Shown piece by piece: positions 1 to 64,000 of a stretch of 64,000 nt of DNA. Position numbers and translations under genes: made by a program. The first letter of the stretch is position 1; each line of letters opens with the position of its first letter. The DNA comes from Ridgeia piscesae. Taxonomy: Eukaryota > Annelida > Polychaeta > Sabellida > Siboglinidae. The notes under the pieces are model-generated. The model searched no databases and was not told the origin of the DNA. It worked only from the letters and a program-made list of their open reading frames with translations. Location: positions 146,001 to 210,000 of the forward strand of contig JAODUO010000488.1 in assembly GCA_025642075.2 (NCBI GenBank), read 5' to 3'.

Positions 1-158
1 ATGGATGGTTGCATAATTTTGCAGTCAAAAAAGTGTTGCATTAAGTATGGACATGTAGTGTCATCTCACATTGCAAGAAGCAGTGTTCTTGCCTGGTAAG
101 TATTGTTTTCTCACAATTGGATTTGGTTGGCTGATCATCACCATCCGTCTTCCAACAG

Positions 159-444
159 ACCCAGCAGACGTGTCTCCACAAAATGGCGATGCTGCCGCCC
201 CAAAGAACACAGGTAACAGTAGCTTCAAGTTTGACAAGGAGTCGATCGTCAACATGATCCTGGAAGATGACATCTACAACGATCTGAGCAACCCAAAGCT
301 GCAGGACTACCTCGGTGGGGAGCCAGGATACACTCACTTCAAATCTGGGGAAATGTCCGGGTCAAATCCCTACGTGTTCCAGTCTCCTCTGGCCATGCAG
401 ACAATGGCACCGGACAGTTGCACGGTCAGCTGGGGACCGCCGAA
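159..444 (+). CDS. BIRC6: BIRC6 exon 1 of window
   Basis: Acceptor CCAACAG before 159 and donor GAA|GTAAGT after 444. It encodes an acidic segment with [20 protein letters not shown]. It begins with two bases of a split codon and ends with two, and its end phase matches the next exon. This part of the family is poorly conserved, so the assignment rests on frame continuity and position. Confidence 0.8.
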
Positions 445-3400
445 GTAAGTCAGTGTACACATTTGCATTTGTTATGTATAATACTGTTTTATTTCTGAAA
501 TTGCGGTTGTTTTGTATGATGGTGATATTGTGATAATGGTTTTCGTCACGCATGCCATGTTACCTGTTGTATATGTTACACTTTCTACAGGTTTCACTAC
601 AGTGATGGAATAGTGAGAAACAATGGCAGCTAAATACATGAGGGCAGTGTGTCAAATTAAAACAAGCGAGCATCGTAATTAATAATTGTTTTATATAGAG
701 TAATCATTCACTGAATTTTATTGAATTTATTTCGCAATCATTCATCAGGAGACAACTTGAAATACTGGGCAATGAATTATAAATGGCAGGCAAGATTTGT
801 TTGAATCATATTTGAAATCAGTTACTTATGATATTTGATATTGACCAAACTTGGTTTTTAACTTGCCTATGTTATCTTTCGGATTTATTAGGTCTACATT
901 TAATCTTTGTCATCATCCAAAGGGTCGTGCTTGAAAAAGTTTTTTCTGTACAGGGGCTTTTTGAAGAAAGGTACATTTGACTCGTGGAAGAACAAAATTG
1001 CAAATTTTGCCTCGGGCAAAGGTCCTCCGATGCCACAAGGTGTCTCCACTGCCATGGATGCTCGACTTGAGAATGGTGTGCAGCTGATCGCTGACCTGCG
1101 ACTGAAGGTACGGCTCTGCTGTTACATATGGTACATGATGTCTAGCAGTTGTTGCTTATTCAACAAACAAGATGTATTAGTGACTTCTTACGGACAAATC
1201 TATGACTTGTTTTTATCATTTTCCATTCTTCTAGCTATCATGCCAAATCTCCAGATACCTCGTAATTCTGCATTCGTAGTTATGTTCCTCTTTTTCTACC
1301 CTCCATGCTGAAGACCTCCCTTCCCTTCCTTAAGCACCCACCTTCTTATCTTCCATGTGTCCCCACGCTATATCTGTCTAAATTATCTAATCCTTTGTAC
1401 CCACAGTTGAGTTTTACCCACCAAGTTTGTTTGACTCACTTGGTGTAGGCTGTGTTTGTAATTGACTACAGTAACTTTATCTCTCACAAATAGTCATCAT
1501 TAACTTGACAAATAAGCATTTGTCTTGTGAATATCTTTTCTGTTCTAACTGATAAGTAAGGTCTTAACATTTGTTTACTTTGAATACACAAACACACACA
1601 CACACATACACGCATGCATGCACGCACACACACCATCACACACACACGCACACGCACGCACAAACACGCATGCATGCATGCACACACACACCATCACACA
1701 CACATTTCTCTCTCCATATACATGTACTTATAATATTTGTTCATTCTGCTGGGCACAGGTGATGTTGTCAATGGAGTCGGAGATTGTACAGACCGTCATC
1801 AGTGCCCCGCTACCAGTGCCGCTACCTGGTGTTATGCAGCAGTCCTATCGACACCAGAGCTACCACCAGGCGGCTACGGACGACGAACAGTTGTCACAGG
1901 CGAGCTTCTTGAGCAACATGGCACAGTATGAGGTGATCAATCAAAATGAAACGATGAAAACTATACAGTTGGCTAATTTAGTATGTAATCATTGGATTTA
2001 TGTAATTTGCAACTGCACGTATATCTATATCTCTTCTGATATCCACAAGTTGGCACCATCATTGAAGACGCTGAGTTTACGTGGTAACTGAAAGTATATA
2101 ATTGACTGATCTAATAAATAAATAGTGGATTCGCTTATTTTTCCACACTGTCGCAACTGCAATTACATTAACTCTTCTGATGTACACCAGGTGGCGCCAT
2201 CATCATCCATGCTGAGTACGTGTTTCGACCACTTGTTTGGTCAACTGGCAGCGCCACAACAGCGGCGAATCAACATGGAGGCGCTCCTGTCAACTTGGCT
2301 CATGCTCAACGATAACGTCACGCAGTCGGAGAACGGCGCACCCTTATTCGACGCGTCATGCATACCATCGATCCCACTCAGCGAGACGTCAGTGGGGGCG
2401 CTGCTAACTGCCCTAGCCTGGCAGCCAGTTATATCTGTTCGACTGTGGGTGCTCGCATTACAAACCCTCACCCTTCTCGCAAACATCAAGTGTCCGGGCG
2501 ACGGGGAAACCATGGCGACAAGCAGCGGGGAGAGATGGTTGGCACGTGCGATTCTCGCCGACAGTAATCTCTCGGCTGTGCTCGTCAACTTCCTGTCGTT
2601 TGGGAGCGTGCAGGGACCGGGCGGCAGTCACAACAGTGCACAGGTGGGTCTGTCACTCCTCCTGGGTCCTTACGATTATTTTGTAAGGCTCTTGGGGGAA
2701 TCTGTAAAACTATGGAAAAGAGAATACATTATATTATTTGATTCCCTAGTGCACAATATATCTTATATGAAATGTTAATAAACATGACCACCTTTTTCAT
2801 GCAGGCATAGCTGGCACAATCATTGTTTCCACCATTTGTAATTTATATATATGAATGTATGTGGTTTATAAATGGTTCCTTGACCATCTAAATGTCTCCC
2901 TGCAGAATTACACATTTTTCTGCAGAATCGTTCTGTTGTTGTTTCTGGCCATGGCCAAGTCAAATCAATTACAATTATTTTTAATTCTAATTGCGATTAT
3001 GCTTGTAAAGTAAAAAATCCCATTTTACCATTTCAATTACAGATGTGTTCAGCAGTACAAACTGTCTATTGAGAAGGTTGATTGAGTATTTGATAATCTG
3101 AAATCATGCATAGTTTTATTAATAGTGTAAAAATCGCATTTATGATCTTTTACTAACTAACAATTCATTTTTACGTGGCAATAAGTAAATAAAATGTTTA
3201 GTTGTATCCTAAAAACTTCTAGGATAAATTATTTAACAGGGCCAGTCAAGTGAATGACCCGAAAAGCAAATATTTAGTGTCCTGGATTGTAGTAGCACAA
3301 TTTCTTGATTTATGTTATTTAATAACTCTCAAGATATCTCCCAGCCTTCTTCTGCAGACTCATTTTCACAGTCCAAAATATTCGTGAATACAGAAAAAAG

Positions 3401-6400
3401 ATTCTTGCGAGATAAATGTGATAAACAAAATTCACTGGTTTCCATCTGCTGTAGGTTGGTCCAACTGCCACCAGGGCGCTTCAGGAGTTCCTGCTCCGGC
3501 TTCAACTACGATGTTGTGCCGAGGGTCGCGAGAACGACCTCAAAGAGCTGTTGCTGAAGCTGATCTATACACTGACGGCTGAGAGGCAAGTGTAGCAGAA
3601 ACCACAATCACCATCCATGAGCTCCGGCATGTCTTATACACAACACAGATGTTGAAAATGACCATTGTAGTATCTGAATTGTGGCATTTCTGAATGAGGG
3701 TTCCATTTATTTATTTGTTTCATTTAATATTATGTTCTTATCAGTACAACATGTCAAAGGTTTACTGCCTGTTAATTTGTGCTCAGTTATTTTATTAAGC
3801 ACGGAACAATGTTCACAGTTTGAACAATTCCACCATGTTTAAACAGTAAACAAAACATCCAGTTTCAAAACTGAATTGATGGGCAGTAATGCCAAGGTTA
3901 ATCGGAATATCCGTTCATGTTTAACTTTCCCACATTCTAGAGAGCAGACTTCTTGTTAAAATGACTGCTCTGCCAATGTTGGGCAGAGGAGCTGACACCC
4001 TTCCTTTAGTATTGTGTTTGTAAGACTGACAATTGTGGTGAAGGAATACTGCTGTGTGTTCAGTTCATTTGAAAGTTTCCGCAGTGCAGCACATTTGGTT
4101 GGTAACAACATCCATTTCAAAACAAGCGTTATTGGCAGTGATTCTGAATCAAGCAGAGTTAACCACTGTACCCTTTGATGTGCAACATTCCCACGCTCAA
4201 GACAGCAGACTTCTGTTATAGATACGTTAGAGGAACTGTATTTCACCAGAACAGTCGAGAGGAGCTGCTGTGTCATATTATTAACAGATATAAATATATA
4301 TCAGAACATATACGTAACTCATTACAAAGAAACACATTTCATCACATTACCTCTGCACAGATGACTGGTGAGTCCACTGTATTTCTAACTAAAGAAGTAA
4401 CAAAGTTTGATTGACGCTCAGTACAAGTCTTTCAGGTTGATACTGACTAGATATGCACTCTGTTACAGAGGTTCATTCTACAGTGCCCTTGGTCCATTGG
4501 ATGCCCAGTGTCGACTGTTGGACTTCATGCTTGAGCAGAACTTTGAGTCGGTCGACGTCAACAATGCCTTGAGCGTCATTGAGTCAATCTCGTTCCTTGT
4601 TCACCGGCACATTGTCAGTCAGGAGCGACTGATGTGTCACAACGTGGTGGAGTCTGGCACGAGTGCGCGTACGTGCTTCAGTGGCCTGTTCTCGAGCATG
4701 CTTCGACCGGTTGCCGGCGACTCATCCAAGAGCTCCGGGGGCGAGGTCAACCGTGACCAGCTTATGTCCAGCCTGCTCAAACTCATCAATGTTCTTGTGC
4801 AAGTGCCCATCAGCGGCTCACGCAGGACCACAGTGGTGCCACCTAGCGGCATGGATTTCTTTCCCGACTTTGCCACATCGGACACCAGCGACAGTCCAAT
4901 GACCGACACCAGCAAGATGGCAGCGTCGGCGGCGTCATCGATGTCACCGACAGCAGCCATCTTGCAGCAGCAGCATCGGGGTGAAAACGTCGGATCGGCG
5001 ACCGACGAACAGAAGACGGAGACGGCGGCGAACGCTGCGAATACACCAGGTGGCGCCACCGTGCGGCCGCGAGCGTGTTCGCACTTCAGCAACAGCGGCG
5101 GTCGCGACGACGAGTCGAAGACGCCGACGCTCGCGAACGTGATCCTCGCACATCGACAGATCATGATGCATCTGATCGAGAGCCTGAGCTGCTGCAACAG
5201 CAACACCATGGCGATGATCCTCGGCAGCAGCGGTCTGCAGGGCAGCATGCAGGACATGGTCACTGGCAGTGACCCGCTGTCCGTCGGCGACAGCATCTTC
5301 CATGTGCTCTGCACTGTCAATCGCTGCACGTCTGACATCCGCCTCATTCTCAAGGCTGTCTACGATTACCTGACGTGCACCATACACCGCCCCCTGTTGG
5401 CGTGGGGCAGAAGCGGTGACTGTATCAGTCGACTATCTGAGCCACTGCTCTGGTTCCTTCTCCAGGTGCTTGACTGCAAGTCGTCCATCGAGATATTTCT
5501 CGAGATGGGTACGTGTACCAATGTTGGAATTCAGCAGTTTGAATTCGAGACGAGGGCTAAATATACGGATATTCATATAGGATTTTTTGTAACAAACGTT
5601 TGCTTTTTACTTCCTAGTCACATTGTTAGAGGTAGATGCTTTGGTTGTTATCTTATGTTCAGCTTGTTTTATTGGTAGGGCAGGTTTTCCAGTTATTTGT
5701 GCTGTTTGTTAATGAATATGATAAACAGTCATTTCCCTGGAGGTTATCCACCACCCTTTATTGGGCAGTGTTGCCCCACGGAAACTCCAGTTTCATCCTG
5801 TGTCCATGGTTTGAAAAAGTAACAGCTATCATCATAAAATTAATGGTGCTGTGCCATGTTAATGTCTCAGAATATTTCATGTCTCTACTGAATAAAATGT
5901 TATAATATAAGTGTTACAGATTTGTTTGTGTAAATTTAGATTAATCCAGTGTCTATGTCATTTGAAAATCTTGCTAAAGTGGCTCTACACGTCTTGCATC
6001 GGTGTGTTCTGTCTGTGTCAGGTGGTGTTGAGACAGTTTGTCGCAACCTCGTCTACAGCAACCGTCGCCTCATCAACACCTCGCCCAGCCTCATCTCTAC
6101 CATGATGCAGCACTTGAGTAGTGCCAAGACGCCCTCTAGTGGCAGCTCGTCCAGTCGGGGGAAGTCGACCACGGAATCGGAGAACACCGATGGAATGCAG
6201 AACTTTGCACCTCTCGGTACGGTACAACCTTTCATGAAGCAATGTTCACAATTTCAAAGATTCTGCCTGTAACAGGTTCACACGGTAAACAAAACATCCA
6301 GTTTCAAAACAAAATTGATTGGAAATAATGCCTAGGTGAGCTAATTTAGCCGCAACACCCTTTGATGTTTAACTTTCCCACATTCTAGACAGCACACTTC

Positions 6401-9400
6401 CCACCACAAATTACTACTCTGCAATTCTGGGGAGAGGAGCTGGCACCCTCCGTTTAAAGCTGTACTACTGAAGTGAATAGCATGCAGGTGCTGAGTTCTC
6501 CAGACTACCTTTAAATTTACAAGTGTTAAACAGTTTTCACCATCTCGCATTTCAGGGTCCATCAGCTCCAGCAGCCCCACCTCTGGGCCAGCGGATGTAC
6601 TAATCCAGGCATTGCCACCACATCGCCGGGCGAGGTCGGCTGCGTGGTCATATCACTTCTACCCCGAGGAGGCGTGGATCGACCTCACCATCTGCCTGCC
6701 TTGTGCCGTCTTACTGAAGGAGGTCCAGATACAACCTCATCTCACGTCACTTGCCAGTAAGTGCAGGTCATGTTCACGAGGATTCACAAAATTGCTTAAC
6801 GTCTAACATTTAAAGTTCCTTTTTAATTGTAATGACATAATTTATTGATTTAAATTTGATTGTTTTTTATGTTTATTGTTTTGTTTTTATGTTAAGTTTT
6901 CTTTTGAAATATGCCCCCAATGTCCGCCACTTGTTGGCCACCTACAGCCACGTTTTGAGCACCTTCCCACCACCTGCTGTGCACTTTTCCACAACTAGGT
7001 GGAGCTGCTACATTTTGTGTGCTTTAAGTGAAAGAAAGTGCCACAGAAAACAGGAAGGTTAGGGCGTAATGATACTGGATATCGCATCCTTATGGTCACC
7101 CCAGGAGTGAGTGAGTGAGTGAGTGAGTGAGTGAGTGAGTGAGTGAGTGAGTGAGTGAGTGAGTGAGTGAGTGAGTGGGTGAGTTGAGTGAGTGAGTGAG
7201 GGAGGTCAGTGGGTGGGTGAGTAGTGGTGGGTGAGTGAGTCAGTGGGTGGTTGAGTAAGTCGGTGGGTGACTGAGTCAGTGGGTGGGTGAGTCAGTGAGT
7301 GGGTGAGTGAGAGAAGTGACAGAGTGGAATGGGTGAGTGAGAGAAGTGATAGAGTGGAATGGGTGAGTGAGAGAAGTGACAGAGTGGAATGGGTGAGTGA
7401 GAGAAGTGACAGAGTGGAATGGGTGAGTGAGAGAAGTGATAGAGTGGAATGGGTGAGTGAGACAAGTGACAGAGTGGAATGGGTGAGTGAGAGAAGTGAC
7501 AGAGTGGAATGGGTGAGTGAGAGAAGTGACAGAGTGGAATGGGTGAGTGAGAGAAGTGATAGAGTGGAATGGGTGAGTGAGAGAAGTGACAGAGTGGAAT
7601 GGGTGAGTGAGAGAAGTGACAGAGTGGAATGGGTGAGTGAGAGAAGTGATAGAGTGGAATGGGTGAGTGAGAGAAGTGACAGAGTGGAATGGGTGAGTGA
7701 GAGAAGTGAGAGTGGAATGGGTGAGTGAGAGAAGTGACAGAGTGGAATGGGTGAGTGAGAGAAGTGACAGAGTGGAATGGGTGAGTGAGAGAAGTGACAG
7801 AGTGGAATGGGTGAGTGAGAGAAGTGATAGAGTGGAATGGGTGAGTGAGAGAAGTGACAGAGTGGAATGGGTGAGTGAGAGAAGTGAGAGTGGAATGGGT
7901 GAGTGAGAGAAGTGACAGAGTGGAATGGGTGAGTGAGAGAAGTGAGAGTGGAATGGGTGAGTGAGAGAAGTGACAGAGTGGAATGGGTGAGTGAGAGAAG
8001 TGATAGAGTGGAATGGGTGAGGGAGAGAAGTGATAGAGTGGAATGGGTGAGGGAGAGAAGTGACAGAGTGGAATGGGTGAGTGAGAGAAGTGACAGAGTG
8101 GAATGGGTGAGTGAGAGAAGTGACAGAGTAGAATGGGTGAGTGAGAGAAGTGACAGAGTGGAATGGGTGAGTGAGAGAAGTGACAGAGTGGAATGGGTGA
8201 GTGAGAGAAGTGACAGAGTGGAATGGGTGAGTGAGAGAAGTGACAGAGTGGAATGGGTGAGTGAGAGAAGTGACAGAGTGGAATGGGTGAGTGAGAGAAG
8301 TGAGAGTGGAATGGGTGAGTGAGAGAAGTGACAGAGTGGAATGGGTGAGTGAGAGAAGTGACAGAGTGGAATGGGTGAGTGAGAGAAGTGACAGAGTGGA
8401 ATGGGTGAGTGAGAGAAGTGACAGAGTGGAATGGGTGAGTGAGAGAAGTGACAGAGTGGAATGGGTGAGTGAGAGAAGTGACAGAGTGGAATGGGTGAGT
8501 GAGAGAAGTGACAGAGTGGAATGGGTGAGTGAGACGAGTGACAGAGTGGAATGGGTGAGTGAGAGAAGTGACAGAGTGGAATGGGTGAGTGAGAGAAGTG
8601 ACAGAGTGGAATGGGTGAGTGAGAGAAGTGAAGAGTGGAATGGGTGAGTGAGAGAAGTGACAGAGTGGAATGGGTGAGTGAGAGAAGTGACAGAGTGGAA
8701 TGGGTGAGTGAGACAAGTGACAGAGTGGAATGGGTGAGTGAGAGAAGTGACAGAGTGGAATGGGTGAGTGAGAGAAGTGACAGAGTGGAATGGGTGAGTG
8801 AGAGAAGTGACAGAGTGGAATGGGTGAGTGAGAGAAGTGATAGAGTGGAATGGGTGAGTGAGAGAAGTGACAGAGTGGAATGGGTGAGTGAGAGAAGTGA
8901 TAGAGTGGAATGGGTGAGTGAGAGAAGTGACAGAGTGGAATGGGTGAGTGAGAGAAGTGACAGAGTGGAATGGGTGAGTGAGAGAAGTGACAGAGTGGAA
9001 TGGGTGAGTGAGAGAAGTGACAGAGTGGAATGGGTGAGTGAGAGAAGTGATAGAGTGGAATGGGTGAGTGAGAGAAGTGATAGAGTGGAATGGGTGAGTG
9101 AGAGAAGTGACAGAGTGGAATGGGTGAGTGAGAGAAGTGACAGAGTGGAATGGGTGAGTGAGACAAGTGACAGAGTGGAATGGGTGAGTGAGAGAAGTGA
9201 TAGGGTGGAATGGGTGAGTGAGAGAAGTGACAGAGTGGAATGGGTGAGTGAGAGAAGTGATAGAGTGGAATGGGTGAGTGAGAGAAGTGATAGAGTGGAA
9301 TGGGTGAGTGAGAGAAGTGAGAGTGGAATGGGTGAGTGAGAGAAGTGAGAGTGGAATGGGTGAGTGAGAGAAGTGATAGAGTGGAATGGGTGAGGAGAGA

Positions 9401-12400
9401 AGTGACAGAGTGGAATGGGTGAGTGAGAGAAGTGACAGAGTGGAATGGGTGAGTGAGAGAAGTGACAGAGTGGAATGGGTGAGTGAGAGAAGTGACAGAG
9501 TGGAATGGGTGAGTGAGAGAAGTGACAGAGTGGAATGGGTGAGTGAGAGAAGTGACAGAGTGGAATGGGTGAGTGAGAGAAGTGACAGAGTGGAATGGGT
9601 GAGTGAGAGAAGTGACAGAGTGGAATGGGTGAGTGAGAGAAGTGAGAGTGGAATGGGTGAGTGAGAGAAGTGAAGAGTGGAATGGGTGAGTGAGAGAAGT
9701 GATAGAGTGGAATGGGTGAGTGAGAGAAGTGATAGAGTGGAATGGGTGAGTGAGAGAAGTGACAGAGTGGAATGGGTGAGTGAGAGAAGTGATAGAGTGG
9801 AATGGGTGAGTGAGAGAAGTGAGAGTGGAATGGGTGAGTGAGAGAAGTGACAGAGTGGAATGGGTGAGTGAGAGAAGTGACAGAGTGGAATGGGTGAGTG
9901 AGAGAAGTGACAGAGTGGAATGGGTGAGTGAGAGAAGTGACAGAGTGGAATGGGTGAGTGAGAGAAGTGACAGAGTGGAATGGGTGAGTGAGAGAAGTGA
10001 CAGAGTGGAATGGGTGAGTGAGAGAAGTGACAGAGTGGAATGGGTGAGTGAGAGAAGTGACAGAGTGGAATGGGTGAGTGAGAGAAGTGACAGAGTGGAA
10101 TGGGTGAGTGAGAGAAGTGACAGAGTGGAATGGGTGAGTGAGAGAAGTGAGAGTGGAATGGGTGAGTGAGAGAAGTGATAGAGTGGAATGGGTGAGTGAG
10201 AGAAGTGACAGAGTGGAATGGGTGAGTGAGAGAAGTGAGAGTGGAATGGGTGAGTGAGAGAAGTGACAGAGTGGAATGGGTGAGTGAGAGAAGTGACAGA
10301 GTGGAATGGGTGAGTGAGAGAAGTGACAGAGTGGAATGGGTGAGTGAGACAAGTGACAGAGTGGAATGGGTGAGTGAGAGAAGTGAGAGTGGAATGGGTG
10401 AGTGAGAGGAGTGGAAGGGGTGAGTGAGAGAAGTGATAGAGTGGAATGGGTGAGTGAGAGAAGTGACAGAGTGGAATGGGTGAGTGAGAGAAGTGACAGA
10501 GTGGAAGGGGTGAGTGAGAGAAGTGACAGAGTGGAATGGGTGAGTGAGAGAAGTGACAGAGTGGAATGGGTGAGTGAGAGAAGTGATAGAGTGGAATGGG
10601 TGAGTGAGAGAAGTGAGAGTGGAATGGGTGAGTGAGAGAAGTGACAGAGTGGAATGGGTGAGTGAGATAAGTGAGAGTGGAATGGGTGAGTGAGAGAAGT
10701 GACAGAGTGGAATGGGTGAGTGAGAGAAGTGAGAGTGGAATGGGTGAGTGAGAGAAGTGACAGAGTGGAATGGGTGAGTGAGAGAAGTGAGAGTGGAATG
10801 GGTGAGTGAGAGAAGTGAGAGTGGAATGGGTGAGTGAGAGAAGTGAGAGTGGAATGGGTGAGTGAGAGAAGTGATAGAGTGGAATGGGTGAGTGAGAGAA
10901 GTGAGAGTGGAATGGGTGAGTGAGAGAAGTGACAGAGTGGAATGGGTGAGTGAGAGAAGTGAGAATGGAATGGGTGAGTGAGAGAAGTGAGAGTGGAATG
11001 GGTGAGTGAGAGAAGTGAGAGTGGAATGGGTGAGTGAGAGAAGTGACAGAGTGGAATGGGTGAGTGAGATAAGTGAGAGTGGAATGGGTGAGTGAGACAA
11101 GTGACAGAGTGGAATGGGTGAGTGAGAGAAGTGACAGAGTGGAATGGGTGAGTGAGAGAAGTGACAGAGTGGAATGGGTGAGTGAGAGAAGTGACAGAGT
11201 GGAATGGGTGAGTGAGAGAAGTGACAGAGTGGAATGGGTGAGTGAGAGAAGTGACAGAGTGGAATGGGTGAGTGAGACAAGTGACAGAGTGGAATGGGTG
11301 AGTGAGACAAGTGACAGAGTGGAATGGGTGAGTGAGAGAAGTGACAGAGTGGAATTGGTGAGTGAGACAAGTGACAGAGTGGAATGGGTGAGTGAGACAA
11401 GTGACAGAGTGGAATGGGTGAGTGAGACAAGTGACAGTGGAATGGGTGAGTGAGACAAGTGACAGAGTGGAATGGGTGAGTGAGAGAAGTGACAGAGTGG
11501 AATGGGTGAGTGAGACAAGTGACAGAGTGGAATGGGTGAGTGAGACAAGTGACAGAGTGGAATGGGTGAGTGAGAGAAGTGAGAGTGGAATGGGTGAGTG
11601 AGAGAAGTGACAGAGTGGAATGGGTGAGTGAGAGAAGTGACAGAGTGGAATGGGTGAGTGAGAAGTACCACAAACAATTTTCTATCTGTCATCGTGTCTG
11701 ACCAGACATTTTGTGCCCTCAGCGTGTCCCTCCTCTGTGTCTGTGGAGATCAGTCGTGACGGCTCCACCACAATGCCACTGAGTTCACCCGTTCAGACCA
11801 GCGGCCTCACCTGCATCAAGATACAGCTGCTTAAGTCGGAGGTCGTCACCACGGTAACGCTGCGTCTACACCGGCCACGCGACTCAAATACGATCGGTCT
11901 GTCACAGATCATGTTACTCGGGTTCACGGCTTTCGGCGACACGGGCGTAATGCGGTCCAACAGCATGTTCATGCCAACAGAGGACTACGTCTCCAGGACC
12001 AGGTACGTGCTGCTAGATGGTGTGTGGTTGCTATGGTAACACACTGCAGTGATGCTGATTGGCTGACCATAAATCGAGTTTTCATGTTATTTGTACTTCA
12101 CTGTAAACTGATATCATTCATCAGTTACATTGAGAAATATTTCAGACCCTAATTCTAGTCTTGTGAAAAATGACAAGACAGCTATATAGGAGTGGTACAG
12201 TACATTGTAATTTTCCTTGGTCTGTTTAGCCTGCTGTGATAGCTACGTTACAAACAACTACATTTTATTCCTAAGACTAAGTGCAATATTGGCCAGAGTG
12301 CTTTCTCAAAAATCTGGAATCAACTCCCATCACTCAGATTACCTGAAACAATAGACATTAAAAAAATCATTGCGGCATTCGTTCCCCATGTAGCTCTAAT

Positions 12401-15400
12401 CCATTCGGCTGGATGAAGTAATTGTGGGATGTCATAATAAAAATAATAATAATAAACTACATTTAGACACTAAACTCCAGTGTAAAACTCTGTTCAGTAG
12501 TGTTGACAATAATAGTCAAAAAGTAACAATAAATATAATAAAAGTACAAGTAAAACATATGATTACGTATAGCTAAATCGTTGTTGTATGGAACTGAGCT
12601 AGAGAAACTAAAACTAAATCAAAGGTTGCATTGTTGTAAATTATATTATGTATCAGTATACATTTATATATAATAAATTAGTACAGTAATACGTTATTAG
12701 TGCTAATTGTAATAAATAATAAATAAATATATGTAAATAGAAAATATTTATGAATAAATAATTTAAATGATATGTTAGTTGAGCTTGTGAGAAGGTGCTG
12801 TAATGTTCAGTTGACTGCCAGTGAGTAAAATGTAAAACACATTAGGTAGTTTTGTAAGGAATTAACTTACTTTGTTGCATAACCTTTGAAACATGCAACA
12901 TTTTGACCCATCAGCTGTAATTCTTGGTCACATAGAATATATTCCATGTGACATGATGTAGACTTGACGACTGGATACAGTGAACTTACCTGTACCTCAC
13001 TGACACTGACACTGACACTGACACTGACACTGACACTGACACTGACGTTGTTGCTGTTTGTGTTGACAGCATTGGGTGGTTGCGTCTACTGCACCACTGT
13101 CTCACGCAGTGTGAGGACATGGAGTCAACGGTTGCCACGGCAGCGGCCCCCATTCCTGACCTTCTCGTCACGTGCACCGCCCTCCTCGTGTCTCCTGGCT
13201 CCATCATCTACTTCACCAACATTGAGGCCGTCCTCCTGCGGATTGGCCTCCACTCGACAGACATTGGCCTCGCCCTCATTGACAGTCTCCTGCGCAACGC
13301 CGGAGCAACCACTGAGAACTCTGGTGTGTGGTTGTGTTCTTTGACATCTGTGGACTTGTGTTACATTTGGAGCATTGTGTATGTGTTGTTTCACTTGGAT
13401 CTAGTCCTCCATTGTTGTATGCATTTGGTGTCAGTTTAGGGTAACATGTATGCTTGCATGCATGTACACACCTATGTATATGTGTACATACATATTTATG
13501 TGTATGTGCTTGTACACACCAATATATTGGATTATAATGGATTGAGATGATACAACAATTTCCATTATACAAACTTGGCTGTTTGCGCAATAAATACATC
13601 TTATTTATATATAAAACATCACGAATGTAAAATTGAAAAACAAAGATTTGTTTGTTTGTTACAGTGTATTTTCATTAGCGAGATACTAAAGCACCTACAA
13701 ATTATGTTATTTAATATTTCCGATGGTAAATATGTATGGTAATGGAAATATATTTTAACACCATAATTTTAACTTTCTTTTCAGTATGATGTGCACGGTA
13801 TTGTGTGTAAATAAGACATGTTTATAGTTCAAACAGCCAAGTTTGATGGAAAGGACGTGCAAAGATAAACTGTAACTCACCAAAGCAAAGCAAGCATGCA
13901 AAGATTTGGCTAGGAATTTGTAATGAATGTGTCCTGATGTTGCAAGCCATGTAGTTATATGAAGTCAGTGTCACTGTCACATGTGTAGGCTGGACACCAC
14001 TACATAGCAAGGTGAATGGCGTGGCCAACGAGTCGACCATTGACATCCTGTACCAACTAGGCATGACTGTGGATGAGGGGACACACGTCAGGTGGGTGCT
14101 GTGTACTTGAGTCTGTCTCTAGCCCACTCTACCTCCTACTGGGGCCATTGCACTGAGGTAGTAAGGAAGCACAGTCATTAAACTGAATCCAGTGTTAAGC
14201 TCTAGGATCATTTTCTAAATGTTAATGGCCACCCCTGTGTCACGGATAACATTATTTATGTGAGATACTGGCGATAATATGAATACAAAATGTAATGCTG
14301 TATTGTATAAAATGTTTGATAAAACTACATGAAAATGTACAGATGTATTCAGACACTAAAATTAATTAAATTATCAGATGCAATAACCAGAAATAATTAT
14401 CAGATACATTGTGCAAACGCGTACAGGTGTCATTGTATGCTGACATCGTGTCACTAAAATAAGATACTCCAAAATATTTTCATATAATCCATAAAAACCA
14501 CAACCATAAGACACACTGTCTGAATAGGTTAGTTTCTCACTGTCGGCAGCACGGGAACAATATGGTAGTACTGACTGTCACATCATGATTGTGTTTGTGA
14601 CGCTGTGACAGAGTGAAGGCGATGGCGGAGTGGCTCGGGGACAATATGGTAGTACTGACTGTCACATCATGATTGTGTTTGTGACGCTGTGACAGAGTGA
14701 AGGCGATGGCGGAGTGGCTCGGGGACAATATGGTAGTACTGACTGTCACATCATGATTGTGTTTGTGACGCTGTGACAGAGTGAAGGCGATGGCGGAGTG
14801 GCTCGGGGACAATATGGTAGTACTGACTGTCACATCATGATTGTGTTTGTGACGCTGTGACAGAGTGAAGGCGATGGCGGAGTGACTCGGGAACAATATG
14901 GTAGTACTGACTGTCAGATCATGATTGTGTTTGTGACGCTGTGACAGAGTGAAGGCGATGGCGGAGTGACTCGGGAACAATATGGTAGTACTGACTGTCA
15001 GATCATGATTGTGTTTGTGACGCTGTGACAGAGTGAAGGCGATGGCGGAGTGGCTCGGGGACAATATGGTAGTACTGACTGTCAGATCATGATTGTGTTT
15101 GTGACGCTGTGACAGAGTGAAGGCGATGGCGGAGTGACTCGGGAACAATATGGTAGTACTGACTGTCAGATCATGATTGTGTTTGTGACGCTGTGACAGA
15201 GTGAAGGCGATGGCGGAGTGACTCGGGAACAATATGGTAGTACTGACTGTCAGATCATGATTGTGTTTGTGACGCTGTGACAGAGTGAAGGCGATGGCGG
15301 AGTGACTCGGGAACAATATGGTAGTACTGACTGTCACATCATGATTGTGTTTGTGACGCTGTGACAGAGTGAAGGCGATGGCGGAGTGGCTCGGGGACAA

Positions 15401-18400
15401 TATGGTAGTACTGACTGTCAGATCATGATTGTGTTTGTGACGCTGTGACAGAGTGAAGGCGATGGCGGAGTGGCTCGGGAACAATATGGTAGTACTGACT
15501 GTCACATCATGATTGTGTTTGTGATGCTGTGACAGAGTGAAGGCGATGGCGGAGTGGCTCGGGGACAATATGGTAGTACTGACTGTCAGATCATGATTGT
15601 GTTTGTGACGCTGTGACAGAGTGAAGGCGATGGCGGAGTGGCTCGGGAACAATATGGTAGTACTGACTGTCACATCATGATTGTGTTTGTGACGCTGTGA
15701 CAGAGTGAAGGCGATGGCGGAGTGGCTCGGGGACAACGCGAGGGTGGCACTTCAGAAGAGTCACGGTGTCACGGACGAGGGTTATCGCCTGCTGCAGCGC
15801 CGTGCCATTCCCGTCGACCTTCCGGCGGCCGCCCCGGCCCACGTGCACTGCATTGCTGCCATCTTGTGGCAGAGCTGGGAACAGTCAGTGCACTACGACC
15901 TCTGTGACATCATCACGCAAGACCTGCTCAGGTAGTTGCAAGAGGTTTATTGTAAAAAACAGATATCTTGGGGTTATGTAAATGTAGAAAAACCTGTAGT
16001 GAACAAGTGATGAGATTACCTCATTCTCCCTCAACCAAAAGATGAGCCAGTGAAATGAAATTCGAGAAGGTTATCACAACATTAAGCCTAAGACAAACAT
16101 TCTTCTTAATTGTTTCAAGTGGACCCTTGGCTTGTCCCTATTAATATGGTGTATTGGATTGTTAAAAAAATATTTTTGACTTGGTCCCCTAGGACTCGTA
16201 ATTTGTGACAATGGCCCTTAAAAATATTTACAAAATGCATATTTTTATTGTGCTAGTTAGTGAACTTGTCGTTATGCTGATTTATTTACATCTGATACTA
16301 GTTGCCAAATATGTTTGTAATGTTTATCAAGTGCTGAATACTGTCATATGTGTTGAATATCTAAAATAATATATACTATGGATGCAGATGTATCAACACA
16401 TATAGTTTGTTACAAATCACCACCAGATGTCCTCATGTTATTACAGAAGCTAAGTGAAGTGTAACTAGCACTTTGAACAAGCTGTGTCTGTACAAATAAA
16501 ACTAATAATGTTTTATTGCCTACCACTAGCTCCGTGTATGAGTGGTCGATGGTCCTCACCCCGGGCTCAACACTCAAGAAAGCTGTCGATGTCGTCATCT
16601 GTTCGCTATGCTACATCCGCCCCGAATACTTCAGCCTCGTCCTCGAGTGGATGGGCATCGTCGTCAGCCTCGATCTGAGCACGGCGGCCATCACTGACGA
16701 CAACAAGGAGGACCAGCAACACCAACAGGGGGCGCTGACCGATGACTCGAAGGCGGAAGCCGACAGTGAAGCGCGGCAGGCGTGGGCGGTGTGGAACGAT
16801 GGCGCACCCGCGTACCAACCAACCGGCGTGCAAGATTTTGGTCACATGATCCTCGACGACCTTCACCTGTCGACGTTGGCCGTTGCGTGTCAGTCACCGG
16901 GTGCATTGAAGCAGTTGCTAGGGTCAGGGTTCGTTGCCGTGCTGTGTCAGGGACTGTTTGAGTTTTGTACTCGCGAGATGTTGCGATGCAGCGACTCACT
17001 TGGCTCGTACCCGGAAGGATTCACGGACTCGTCAAAGAGCCGCAGCGGTAGCGCCACCTTGCGGCCACGATCACCTCGAGGCTGTCGGAGCGGAGTACAG
17101 GACGGTGGTGGCGTGAGAACACGATGCAGCTCCGAGTCATCACAGTCTGGTCAGTGCAGGGCACATTTTATACGTTTATCACAGTGATCGTACGGGGCAT
17201 GGGTGTTCTTGAATAACATGGAATTAGTTCCTTGATCTGGTTTCTTGGTTATTCGTACTGGGTATATTTACCTCTCTACAAACTTTTCTCTGTATAATTT
17301 TGGCCGCTTGTGACACAACCGTAAATTCAGTCTGAGAATGCCTCCTCCATTCCTGGAGAGGTAGCTGTGCCCTGTATGGAATATGTAGGTTAAAAAGCAA
17401 GGCCTTGAAAACCTGAGATTTTCTAAATGGAAGAGTGCATGATTCTAAGTTTTTTTTTAATCTCTGCTGATCTCTGTTTGCCAGACAAGGGCCTGTGTAT
17501 CACTGCTGATCTCTGTTTGCCAGACAAGGGCCTGTGTGTCACTGCTGATCTCTGTTTGCCAGAGAAGGGCCTGTGTATCACGGCTGATCTCGTTGCTCCG
17601 GTGCTCAAGTTCCTAGCTGAGATTTCGAAGGAGTTGGCGATGAAGGACTGGCTCGGTGGTCCTGAAGGCAGCATCTTCTGGCCGGTCCTGCTCAGTCTCA
17701 TGTGTGTCACACAGACCATGGTCCCTAGTGGAGATGGACCATCCAGCACCAAGCAGACGAAGGTCTGTATCGATATGCCAACACTGAGGTTTATTTCTGT
17801 ATTGATCCATGAATTAAAATGGTTATGTACTGGTGAAAATTGTCTGGTGTTCTACATAGCCTTGCTCAAGTGTAGGTTGTATAAGAATTATTTACCTTTG
17901 CTTATCTGGTAAATTTGTTATGCATGTTTTTGAGCTTTTCAAGATAATCAGAAATATGGAATTGTTTTTTATGTCATGAATCCGTTAAATATTTTGGTTG
18001 ATACGTACTTGAATATTATACAGTATACCAACCAATTTAAGGAAAAGGTTGCTAAAGTAAATCTAACCAATTGTGTTTATTTAATAATGGCTATAAGATG
18101 GTAAAGTTTTAACAAGAATGCAAAATGTGTTTATAAGTTCATGCAGCTCTTTTCTTCTTGTGTAACATTTTGTGTGTCCACAGCGCTGCATCCAAATGTT
18201 TTAAGTTCAGTTAAGATATATTATGTATAGCTGCACCTTTATGTTGAATAAACTTAAATTCCAATCACTGTGCCCTACAATCCACACGGACAGTCTGTTG
18301 ATTGCTACGTATTGTGCAGATTCTGTCATTGTGAGATGACCCCTGTTGACCGTGTGGCTGCAGGTGATGACCCCCCAGCAGTGGGCAGCCATTGAGCTGC

Positions 18401-21400
18401 AGACAGTGGAGTTCTTCCGACAGGTCATCTGCTGTCATTCGGACAACCAGCAGCTGTTTGCCCACGTCCTGTGTGATGTCATCAGAACCAACAGCACCGT
18501 CTCACACGGTACGTTTTCACGTCTACATGCTGTTTTAATAATGTATTTATTTGTATTTTTTACTTTTTTTATGTATTTTATGAATGCTGCAAATTAATTT
18601 CTTTTCCGGGGTATTAAAGTTTTATTGTGTTGTGTAACTAATTGTGTTGTATTGTATTGTGTGTGTTAAATTTAATTATTATTATATATTAAAAGTTTAA
18701 TTATATGTGACGTGTTCTAACGAAATGAGTCGTATGTCAGCGAACTTGATTTCGAGAAAACACTGCATAAACATGCAACGATGAATTTCGACGATTTTGA
18801 CTTTTTGTTCCCAAAGTATGTTTTGGTATCTTTTTTGTCAATTGGCTATGCTTAGTTCTTGTTTATATTATTATTTAGTAAATTTTATAGCCTTTTTAGA
18901 CACACTACGTAACATTTAACGCATGAATATTGTAAAACAGAACCGATAAATCGCGCTAGTTCATGTCGCATTCTTTGGGGTTTCCCTCAACGCATGGCGG
19001 ACTTATTTGGTACTACAGGAAAGCCCTGGACGCCCTCTTTCGGATTCTTGTAGTGGAAATCCCCACTGACGTCAGTGTAAGCCAATAGCAGCGCTTAATG
19101 CGAGAGGCCTATCTGTGAACAAGCCTGATTGGCTTAGAGCTGTGCGCGCAGACGCAGTGCGCTCTCGCTAGCCGTAAACAACATGGAATTGATCGGGTCG
19201 CTGCTACAAAACATTGCTAAATACTCGGATTATGTTGTAATAGTTTCAGTAAACAGTTAGCTTGATACATATATTCGACAGCGAACATGCCTTGGGAGTT
19301 TATTTCGAATGCATCAAATGGAGTAATAGAAGCAAAACGGCCGATTTTGGATCGACAATGTACTCGACTGTGTGCTTATGTGACTGCGAACTTCAAATGC
19401 GTTTTTCTCCGTTTGAAACTTTCTACTCTAGGCATGTTCAGCGTCCCATAACTTTTTTTGGACATACGACTCATTTCGTTAGAACACGTCACATATGTCA
19501 AGGTATAGACGCCACAGATTGGTGCATGGGTGTGTGCGGGTGTGTGTAGGTGTGTGTGGGTGTGTGGGTGTGTGTGGGTGTGTGTGGGTGTGTGTAGGGG
19601 TGTGTAGGTGTATGGAGGTGTATGTAGGTGTATGTAGGTGTATGTAGGTATATGTAGGTGTATGTAGATGTGTGTAGGTGTATGGAGATGTATGGAGGTG
19701 TGTGTAAGTGTATGTAGGTGTGTGTAGGTGTGTGTAGCTATATGTAGGTGTGTGTAGGTCTGTGTATGTAGGTGTATGTAGATGTATGTAGGTGTGTGTG
19801 TAGGTGTGTGTAGATGTGTGTATGTGTAGGTGTATGTAGGTGTGTGTAGATTTATGTAGGTGTATGTAGGTGTAGATGTATTTAAAAGATGCGTGTTAAG
19901 CACCGACTTAACAGACGAGGTAATGTCCCACTGGCTGACTGACTGCGGCAAATTGTTTCACAGTAGGAGGGGCCACTTTGACAAAAACCTGATCTCTGAA
20001 TGACTTGAAAGGTAAGGGAGGTACTTTATGTAGGAGACCAGCCGAATTTAAAGGAGGGAGCGTGTGTGAAAATATTCAACAAGAAGCTTGGATATATAAT
20101 GTGGTGCTAGTCCGTGGAGGGACTGGAATGTAGTGAAGAGAATGTTTTATTTTATATAAGAACTTCCTTTGTTATCATGTCTGCTGTGTGTTCCAGGAGC
20201 CGGTTACTCGACGTCCCCACTGTCTGGATTCATGCGGCGGCTCTTCCTCCGGGTGCTGCTCCAGGACGAGAAGGTTCTCATCAGTGTCTCCTCCTCCTCC
20301 CAGCTCTACAAGGGCCCGTCCAACGCCATGTCCGCCGTCATACCCCACCCGCGCTACGGCGCTGGTCACAAGCACCGCGCAGTCCTCGTTAGTCTACAGA
20401 GCACGTGCGCCGAGATCTTGGCCAAAGTCTCAGGTGAGTCGATGTGTGCTGCTGTCATCCAGGAACGTCCTTTGGGGGTTGGCCTAGACACTGGCCATTG
20501 ACTCGTTGGTATCAGTTTTCTCATGATTTCCCCCTCATTCCTGTGTCTTCATTTCCCTATCTTCTACTCCCAATATCCTCACCAAGTTTCTATAGCTCTC
20601 TCTTTTTACAAACTTCCATCTCAGTCATCATCTCGTGTTCCTCTCCACCGTCTCTTTCCCTTCCCATCTCCAGGCATCTGCTTCCTTCTCTTCTTCTCCC
20701 AATTGCTCATCATGTCCCATTTTCCTCCACTGACTTCTCACCAGGTCTTCCATTCTCTTCACTCCCACAACTTCCAGAAGCTGGTACGGAGAAAATGCTT
20801 GACTTGGACACAGTAGTTATAGTTAAGATGATGCGCTCAGATGATGGCAAGTTCTTTCCAGATTTGTTGAGAATGCACTACCTAGTGTTAAGCTTAGGTT
20901 TAAGAACATTGAGTTGTTATGAGCTGAGCTGCCAGGGATGTTTGAAAGAGGCAGGAGTGTAGAGAACACACATGGCTGTTGTAGAGTTCACTGTGTGAAG
21001 GACAACTCTCTCCCTCTCTTTCAGACACACCTTCCCTCACAGCCCAGCTGGCCGAGGACAGTAGTTGGGAGAAGAAGGCCACCGCGGCAGCAGGGGGCAG
21101 CACTGAGGATGCGAAGAAAGACATCGGTGACCTCGGGCTTGAAATGGTTGACCAGTTTTCTCTTGCTGCTGGTAAGTTGTGGCAGCACTGTAGCACTAGC
21201 ACTGTCGCACTGTGGCACTGTGGCACTGTAGCACTAGCACTGTGGCACTGTAGCATTGTAGCACTGTGGCACTGTGGCACTGTAGCACTAGCACTAGCAC
21301 TGTAGCACTAGCACTGTAGCACTAGCACTGTAGCACTGTCGCACTGTGGCACTGTAGCACTGTGGCACTGTGGCACTGTAGCACTGTAGCACTCTAGCAC

Positions 21401-24400
21401 TAGCACTGTGGCACTGTGGCACTGTAGCACTAGCACTGTGGCACTGTGGCACTGTAGCACTGTGGCACTGTAGCACTAGCATTGTAGCACTAGCACTGTA
21501 GCACTAGCACTGTAGCACTAGCACTGTAGCACTAGCACTGTAGCACTAGCACTGTAGCACTAGCACTGTAGCACTGTCGCACTGTAGCACTGTAGCACTG
21601 TAGCACTGTCGCACTGTCGCACTGTAGCACTAGCACTGTGGCACTGTAGAACTGTAGCACTGTGGCACTGTGGCACTAGCACTGTGGCACTGTGGCACTG
21701 TAGCACTGTCGCACTGTGGCATTGTAGCACTAGCACTGTGGCACTGTGGCACTGTGGCACTGTGGCACTGTGGCACTGTGGCACTGTGGACTGTGGCACT
21801 GTGGCACTGTGGCACTGTCGCACTGTCGCACTGTCGCACTGTGGCACTGTGGCACTGTGGCACTGTAGCATTGTGGCACTGTAGCACTGGAGGCAGCAGG
21901 AGATGTAGCTCAGGAAATGACAGAAAGGTGCAAACAATAGTGTAGTAAAGTTAGTGTTCAAACAAATAATTTTTAGATATAACTTAAAAATTTCCCTTAG
22001 CATATGTGTAACATTTCAGTAGAACAGCCTGATTAGTTGTGACTACTGAATTATCCATTCCAAAGAATATGCAAAATCCATCATTGAAAACTGTAAAAAT
22101 CTATGTGAGCTATTATTAATAAACAACGCTTACTACAGAGTAGCTCGTTTATTCACCTTGGCAGTGATAAACAACAATCAGGAGTAAAACCAATTTGAGG
22201 AATGAACATCATCAGTGCCAAACATTCAGCCTGTCGTATTGAAGCATCACAAACAGTGCGGCCAAACATTCAGCCTGTCGTACTGAAGCATCACAAACAG
22301 TGCGGCCAAACATTCAGCCTGTCGTACTGAAGCATCACAAACAGTGCGGCCAAACATTCAGCCTGTCGTACTGAAGCATCACAAACAGTGCGGCCAAACA
22401 TTCAGCCTGTCGTACTGAAGCATCACAAACAGTGCGGCCAAACATTCAGCCTGTCGTACTGAAGCATCACAAACAGTGCGGCCAAACATTCAGCCTGTCG
22501 TACTGAAGCATCACAAACAGTGCGGCCAAACATTCAGCCTGTCGTACTGAAGCATCACAAACAGTGCGGCCAAACATTCAGCCTGTCGTACTGAAGCATC
22601 ACAAACAGTGCGGCCAAACATTCAGCCTGTCGTACTGACGTGGCTAATCTTACTGATTCTACGTTGTTGGTTGTTGTTATTTTATGAGCAATCCAAAGAT
22701 GATTGTCTGAAAATAACGTATCTTGAGTGGCCGTGTCATTTGCTGTAGGCTTGCATGCAAAGGAGAAACGCGACAAGACAAACAAAGGGACGTTGCCACG
22801 GCCACCAACACGGCGGGGTCAGCGACCTCCGGACACTGCAGTGACCGCAGTTAACAGCATTCCTGTTTTGGCTCTCTTCCACAAACTCTTGCCACGTGAG
22901 TGTTGGGTGGTTTCTAAGGCATCCATTTGTGATTTGTAAGAAGGTTGGATTCAGCATCGATCATCTAGCTCTTTTTAAAATACCCAAAATGGTTTTATGC
23001 TAGATTAAAATAGCTTTGTGTGTTTACTAACAGTAAAATTAACTTAGAAAAATTACGTCCAGAGTACATATGTCAATATCATGTAATCATGATATCGATT
23101 ATGCAATCATTGATGACCATTTTCTCTCAAAATATTCTCAAAAAATTCTGTATTTGGGAAAAAGGATAGTTCATACTATCCACATGAGGTTTTGAGTTTT
23201 TTGGACACCTGAAAACGTAACTGTTTCATGTATCTAAATGTACTACTGTAATAGTTTAAGTTAGAACTTTCTGGACGGCCACAGAATTTCTTTGGAATGT
23301 GCTTGTTGCTAGAGAGATAGAATAGTTGACAGATTTATGCCAACTGTAGGGTTGTTTCAAAACCAGGGTTTGTTTCATAGGTGCGTCTTACTACATTTTC
23401 ACATGACAAAACCTTGGTATTTCTTCCCCTCTAGACCAGCCGTTTCCCACTGATTTGACCCTCTCCCAAGTGCTTGTGCTACTCCTGGAGCGGGGTTTCT
23501 CCCCTGGCCACGCCTCCATTGAGTTGGAAATCAACGTGAAGACAAAGAAAGGAGGGAAGGGTGAGTGTGGAGGGTGTTAGCCCTAGTGGGGTGACAGGTA
23601 ATCTAGAACCCCTGCCACTGCATCAACTACACTGGATGTGTCTTTACAATAATCTGCACATGGCACCAGAGTGATTTTAATTACATTTTATGTTGTCATA
23701 AATGGAAACAAGTTCTCAATTCGTCTGCTTCCAAATTATTGTTATGTAATTAACTGTTGACATTTCAGTGAGTGTAGTTGGTGAGACGAGTTCAGAGGTC
23801 ATCCCCGACGCAGTGCTACTTGACACGGCACCATTCCAGTCGGCGCTACATGTGTTTGCCAGCGTGGGTGGTCTCGCACTGCTGGCCGAGCACTTGCCCT
23901 TGCTCTACCCGGAGGTCACGCGCCAGGTCACCCCGCCGGAGGTCACGCGAGAGGTCGGCAGTTCATCCGCAGGCATCGGTCATGACTGGGTGACGCTGGA
24001 GGCGAATGAGGATATGTACGAGGTAAGTTTGTATCAGGTCAGTTTTAACAGTTTGAATGTTGCTGTTGTGTGAGATATCTTGCAGTTGCACAAGCAAATG
24101 TACTGTTCTGTTGTACTACAAACAGGTACTGTGAAGAAATACAGTAAAGTATTTGTTTTTAATAATCAAGAGAACATTTCAGTTAGAATTAATGGCAGTG
24201 CATGTATGAAATTACCTTTCTCTAAATTGTGTGAACACATTTTGATTTGATTTTCTTCAAATCTTTCTTGTTAGCTAAACCCAGCATGTGATATCACACT
24301 CATGGAGCGTTTAAGATATGTGTGGAAACAGGTAAAGGGTTAATTACACCACAGCCTACAATGTCGCGCCAGTCACACCGTCGACCTGTTGTTTGTAGGA

Positions 24401-27400
24401 CATCTACGAGCCTGTGCTCATCCCTCCCACCCAGACGGCTCAGCCCGCGAGTCAGCAGGCGTCTACCACCCTACCCTCCGTCCCCCCACACTCCCTCGTG
24501 GCCTTCAGCCTCTTTCTCAGACTGCCCGGCTATGCAGAAGTGCTGCTGAAGGAACGTCGACACGCCCAGTGTCTCCTCCGTCTCGTGCTCGGAGTGACAG
24601 ACGACGGCGAGGGAGGTATGTGTAATTGTGATGCCAAAGAGGGAGTCTTCGGTATTTGTATGATTACTTGGGGACGTTTCCTTAATATGAGCTCATTTAC
24701 CAGATTTTGTTTATTGATATAGAATTTGCTTCACAAGGGTGGTGTTGTTTACTGATAAGTGTCACCACCAGGATGCGCCACTTTTATTGGTGTGTCACAG
24801 AAATATTGTCCTCCGTAATAAAGCCTTAAAGTTAACAACGGGTTTCATTTAATGAAGAATTTTATTGACAAGGTCGTTATCTTAGTAAAAATGGTCCTCT
24901 TTAGTGTTTAGTATTATTTACCATGAGCTCATTATCTTAGTCAAAAGGTCCCCGGTGTACTTTAGTAGTGAACTACTTACCAGAATATCTGGGGTGGTGG
25001 TTGCAATATTAAAAGGTTTCGTTGCTTTGAGTTTAATCTCATATTTCTGCAGTGCAGTAGTCTGAGTGATGTTAGATAAGACTACTTGTGTGCTGTATGA
25101 AGTAACTCACCCACTAACACGGGATCACTAGAAGAGCTAGTTTTTCAGCACATACCAAGTACTATGTAGCTACAATCCGTGTAAAGATCTAAGATGTAAA
25201 ACACAGTCATGTGTCTGTTCCAACCACTGAGACAGCATGTTTGAGTGAGGGGTGGGAAATAATCTAAGTTGTCATTGTTCGTATATCATCAGTCCATTTC
25301 GTAGGTCACATCTTGACATCGCCGGTGGCGAGTGCACTTCCGACGCTGCCGTTCACCATACTGAAGACACTGTTTGACACGACGCCATTGACGACAGATG
25401 ACGGCGTCCTGCTGCGACGTATGACACTCGAGATTGGAGCTGTGCACCTGATCCTGGCATGTCTGTCTGTCTTGAGTCACCATGGGCCCCGCGTGCCCAT
25501 CCCTGGCTTCCACCAGGAGGTAAGACCAACAGGCAGCAGGATATGTATAACATATTCTATGAGTAGTGTTCTAGTTCAAGTACAAGTAAATGCTTATAGA
25601 TCTGAAATAGATGTTGGATTTTTATAAAATAGCATTAGTCATACAAAATTGAAATCTGCTCAAATTCGGGTAGAAGGGGAGATGTTCCCAGATTACTGGA
25701 ATAGCAGGTTAGTGTGAACTAGACGTGTTGCATTACAGAACCAGAATATATTCGTACCCAGACTGAGTTTTTGTCAAATTCCAGGGTTCGTTTTGAAGTA
25801 ATAATATTTAACTTATGTGCGTTGTTCACATCAGATTTAGCTCGGCAACTTTCAGTTAAATTCTCGGAAGTAGTATATAATTGTAGCACTCTTTAAGTCA
25901 TGTTTGACACAAGTATGTGGTACAAAGTAGGAGGCAGGAGTAGGACCCAACAATTGGCAGCTGGCCTCAAACGTAGCATTAATAGGAGGTCGACTCCCAC
26001 TAATGCTGGGACGTTGGTCCCAAACTAAGTAGGATGGCTCCAAAAAATGTGGGAAGTTAAAATCCCTGTCCCCATCCCCCACCCCCACCCCAGGAAAAAA
26101 TTAAGTATTTAGAAACATGTTCTGTAACAGTATGTGTTATTTTTATAACAGTTTAATAATTTTATGACACACATTGTGTAGCTTGATTTTTATTGTGTAA
26201 CGCCTTGAGCACACTAGAGGTGACTAAGAACAATCCTCTCTAGCATACTGTTCCTATAAAAATCATAACTTCACTAATATTGGTCATAAAAAAACGAATT
26301 ATGATTCATTTTAACGCTAAAAGAATGCTTATTATAATAAAATTATAATATATATATATATATATATATAGAACAAACAAAAATCATGGGGATATTTGTA
26401 TTTGAAATTGAACTAAAAAATCAAAAATAAACATTTCATCCTGCTGGCAGATAATGATGGTATGGAAGATTATACTTCGCCATTTAGATAAATGTAGATT
26501 TATGTATTAGCTGCGAAATAAATAAAAATGAAACAAGTCCATTGAGAACTGTTATTTTATGATTTTTTCCCGACATAAAATACGTTGATTCAAGCCGCCT
26601 GATTGCAGCTGTGCTCATTACTGTTGCAACCCACGCGCCTGGCCGGAGAAATATCACGCTGCTAATTTGGTGAATTTTCACCCCCAAAACGCCTCCAAAG
26701 TCAATCTAACTAAATGAACTAATATAATAACCATGTTTATGAATACTGTCATGTGCCGCATGTGGGGGGGGGTATACACTATGAATGGATGCGTAAATTA
26801 ATTCATCAGGACATAGCAAAATCTCCCAAATATGGGCGGCAACAGTATCACCTGCTTTTTAAACTTGACTGCAAAGAATCTGTCACAGAATCAACCCAAT
26901 AAATAATATACACGATCTAGAAAAATCTGACAGCTATCAAATGATGCCAAATTTTCGCGTGTCAGTTTAGTGTGATGGAAATGAAAATTGTTGCAACAGA
27001 GGCAGGTGCATTTGGGCCGATTTTTCGGCCCTGGTCATTTCTAGGTTTAAAATATTAATTATGTTGTAGATTATCCTGGCAGCGACCCAGGCCGCCGCCT
27101 CCCTCGCCTACACCAACCAGGCGAGCACCGCTGGTGGTAGCAGCACCGCAAACGGTGCGGGCAAGACCCTCGAGGAAAAGGGGCAGAACTACTGGGCCAA
27201 GGGCACGGGCTTCGGCACTGGCTCCACCACATCCAGCTGGGACGCGGAGCAGGCTCTGCTCCGGCAGAGGAGTGAAGAGGAACACGTCACGTGTCTGCTC
27301 CAGGTTTGTTTAACCCTTTAACCTCAAGTTGACCAAACCTGCCCATAGAATAAGACACTAAAGCAACCAGAGACAGCCTCAGACAACTGTATTGTATTGT

Positions 27401-30400
27401 CTAACCCATAGTTCTGTAAACATAGTAGAAACGCTTTTAATGTTCAGATCTTACATTTTCAAGTATTAGGTCAATAAATGTGGACATAATTGGTTTAAAA
27501 AACAGTGTGACATCTCCACTGAGACAGAAGGTAATGGTGTGACATCACCACTGAGACAGAAGGTAATGGTGTGACATCACCACTGAGACAGAACGTAATG
27601 GTGTGACATCACCACTGAGACAGAAGGTAATGGTGTGACATCACCACTGAGACAGAAGGTAATGGTGTGACATCACCACTGAGACAGAAGGTAATGGTGT
27701 GACATCACCACTGAGACAGAAGGTAATGGTGTGACATCACCATTGAGACAGAAGGTAACGGTGTGACATCACCACTGAGACAGAAGGTAACGGTGTGACA
27801 TCACCACTGAGACAGAAGGTAACGGTGTGACATCACCACTGAGACAGAAGGTAATGGTGTGACATCACCACTGAGACAGAAGGTAATGGTGTGACATCAC
27901 CACTGAGACAGAAGGTAATGGTGTGACATCACCACTGAGACAGAAGGTAATGGTGTGACATCACCACTGAGACAGAAGGTAATGGTGTGACATCACCTCT
28001 GAGACAGAAGGTAATGGTGTGACATCACCACTGAGACAGAAGGTAATGGTGTGACATCACCACTGAGACAGAAGGTAATGGTGTGACATCACCACTGAGA
28101 CAGAAGGTAATGGTGTGACATCACCACTGAGACAGAACGTAATGGTGTGACATCACCACTGAGACAGAACGTAATGGTGTGACATCACCTCTGAGACAGA
28201 AGGTAATGGTGTGACATCACCACTGAGACAGAAGGTAATGGTGTGACATCACCACTGAGACAGAAGGTAATGGTGTGACATCACCACTGAGACAGAAGGT
28301 AATGGTGTGACATCACCACTGAGACAGAAGGTAATGGTGTGACATCACCACTGAGAGAGAAGGTAATGGTGTGACATCACCACTGAGACAGAAGGTAATG
28401 GTGTGACATCACCACTGAGACAGAAGGTAATGGTGTGACATCACCACTGAGACAGAAGGTAATGGTGTGACATCACCTCTGAGACAGAAGGTAATGGTGT
28501 GACATCACCACTGAGACAGAAGGTAATGGTGTGACATCACCTCTGAGACAGAAGGTAATGGTATGACATCACCATTGAGACAGAACGTAATGGTATGACA
28601 TCACCATTGAGACAGAACGTAATGGTGTGACATCACCACTGAGACAGAAGGTAATGGTGTGACATCACCACTGAGACAGAACGTAATGGTGTGACATCAC
28701 CACTGAGACAGAAGGTAATGGTGTGACATCACCACTGAGACAGAAGGTAATGGTGTGACATCTCCACTGAGACAGAAGGTGATGGTGTGACATCACCACT
28801 GAGACAGAACGTAATGGTGTGACATCTCCACTGAGGCAGAAGGAAATGGTGTGACATCTCCACTGAGACAGAAGGTAATGATGTGACATCACCACTGAGA
28901 CAGAAGTTAATGGTGTGACATCACCACTGAGACAGAACGTAATGGTGTGACATCACCACTGAGACAGAACGTAATGGTGTGACATCACCACTGAGACAGA
29001 AGTTAATGGTGTGACATCACCATTGAGACAGAAGGTAATGGTGTGACATCACCACTGAGACAGAAGGTAATGGTGTGACATCACCACTGAGACAGAAGTT
29101 AATGGTGTGACATCACCACTGAGACAGAACGTAATGGTGTGATATCTCCACTGAGACAGAAGTTAATGGTGTGACATCATCACTGAGACAGAAGGTAATG
29201 GTGTGACATCACCACTGAGACAGAAGGTAATGGTGTGACATCACCACTGAGACAGAAGGTAATGGTGTGACATCACCACTGAGACAGAAGGTAATGGTGT
29301 GACATCACCACTGAGACAGAAGGTAATGGTGTGACATCACCACTGAGACAGAAGTTAATGGTGTGACATCACCACTGAGACAGAAGGTAATGGTGTGACA
29401 TCTCCACTGAGACAGAAGGTAATGGTGTGACATCACCACTGATGCAGGTGCTGGCGAGTTACATCAACCCAGTGAGTCAGCTGGTGGAAGACTTTGAGGC
29501 GGCTGTATACGACGAGGATGAACAGTCGACACATGCGGGTCTGCCTCCATCCCTGCCTGAGCTCCTCAGTCAGTCCTGCCTTGTCCCAGCCATCTCCTCC
29601 TACCTCCGCAATGACTCAGGTGAGTTTGTGTCATTAAAGAATTTACCTTTTTATAATGTGAAGTTCAAGAAGTAATAATTTGGCATCGAACACATGCAGT
29701 ATTCGGATGTTCTGTTGTGTGTTGTGTTGTGTTGTGTTGTGTTGTGTTGTGTTGTGTTGTGTTGTGTTGTGTTGTGTTGTGTTGTGTTGTGTTGTGTTGT
29801 GTTGTGTTGTGTTGTGTTGTGTTGTGTTGTGTTGTGTTGTGTTAAATTCTGTCTCTAAGTGTCTAAGACAAAGTTGTATAAACAAGAATTGTAAATGTTT
29901 GATCTACTAGTGTCATGCTGCGTGAGAGTGCAGTGTGCTTGGTGTTATTGCTATCAGCGTTATTGTAATGTTATGTGCTGCAGTGTTGGACATGTGATGT
30001 GTGTACAGCTATATGGGATGTGTGATGTTTGTAGTGCAGTATGTGATGTTTGTGCTGCTGTATTAGATATATGATGGTTACACTGCAGTATGTGATGTTT
30101 GTGCTGCAGTGTTTGTGCAGTAATGTTAGACATGTGATGTGTGGGCTGCAGAATGACAGAATGTGATGTTTGTGCAGCAGTGTTGTATGTTTGCTGTCTG
30201 TGCTGCAGTGTTTATGCAGAGTGCTTGTGCAGTGATGTGTGTACTGTGCTGTCTGTACTACACCCTATGTTGTGTATACTGTACTGTGCTGACTGTACTA
30301 CACCCTGTGTTATGTGTACTGTATTGTCTGTACTACACCCTGTGTTGTCTGTACTACACCCTGTGTTGTCTATACTACACGCTGTGCTGTCTGTACTACA

Positions 30401-33400
30401 CCCTGTGTTGTCTGTACTACACCCTGTGCTGTCTGTACTACACCCTGTGTTGTCTGTACTACACCCTGTGTTGTCTGTACTACACCCTGTGCTGTCTGTA
30501 CTACACCCTGTGTTGTCTGTACTACACCCTGTGTTGTCTGTACTACACCCTGTGTTGTCTATACTACACGCTGTGCTGTCTGTACTACACCCTGTGTTGT
30601 CTGTACTACACCCTGTGCTGTCTGTACTACACCCTGTGCTGTCTGTACTACACCCTGTGCTGTCTGTACTACACCCTGTGCTGTCTGTACTACACCCTGT
30701 GCTGTCTGTACTACACCCTGTGTTGTCTGTACTACATGCTGTGTTGTCTATACTACACGCTGTGCTGTCTGTACTACACCCTGTGTTGTCTGTACTACAC
30801 CCTGTGTTGTCTATACTACACGCTGTGCTGTCTGTACTACACCCTGTGTTGTCTGTACTACACCCTGTGCTGTCTGTACTACACCCTGTGCTGTCTGTAC
30901 TACACCCTGTGTTGTCTGTACTACACCCTGTGTTGTCTGTACTACACCCTGTGTTGTCTTACTACACGCTGTGTGTCTGTACTACACCCTGTGTTGTCTG
31001 TACTACACCCTGTGCTGTCTGTACTACACCTGTGTGTCTGTACTACACCCTGTGTGTCTGTACTACACCCTGTGTGTCTGTACTACACCCTGTGTGTCGT
31101 ACTCACCCTGTGTTGTCTGTACTACACTGTGTTGTCTGTACTACACCCTGTGTTGTCTGTACTACACCCTGTGCTGTCTGTACTACACGCTGTGTGTCTG
31201 TACTACACCCTGTGTTGTCTGTACTACACCCTGTGTTGTCTGTACTACACCCTGTGTTGTCTGTACTACACCCTGTGTTGTCTGTACTACACCCTGTGTT
31301 GTCTGTACTACACCCTGTGTTGTCTGTACTACACCTGTGTTGTCTGTACTACACCCTGTGTTGTCTGTACTACACCCTGTGTTGTCTGTACTACACCCTG
31401 TGTGTCTGTACTACACCCTGTGCTGTCTGTACTACACCCTGTGTGTCTGTACTACACCCTGTGTGTCTGTACTACACCCTGTGTGTCTGTACTACACCCT
31501 GTGTTGTCTGTACTACACCTGTGTGTCTGTACTACACCCTGTGTTCTGTACTACACCCTTGTTATCTGTACTACACCCTGTGTTGTCTGTACTACACCCT
31601 GTGTTGTCTGTACTACACCCTGTGTTGTCTGTACTACATGCTGTGCTGTCTGTACTACACCCTGTGCTGTCTGTACTACACCCTGTGCTGTCTGTACTAC
31701 ATGCTGTGCTGTCTGTACTACACCCTGTGCTGTCTGTACTACACCCTGTGTTGTCTGTACTACACCCTGTGCTGTCTGTACTACACCCTGTGTTGTCTGT
31801 ACTACACCCTGTGTTGTCTGTACTACACCCTGTGTTGTCTGTACTACACCCTGTGCTGTCTGTACTACACCCTGTGCTGTCTGTACTACATGCTGTGCTG
31901 TCTGTACTACACCCTGTGTTGTCTGTACTACACCCTGTGTTGTCTGTACTACACCCTGTGCTGTCTGTACTACACCCTGTGCTGTCTGTACTACACCCTG
32001 TGTTGTCTGTACTACACCCTGTGCTGCCTGTACTACACCCTGTGCTGTCTGTACTACACCCTGTGTTGTCTGTACTTCACCCTGTGTTGTCTGTACTACA
32101 CCCTGTGCTGTCTGTACTACACCCTGTGCTGTCTGTACTACACCCTGTGTTGTCTGTACTACACCCTGTGTTGTCTGTACTACACCCTGTGTTGTCTGTA
32201 CTACACCCTGTGTTGTCTGTACTACATGCTGTGCTGTCTGTACTACACCCTGTGCTGTCTGTACTACACCCTGTGTTGTCTGTACTACACCCTGTGTGTC
32301 TGTCTACACCTGTGTTGTCTGTACTACACCCTGTGCTGTCTGTACTACACCCTGTGTTGTCTGTACTACACCCTGTGTTGTCTGTACTACACCCTGTGTT
32401 GTCTGTACTACACCCTGTGTTGTCTGTACTACACCCTGTGTTGTCTGTACTACACCCTGTGTTGTCTGTACTACACCCTGTGTTGTCTGTACTACACGCC
32501 TGTGTTGTCTGTACTACACCCTGTGTTGTCTGTACTACACCCTGTGTTGTCTGTACTACACCCTGTGCTGTCTGTACTACACGCTGTGTTGTCTGTACTA
32601 CACCCTGTGTTGTCTGTACTACACCCTGTGCTGTCTGTACTACACCCTGTGCTGTCTGTACTACACGCTGTGTTGTCTGTACTACACCCTGTGCTGTCTG
32701 TACTACACGCTGTGTTGTCTGTACTACACCCTGTGTTGTCTGTACTACACCCTGTGCTGTCTGTACTACACCCTGTGTTGTCTGTACTACACCCTGTGTT
32801 GTCTGTACTACACCCTGTGTTGTCTGTACTACACCCTGTGTTGTCTACTGCACCCTGTGTTGTCTGTACTACACCCTGTGCTGTCTGTACTACATGCTGT
32901 GCTGTCTGTACTACACCCTGTGCTGTCTGTACTACACGCTGTGTTGTCTGTACTACACCCTGTGTTGTCTGTACTACACCCTGTGCTGTCTGTACTACAC
33001 CCTGTGTTGTCTACTGCACCCTGTGTTGTCTGTACTACACCCTGTGTTGTCTGTACTACACCCTGTGTTGTCTGTACTACACCCTGTGTTGTCTGTACTA
33101 CACCCTGTGCTGTCTGTACTACACCCTGTGCTGTCTGTACTACACCCTGTGTTGTCTGTACTACACCCTGTGCTGTCTGTACTACACACTGTGTTGTCTG
33201 TACTACACCCTGTGCTGTCTGTACTACACCCTGTGCTGTCTGTACTACACACTGTGTTGTCTGTACTACAGTACTGGACATGGCACGTCACGTGCCCCTC
33301 TACAAGTCCCTGCTGGAGCTGTTGCGGGGTCTCACCATCTGCCCTGTCCTTGTGCCCCTCCTCCTGCCTCTGGACCGTGACAACGACTCGTCCTCCATCA

Positions 33401-36400
33401 GCACCCTGCTGCAGAAGATGAAGGGATGTGTCGACACGTACGCCAGCCGCCTCAAGTAAGTGTCATTGTCAGAGGCACACTCAAATGAGTGTCATTGTCA
33501 GAAGCACATCTCCAGTAAGTGTCATTGTCAGAGGCGCACCTCCAGTATGTGACATTGTCAGAAGCATGCCTCGAGTGTCATTGTCAGATTCAAGCTTCAT
33601 GTATGTGACATTGTCACCTCAAGTGAGTGTCATTGTTAGAGGCATCAGTTATTAATAAGGTAACTTCTGTTTTGACTAAATCGTTGGAAACTAAGTTGAG
33701 AGGCACATCAAGACAAAGTTAATCAGTCTCAAAATGTATAAGTAATATGTTAAGAAATGGGTGGATATGCCAGGAGTTATGGTGGAGAAGTAAGGTTATA
33801 AGTGTTTACAAATTGGCAGTGCTACTTGCCATTGTCTACACTTGGTCAGCTGTTGTGAAGGTTTGCAATATCATCCTCCGACTTATATGTTAAGATATCC
33901 TCAATATGTAACTGGGATTGATGATAATTTTTTATTATTATCATCACTACGTCCTGGCAGCATAAGACGTAAGTGGCATCTGCAGGCACAATTAATTGGT
34001 CTCTGATTATTGGTTGAAGTAGGCAACTGAAAAAGAGGTTTTCTGAGGTACCTCACTGGAAGTGCTCGGGTAAAGAACAAGTCAGTGATGGTATAACATT
34101 GCATCCCTCCAGTCCATGAATCGTTTTGTTGGTTGCCAGGAGCAACAAGGTGAAGAGCAAGAGTAAACAAGACGATGACGGGTCGGAGGGTCTCGCTGAG
34201 CTGATTCCTGACATCCAGAAGACTGCGCAGATAGTTGACGCCGCAGTCAGCCGTCTGTCTGACAGATCAGGTGAGGGCAACCACAAGTTACTAGAGCTCT
34301 GTGTCACTGGGCCAGATAACTCACAGTTCCAGAGAGTCTCTCAGTCACCAACAGGGGGCAGCATTAAGTACTGCTGGGTGCTTGTTTGGCTGTCAACATG
34401 TTTTGTGACAAATATCAAACCAGGTAGCAATATATTTTGAAATAGTACTGACAGCATATGTCAGCTACACATATAAGTCTGATCACACGAGATAAGCCAA
34501 TAATTTCCATACTGAGTTGCCAGCTCGGATTATTGGTTTTTGTTGTGTGACAATTTTATGGGGCACATAATACCAGGTATACTATTTAGTCCATCAAACT
34601 TTCAGTTAAGAGACACACAGTTCCAACTCTCTTGCGACCAGTACTAAGCTGGGACATTTATATTCACTCTGCTGCATTCCAGGTCGTTTGTATGACTACC
34701 TGTCTCTAGACAGTGGTGGATATTTGTGTACAAATAGTTTTGCAGTAAATGCAATGTGGTTGAATGCTTCCCTTCTTGAAGAAGTTGAAGTGGTGTTCAT
34801 ATGAACACATCTGTCGTTAGGTAAAGTATAAACCATATACGTTCCAGTATCACAGGATACCATGCTGTATAAATTGTATCTTGGTCCTGTTTCTCTCAGT
34901 TTGGTTTATCTAGTATACAAACCTTGCATGGTTTGGTCATTCATAAATGTGTCCCTCTTAGCGTAAGTCCCGAAATCCTACTGGAAAATAGGCCAAGCTG
35001 ACTGATTGCTTCTTCACTAAGACTATGACTGTCATAATGTTGTAAAATTTGCAAAAATTATTTACATCAAAAAGATTTTGGCAAGTTTCTAGTATTCAAT
35101 TCACCAGGTGTCAGCATATTCTGTTTAACCTGTGTGTTAACTTTGTGAAACCTGTGTAGTCCACTGTGTAAGACACTATACTGTGTAGTTCACTGTGTAA
35201 GACACTGTACTGTGCAGTTCACCGTGTAAGACACTGTACTGTGTAGTTCACAGTGTAAGACACTGTACTGTGTAGTTCACCGTGTAAGACACTGTACTGT
35301 GTAGTTCACCGTGTAAGACACTGTACTGTGTAGTTCACCGTGTAAGACACTGTACTGTGTAGTTCACCGTGTAAGACACTGTACTGTGCAGTTCACCGTG
35401 TAAGATACAGTACTGTGTAGTTCACCGTGTAAGACACTGTACTGTGTAGTTCACCGTGTAAGACACTGTACTGTGTAGTTCACCGTGTAAGACACAGTAC
35501 TGTGTAGTTCACCGTGTAAGACACAGTACTGTGTAGTTCAACGTGTCAGACACTGTACTGTGTAGTTCACCGTGTAAGACACTGTACTGTGTAGTTCACC
35601 GTGTAAGACACTGTACTGTGTAGTTCACCGTGTAAGACACTGTACTGTGTAGTTGAATGTGTAAGACACTACTGTGTTGCCTGCAGCTGTGAAGACATCA
35701 GAGAAGACTGACGTGTTGGACTCAGTGGTCACCCTGCCCTGTGGCGTCAGTGCCCATGACCACTCCACAGACCAGCTGTATGTAGCCACCATGAGGGAAC
35801 TACAGTTTGGTGAGTGTCCACTGGAAGTACCTGTCAATCTCCTTGTTGTGTTTGTCAAACAAGATATTACTATGTGTAAGCAATGACTGTTGGTTACCAG
35901 GCTGCAGTGATTTAAAGACTGGTTGATAAGTTGAGTTCCAATTTGTATCTTTGTCTCATGCTGGTTTTCGGATGTACTGTGTTGAAAGACATGATTACAA
36001 GCTGTGTGTAGTTTATTTCTAAGATGTTTATATAATTATGCAGGGTGGGGTAGTGGTTGCAATGACCGACTTTTAAGTTTCAGTCGAGTGATTCTGGGTT
36101 TGAAGCCTTGGAAAATTTCACTGACTCCACCTGACCATTGTCACTCAACTGTATGAATACAAACTTGGCTGTAAACAGTGGGAGATATTTGTGTATGAAT
36201 AGTCTTGATACAGTAATTGCAGTGTGGGTGAAAGCGTCCCAGAAATGTTAAGGTGGCTTTAAGTTGAAAAGGTCTGCATGTTAAGTATTAAGCGCTTCAA
36301 AAGGACTCGATCCTTAGTTTCTCTTCTTCTGAGTAATGTGGTAGCGCCAACTTGAGCCAGTGTCCCACAGGTTTGTCTTTTGTTGTCCGTAGACGAGAGA

Positions 36401-36977
36401 TGGCAATGGAAGGCCAGAGCGAAATGTTTGTTATCTGTAGATATACCTGAGGTGGTGTTGGAAAACAAATGTGAAATATTTATTTATCATCTATGGATAT
36501 GTTTGAGATGGTGTTGGAAGAAGGGACTGAAATGTTTATACCCATATAGACATGTTTGATGTGGTGTTGAACGATATGTTTGTTGTGTGTAGATACGTTT
36601 GAGATGGTGTTGGAAGATGAAAGTGGGCTCAAGTTCATTGTTCCCCACCACTACGAGTCAAACGTGAAGACGGCGGGTGACGTGACGAATGCGTCTCGGG
36701 CGCGGCGCCTGGCCCAAGAGGCTGTCACGTTGTCCACGTCACTGCCACTGTCAGCCAGCAGCAGTGTGTTTGTACGGTGTGATGAGGAGAGGTTGGACGT
36801 CATGAAGGTTTGTCACTGCTTCATGTGTTAGTAGCTCTTTCAGGTGACACATGTTATGTACTTGTAAATTATACAAAGTACCATGAACAAACATTAATTG
36901 TTATGCTTGCACACACACACACACACACACGCACACACGCACACACGCACACACGCACTCACGTACACAGGCACGCA

Positions 36978-37009
<32 letters not shown>

Positions 37010-37011
37010 CA

Positions 37012-37056
<45 letters not shown>

Positions 37057-40000
37057 TCATCTGCAATGATGTCATCCACCCCCAGACATGATACCACATG
37101 TATTCACCCATTAACTCAACATGTATTATAAAACATTCATCCAACTACGGACTACAACAAACTTCACTTACGATGGACACTACTCTATTGCAATGTGTAA
37201 ATGTTAGAAGACAGATGTTATTTGATTCAACAGAGACATGATAAAAACAAATTACAACTGGTGGCTCTTACGGTAGTCACTTCAGTGGAAGTCCTAGTAA
37301 GAGTTTCCTTGGTCCTTACTGTATATCACACCTGCAAATAATGTGTTATTATTTTTGAGTATTTGTACACTTTGGAAAGATATCCACTTCTTCTTGAGAC
37401 CACTGTAAGACTAGGTCAATATTCTCTGTTTTTCAACATGTCCACCATGACAACCATTCAGCAGCAGCAACTGTACATGTAACCATGACAACCATTCAGG
37501 TAACCACGTCGGCCATTCATGTAACCATAGCAACTATCCAGATAACCATAACAACCATACGGATAATCACAGCAACCTTTCGGGTGGCATTGGGGGGTTG
37601 TGCAGTAGCTACCCTGGAGCGTAGCCTTGTGTGCATATAGTTACCATGACAACAGGAAGTCAGTGGTGTGTCTACATTGTTTGCAGGTGATGATAACAGG
37701 GCCTGGAGACACGCCCTACATGAATGGCTGCTTTGAGTTTGACGTCTACTTCCCCCAGGACTATCCCAATGCCCCACCCCTCATCAGCCTAGAGACAACA
37801 GGCAACCACACCGTCCGATTCAACCCTAATCTCTACAATGATGGAAAGGTGAGATTATCTATCCTTAATCTGATTGGTGAGATCACAACTTTAAGACTGT
37901 TGACTCCAACTTTCTTGTGCACTCCAGATTTTGTGATGTTTTGAAAGCTCTACCTTGTTTTATTTCCTTGTCATTCACTTATGTGCAAGAGACCCAAATA
38001 GATATTTGAAGGTTTGATGGTCACTGTTTTAAGCAATAAGTCTTTCTTGTGATTTATATAATATAAATGAGTGTGTTGAAGCGTGTGTTGATGTGGGTGT
38101 TGAGTGTTGTGAGGTGTTGTGTTGTGTTTCAGGTTTGCCTCAGTGTTCTCAACACATGGCACGGCCGACCAGAGGAGAAATGGAATTCACAAACGTCTAG
38201 TTTCCTCCAGGTAAACTGGCTTTCTTCAGATCATCACGAAAACTAGAGTAGCTTCTGTGATGTGTTTCTGGAAAAATTATGAAAACTTATTATCTTAAAT
38301 AAGTTACGTATTTACAGTGCAGTGTATCTGGGTATAAATTATGTAAATAGTTTTATTTAATGTGACGTTCCATCTTCCAGCTGTTCTTGCTGAGAAAACT
38401 GAAAACTATAGTAAATATATGTGATTTTAGATCAGTCGAGTTACATCCGTTTAGATTTCAGGATAAACCCAAAAATAACTTTAAAAACGTTAACAAGAAA
38501 TTTTGAGAACATTTAGGTGTTCTTTTTCTTTCATATTATCATACATAAACGAATTCCTGATGTTTGCCATCATACACTTAAATACTAGTTTGATTATAGA
38601 TGGCTTGTAATATTTTAATGGTAGTAACAGTTCTGTATCCGTAAATATTCTAGCTGGCACAACAACCAATTTCAGGCTTAATCATAATTGGGGACAAGCA
38701 ACAGTCATCATTGGAGTACATTTCCACCAAGATATAACATTGAGGTTGTATGTGCCACAGGTACTCGTGTCAGTCCAGTCTCTGACTGATGTTACATGTG
38801 CCACAGGTACTCGTGTCAGTCCAGTCTCTGACTGATGTTACATGTGCCACAGGTACTCGTGTCAGTCCAGCCTCTGACTGATGTTACATGTGCCACAGGT
38901 ACTCGTGTCAGTCCAGCCTCTGACTGATGTTACATGTGCCACAGGTACTTGTGTCAGTCCAGTCTCTGACTGATGTTACATGTGCCACAGGTACTCGTGT
39001 CAGTCCAGTCTCTGACTGATGTTACATGTGCCACAGGTACTCGTGTCAGTCCAGCCTCTGACTGATGTTACATGTGCCACAGGTACTCGTGTCAGTCCAG
39101 TCTCTGACTGATGTTACATGTGCCACAGGTACTCGTGTCAATCCAGTCTCTGACTGATGTTACATGTGCCACAGGTACTCGTGTCAGTCCAGTCTCTGAC
39201 TGATGTTACATGTGCCACAGGTACTCGTGTCAGTCCAGTCTCTGACTGATGTTACATGTGCCACGGGTACTCGTGTCAATCCAGTCTCTGACTGATGTTA
39301 CATGTGCCACGGGTACTCGTGTCAGTCCAGTCTCTGACTGATGTTACATGTGCCACAGGTACTCGTGTCAGTCCAGCCTCTGACTGATGTTACATGTGCC
39401 ACAGGTACTCGTGTCAATCCAGTCTCTGACTGATGTTACATGTGCCACAGGTACTCGTGTCAATCCAGTCTCTGACTGATGTTACATGTGCCACAGGTAC
39501 TCGTGTCAATCCAGTCTCTGACTGATGTTACATGTGCCACAGGTACTCGTGTCAATCCAGTCTCTGACTGATGTTACATGTGCCACAGGTACTCGTGTCA
39601 GTCCAGTCTCTGACTGATGTTACATGTGCCACAGGTACTCGTGTCAATCCAGTCTCTGACTGATGTTACATGTGCCACAGGTACTCGTGTCAGTCCAGTC
39701 TCTGACTGATGTTACATGTGCCACGGGTACTCGTGTCAGTCCAGTCTCTGACTGATGTTACATGTGCCACAGGTACTCGTGTCAGTCCAGTCTCTGACTG
39801 ATGTTACATGTGCCACAGGTACTCGTGTCAATCCAGTCTCTGACTGATGTTACATGTGCCACAGGTACTCGTATCAATCCAGTCTCTGATCCTCGTGTCG
39901 GAACCATACTTCAATGAACCCGGCTATGAGAGGTCAAGAGGCACTCCGTCGGGTACAGCAAGTTGCCGCGAGTACGACGCCAACATCCGCCAGGCCACCG

Positions 40001-41684
40001 TCAAGTGGGGGATGTTGGAACCACTGAAGAACCCGTCAGTTTGTTTCAAGGAGGTAACTACTCGTTGTGCACACGTACCAAACAGGAACATTAGCTTTTG
40101 TTGTGTCGTAATGTTGTTTATTAGTTTGCAAAGTATAATTAGAGACTAATTGGTGATGCCTGTTAAAAACAATTAAATAGTGAGTTCTGTTAAAAACAAT
40201 TGTATATGAGACTTTGTTATATTCTTTTAATTTAGCTTGCATTTCTTTGTAATTATTGAAATATTATAAAGTTGTATAATTTTAATGTTGTATGGTGGTG
40301 TTATGTGTGTGTTTGATCATGATGGTGGTTTGTGCGCACAGACGTGAACTGTAACTTACACCTTATACTGTTCCCGTGGATGTTGTAGCCTGTATACAAG
40401 CATTGTTGCTGGTGCCTTAGAACATGTTATACACCATATATCCATTACCACGTCTGTACCTGCCTAAGGTGTCCAACAGTTGAATGAGACAATTGCACTT
40501 CTATAGTGATGAGAAGTATATAGAAGTATATATCTATAGTGATGAGAAGTATATAGAAGTATATATCTATAGTGATGAGAAGTATATAGAAGTATATATC
40601 TGACTAGTTTATGGTGTCACATGTCAGTTGCTGTGTCACTTACATAGGTGGTTGAGAACCATTTCCGCCTGAAACGGAAGGAGACAATGACACAGATCGA
40701 GGGTTGGATCGCCGAGATGGAGACATACAGCGCTGACAAAAGATCCGGCCGCTCCATCGGCCACAGTTGTATGGCCCTCAAGGTGCGCACTTCATTTATA
40801 ATTGTACACTTTTTGGTCAGTTGCACTCAGGGTGTGCACTTCATTTCTTTTTAGAATTTTTTATCAGGAGCATGAATACACAACATCTGTGCAACTCTGG
40901 GAATTATATGTTGTATGTTTTTGTGGATTAGGGGGCAAGGAAAGTTCAGAGTATGACTTCTTGTATAGCTTTGTTTGTGGGGATGAATGTTTTTTTATAA
41001 TTACAGTCCAGTGGTGTTATGTTTCAGCAGTCCCATGTGTGTTACTTGTGTTAGTAACATTCCATTGATTCAGAACAAAATGACAATTTAACGAACTTAT
41101 TTACTAAGCTGATGGAACTTGTAAATGTTTGACCAGTTTTCGTAACAATTATATTTCTGCTGCAGAGACATTACGCTCAACTGAAGGAAGAGTTTGCAAA
41201 GATGCGACCGCATGACACCGACCTAGAATCAGGGACTTTCACTGTCGCATCGCCTTCTTCGAAACAGGAAGCAAGTGGCATAAGCACAACGTCGATGGGA
41301 ACACCACAGACTAAAACTCCCCCAGAATGCAGTGCTTCGAATGACCTCACACCACCACCACCAGCGGAAACTCTCCCGCCATATTTACTCTCAAACCATC
41401 TGAGCAACGGTTCGGACGATGTGGGTTTTGATGAGTGCGATGCGCTTGATAACGACCTAGACACAACGACAGACATGGTGCTGAGTGTCGGCAGTGGCAC
41501 CATGTTGGCCATGAACGGACTCGAAGAAGCACCATTTGTTACGCTACCCAATAGTGCAGATGCCGGCTTGAACAGTGCACCAAGTGGGCAGAGTAAAGGG
41601 GTGGCTAGTGACAATAAAGGGGATTTGAATGAGCATCCGGGGGTGCCACTAGCGGAGGTTGTGGCACAGGGGGGTCACAGCTGA
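159..41684 (+). CDS. BIRC6: BIRC6 (BRUCE/Apollon), C-terminal part, 33 exons, 5'-partial
   Basis: BIRC6 is a giant cytosolic and trans-Golgi IAP protein that acts as a hybrid E2/E3 ubiquitin ligase on caspases, SMAC, HtrA2 and LC3. Joining 159-444, 954-1107, 1759-1932, 2191-2643, 3455-3585, 4469-5508, 6022-6216, 6556-6756, 11723-12002 and the exons listed below gives 7,949 nt with every phase matching and no internal stop: about 2,648 residues plus TGA. The middle follows human BIRC6 block by block (for example [69 protein letters not shown]). The C-terminus is the UBC domain with catalytic Cys in [11 protein letters not shown] (about residue 2,344 of this fragment). The BIR domain lies upstream of the window. 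One intron uses a GC donor and many introns carry minisatellites at their junctions. The fragment is somewhat longer than the matching human part, partly from a longer tail after the UBC domain. Confidence 0.96.
954..1107 (+). CDS. BIRC6: BIRC6 exon 2 of window
   Basis: A strong polypyrimidine acceptor (TTTTTTCTGTACAG) precedes 954 and the donor AAG|GTACGG follows 1107. It encodes [14 protein letters not shown] onward to LIADLRLK. The first base completes the lysine codon split with the preceding exon, which favours this acceptor over the weaker AAAG at 919-922. Confidence 0.8.
1586..1704. repeat. CA/CG-rich microsatellite
   Basis: Imperfect CACACA runs broken by CGCATGCATG and CACCATCAC blocks, in the BIRC6 intron before the exon at 1759. 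Open frames on either strand here encode only His/Thr or Cys/Val repeats. Confidence 0.9.
1759..1932 (+). CDS. BIRC6: BIRC6 exon 3 of window (3' end uncertain)
   Basis: Acceptor GGGCACAG ends at 1758 and the exon starts in phase 0 ([19 protein letters not shown]). Two donors keep the frame: GAG|GTGATC after 1932, and TTA|GTATGT after 1980, which would add 16 residues. The weakly conserved sequence does not decide between them. A CA-rich microsatellite ends about 55 bp upstream of the acceptor. Confidence 0.72.
2008..2075 (+). repeat. Decayed duplicate of the 3' splice site and exon start at 2191
   Basis: TTGCAACTGCA through CTTCTGATATCCACAAG|TTGGCACCATCATTGAAG parallels CGCAACTGCA through CTTCTGATGTACACCAG|GTGGCGCCATCATCATCC at 2149-2210, offset by 141 bp. 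The duplicate spans intron and exon bases and is now diverged. Confidence 0.7.
2191..2643 (+). CDS. BIRC6: BIRC6 exon 4 of window
   Basis: Acceptor ACACCAG|GTGGCGCC; donor CACAG|GTGGGT after 2643. 151 codons in phase 0, including [15 protein letters not shown] and [20 protein letters not shown], which match the human helical-repeat stretch that includes LQLWLTLSLN and VLAWYPNTLLRTWCLVLHSL. A decayed copy of its acceptor and first bases lies 141 bp upstream. Confidence 0.93.
3455..3585 (+). CDS. BIRC6: BIRC6 exon 5 of window, GC donor
   Basis: Acceptor TCTGCTGTAG|GTTGGTCC. It encodes [17 protein letters not shown] through [13 protein letters not shown], matching the human stretch that begins VGPTATQAMQEFLTRLQ. 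The donor is AG|GCAAGT, a GC-AG intron with an otherwise ideal consensus. The next exon's first base completes the arginine codon. Reading on past the donor meets a stop within three codons. Confidence 0.92.
3806..4260. repeat. Interspersed repeat, copy 1
   Basis: Shares blocks AACAATGTTCACA, GTAAACAAAACATCCAGTTT, TTTAACTTTCCCACATTCTA and GAGGAGCTG with 6239-6530 in the same orientation. The second half (from about 4140) repeats the CCCTTTGATGT...AGACAGCAGACTTC block once more. It is a dispersed element of unknown class, unlike the tandem arrays elsewhere. Confidence 0.65.
4469..5508 (+). CDS. BIRC6: BIRC6 exon 6 of window (largest)
   Basis: Acceptor TGTTACAG ends at 4468; donor GATGG|GTACGT after 5508. 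It encodes 347 codons from [13 protein letters not shown] to [14 protein letters not shown] and EIFLEMG. The central part (about 4800-5150) is a low-complexity Ser/Thr/Ala/Gln linker, GC-rich in contrast to the introns. The flanks align with human helical-repeat segments such as DRDQLMxxLLKLxNxLVQ. Confidence 0.95.
6022..6216 (+). CDS. BIRC6: BIRC6 exon 7 of window
   Basis: Acceptor GTGTCAG; donor CTCG|GTACGG. It encodes [11 protein letters not shown], a serine-rich loop and [12 protein letters not shown], matching human GGVQLICNNMV and EGIHNFAPLG. Phase 1 at both ends agrees with its neighbours. Confidence 0.94.
6239..6530. repeat. Interspersed repeat, copy 2
   Basis: Second copy of the element at 3806-4260, in the BIRC6 intron before 6556, with the same block order. 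A possible third, more diverged copy is at 25880-26080 on the minus strand (AACTTCCCACATTTT; CTGCCAAT.GTTGGG). Confidence 0.65.
6556..6756 (+). CDS. BIRC6: BIRC6 exon 8 of window
   Basis: Acceptor GCATTTCAG; donor GCCA|GTAAGT. It encodes [21 protein letters not shown] and [18 protein letters not shown], nearly identical to human BIRC6. This begins a beta-rich domain completed by the next exon, which lies beyond a 4,966-bp intron filled by a 30-bp minisatellite. Confidence 0.97.
7105..7285. repeat. GTGA tetranucleotide microsatellite
   Basis: About 23 pure GAGT units (7105-7195), then degenerate GGGTGAGT and CAGTGGGTGG variants that grade into the 30-bp minisatellite. Confidence 0.92.
7286..11663. 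repeat. 30-bp minisatellite, about 145 copies
   Basis: Units read GAGTGAGAGAAGTGACAGAG followed by TGGAATGGGT, with length variants lacking AC or ACAG (27-29 bp) and point variants (C/T after GTGA, AGAGAAG/AGACAAG). The array fills the 4,966-bp BIRC6 intron 6757-11722 and ends 59 bp before the next exon. The plus strand is almost all purine plus T with very little C, and each unit contains GGGTGAGT, a 5' splice-site consensus. Confidence 0.97.
11723..12002 (+). CDS. BIRC6: BIRC6 exon 9 of window
   Basis: Acceptor GTGCCCTCAG; donor ACCAG|GTACGT. It encodes [44 protein letters not shown] and [10 protein letters not shown], matching human [13 protein letters not shown] and [17 protein letters not shown]. 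This is the carbohydrate-binding-like beta-sandwich region of the family (family knowledge, moderately sure). Confidence 0.97.
12285..12457 (+). mobile_element. 5'-truncated non-LTR retrotransposon (LINE) 3' end
   Basis: Frame 12285-12416 reads [20 protein letters not shown] then IKKIIAAF, the typical end of a LINE reverse-transcriptase ORF (xxxxWNxLPxxLRxxxTxxxFKxxL). It stops at TGA 12414-12416 and is followed within 40 bp by an AATAATAATAA tail. It sits in the BIRC6 intron, same strand. Confidence 0.65.
12458..12995. other. AT-rich intron sequence, BIRC6
   Basis: Very AT-rich, with many AATAA and TAAATAAATA runs. No gene or further mobile-element signature recognised. Confidence 0.6.
12997..13046. 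repeat. CACTGA hexamer microsatellite by a 3' splice site
   Basis: Eight pure CACTGA units ending 23 bp before the acceptor of the BIRC6 exon at 13070. Confidence 0.93.
13070..13323 (+). CDS. BIRC6: BIRC6 exon 10 of window
   Basis: Acceptor GTTGACAG; donor CTCTG|GTGTGT. It encodes [35 protein letters not shown] and [20 protein letters not shown], matching human BIRC6. A CACTGA hexamer microsatellite sits just upstream of the acceptor. Confidence 0.96.
13989..14091 (+). CDS. BIRC6: BIRC6 exon 11 of window
   Basis: Acceptor CATGTGTAG; donor GTCAG|GTGGGT. It encodes [20 protein letters not shown] and [15 protein letters not shown], matching human [19 protein letters not shown]. It ends in phase 2, so the exon after the 84-bp array must supply one base. 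Confidence 0.94.
14545..15736 (+). repeat. 84-bp minisatellite made from a 3' splice site plus exon start, 13 units
   Basis: Acceptor copies CTGTGACAG|AGTGAAGGC recur from 14611/14612 to the genuine 15703/15704, a span of 1,092 bp or exactly 13 x 84 bp with no net indel. Each unit is about 51 intronic bases plus the first 33 exon bases (AGTGAAGGCGATGGCGGAG...GACAA). Substitutions are few (GGCTCGGGG/GACTCGGGA, CACATCATG/CAGATCATG). The long minus-strand open frame across it reflects only the multiple-of-three unit. Confidence 0.96.
15704..15931 (+). CDS. BIRC6: BIRC6 exon 12 of window, first 33 nt replicated upstream
   Basis: Acceptor CTGTGACAG|AGTGAAGGC; donor CTCAG|GTAGTT. It encodes [18 protein letters not shown] and [18 protein letters not shown], matching human KWVSDSARVA and CVAAILWHSYELLVEYDL. 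Only this last of 14 identical acceptors leads into open coding sequence; using any of the 13 upstream copies meets an in-frame TGA about 20 codons on. Confidence 0.95.
16530..17149 (+). CDS. BIRC6: BIRC6 exon 13 of window
   Basis: Acceptor TACCACTAG; donor TCTG|GTCAGT. It encodes [35 protein letters not shown], an acidic Gln-rich linker, and [20 protein letters not shown]. The 3' third (from about 16990) is Ser/Arg-rich and unlike human. Its order matches human NWSMSLPCNMVLKKAVDS and LATLASSSQSPEAIKQLLDS. Confidence 0.95.
17446..17600 (+). repeat. 39-bp triplication across a 3' splice site, reading frame open
   Basis: Three copies of GCTGATCTCTGTTTGCCAG|A.AAGGGCCTGTGT, acceptors at 17484/85, 17523/24 and 17562/63. 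The unit length is a multiple of three and no copy contains an in-frame stop, giving the 13-residue periodicity [13 protein letters not shown]. Confidence 0.93.
17563..17762 (+). CDS. BIRC6: BIRC6 exon 14 of window, alternative in-frame 3' splice sites
   Basis: Acceptor TTTGCCAG ends at 17562; donor ACGAAG|GTCTGT after 17762. It encodes [18 protein letters not shown] and [18 protein letters not shown], matching human [13 protein letters not shown] and IMKDWLGGSEVNPLWTALL. Two further copies of the acceptor and exon start lie at 17485 and 17524 (39-bp spacing). Either would add 13 or 26 residues without changing frame, so the true start is open. Confidence 0.92.
18364..18508 (+). CDS. BIRC6: BIRC6 exon 15 of window
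   Basis: Acceptor GGCTGCAG; donor CACG|GTACGT. It encodes [20 protein letters not shown] and [19 protein letters not shown], matching human LTTQQRTAIENATVAFFLQC and CHPNNQKLMAQVLCEL. Confidence 0.95.
18703..19496. mobile_element. MITE-like non-autonomous DNA transposon
   Basis: A 36-bp perfect inverted repeat (ATATGTGACGTGTTCTAACG... at 18703-18738; its reverse complement at 19461-19496) bounds 794 bp without a convincing ORF. The ATAT at each edge is palindromic, so a TA-type target duplication cannot be separated from the terminus. The interior is more CpG-rich than the host intron, consistent with insertion. Confidence 0.7.
19520..19885. repeat. GTGTGTAGGTG / GTATGTAGGTG minisatellite
   Basis: Imperfect 10-12 bp units (GTGTGTAGGT, GTATGTAGGT, GTATGTAGAT), starting 24 bp after the MITE-like element in a BIRC6 intron. 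Confidence 0.9.
20197..20433 (+). CDS. BIRC6: BIRC6 exon 16 of window
   Basis: Acceptor GTGTTCCAG; donor CTCAG|GTGAGT, taken after the G that is codon base 1. It encodes [32 protein letters not shown] and [17 protein letters not shown], matching human SGFIRRLFLQLMLEDEKV and HPMYGAGHKFRTLHLPV. The intron before it carries the MITE-like element and a GTGTGTAGGTG-type repeat. Confidence 0.96.
21025..21171 (+). CDS. BIRC6: BIRC6 exon 17 of window
   Basis: Acceptor CTCTTTCAG; donor GCTG|GTAAGT. It encodes [19 protein letters not shown] and an acidic/Ala-rich linker, matching human DTPSITAKLISEQKDDKEKK. The GCACTG minisatellite begins about 9 bp inside the following intron. Confidence 0.92.
21180..21892. 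repeat. GCACTGT minisatellite directly after a 5' splice site
   Basis: 9-bp units GCACTGTAG/GCACTGTGG/GCACTGTCG mixed with a 6-bp GCACTA step, beginning 9 bp into the intron after the BIRC6 exon 21025-21171. Irregular order of unit types over 700 bp. Confidence 0.94.
22213..22638. repeat. 44-bp minisatellite, 9.5 units
   Basis: Units CATCACAAACAGTGCGGCCA followed by AACATTCAGCCTGTCGTACT and GAAG, spaced exactly 44 bp from 22221 to 22617 and almost invariant. Ends 110 bp before the exon at 22749; no exon bases included. Confidence 0.95.
22749..22895 (+). CDS. BIRC6: BIRC6 exon 18 of window
   Basis: Acceptor TTGCTGTAG; donor CCAC|GTGAGT. It encodes [32 protein letters not shown] and [12 protein letters not shown], matching human PPRPPSRRGRTIPDK and VPVFHLFHKLLAG. 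It starts the ubiquitin-like segment of the family. Confidence 0.95.
23435..23560 (+). CDS. BIRC6: BIRC6 exon 19 of window
   Basis: Acceptor CCCCTCTAG; donor AAGG|GTGAGT. It encodes [20 protein letters not shown] and [14 protein letters not shown], the ubiquitin-like continuation (human GQPLPAEMTLAQLLTLLYDR). Confidence 0.94.
23769..24022 (+). CDS. BIRC6: BIRC6 exon 20 of window
   Basis: Acceptor ACATTTCAG; donor TACGAG|GTAAGT. It encodes [20 protein letters not shown] and [18 protein letters not shown], then [13 protein letters not shown], matching human QVFAGMGGLALIAERLPMLY and WVTIEQSGELVYE. Confidence 0.96.
24399..24615 (+). CDS. BIRC6: BIRC6 exon 21 of window
   Basis: Acceptor GTTTGTAG; donor GGAG|GTATGT. 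It encodes [20 protein letters not shown] and [20 protein letters not shown], one of the most conserved blocks of the family, nearly identical to human. Confidence 0.97.
25305..25519 (+). CDS. BIRC6: BIRC6 exon 22 of window
   Basis: Acceptor CATTTCGTAG; donor CAGGAG|GTAAGA. It encodes [20 protein letters not shown] and [20 protein letters not shown], nearly identical to human. Confidence 0.97.
25880..26080 (-). repeat. Possible diverged interspersed repeat, copy 3
   Basis: On the minus strand TTTTAACTTCCCACATTTT and GCCAGCTGCCAATTGTTGGG recall the elements at 3806 and 6239. It also holds internal GGGACCAACGTCCC and GTGGGAGTCGACCTCC short inverted repeats. Confidence 0.35.
26081..27069. other. 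AT-rich BIRC6 intron sequence
   Basis: Contains a TA dinucleotide run (26347-26370), a short CCCCCACCCCCACCCC tract at about 26080 and otherwise unremarkable AT-rich sequence. No gene seen. Confidence 0.55.
27070..27303 (+). CDS. BIRC6: BIRC6 exon 23 of window
   Basis: Acceptor TATGTTGTAG; donor CTCCAG|GTTTGT. 78 codons: an Ala/Thr/Gly linker, then [19 protein letters not shown] and [11 protein letters not shown], matching human [18 protein letters not shown] and [10 protein letters not shown]. Confidence 0.97.
27505..29447 (+). repeat. 32-bp minisatellite ending at a 3' splice site, about 61 units
   Basis: Units GTAATGGTGTGACATCACC followed by ACTGAGACAGAAG. The genuine acceptor CATCACCACTGATGCAG (to 29447) is the last unit with TG for GA, so the array supplies the splice site of the BIRC6 exon at 29448. 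Each unit also holds a donor-like AAG|GTAATG. Variants AGAACG, AGAAGT and CCTCTG are scattered. Confidence 0.96.
29448..29619 (+). CDS. BIRC6: BIRC6 exon 24 of window
   Basis: Acceptor CACTGATGCAG, which is itself the edge of the 32-bp array; donor CTCAG|GTGAGT. It encodes [19 protein letters not shown] and [20 protein letters not shown], matching human [10 protein letters not shown] and [20 protein letters not shown]. Confidence 0.97.
29714..29843. repeat. TTGTG pentamer microsatellite
   Basis: About 26 perfect TTGTG units in the BIRC6 intron after the exon ending at 29619. Confidence 0.96.
30240..33270 (+). repeat. 21-bp minisatellite ending at a 3' splice site, about 144 units
   Basis: Units TGTGTTGTCTGTACTACACCC-type (21 bp) with T/C, CCC/CGC and CC/TG variants and occasional single-base losses. 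The last unit, CTGTACTACAG, is the acceptor of the BIRC6 exon at 33272. Because 21 is a multiple of three and the unit lacks stops, three frames stay open for over 1,000 codons; one continues in frame into the exon. No sign of selection on a protein. Confidence 0.97.
33272..33455 (+). CDS. BIRC6: BIRC6 exon 25 of window
   Basis: Acceptor TGTACTACAG, the last unit of the 21-bp array; donor CTCAA|GTAAGT. It encodes [20 protein letters not shown] and [16 protein letters not shown], matching human [20 protein letters not shown] and KMKTCVDTYTNRLR. Its donor is duplicated downstream. Confidence 0.96.
33446..33645 (+). repeat. Degenerate tandem copies of a 5' splice site, about 6 units
   Basis: The exon end and donor CCTCAA|GTAAGTGTCATTGTC is followed by copies such as CTCCAGTAAGTGTCATTGTC and CCTCAAGTGAGTGTCATTG at roughly 28-bp spacing. 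Exon bases plus donor form the repeated unit. Confidence 0.85.
34140..34270 (+). CDS. BIRC6: BIRC6 exon 26 of window
   Basis: Acceptor GTTGCCAG; donor ATCAG|GTGAGG. It encodes [20 protein letters not shown] and [19 protein letters not shown], matching human LVPDIQKTAEIVYAATTSL. Confidence 0.95.
34690..34790 (+). repeat. SINE-body fragment
   Basis: CAGTGGTGGATATTTGTGTA, AATAGTTTTG and GCAATGTGGTTGAATGC match the body of the element at 36045-36250 with scattered differences. Dispersed, not tandem. Confidence 0.5.
34791..35156. other. BIRC6 intron, unique sequence
   Basis: No gene, repeat or mobile-element signature recognised between the SINE fragment and the 29-bp array. Confidence 0.5.
35157..35675. 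repeat. 29-bp minisatellite near a 3' splice site, about 18 units
   Basis: Units GTGTAAGACACTGTACTGTG followed by TAGTTCACC. The final, decayed unit runs into the acceptor CTGTGTTGCCTGCAG of the BIRC6 exon at 35687. Confidence 0.95.
35687..35809 (+). CDS. BIRC6: BIRC6 exon 27 of window
   Basis: Acceptor TTGCCTGCAG; donor TTTG|GTGAGT. It encodes [20 protein letters not shown] and [13 protein letters not shown]. It is the counterpart of human SLEEKYVAVMKKLQF, with a lineage-specific N-terminal half. Confidence 0.9.
36045..36250 (+). mobile_element. Probable tRNA-derived SINE
   Basis: GGGGTAGTGGTTGCAATGACC resembles an A box and TCTGGGTTTGAAGCC a B box, about 45 bp apart. The body (GATATTTGTGTATGAATAGT, TGCAGTGTGGGTGAAAGCG) recurs at 34690-34790. 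The pol III boxes are imperfect. Confidence 0.5.
36427..36592 (+). repeat. Three decayed copies of a 3' splice site plus exon start
   Basis: CTGTAG|ATATACCTGAGGTGGTGTTGG at 36440/41, CTATGG|ATATGTTTGAGATGGTG at 36496/97 and CATATAG|ACATGTTTGATGTGGTG at 36549/50 precede the genuine TGTGTAG|ATACGTTTGAGATGGTG at 36592/93, at 56, 53 and 43 bp spacing. Same pattern as the clean arrays, but old. Confidence 0.8.
36593..36807 (+). CDS. BIRC6: BIRC6 exon 28 of window
   Basis: Acceptor TGTGTGTAG; donor ATGAAG|GTTTGT. It encodes [35 protein letters not shown] and [14 protein letters not shown], nearly identical to human and leading directly into the UBC domain. Confidence 0.97.
36909..37053. repeat. 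CA microsatellite with CG-containing variants
   Basis: CACACA runs with CGCACACA and GCACGCACG blocks, about 100 bp after the donor at 36807. Confidence 0.93.
37687..37848 (+). CDS. BIRC6: BIRC6 exon 29 of window: UBC domain, first part
   Basis: Acceptor TTTGCAG; donor GGAAAG|GTGAGA. It encodes the E2 beta-meander, [20 protein letters not shown] and [18 protein letters not shown], ending in [11 protein letters not shown]. The NPNLY here takes the place of the HPN motif of ordinary E2 enzymes, as in other BIRC6 proteins. Confidence 0.98.
38133..38210 (+). CDS. BIRC6: BIRC6 exon 30 of window: UBC catalytic cysteine
   Basis: Acceptor TGTGTTTCAG; donor CTCCAG|GTAAAC. 26 codons starting [18 protein letters not shown]. 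The Cys at 38136-38138 aligns with the active-site cysteine of BIRC6/UBE2O-type E2 enzymes, so the ligase is predicted to be active. Confidence 0.98.
38755..39890 (+). repeat. 46-bp minisatellite made from a 3' splice site plus exon start, 24 units
   Basis: From the first GTGCCACAG|GTACTCGTG (boundary 38760/61) to the genuine one at 39864/65 is 1,104 bp, exactly 24 x 46. Each unit carries 25 bases of the UBC exon (GTACTCGTGTCAGTCCAGTC...TGA) and 21 intronic bases ending TTACATGTGCCACAG. Variants: GTCAGTCC/GTCAATCC, CCAGTC/CCAGCC, CACAGG/CACGGG. Confidence 0.97.
39865..40053 (+). CDS. BIRC6: BIRC6 exon 31 of window: UBC domain, third part
   Basis: Acceptor GCCACAG|GTACTCG; donor AAGGAG|GTAACT. 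It encodes [20 protein letters not shown], a Gly/Thr loop and [20 protein letters not shown]. The acceptor and first 25 exon bases are repeated 24 times upstream at exact 46-bp spacing. Confidence 0.97.
40499..40602. repeat. 33-bp tandem repeat, 3 units
   Basis: CTATAGTGATGAGAAGTATA followed by TAGAAGTATATAT three times, 45 bp before the acceptor of the BIRC6 exon at 40648. Confidence 0.9.
40648..40782 (+). CDS. BIRC6: BIRC6 exon 32 of window
   Basis: Acceptor CTTACATAG; donor CTCAAG|GTGCGC. It encodes [20 protein letters not shown] and the helix after the UBC core, matching human HKHFYLKRVEIMAQCEEW. Confidence 0.96.
41166..41684 (+). CDS. BIRC6: BIRC6 terminal exon with extended low-complexity tail
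   Basis: Acceptor TCTGCTGCAG. It encodes [13 protein letters not shown] (human RHTAQLREELLKL), then about 150 residues rich in Ser, Thr, Pro, Gly and Asp with no recognisable domain, ending at TGA 41682-41684. The tail is clearly longer than the roughly 50 residues of the human protein. An intron before a later stop is possible, but no donor with conserved continuation is seen. Confidence 0.93.
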   Translation, partial: RHYAQLKEEFAKMRPHDTDLESGTFTVASPSSKQEASGISTTSMGTPQTKTPPECSASNDLTPPPPAETLPPYLLSNHLSNGSDDVGFDECDALDNDLDTTTDMVLSVGSGTMLAMNGLEEAPFVTLPNSADAGLNSAPSGQSKGVASDNKGDLNEHPGVPLAEVVAQGGHS

Positions 41685-42855
41685 CAAGTACCCACTCACA
41701 ACTGACATTGGCAGCCACCTTCCTTCTGTGGCCAGCAGCCGAGGTCGAATCTCCCATGTTGTTTCTGAGACTTGTTTTAGATTAAAACCAAACCAATTCA
41801 CTGATGTTGCAATCGTCGGTTCAACATCGAAATATTTCTGTTGACAATGAAGGGAACAAGCATGGGACAAGTGGGCAGCATCACTCACCTACGAATACAC
41901 TTACTAACATTAACGCCAACCTGTATGGCTAGCTTGAAATTGTACACCGTGAAGTAACTATAACACGCACCAGAAGCACTTAGTGCTTCCACTGCGCATT
42001 CGCAGTCGAAGGGACCCAGGAACATTGATTGGTTTGGTGTTTGCAATCGTCGATAATTTCAGGTGTTCTGTTGATTACAGTTCCATGTAATTGACTTTTG
42101 TTTTGCAGACACTGGCTCTGTTGCTCCAGTTGCGTTGCTCCACATGGAGCAGACATTTAATTTTCACGCTGCTGTCAGTGTGACTATGTACACGGTTGGA
42201 AACTGTGTTTTGGTGCACAGCAAAGCGTGAGCACCAAGTCACCATTGACGATCCCCGTTATCATTGCGTACAGTTGACATGATATGTATTGTTGCATTAC
42301 CCTTCAGTGTGTTTATTTATTATTAATTTCAATTTGCCACATGCGCCCTGGGAATGTCACATTCGTTCGTTGCATACGTTACTAATTGTGGTCAAACATG
42401 ACCTGTTGAAATGCAAGGGGCCAGCGTTGACAGATTCACTGATCTCTGTTCTTGCTGGGAATGCAATTGTTTCTGTGTACACAATATTGTTTGGTGACGA
42501 CACAGGAGACGCACAAAACTGGACGCGGGAGAGATTGTCATGTTTGAGAGTGTGCGTGTGTGCTGCATATATGACGAATGACGAGTGAGGACATTGCCAA
42601 GTTCATAACAGTTTCATAATCCTGTCTGCTCGCCATGGGTGGCGGACATAAAGCGATTGCAGTGTGATACACAGACCATGTACAGAAGGTTCACGGACTG
42701 TGTAGTGGGAGAGAACATGTTGGCAAGTTGTAGCCGTGATTTTGTATAAACCTGTGTTGATACTAGACTGACTCGTGCGGTCGCTGTACAGTAATACTGC
42801 AACTTGTATACAAGTATTATTTGAAGGAATTTAATAAAAATCACAGTCAGTCATG
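41685..42855 (+). other. BIRC6: BIRC6 3' untranslated region
   Basis: Non-coding sequence from the BIRC6 stop to just past an AATAAA at 42833. No conserved open frame is seen. The end point assumes cleavage 15-25 bases after the signal. Confidence 0.65.
42833..42838 (+). promoter_or_regulatory. BIRC6 polyadenylation signal AATAAA
   Basis: Canonical AATAAA in TTTAATAAAAATCACAG, about 1.15 kb after the BIRC6 stop and followed by GT-rich sequence (CGATGTGTTACTGTC). It is a convincing signal in this 3' flank. Confidence 0.65.
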
Positions 42856-43480
42856 TTTCGATGTGTTACTGTCTTCAGTTCCCTGATGTCAGGGTCTGTG
42901 AAATATCACTAATATGTTAATTATTTAATTACACAGCCATTTGGATAATTATTTTATTAAATTATAAAAGATAATATAAAATATTACATTTTATGGTAGT
43001 TGCGTAAAATGAAACTTTAAAATGCAAATTTATGTAGAAACAGACATCATGATTATGTCGGACAACTACTAGCCTAGCACAGAACAGCAAACCAAGGACA
43101 GCCATCATTAGTGTTTTGATCCTGTACTTGTTAGTTTTAACAATGTTATTTCTGCTATAGCCAGTTACAGTGTTAGTAAATGGCTGACCAGTTGGCCTGG
43201 GGGTAAACTTGTACTTTAAACTGTACTCAAACTGGCTGCATTGTCAAGTAACTTGTGATTTCACTTGTACTGTACTGATGTACCACAACCCTTGGGCCTC
43301 CTCACTGTGTTTATACTGTACACATAAGGTTATATATTTCTTACTTACAATGAACATAGTTCACTCTCCACAACACAGTTACGTGGAGAATACAGTACAA
43401 TATAGCACATGTGACAGTGTGCACTACAGTTCCAAGTCTAAATATTACATTATATTCTTCTGAGATCTTGTCTGTGGCGA
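42856..43480. other. Convergent intergenic interval, BIRC6 / LRR1
   Basis: No gene recognised. TTTATT at 42953-42958 is an AATAAA on the minus strand and the best candidate poly(A) signal for LRR1, which would give LRR1 a 3'UTR of about 1.1 kb and leave under 100 bp between the two transcripts. Other parts are AT-rich unique sequence. Confidence 0.4.
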
Positions 43481-44060
43481 ACCATCCATGACTTGTTCAC
43501 TTCTACAATCTATCACACATGACTTGTTTCACAATCTGTTACACATGAGTGGTTCCACACTGTCACACACAACTGGATCCACTATCTGCTACATGCCTGG
43601 TTTCTCAACATGTCTCTCCATGACTGGTTCTGCAGTCTGTCATGTATGACTGGTTCTGCAGTCTGTCATGTATGACTGGTTCTGCAGTCTGTCATGTATG
43701 ACTGGTTCTGCAGTCTGTCATATATGACTGGTTCTGCAGTCTGTCATATATGACTGGTTCTGCAGTCTGTCATGTATGACTGGTTCTGCAGTCTGTCATG
43801 TATGACTGGTTCTGCAGTCTGTCATGTATGACTGGTTCTGCAGTCTGTCATGTATGACTGGTTCTGCAGTCTGTCATATATGACTGGTTCTGCAGTCTGT
43901 CATATATGACTGGTTCTGCAGTCTGTCATGTATGACTGGTTCTGCAGTCTGTCATGTATGACTGGTTCTGCAGTCTCTCTCACACGGGACTGGTTCCACA
44001 ATTTGTCACACATGACTGGTTCCACAGCTACGTCACGGATGACTTCTTCCACAGACTGCT
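43480..44060 (-). repeat. 26-bp minisatellite in LRR1 3' region, about 22 units
   Basis: A clean core 43630-43975 of CTGCAGTCTGTCATGTATGA followed by CTGGTT (plus-strand reading), flanked by degenerate 26-28 bp copies (GACTGGTTCCACAATTTGTC, GATGACTTCTTCCACAGACT). On the high side these reach across the LRR1 stop codon into its last codons. Confidence 0.9.
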
Positions 44061-44295
44061 GTACGGGTTCCGTTGATATTTCTCGAAGCAGCTGCGCGAA
44101 CAGAGAAACGCCTCGCACGGTGCAATGACACTGCCCCGCTGGTCAATGGCAGTGACCTCTGAGGTGACCTGGCGGAGGTCAAGAGTGGTCAAGTAGTGGA
44201 CATGGGAGGTGAAGCACACGTTGCCGCACAGACACCTCTTGCCACTGCGTAGATAGCGCAGCAAGTGACCAACGTCCTCCTCCGTGTAGACCACC
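44028..44295 (-). CDS. LRR1: LRR1 exon 5 (C-terminal, Cys-rich)
   Basis: Acceptor TTTGCTGCAG. It encodes VVYTEEDVGHLLRYLRSGKR and a Cys-X-Cys pair in CLCGNVCF, then FLCSRSCFEKYQ, ending KKSSVT and TAG. The spacing of the cysteines follows human LRR1. The 26-bp minisatellite downstream fades into the last codons. Confidence 0.93.
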
Positions 44296-47200
44296 CTGCA
44301 GCAAATGACAACAAACAGCTGTGTTAGTGCCACCCTGTCTCTAGAGGACCACCCACGATGATCCACCCGTCACTTGGATGGGCATAAATGGGTACAAATG
44401 TGTGGATGGGTACAAAAATTTGAAGTGAAATAAAAAAAAGCAAATTTCAATTATATTGTCAGTTATGCATCGTAAATGTGTGTCATGTTTGTGTGTGTGT
44501 GAATTGTTATGTATTTCTGGACATTACACATAAAACAGCTTCTAATTACCCAATATGATCCTTGCATGCCACGGATGGTTGCAGCCGATTATGTTAGTAG
44601 CAGCCTTCACTCTACACACCCTGAACATCACTTTTAAAAACTCATCTTTTAATATCAGCCAATGAAATTGAAATCGCCCATGAAAGTGTGGTCGGACTCT
44701 GCATGTAATATAATTTTGTGTGATTTCAGCCACCCACTGCTCGTGTTACGTGCAGTGTTTAGGAGGTGAGTGGGTCATTATGTTGGGATTCCCACAAGTC
44801 CTGTCTCCGTCTTCAAATTGGGACGGGTAGTGACTGGCAAAGTCAATAAACTAGTTCAACTAGACAATGTCAACCACTTCTCATCGGAGAGTTGTCAGGG
44901 GTAGTTTGCATGCCAAACTGCCCTGGCTTAGGAGGGTGCCTGGTATGCACTTTCCAACAGATGTCTATTGGTATGTTTTTGTACTGCCAAAGTCTTGATC
45001 CTGCATAAAGGCCTTTCAACGTACACAATCCCCTTTTACCTATTCTAAATGGACAAATGTGTTGATGACTATTTTACGTTATTTTAAACTGGATGGATAT
45101 TTTAAACTGGGTGGATATTTTTTTTTAAACTGGGTGGATATTTTTTTTTAAACTGGATGGATATTTTTAACTGGATGGATATTTGTACACTGGATCTGCC
45201 CCTGTAGCGTCTCACCGGTGTTTGTGAATAGCTTTTGCCGCACACTCCAGTAATGACGGGAACCTCAGCCGGTCAATGGCACTGGACGGTCCAGCCTGAA
45301 TGAACTCATTGCCGGAGAGGTCCAGGTTCTCAAGGCGAAGTTGTGTGAAGCTTGCTGGCAATGTCTGCAACTTATTCCCCACTGCAGAAATGAACCTAAG
45401 CTGTGTCATTCGGTTGATCCCGTGGGGCAAACAACACAGTTCATTTGAGTCCAACTTGAGGGTGACCAGGGCCTCCAATTGGCAGAATTCTGATCTCAGC
45501 ATCTTCAGCCTAGAGATTTTGTTTTGAGATCAGTAATGAATACAGTATAGGGCCTGCAGCGTTACTGGTGAGAACACTGCACATTAAGGAGCAGTGGTTT
45601 GATACCACCTGTTGCTGTTTTGGAACAAAAGCTTCAAAATGACAACTCATTCATTGAAATATTTTTTGTATTCTTATTTATTTTTTGCTAAAATTTAAGC
45701 CCAATTTATATAAAAAGTGAAATTGTGAGAGAAGAGATAATTTTGATTCATGCATGTATATTTTTTATTATTTATAAAAATGAACTGGGTGTTGGAAGAT
45801 TAAAACACTTGATACGCATTTCTGCCCAAATCACAACACTGATATGACACATTCACAGCTATCTGTGGCACACCCTGTATCACTTCACACCTGGTCCACT
45901 GTGGTGGGTCACAGTACGTGTGACGTGTGACAGGTCAAACAGTATAATATTTATTATAATAGTAAATACAACACATGCAAACAATAATTATTGTTGATTG
46001 ATCTAAGACATAAAACACTACATGCCCCCATATATCAGTACAACTACTTACCTTTCTTTAAATAACAATGATGTTATAAATAATATTATTTATTATGCAG
46101 ATAATTCTACCTGAAAGAAAGTGTCAGCATTTAATACTGACACAACAAATATTCTGACTATTATCAATTTTTTAGTAACCACTGAATTAAAAACAAGAAA
46201 ACGGTTACCTATTTCCACTCAAGTCAAGCAGGTTTAATGTTTGACAAAGTGGCCCAGAGCAGAATCCAACTGGTATGTCCTCCAGGTGGTTATTCGCGAG
46301 TCGTAGTTCCGACAACCGGTCTAGACGGCTGAAATCATCTGGCAGTGTTTTCAGATGATTTCCGCTCAAGTCAAGTGATCGCAAATTATAGAGGCGGAGC
46401 ATTCGTGAGTCGATTCGTTTCAGCGTGCAGTCTGAGACCCGTAAGGAGGTGAGGGAAATTGGGAAACCGGTAGTTATAGGGTAGTCTTTTCTATTCGTCA
46501 CCACCATCTTGGTCCTCTGTCTCTCCACCTGCTTCGCACTGGCCGGTGCCAATGATGACAGTGTGACCTTGCTGAGGTCGTTGCCTTGGTGACCGAGCCG
46601 CACGACCGACAGAAAGCTCTTCAACTGGATGGGGTCGGCCTGGGAAAACAATCGCAAGTTTATGTGTATTTTTCCTTGGCCTAGTGTAAGTAAACTTTGA
46701 ATTATACTTAGCCCAAACCATGGTTTTGGTGAGTAATGATAATTTATTACACATTTACAGTACAGATTAAACTATCTAATACCATTTCTACATATGACAG
46801 ACAGGATTGGGGGTTTACTGGGGGGGCAGAACCATGTCTGCCCCTAACGTAAATCATGAGTATATGTACCCCAGGTATACTGCAAATGTAAAGTTTTAGC
46901 CAACATCTGACTTTGTTACTATAATGTTGCGTATATTGGCACAAAAGGTAACTATGCCAGAGGCAGTAGTGTCATTGTGAAATCTATGAACATATTTAAA
47001 TATTCAAAAATTCTAAACTTTTTTTATTTCATGGTGTGTAATAATATAAATACATGTAAGACCACTAATAGCTTTCCTTTGAATACAAACTAACCAGTGA
47101 TTGTTAAACCTGTTCTGCACTACCAAGTAGCCACCTGACATATGACCTAGTAGCCACCTGACATATGACCTAGTACCCATCTGACATATGTAGCCACCTG

Positions 47201-49536
47201 ACATGATCTAGTACCTACCTGACATATAACCTAGCACCCACTTGACATATGACCTAGTACCCACCTGACATATGACCTAGTAGCCACCTGACATATGACC
47301 TAGTACCCATCTGACATATGTAGCCACCTGACATGATCTAGTACCTACCTGACATATGACCTAGCACCCATTTGACATATGACCTAGTACCCACCTGACA
47401 TATGACCTAGTAGCCACCTGACATATGACCTAGTACACACCTGACATATGACCTAGTACCCACCTGACATGACCTACTACCCACCTGACATATGACCTAG
47501 TACCCACCTGACATGACCTACTACCCACCTGACATATGACCTAGTACCCACCTGACATGACCTACTACCCACCTGACATATGACCTAGTACCCACCTGAC
47601 ATATGACCTAGTACCCACCTGACATGACCTACTACCCACCTGACATATGACCTACTACCCACCTGACATATGACCTAGTACCCACCTGACATGACCTACT
47701 ACCCACCTGACATATGACCTAGTACCCACCTGACATGACCTACTACCCACCTGACATATGACCTAGTACCCACCTGACATATGACCTAGTACCCACCTGA
47801 CATGACCTACTACCCACCTGACACATGACCTAGTACCCACCTGACATATGACCTAGTACCCACCTGACATATGACCTAGTAGCCACCTGACATATGACCT
47901 AGTACACACCTGACATATGACCTAGTACCCACCTGACATGACCTACTACCCACCTGACATATGACCTAGTACCCACCTGACATGACCTACTACCCACCTG
48001 ACATATGACCTAGTACCCACCTGACATGACCTACTACCCACCTGACATATGACCTAGTACCCACCTGACATATGACCTAGTACCCACCTGACATATGACC
48101 TACTACCCACCTGACATATGACCTAGTACCCACCTGACATATGACCTAGTACCCACCTGACATGACCTACTACCCATCTGACATATGACCTAGTACCCAC
48201 CTGACATGACCTACTACCCACCTGACATATGACCTAGTACCCACCTGACATGACCTACTACCCACCTGACATATGACCTAGTACCCACCTGACATATGAC
48301 CTAGTACCCACCTGACATGACCTACTACCCACCTGACATATGACCTAGTACCCACCTGACATATGACCTAGTACCCACCTGACATATGACCTAGTACCCA
48401 CCTGACATGACCTACTACCCACCTGACATATGACCTAGTACCCACCTGACATATGACCTAGTACCCACCTGACATATGACCTAGTACCCACCTGACATGA
48501 CCTACTACCCACCTGACATATGACCTAGTACCCACCTGACATATAACCTAGTACCCACCTGACATATGACCAAGTCATGAGGTGGTTCCTGGAACCGTAT
48601 TGTGGCTTTGCCTTGTTGAACAAACTTTGTGAAATACTGCTCTATGTTATTCCTCAGCTGCAAATGAAATGTTGAGTATATAACTTATATTTATGTAAAC
48701 GTGAATGACTGCATCATTTATTTACCAAATTTTAGGGCTGTTCACTTTATCTGTTCAATCAAACATCATCTGGACTTCTCTAAAAGCCACACTGCAATTA
48801 GTGCACAAAGAACATTCATACACAACTATCCACTACTGTCTGTACTTAATCATACAGTTGCGTGAACTGGAGCAATATAGAATAGATTAACTGCACAAGT
48901 CAAAAAGGCTGTACAGGATTTGACCAAGTCTGGGTTCTCACTGGAGAGTCCAGTGTTCTATTTTCTGCACCACACAGGCAAATTGGTATTTTGTGAGGCT
49001 GGGTGTTCCTTCTTCCATTAATGACCACTGATCAATTAGCTGACTATAAAGGCATAACTGTCATGGGTTGCAGGTCGAGATGTCCTTCTCTAGATTCGAA
49101 TTTGTGGTTCACTACAGGTTACACATTTACCCCATGTGTGGGATATTTTACTACCCCTGACATAGACACCAGATAGAAGGGACCACCGGCTTTTAGTGTC
49201 TCTTCCGAAAGACAGAGGCAATGTGAGGTGAACAAAATTGCCCAATTTTTAAAATGGTGGCAGGTGGGATTGAACCACCGTCCCCTCGATTAATAGCCTG
49301 GCGCTCTACCACAAGACCATCACTTCTCACTGTTGTGCCATTATCACTATCACCTGATACTTTGCTCCGTTCCGGTCCAGCTTTGTACACATCATGAGGA
49401 AGACTTCGCCAGTATTTCCACCTGCTCCAGGTTTCCTCCCCACAGATAGCTGAGCTCGACTAGACTTGCCCTTCTTCTTCATATTAAAAGAAGGTAGCAG
49501 CCGATTCACAACATCAACATCACAGCAGATCCGCAT
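44028..49536 (-). CDS. LRR1: LRR1 (PPIL5), leucine-rich repeat protein 1, five exons, complete
   Basis: LRR1 is the substrate receptor of CUL2 ubiquitin ligase that targets the CMG helicase at replication termination. Joining (minus strand) 49536-49354, 48657-48559, 46639-46209, 45509-45216 and 44295-44028 gives 1,275 nt with matching phases, 424 residues plus TAG; the human protein is 414. Start MRICCDVDVVNRLLPSF matches human MKLHCEVEVISRHLPAL; LRNNIEQYFTKFVQQGKATI matches LRENIEQFFTKFVDEGKATV. LRRs include LRSLDLSGNHLKTLP and LDLSGNR; the C-terminal region has KRCLCGNVCF and FLCSRSCF, as in human ICVCGRFCL and YFCSLGC. Head-to-head with the channel exon, tail-to-tail with BIRC6. Intron 2 carries a donor-derived minisatellite. 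Confidence 0.95.
45080..45190. repeat. Short AACTGGATGGATATTTT repeat
   Basis: Five imperfect units of AAACTGGATGGATATTTT with variable T-runs, starting about 25 bp after the donor of LRR1 exon 4 on the minus strand. Confidence 0.8.
45216..45509 (-). CDS. LRR1: LRR1 exon 4
   Basis: Acceptor AATCTCTAG; donor CACCG|GTGAGA. It encodes FCQLEALVTLKLDSNELCCL, LRFISAVGNKLQTLP and LENLDLSGNEFIQ, the later LRRs, then LRFPSLLECAAKAIHKHR, matching human PLTLLESSARTILHNR. Confidence 0.95.
45600..46200. other. LRR1 intron 3, AT-rich
   Basis: No gene or clear repeat. A GTGGTTTGATACCACC motif just before it (about 45591-45606) could be a B box of a degraded SINE, too weak to call. Confidence 0.4.
46209..46639 (-). 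CDS. LRR1: LRR1 exon 3
   Basis: Acceptor TTTTCCCAG; donor AATAG|GTAACC. It encodes LKSFLSVVRLGHQGND, KMVVTNRKDYPITTGFPISL and two to three LRRs (LYNLRSLDLSGNHLKTLP, LSELRLANNHLEDIP), colinear with human LRR1. Confidence 0.95.
47127..48571 (-). repeat. 21/23-bp minisatellite carrying the LRR1 exon 2 donor, about 65 units
   Basis: Minus-strand unit GGTCATATGTCAG|GTGGGTACTA (exon-end bases plus donor), alternating with a shorter GGTCATGTCAG|GTGGGTAGTA form. It begins at the true donor (48559/48558) and runs 1.4 kb into intron 2. Each unit keeps CAG|GTGGGT. An ordered alternation of 23- and 21-bp forms gives a higher-order period of about 44 bp in 47450-48250. Confidence 0.95.
48559..48657 (-). 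CDS. LRR1: LRR1 exon 2, last bases replicated downstream
   Basis: Acceptor TCATTTGCAG; donor GTCAG|GTGGGT. 33 codons, LRNNIEQYFTKFVQQGKATI to EPPHDLVICQ. The spacing from EPP to FLS equals human with this donor, which supports it over the alternative TTG|GTCATA. The final exon bases plus donor are the unit of the array that follows. Confidence 0.9.
48950..49325 (-). mobile_element. tRNA-derived SINE in LRR1 intron 1
   Basis: On the minus strand GGTCTTGTGGTAGAGCGCC (A box) and GGTGGTTCAATCCCACC (B box) form a tRNA-like head at 49325-49255. It is followed by CTTTCGGAAGAGACACTAAA, GGTCCCTTCTATC and AAAATATCCCACACATGGGG, which resemble the conserved central domain of invertebrate SINEs (CTTCGGA..GACGTTAAA..GGTCCC..AAAGATCCC). 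The head starts about 28 bp inside the intron. The 3' end is not well defined. Confidence 0.7.
49354..49536 (-). CDS. LRR1: LRR1 exon 1 (coding)
   Basis: ATG at 49536-49534; donor TATCAG|GTGATA. 61 codons ending FLMMCTKLDRNGAKYQ. The start is chosen by match to the human N-terminus. TTTGCAG lies just 5' of the ATG (before 49541), so the ATG may open the second exon of a transcript with a 5'UTR intron. Confidence 0.92.
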
Positions 49537-49540
49537 TTTG

Positions 49541-49739
49541 TCTGCAAACATGTTCAAAGTGACAAACACATTTAATAATGCATGAAATCAGTTAATGACG
49601 ATACAAAAGTGTATTACTATTAGCTACTTTATACATTTTGATTTAATTCCACTAAGTTTAGTACCTTTTTTGGTGTGCTGAGCTGAGGATATTACCCAAG
49701 GTAGCTGAGATCTGCTGTGACAGGCTCTTCGAATAGGGA

Positions 49740-49780
<41 letters not shown>

Positions 49781-50230
49781 TATTAATGTGTCTAATATAT
49801 TATGTAATTTAAGTAAACAGCCCAGTTTTTTCATGTACCCACTCTCATGCATTGTGATTGTTAGAATTGTATTGCTGGACCGATGCAGCCGGAAACAAAT
49901 GATGCACACGACTTCCTAACTGGTTCGTTTACGTATGTTTAACTCGGACATCTAAGCTAAGCATGTTATTATCATAAGGTTACAACCTTGACTAAACTTG
50001 ATTTGTAAGAAACTGTTTTAATTAATATAAAAAAGTCCCGCACCGGCACCGCATGTCATGATATGATTCACGGATATAACTGCATTTTGACAAGTTTCAC
50101 TGTAAATTAAGGCATCTCATCGACTGAATAATGTATATGAAGCATTACACTATCGCATCATCACAGGGTAGTACTTACACTGATCATTAGGTAGGTTTAA
50201 TAACCATAACTTAAGTCCACAACAGATTCT
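49541..50230 (-). other. LRR1: Possible LRR1 5'UTR intron and non-coding first exon
   Basis: On the minus strand GATCAGT|GTAAGTACT at 50179/50178 is a near-perfect donor, and TTTGCAG|ACAAAATG at 49542/49541 is a usable acceptor directly before the LRR1 ATG. A short non-coding exon upstream of 50179 would place transcription start near the E2F-type site. This is inference from splice signals only. Confidence 0.35.
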
Positions 50231-50959
50231 TGTCTCTTTCGCGCTGACTGGTGACAGACGTAATCAAATATTCCGCCAAATGTTTTGGTTTAGCGTTGAA
50301 CGTGTATTCATGCGCGACAATTTTGCTTAAACGCTGTTTTGGTATGCCAACATTAAAGTTATTCATATTGTACCAGCATTTCATATTAGTAAGTCGATTC
50401 GAAATCTACTAGCAGCAAGGTTCATCCGAATACTAGTCATATACCTCTTTAATTTCAGAACTATGTTTTCACAGTCCACAACGTGTACGCCCTCGCTCAG
50501 AATGTTCGGTCCGTGTACCTTCGAGCCACATATTATCGGTTATGCACATTAGTTCAGCAATGGTCGCTAGATGGCAAATGAATTGCACACCAACGCTCTA
50601 AAACCGACAAATATGGTCATTATCTGTCATCTCATTAGAGCTTAACAATATCCTGCACGAGAATATGTTACACAAGTAGAGGAATACCGGACGTTCTAGA
50701 ATCGCAAATTCTTATATCGTTTTAAATTATTAAACTGTGCTACATGTACGCCACCTGTCGGAATATGGATCATTCATGCGTTTTCTCGACGTACAAATCA
50801 ATAGCACGAGGATACACGGACCATACTCTCCGTTAACGATATCAGGGCCAGATAAGCTACCATTCAGGTTAATCTTTGCGCAGTTTGCATTGCTAAAACG
50901 CTCTTGTTGCGTTTAACCAAAGACCGACACAAGAATCTGCTGGATTTCGACCGACTGAA
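49570..50959. other. Divergent interval between LRR1 and K2P channel start codons
   Basis: Holds a TA microsatellite (49741-49779), the putative LRR1 5'UTR exon and E2F-type site, and unique sequence towards the channel start. No further coding region found. Confidence 0.6.
50237..50244. promoter_or_regulatory. E2F-type site in LRR1/K2P divergent promoter region
   Basis: TTTCGCGC is an exact match to the E2F consensus TTTSGCGC, and TTCCGCCAAA at 50271 is a weaker second candidate. They lie in the 1.4 kb between the LRR1 and channel start codons. LRR1 acts in S phase, so E2F control is sensible, but 8-mers occur by chance. Confidence 0.4.
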
Positions 50960-51134
50960 ATGATGCAGACGAGTAACCGACGCTGTTTGATACTCGTTGG
51001 TTTCTATATCGTGTATTTGGTGATCGGCGCTTGCGTCTTCTCGGCGATCGAGGCGCCGGTTGAGCGGGAACGTGTGAGCGCTGTGATGAAAGTGAGGGAC
51101 GAGTTTTTGAAGGACCACGAAACGTGTATGACAG
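50960..51134 (+). CDS. Two-pore-domain potassium channel (K2P/TWIK-like), first coding exon only
   Basis: The ATG at 50960 opens MMQTSNRRCLILVG, with one transmembrane helix ILVGFYIVYLVIGACVF followed by SAIEAPVERERVSAVMKVR and DEFLKDHETCMT. TM1 followed by an (A/V)IE-P-E motif and a charged helix is the N-terminus of TWIK-like KCNK channels (human KCNK1 YLVFGAVVFSSVELPYE; FLEEHECL). Such channels dimerise and carry background potassium current in the plasma membrane. The exon ends at ACAG|GTAGCG in phase 1. The pore (TxGYG) exons are not found in the following 12.8 kb, so the gene presumably continues past the window; an isolated exon relic is the alternative. Confidence 0.75.
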
Positions 51135-51659
51135 GTAGCGACATTTTGCATGTATCCGTTATTGGATTAGATTTGGATGATGTGCTTTAATTGTTATTCG
51201 TACCTAGATTATAGTCTATAGTTCAATTTAGCTGTATTAACAGTGCTGGATTAACTTACGAATTAGCATACCTGATTACCGTACGCAGGCCCGTAGGCAC
51301 GGGTGTCTAGTGTGTATGGGTGTAGTGTCATCGGGCGTATCTACCCCAGCAGAGACAAGAGTTCCGCCCGACATCTCACTGGGACGCAATTTGATCGGGA
51401 GGTACAGTACAAATTGGCCGTCATAAAGAGTCTCAAAGGAGACGCCCCAAAAATGGTAAAATACTCAACCTGGCTACTGGCCTGGTATCGAGGGCTAGGC
51501 CTATGCTTATATCATACATATCCTAAAATACTGTTGATCTTGAATTTGGATACCTAATTTACACAATATTTGACCCTCCCCCTTCGCCCTATGGCTTTAG
51601 CCACTCATGAGAACCAAAAATACCGCAAAGTTTAACAATAAAAAACAGTATCTAAGCTG

Positions 51660-51870
51660 TCCATGAACATTTAAGCCCGACACCTATCAAAAATCAAATC
51701 AAAATACCTTTTTATTTGTTCCTCATGGGGAAATGTTCTTGTGGTGTTCGAGACATGAAATAATTAAATAAATAAAGTATAGGGCCTATTGTACAAGAGA
51801 GTACAGTAAAAAGTCTAATAATTATTATATATGATAAAAAAATAATAGGTAAAAGTACTATCAGGATAGC
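51660..51870 (-). mobile_element. LINE 3' end fragment
   Basis: On the minus strand GAACATTTCCCCATGAGGAA, CAAATAAAAAGGTATTTTGA and TTTGATT resemble the CR1/L2-type LINE 3' end with a (TTGAT)-like tail. No coding remnant was recognised upstream of it. Confidence 0.45.
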
Positions 51871-52059
51871 TTTGTGGTAAGATTTTAATCGTAATTATAG
51901 TATCGAGTAGTCGTGCAGGCAGTGCCATGCATGACAGATAAAGTCTGTTTTAGGGATACGTCGACATAGTCGTTGTAATTTGTGCAACTGTTGTTTATAA
52001 GTGTTAATTAAAACAGGTACACTTTAGTAAGTTTTGTCGTTTGTGTTTTGCTTTGCATG

Positions 52060-52245
52060 ACTGCGTTGTTGTGTTAGTACTGTTTCTATTTACGTTAGTA
52101 CTGTTTCTATTTACGTTAGTACTGCTGTTTCTATTTGCGTTAGTACTGTTTCTATTTACGTTAGTACTGTTTCTATTTACGTTAGTACTGCTGTTTCTAT
52201 TTACGTTAGTACTGTTTCTATTTACGTTAGTACTGTTTCTATTAA
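52060..52245. repeat. 21-24 bp minisatellite
   Basis: About nine units of GTTAGTACTGTTTCTATTTAC with a 3-bp CTG insertion in some. In the presumed first intron of the channel gene. Confidence 0.93.
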
Positions 52246-54587
52246 TGTCGATCGTTGCTTAGTATAGATATGTATGCATACGCGCGGGAATGGGGGCGAG
52301 CGACATTTGGGTTGGGGCAGATATGGTTCTGCCCTCCTCCCCAGTTAATCCCCCGTTCTTTTATGTTTGTCATCTGTCGAGATGAGCCGGGACAGCGGAG
52401 AATTACATTTTTTTCAAAAGCACTACTGGTTCTGTGGTTTCGGTTCTCAACCCTCCAGTAATTTCGTTGGTTGGTCTGGGAGTAATGCGGTGATTATCTT
52501 CCATTCACGTCAAAGCTCCGTGACCCTAGTCGGGATATAGAGTGTGATCCGGTGTTTAACGCACTAGGGATGACTCAGTTAGAGACGGCGACCCACCATT
52601 GAACTATAGACTAGCTCCTCATTAGCAAGTGAAAGTTTTGTTTCGTCTCAACCATGTCTAGTCGTTAACTCCCCCGCCGGCACACCACATCTCGAGACAA
52701 GACGCAGTCAGGGCGAGATATAGACGCCTCCAGAAGGTACCTAAACATCTAATGTTAGATCATCTACATTCGCCCGAGACGCGCTCAAGACGCCTCGAGG
52801 TGTCTCGAGTACCATGTACTCCGGGAGACGCGGTTCTGACATAATCGTCTCGTCCGCGTCTCTTGATATGCGGTCTACTTAACGCCGACAAACGTGTTGG
52901 CGCCTCTTTTAATAATTTATTTGTGATTTTTTTGTATCTGCGTATTGTATTGTATTGTAATCATGGCCAAATGGTACTTTTATGGAAAATACCGCACTCA
53001 CATATAAACCACGAATAAGTAACATAAGACACTTTAGTAACACTAAAGCAACCATTATTGTGTAAAATCTGCCACGACAACCGGTCGATGTAAAGGTGGG
53101 GGCCTTATTCGTGTATCCGGAATTTTGATTATGCACAGCGAGTGTCGTTTATTCGATTGTGATTCCCATATTATTGGTGATGCTGTTTGCCGTCGAATTT
53201 CTGCATCTGACAGTTGGATTCCTTCGTGGAATCATGCCTTAGCGCGTAGCATTTTTGGAGAAATATCTCAAGGGACATGTCTAGCGTATGTCCAACTGAT
53301 ACGTGATGCACAGGCGTTAGATGTCGTACAGATTAGGTCTGTATGGTTATTACTAGTCTCTTCTATATTGAATATTTATAAATCGCCCTTTGCTTGCAAT
53401 ACATACAGTATAATTAGGCTATAAAAATAAAGCCGCCCCAGGTGGGTTGTACATAGTATTCTAAACTAATGCAGTTTGCTTGATATTCCTCTACGAGGAG
53501 GCCAATGAATATATCCAATATTCCCACTTCAGAATGAGCAATCGTTATATTGATTATTTCAACGGTCAATTTTGACATCGCGTATAGACGGTATTATTGG
53601 GTGTCCGTATTAACGGTCGAATACCATGGGGGACAAGACGGCCCATTTGTTTAGGGAAATCGTCTTTTGGTAAACTGTTTGACAATGATTCATGCAGTTC
53701 ATTATCATAGTTAAGTGGTCCACTACTCATTACGATTGTTAATTTTCAATGTCACATAATAAAGTTAGATCTATAGCTATTTTTGCGTTGATAGATACTA
53801 GTAATGTTTTCTTTCATATGTCGGACCAAACGTCAACTACTGGATATCACGTATATGTCATATTATTACAAAATGACTTCTTGTTAGTACAATAAGTTAC
53901 ACCGTTCCCTCGCTGCATGCCACCCACACGTCAGTTATTATTATCTCCTCAAGAACCGTAATTGAAATGGAACCTTATCTCTCTTGCTTTTCACTTAAAC
54001 CAATATGCACTCACACGAAAGCACATAATTTGCAACTACTTTACTCAGTTTTGTTATATCTAAGACACGTGTAATACTCTCACAAGGAAGACCGTTTGCC
54101 CCGCCAGGGCTACTCTACTTGGTCAAATTGACACACACGTTCAATATTCAAAACGTTACCAATAATGTTAAATACATTACGTTTATTACACGCATCCACG
54201 ATATTCACAACACAAACAATAACACGTTATCTAATGTGTAACGATTTTATTACATTTTTCAAGGTCACTGCCCACTTTTATGTAGGTATAATGTATAGGG
54301 TAAACTAGTGTGTGTATTCCGTTTGCTGTGACGTTATGCTTATCCAACGAAACGAGCTGTTTGCTGCCACGTGTTCTTGAATCTTCCATCCCGCAATCAG
54401 TTTCCCGATAGCTCCCGCAATTTTGGCGGTTTCCTGCCCCTCTCTGGGGTACCCATGACTAAGCCACTACGTTGTCTTCTCACCCCTTCCCCCAAACTAC
54501 CCGTCTTTCGTCCTCCTGTCCGCTGACTTGTTGAGTGGCAACGCCGGTTGATCTTGTCACGTGGCTTACCATCTCAGTTTCCATGTC
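52246..54587. other. Non-coding, presumed channel intron
   Basis: A CpG-rich stretch at 52670-52880 is dense in GAGACG/CGTCTC words. A 99-codon open frame at 53125-53424 is not recognised as any family. The rest is unremarkable, partly AT-rich. Confidence 0.45.
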
Positions 54588-55039
54588 TTACGAATACGAA
54601 TACATTTATTTCAGGTAAAAACCCATATACAATTGGTACATACATTAGCATATCTAAGTAGCCTATAAAAGATCAAATGTGTTAAAAATGAATAGATAAA
54701 AAATAAATAAGATTATAAGTTAGATAAATGTAAAATTGTAGAAAAATAGATAAAATAATGAGCAATATACAGGATGTGATTGTATAATAAATATGCAATT
54801 AATTCATGTAAATAAACACCGTTTGAAAAGTAAGTTATATAAACAACTTACTGACTTTAAAAATATATATAATAATAAATAAATAATAATAAAGTTATAT
54901 GCGAGACATGATGACTATCTTACAGATTTACTGTATACAACGAATTGGCCCAGCTAATCCACATTGGGCCATTTACTATATCAAAATAATTGTACATAAC
55001 CCTAATCAAGTCATTATTTATGTTAAAATGCTTTTTTTA

Positions 55040-56751
<1,712 letters not shown>

Positions 56752-56825
56752 GTTGTTGACACTGTTTTAGCATATATTTAAAATGTAACCTAGTTTTCCG
56801 CATTAGTTCACAGACTGGGCCATGC

Positions 56826-57905
56826 CTAGGTTTTCCCATATCGCGCCATAAAATATAATAATATCTTCAGTGTGCGCTTCCTTAACATAATCATTCCACC
56901 CAGGTACAATGTAGTCTTGGCACAATGTTTTTTTGCATGTAGTAATCGTTTTAAGACTAGATACCCGAAGCGCATTATCATATCATCGAATAAATTGTCA
57001 ATGTCACTTATATGCTGTCTGTTTGAACAGTTAGAATTAGTGCACGTACATGATTCTGAAATGTGTATTCTGTCCAGATGAACAGCACTACACTTTCCAT
57101 ATTCGTTGATATTACAATCTTTTGCATTAAACCATCTAAAGATAGGAGGTATTTTGTCAGCATGTTTCTCGTTATTAACACATCTTTCTGCAGTGAGTGC
57201 AGTAGAGATCACTAGTCCTACAGGGAGCTGATCCGAACTAGGACATTTATCTAATATATATAAATCAGTGATCATCGAGTTTACACTGTGAGAGCAGATA
57301 AAGTGATTTAACCACGAGGTAGAGTTGTGAGCATCACTTACACACGTATACGTGTTGCTAGCTCGACCAAAAACCTCATAATCTGAGATAACCAAACCAA
57401 TATTCTCACGCATAGCAATTAATTCAGATTCAAAGGGGGTGTTAACAGCAGCATTAAAATCACAACTGATAACAACATTGGACGTGTCCTTTTCTTCAAT
57501 TATAGACGCAATTTTACCCAAGTAGTTACAAAATTCCTCAAAGTTGTCAGATGACTGGTAAGGCAGGTATACATTTAAAATAAACAATTTGCCATCATTT
57601 GTGTCAATGTCAATTCCAAGTAATCTGTTGTCTTGTAAATCACAAATTGTACAAGCATGTGAAATCGATTTTCTCCATAAAACACCAATACCACCAAATG
57701 GGCGTCCAACTTGTATACCGAATTGGTCATTCATAGCACTGACCGCATATGCTTCAAATGCTTTATGAATAGAACGCAATAAAGAGATGTCTTCACTGGA
57801 GAGCCATAGCTCTTGCCAAATTATGACATCAAACTGTTCACAAAGAAGTAAAATATCATAAACAGATGACTTAAAACCATGACAGTTAAACGTGACAATT
57901 TTCAA
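56826..57905 (-). pseudogene. LINE endonuclease domain, degenerate
   Basis: 359 codons from MKIVTFNCHGFKSSVYDILL. APE landmarks: N7, E32 in WQELWL, D149/N151 in CDFNAAV. The Asp expected in the SxxDH motif is Asn (SWLNHF, residue 200) and the catalytic His of SDH is Gln (SDQLP, residue 226). The frame then breaks before the RT segment. Confidence 0.85.
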
Positions 57906-59336
57906 TCCAGGAGGTCATTAAAGGTCCATTATATTTCTTAATTCTGCATCGGACGTCTCCGTTAGTAATGTGGTCCGGGGGGGCTGTGTGTGAGCTGCGC
58001 ACGACCTTCCGCTGTAGGGCTACATCAGAATGCTTAGTCTACATGCTGCAGAACCGAGCGTTGCGTCTCGGGGAAACCTAACGTTATAACAACATACCCC
58101 GTCACTCGGACGACAAGCCGCGGTCTGCCAGGTGTTACTTTGTCTGAATGTAAACCTCTAAATGCAGATGTATTCATGAGATAAGCCTGCAATTGTCCGC
58201 ATTTACGTATAGAGACCTATGCCATTTCGCGGAGACGATGCACCAAATTCACGGCAATCGGATTGGTTTGCAATAGGGCAGCGCGTCGGTGATTAAGGCC
58301 AAAGTAGACTGTGCAGTTTCCCAGGGGTTCCACACCACGGCTACTTGACCATGACCCGTGGCTTTGGGTGGAACAAATGCAGGTCACGACAAGCCTATTG
58401 TGACCTTCAAGATAGAGTTTGTATCGATTGTTCAGGCACACTACGATTTCACTCGGAACAAACTGCAACACAATGTTGCATTGGTTTGTGGTAAGATTTT
58501 ATGGCGGCCATATTTGATTTGTGCATATTTTACACGTGAGATTTCTGAATACTTTGAATATAGTGTTCTTGCTACCTTATGTTAACCACTTTGCAAACAA
58601 TAAATATTCTGTTGCAGTTTCTTTCAAGTTGAGCGATAAATTGGGGCTGAATTCTCTCAGAGATAAGGACTAGATGGCACAGACAGAACATATTTCCTAC
58701 GTAAATTGATACTTGATAAGCGAGTCATTGACCACAACGACTGTCTGGTGTTGGTGGTTAGCAACTGCAGTAATGAGAGTTTATATTCAGAATAAAGAAT
58801 AGTGAACATGGCCTGGAATACGACGTTCTGGGTCTCAACACGGTGTCCTTTCTGTATCTTCAGAAATAAAACCGCGGTTTGATTTGTGTTTAACGTGAAC
58901 AAGTTGTGGTGTTTAAGTGTAATGTTGCGTATGAGACGTGAGTGAGAACTAGGGTGACAGCACGACTGGTCAACCACTGCCCAGGGTCCCTGTAGTCCTA
59001 CGTCCGGCGAAGCAAGACATTTAAACATCCTGCAAATGGTGCTAGTTCTAAAACCAGCTCGGTCTGCCGACGGCGTGTCACCAGTATCCAGGCGTCAGCG
59101 TGTCGGGTCGTGTCAACTGACGTGGCTACACATGGGTTCCAATTGTGACGAACCAAATTCGACACGACGGCGTGAAAGCAGGTGCACGAGAGAACACGTT
59201 GTACGTTGTCACTTACGGAATGTCTTTGTTTTGGCAGCCGGTGTAGTAGATTCTAAATGAATCCCACAAACGTGTCACAGGCCGACCCGGGGGTTAATTT
59301 ACACTGTACGTAATATCTAAACCGGAAAATAAACAC
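57906..59336. other. Unassigned sequence 5' of the LINE
   Basis: No protein family recognised. Could include the LINE 5' region, but no ORF1-like sequence was seen. Open frames here (up to 123 codons) show no conserved motifs. Confidence 0.4.
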
Positions 59337-59383
59337 GCGTGCGCACGCACGCACGCTCGCGCACGCACGCACACACACGCACG

Positions 59384-59422
<39 letters not shown>

Positions 59423-59440
59423 GTGTACACGCACACACAT
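59337..59440. repeat. CA microsatellite with CG blocks
   Basis: GCGCACGCACGC and (CA)n runs over about 100 bp, just upstream of the 29-bp array. Confidence 0.93.
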
Positions 59441-59585
59441 CTGCTGTTATGAAGATTATGTATTAAATAGTATATTTATTATTTAAGGTATTTTGTAAAT
59501 ATTTAAGGAAGGTAAAGCCATTAAACAATGGTATCAAGGTGCAGTATTTGATTACCATTCTGGCACGTATTTACGACCGACTCCT

Positions 59586-62500
59586 GCATTGTTACCCTGT
59601 GTTGTTCTTACATTACATTGTTACCCTGTGTTGTCTTACATTACATTATTACCCTGTGTTGTTACATTACATTATTACCCTGTGTTGTTCTTACATTACA
59701 TTGTTACCCTGTGTTGTCTTACATTACATTATTACCCTGTGTTGTTACATTACATTATTACCCTGTGTTGTTCTTACATTACATTGTTACCCGGTGTTGT
59801 CTTAGATTACATTGTTACCCTGTGTTGTTCTTACATTACATTGTTACCCTGTGTTGTTCTTACATTACATTGTTACCCGGTGTTGTCTTACATTACATTG
59901 TTACCCTGTGTTGTTCTTACATTACATTGTTACCCGGTGTTGTTCTTACATTACATTGTTACCCTGTGTTGTTCTTACATTACATTGTTACCCTGTGTTG
60001 TCTTACATTACATTGTTACCCTGTGTTGTTCTTATATTACGTTGTTACCCTGTGTTGTTCTTACATTACATTGTTACCATATGTTGTTACATTACATTGT
60101 TACCCTGTGTTGTTCTTACATTACATTGTTACCCTGTGTTGTCTTACATTACATTGTTACCCTGTGTTGTTCATACATTACATTGTTACCCTGTGTTGTT
60201 CTTACATTACATTGTTACCCTGTGTTGTTCTTACATTACATTGTTACCCTGTGTTGTTCTTACATTACATTGTTACCCTGTGTTGTTCTTACATTACATT
60301 GTTACCCTGTGTTGTTCTTACATTACATTGTTACCCTGTGTTGTCTTACATTACATTGTTACCCTGTGTTGTCTTACATTACATTGTTACCCTGTGTTGT
60401 TCTTACATTACATTGTTACCCTGTGTTGTTCTTACATTACATTGTTACCCTGTGTTGTTCTTACATTACATTGTTACCCTGTGTTGTTCTTACATTACAT
60501 TGTTACACTGTGTTGTTCTTACATTACATTGTTACCCTGTGTTGTTCTTACATTACATTGTTACCCTGTGTTGTTCTTACATTACATTGTTACCCTGTGT
60601 TGTCTTACATTACATTGTTACCCTGTGTTGTTCTTACATTACATTGTTACCCTGTGTTGTTCTTACATTACATTGTTACACTGTGTTGTTCTTACATTAC
60701 ATTGTTACCCTGTGTTGTTCTTACATTACATTGTTACGCTGTGTTGTCTTACATTACATTGTTACCCTGGGTTGTCTTACATTACATTGTTACCCTGTGT
60801 TGTTCTTACATTACATTGTTACCCTGTGTTATTCTTACATTACATTGTTACCCTGTGTTGTTCTTACATTACATTGTTACCCTGTGTTGTTACATTACGT
60901 TGTTACCCTGTGTTGTTCTTACATTACATTGTTACCCTGTGTTGTTATATTACGTTGTTACACTGTGTTGTTCTTACCCATTACATTGTTACCCTGTGTT
61001 GTTCTTACATTACATTGTACCCTGTACTTACTACTGTTACCTTGTTGACATTACGTTGTTACCCTGTGTTGTTACATTACGTTGTTACCCTGTGTTGTTA
61101 CATTACATTGTTACCCTGTGTTGTTACATTACATTGTTACCCTGTGTTGTTACATTACATTGTTACCCTGTGTTGTTCTTACATTACATTGGTACCCTGT
61201 GTTGTTACATTACGTTGTTACCCTGTGTTGTTACATTACGTTGTTACCCGGTGTTGTTCTTACATTACATTGTTACCCTGTGTTGTTCTTACATTACATT
61301 GTTACCCTGTGTTGTTCTTATATTACATTGGTACCCTGTGTTGTTACATTACGTTGTTACCCATGTGTTGCTACATTACGTTGTTACCCTGTGTTGTTCT
61401 TACATTACATTGTTACCCTGTGTTGTTCTTACATTACATTGTTACCCTGTGTTGTTCTTACATTACATTGTTACCCTGTGTTGTTCTTACCTTACATTGT
61501 TACCATGTGTTGTTCTTACATTACATTGTTACCCTGTGTTGTTCTTACATTACATTGTTACCATGTGTTGTTCTTACATTACATTGTTACCCTGTGTTGT
61601 TCTTACATTACATTGTTACCCTGTGTTGTTCTTACATTACATTGTTACCCTGTGTTGTTCTTACATTACATTGTTACCATGTGTTGTTCTTACATTACAT
61701 TGTTACCCTGTGTTGTTCTTACATTACATTGTTACCCTGTGTTGTTCTTACATTACATTGTTACCCTGTGTTGTTCTTATATTACGTTGTTACCCTGTGT
61801 TGTTCTTACGTTACATTGTTACCCTGTGTTGTTCTTACGTTACATTGTTACCATGTGTTGTTCTTACATTACATTGTTAACCTATGTTGTTCTTACGTTA
61901 CATTGTTACCCTATGTTGTTCTTACATTACATTATTACCCTGTGTTCTTACATTACATTGTTAACCTATGTTGTTCTTACATTACATTGTTACCCTGTGT
62001 TGTTCTTACATTACATTGTTACCCTGTGTTGTTCTTACATTACATTGTTACCCTGTGTTGTTCTTACATTACATTGTTACCCTGTGTTGTTCTTACATTA
62101 CATTGTTACCCTGTGTTGTTCTTACATTACATTGTTACCCTGTGTTGTTTTACATTACATTGTTACCCTGTGTTGTTCTTACATTACATTGTTACCCTGT
62201 GTTGTTCTTACATTACATTGTTACCCTGTGTTGTTCTTACATTACATTGTTACCCTGTGTTGTTCTTACATTACATTGTTACCCTGTGTTGTTCTTACAT
62301 TACATTGTTACCCTGTGTTGTTCTTACATTACATTGTTACCCTGTGTTGTTCTTACATTACATTGTTACCCTGTGTTGTTCTTACATTACATTGTTATCC
62401 TGTGTTGTTCTTACATTACATTGTTACCCTGTGTTGTTCTTACATTACATTGTTACCCTGTGTTGTTCTTACATTACATTGTTACCCTGTGTTGTTCTTA

Positions 62501-63817
62501 CATTACATTGTTACCCTGTGTTGTTCTTACATTACATTGTTATCCTGTGTTGTTCTTACATTACATTGTTACTCTGTGTTGTTCTTACATTACATTGTTA
62601 CCCTGTGTTGTTCTTACATTACATTGTTACCCTGTGTTGTTCTTACATTACATTGTTACCCTGTGTTGTTCTTACATTACATTGTTACCCTGTGTTGTTC
62701 TTACGTTACATTGTTACCCTGTGTTGTTCTTACATTACATTGTTACCCTGTGTTGTTCTTACATTACATTGTTACCCTGTGTTGTTCTTACATTACATTG
62801 TTACCCTGTGTTGTTCTTACATTACATTGTTACCCTGTGTTGTTCTTACATTACATTGTTACCCTGTGTTGTTCTTACATTACATTGTTACCCTGTGTTG
62901 TTCTTACATTACATTGTTACCCTGTGTTGTTCTTACATTACATTGTTACCCTGTGTTGTTCTTACATTACATTGTTACCCTGTGTTGTTCTTACGTTACA
63001 TTGTTACCCTGTGTTGTTCTTACATTACATTGTTACCCTGTGTTGTTCTTACATTACATTGTTACCCTGTGTTGTTCTTACATTACATTGTTACCCTGTG
63101 TTGTTCTTACATTACATTGTTACCCTGTGTTGTTCTTACATTACATTGTTACCCTGTGTTGTTCTTACATTACATTGTTACCCTGTGTTGTTCTTACATT
63201 ACATTGTTACCCTGTGTTGTTCTTACATTACATTGTTACCTGTGTTGTTCTTACATTACATTGTTACCCTGTGTTGTTCTTACATTACATTGTTACCCTG
63301 TGTTGTTCTTACATTACATTGTTACCCTGTGTTGTTCTTACATTACATTGTTACCCTGTGTTGTTCTTACATTACATTGTTACCCTGTGTTGTTCTTACA
63401 TTACATTGTTACCCTGTGTTGTTCTTACATTACATTGTTACCCTGTGTTGTTCTTACATTACATTGTTACCCTGTGTTGTTCTTACATTACATTGTTACC
63501 CTGTGTTGTTCTTACATTACATTGTTACCCTGTGTTGTTCTTACATTACATTGTTACCCTGTGTTGTTCTTACATTACATTGTTACCCTGTGTTGTTCTT
63601 ACATTACATTGTTACCCTGTGTTGTTCTTACATTACATTGTTACCCTGTGTTGTTCTTACATTACATTGTTACCCTATGTTGTTCTTACATTACATTGTT
63701 ACCCTGTGTTGTTCTTACATTACATTGTTACCCTGTGTTGTTCTTACATTACATTGTTACCCTCTGTTGTTCTTACATTACATTGTTACCCTGTGTTGTT
63801 CTTACATTACATTGTTA
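59586..63817. repeat. 29-bp minisatellite, about 147 units, 4.2 kb
   Basis: Units TTACATTACATTGTTACCCT followed by GTGTTGTTC. Left third: many length variants (26, 28 bp, lacking TTC or T) and substitutions (CCGG, ACGTT, GGTACC, CATGT). Right third (62.0-63.8 kb) nearly uniform. All three plus-strand frames are open for hundreds of codons because the unit lacks stops in any register; none looks like a gene. Confidence 0.97.
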
Positions 63818-64000
63818 TGGCATCCGTTCATAGTTGCCACAGAAAAGTATAATATACACACCACTACATCATCGATGTACAGTGGGTGGGTGTTCTAAGT
63901 CCTCTACCGAATGTGCTGCAAGTTGATGTATTGTGTTGCTCAAGTCAGCGATACCGACCAAGTTGTGACGATATAACACGAGAGGATCTGTGTGACTCAG
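63818..64000. other. Unique sequence to window end
   Basis: No feature recognised after the array. Confidence 0.5.

Follow-up and report, generated by a model that had tools for sequence, protein, structure and literature searches.

At exon-intron borders in several genes of this genome, the edge of an exon, including its splice site, has repeatedly been copied into the adjoining intron and multiplied there as a minisatellite, in some cases to about a hundred copies. Such arrays are of a known kind, described in amphioxus as "mirages"; here they were found in a lophotrochozoan, with more copies and with a rate of occurrence obtained from sampled junctions. The window, which is the whole stretch of 64,000 nucleotides that was analysed, corresponds to C488:146001-210000 of an assembly of 628 Mb in 4,875 contigs, and positions within it are given in plus-strand numbering from 1.

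The 3' part of the BIRC6 gene occupied positions 1 to 40053 of the plus strand, its exons lying between array-bearing introns, and a further match to a BIRC6 exon was detected near 40648. Human BIRC6 matched the concatenated window exons with E values of 4e-99 and 3e-227, and the best named matches of full-length BIRC6, among the 120 listed of 704, were from Lingula anatina, Lineus longissimus and molluscs. LRR1 was located on the minus strand of the window, the closest of its 69 matches being 86 to 87% identical. No Branchiostoma was named among the 120 BIRC6 matches listed or among those LRR1 matches that bear a name, and an early suspicion that the DNA was from amphioxus was therefore dropped in favour of a lophotrochozoan as the most likely source; matches to COX1 were 76% identical at best. 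Arrays were called by TRF, and exon borders were taken from curated splice sites. Tandem arrays with a period of at least 10 accounted for 20.8% of a 264-kb stretch of contig C488, 20 kb of which consisted of N. Large arrays in the window included one of 4.4 kb with a 30-bp unit in a BIRC6 intron (7300-11663), ending 59 bp short of the acceptor, and one of 4.2 kb, built of a 29/58-bp unit, that lay in none of the identified genes (59587-63817). A 5-bp repeat, TGTGT, was present in 25 copies with a 100% match at 29718-29843. Endonuclease-like and reverse-transcriptase-like open frames on the minus strand at 55230-57914 are presumably, from the appearance of their motifs, pieces of a non-LTR retrotransposon, and these retrotransposon-like pieces were split by a perfect stretch of (CA)91 at 55413-55594.

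Five arrays in the window, which the first-pass annotation had described as having units that include a splice site and adjoining exon bases, were confirmed by comparison of the TRF calls with the exon borders. Three were located at BIRC6 acceptors on the plus strand. The first of these (14552..15736) contained 14.1 copies of an 84-bp unit and extended into the exon that begins at 15704, with 33 exon bases and a copy of the acceptor in each unit. The second (17460..17591; 3.4 copies of 39 bp; exon from 17563) and the third (38750..39889; 24.8 copies of 46 bp; exon from 39865) had units with 29 and 25 exon bases, encoding KGLCITADL and VLVS[IV]QSL, respectively. The other two were donor arrays. 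On the plus strand, the BIRC6 array at 33450..33616 had 5.7 copies of a 30-bp unit with six exon bases followed by GTAAGT, the last exon base being 33455; on the minus strand, the LRR1 array at 47122..48575 had 65 copies of a 23-bp unit composed of 12 exon bases (coding for VICQ) and 11 intron bases, the last exon base being 48559. Exact copies of the acceptor context, with the authentic site counted, numbered 13 at 15704 and 21 at 39865. A query with positions 15600-15900 returned a single match, which was its own locus.

Three further plus-strand arrays in BIRC6 had been said to supply or abut an acceptor, and this was also borne out. The array at 27505..29442 (60.6 copies of 32 bp) ended 5 bp before the acceptor of exon 29448, that at 30244..33270 (146 copies of 21 bp) ended 1 bp before exon 33272 with its last unit forming the acceptor, and that at 35152..35677 (18.2 copies of 29 bp) ended 9 bp before the acceptor of exon 35687. 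No exon bases were seen in the 32-bp unit at 29448.

A similarity test was applied in which the terminal 30 bases of each exon were aligned to the adjacent intron and the scores were compared with those of segments from within exons. Of the 56 exon ends in the window, 4 scored 23 to 30, with none of 781 internal-exon segments exceeding 14. Among the 47 curated introns of BIRC6, 6 of 94 ends exceeded the highest score, 14, reached by any of 842 strict exon controls, these being five acceptors and the donor at C488:119706, which, with a score of 15, was just over the line. Use of looser controls (2,432 segments, some of them from uncurated intron; maximum, 18) left 5 of 94 BIRC6 ends, all acceptors. 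The acceptor at C488:140944, the donor at 33455 and the exon start at 2191 fell below the control line, the six-base exon part of the 33455 array being too short to beat the controls. The first-pass annotation had also listed decayed arrays before exons 36593 and 2191, both on the plus strand. The former was clear, as decayed copies of the exon start were present at 36444..36621, upstream of the acceptor, and the exon start matched the intron with a score of 23 of 30. The latter was weak, being a possible decayed duplicate within 2043..2235 with the copy approximately 140 bp upstream, a score of 12 of 30 (P = 0.019) and a score of 17 of 44 that was reached by 0.3% of 1169 controls.

The direction of copying was assessed by comparing borders with the corresponding coding sequences of other species. 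Human BIRC6 aligned with conserved coding sequence across the 39865 border, the 17563 exon matched human ITADLVAP and the 15704 exon aligned with human RIQALLKW. For LRR1, a relative reads EPPHDLVICHADPIQ over the border, and the LRR1 protein of a relative (P0001; 86% identical) runs uninterrupted over the array-bearing border. The exonic part of the units is thus old coding sequence, which argues that, at the borders compared, the exon edge with its splice site was copied into the adjoining intron and not the reverse.

To describe the units, 16 clear examples were picked out by visual inspection of the window, of the contig and of the sample described below, and they are therefore not a random set. 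The exonic fraction of these units ranged from 0.20 to 0.76, and the position of the border within the unit was not distinguishable from uniform (Kolmogorov-Smirnov test, P = 0.28). Periods divisible by three occurred in 6 of the 16, which is no excess. An AGGT at the border was seen by eye in seven, and intron bases were present in all 16. Short similar stretches flanked the duplicated segment in some cases, for example at 17563, where a reading of the sequence showed ATCTCTGCTGATCTC on the intron side and ATCACGGCTGATCTC on the exon side, and at locus L073, where CTGTAG and CTGCAG flank it. Such flanks fit slippage or unequal exchange.

Similar arrays were detected outside the window. Two upstream BIRC6 acceptors bore long arrays, one at C488:123112 with 85 copies of a 29-bp unit containing about 20 exon bases and one at C488:140944 with about 119 copies of a 33-bp unit containing about 10 exon bases; exact acceptor contexts, including the authentic site, numbered 73 and 101, respectively. 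At a RAD51 acceptor on the same contig (C488:7844-8619), a 41-bp array contained the splice site together with 21 exon bases in 14 exact copies, the authentic one among them. In order to survey other genes, exons were taken by rank of Pfam match with repeats disregarded, 20 from myosin in a first set, then 19 from SNF2 genes and 19 more from myosin. The first set comprised the highest-ranking myosin matches free of internal stops and was examined with 500 bp on either side (one flank was 200 bp), and the later 38 exons with 350 bp; one SNF2 exon, at C1602:55506 (L062), was left out for overlap, and a 20th further myosin exon gave up its place to L090. Splice sites were assigned with a small weight matrix, some being altered by eye or omitted; the donors of L068, L070 and L073 were scored at corrected sites and not inside their arrays, and four ends without a trusted site were excluded. 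At 6 of 112 exon ends, intronic copies outscored every one of 2,188 controls, the best of which reached 14 of 24; these ends were the acceptors of L057 and L066 and the donors of L061, L068, L070 and L073, with L057 being a further decayed version. None of the six were among the first 20 myosin exons. At L068, 22 of 24 exon-end bases were copied and the TRF array began 17 bp inside the intron, so this locus was not counted as spanning, while L086 (score, 11) and L078 (score, 13) were below the control line, yet by TRF had spanning arrays with few exon bases.

Arrays whose units align to exon sequence were found in several genes on several contigs. The affected borders were acceptors in BIRC6, RAD51 and L066 and donors in LRR1, L061, L070 and L073, with spanning units of 20 to 84 bp. 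A rule that only acceptors are affected, which the BIRC6 data had suggested, was dropped, as the sample contained donors and the BIRC6 donor at C488:119706 passed the strict controls. Some other features were observed at or beside the sampled loci. L061 and L068, which we take to be CHD-like genes of the SNF2 family, had different donor arrays at an apparently homologous junction (C243:106265-106399 and C544:158261-158389). An exon on contig C272, outside the sample and beside a sampled myosin exon, had a 66-bp array with a unit encoding PMGILALVDE. At C1015:211404-214058, partial myosin-head matches fell more than once on the same stretches of the model (121-152 twice, and 91-120 along with 91-116), which is what extra border copies would give.

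The placement of arrays was compared with a null in which array births were uniform in collapsed introns and flanks. With arrays collapsed, introns had a median length of 591 bp, and in introns as short as these, uniformly placed units of 20 to 84 bp will frequently run across a border. Of 25 arrays in BIRC6, 5 were spanning, with at least 5 exon bases included, versus 2.11 expected (P = 0.054), and 11 versus 3.15 expected (P = 5e-5) either were spanning or lay no more than 10 bp from a junction; these 11 were divided into 9 at acceptors and 2 at donors, with 1.57 expected for each. P values from the window itself are optimistic, since the window was picked for the pattern. In the part of BIRC6 outside the window, there was 1 spanning array versus 0.76 expected and there were 4 near-junction arrays versus 1.18 expected (P = 0.02). 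In the sample, where the count takes the nearest array per flank (34 of 39 arrays), 6 of 34 were spanning versus 2.24 expected (P = 0.021), with 2 at acceptors and 4 at donors. Arrays that abutted a border without clear exon bases were 3 of 17 at acceptors versus 0.54 expected (P = 0.016), and there were none at sample donors. The two sets combined gave 11 spanning arrays versus 4.35 expected (P = 0.005), or approximately 2.5-fold, and 20 versus 6.8 expected (P = 3e-5) that were spanning or within 10 bp. A harsher null, in which truncated flanks were collapsed, predicted 5.60 spanning arrays in the sample versus the 6 seen (P = 0.50), with no excess. This null was set aside, since a 350-bp window filled by an array offers it almost no space, and we think that it over-corrects. 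The first-pass annotation had considered the anchoring of arrays at junctions to be far more than random birth would give and had called for array distances to be compared with random placement. With that comparison run for BIRC6 and the sample, an excess stood, but it was only 2- to 3-fold, was of borderline strength for spanning arrays in BIRC6 alone and was absent under the harsher null. Overall, chance in short introns explains much, but not clearly all, of the junction placement. The GC content was 57.8% in exons (restricted to open spans), 49.6% in arrays and 37.3% in array-free introns, and this contrast alone could favour births that take in exon sequence.

The best explanation, and in our judgement a fairly probable one, is neutral duplication at junctions in a genome prone to minisatellites. 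Short tandem duplications would arise along the whole gene, those within exons would be purged by selection, and those in introns or spanning a border would be retained. When a border is duplicated, the splice-site copy adjacent to the exon would yield an unchanged mRNA and the additional copy would leave with the intron. Later expansion in copy number, of the sort behind the tandem arrays that take up about a fifth of this contig, could turn an initial pair into a long array in which the exon edge and its splice site are repeated. We infer that the process is neutral, that the outermost splice-site copy is in use and that the molecular step is slippage or unequal exchange. The units carry exon sequence from their own locus and vary from one locus to another, which favours this account. 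Growth into the intron only, which had been offered as a sign of a special process, is expected wherever the mature mRNA is kept; because the outer copy preserves the mRNA, confinement of copies to the intron side is not evidence of such a process. Against neutrality, the junction excess persisted, the acceptor bias in BIRC6 is unexpected under a uniform process, and splicing might be disturbed by the exact acceptor contexts in the duplicates. The residual 2- to 3-fold excess may reflect base composition or a modest real bias.

That same excess would be accounted for directly if duplication were linked to junctions, with splice borders acting as hot spots, for example under R-loops, under replication stress coupled to transcription or by slippage within the TG/pyrimidine-rich tract of the 3' splice site. 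The combined counts of spanning and near-junction arrays are in line with this, as are the 9 of 25 BIRC6 arrays at acceptors and the recurrence of acceptor-abutting arrays in the sample. We nevertheless consider a junction-linked process unlikely, since the effect is small and disappears under the harsher null, the position of the border within the unit is unclustered, and the GC-rich composition of exons and arrays relative to introns is a simpler possible cause. Selection for the arrays, with multiple splice sites, branch points or polypyrimidine tracts regulating splicing, appears improbable. The arrays at 29448 and 33272 do provide the acceptor region and copies retain intact splice contexts, but the units differ between introns and only 5 spanning arrays were present among the 25 arrays in 47 BIRC6 introns. 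An origin of the introns themselves by tandem duplication of exonic AGGT segments, with the arrays as remains, was proposed by the amphioxus authors (PMC3087553), and tandem genomic duplication has in vivo support according to a review (PMC3443670); the arrays here hold duplicated splice sites and pieces of exon, as this would require. The first-pass annotation had drawn the same parallel, which was not supported: AGGT was at the border in fewer than half of the units, all 16 units contained intron bases, and 310 to 974 bp, partly filled by other arrays, separated the five spanning BIRC6 arrays from the opposite border of the intron, so that we regard intron gain as very improbable. Insertion of introners or transposons does not agree with the units seen, which vary from locus to locus and match the exon beside them.

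An artefact of assembly or long reads is also very improbable, since the copies match their consensus at only 76 to 98%, decayed versions exist (36593 and L057) and the arrays are distributed over several contigs, although a COX1 contig with frameshifts points to assembly errors or nuclear mitochondrial copies in this assembly. The COX1 sequence in question (C3158:12438-13633; L029 and L030) belongs either to a mitochondrial contig prone to errors or to a copy in the nucleus, and the frames beside it are presumably ND3/ND2-like and COX2-like.

A bolder reading goes beyond neutral duplication. Splice borders would be true hot spots of duplication in this lineage, with several percent of them multiplied, and the spliceosome would reliably pick the outermost of up to about 100 identical sites, independently of amphioxus. 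We hold this to be rather doubtful, with a chance that is small without being negligible. If it is true, a natural experiment in splice-site choice has arisen separately in amphioxus and in a lophotrochozoan, and if several percent of junctions have been self-copied, evolution alters the length of introns and the redundancy of splice sites more quickly than has been assumed. Where an intron holds dozens of exact decoy acceptors, it probes the rule that the first AG after the branch point is chosen; if the last copy is used, the spliceosome bypasses many identical acceptors.

The closest known system is that of amphioxus. The original paper on mirages, by Canestro et al. in 2002, is cited by the amphioxus globin study. 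In that study (PMC3087553), tandem repeats over exon-intron borders were described in Adh3 and two globin genes, BflGb6 and BflGb9, and named mirages; units were 10 to 160 bp, 5' and 3' borders could both be affected, many copies had AG or GT signals, RT-PCR suggested that splicing was undisturbed, and intron gain was proposed. The arrays here are alike in having units that span the border and hold exon sequence, in occurring at donors and acceptors, and in unit lengths (20 to 84 bp) within the amphioxus range. They differ in their lophotrochozoan host, in a maximum of about 119 copies compared to 6 and 3 in BflGb6 haplotypes, in having a per-junction rate (6 of 112 exon ends) and in being known from one genome assembly. 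No lophotrochozoan report of border minisatellites was recognised in the open-licence literature from titles and the starts of abstracts. Intron gain by tandem genomic duplication, as reviewed in PMC3443670 and with potato RdRp as a case (PMC4974935), is similar in that splice-site sequence is duplicated and coding sequence can stay unchanged, whereas here existing introns were lengthened and the units include intron bases. In human genes of segmental duplications, gene structure is changed by minisatellites of roughly 30 bp, a number of which lie at exon-intron borders (PMC2812944); transcripts that keep the repeat in the exon also have support for the majority of these introns. Those cases are recent human paralogs in which the repeat is often exonic, whereas the copies here appear to be intronic. 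The recurrence of such arrays so far from amphioxus suggests that mirages are a general by-product of minisatellite-rich genomes and not a cephalochordate oddity.
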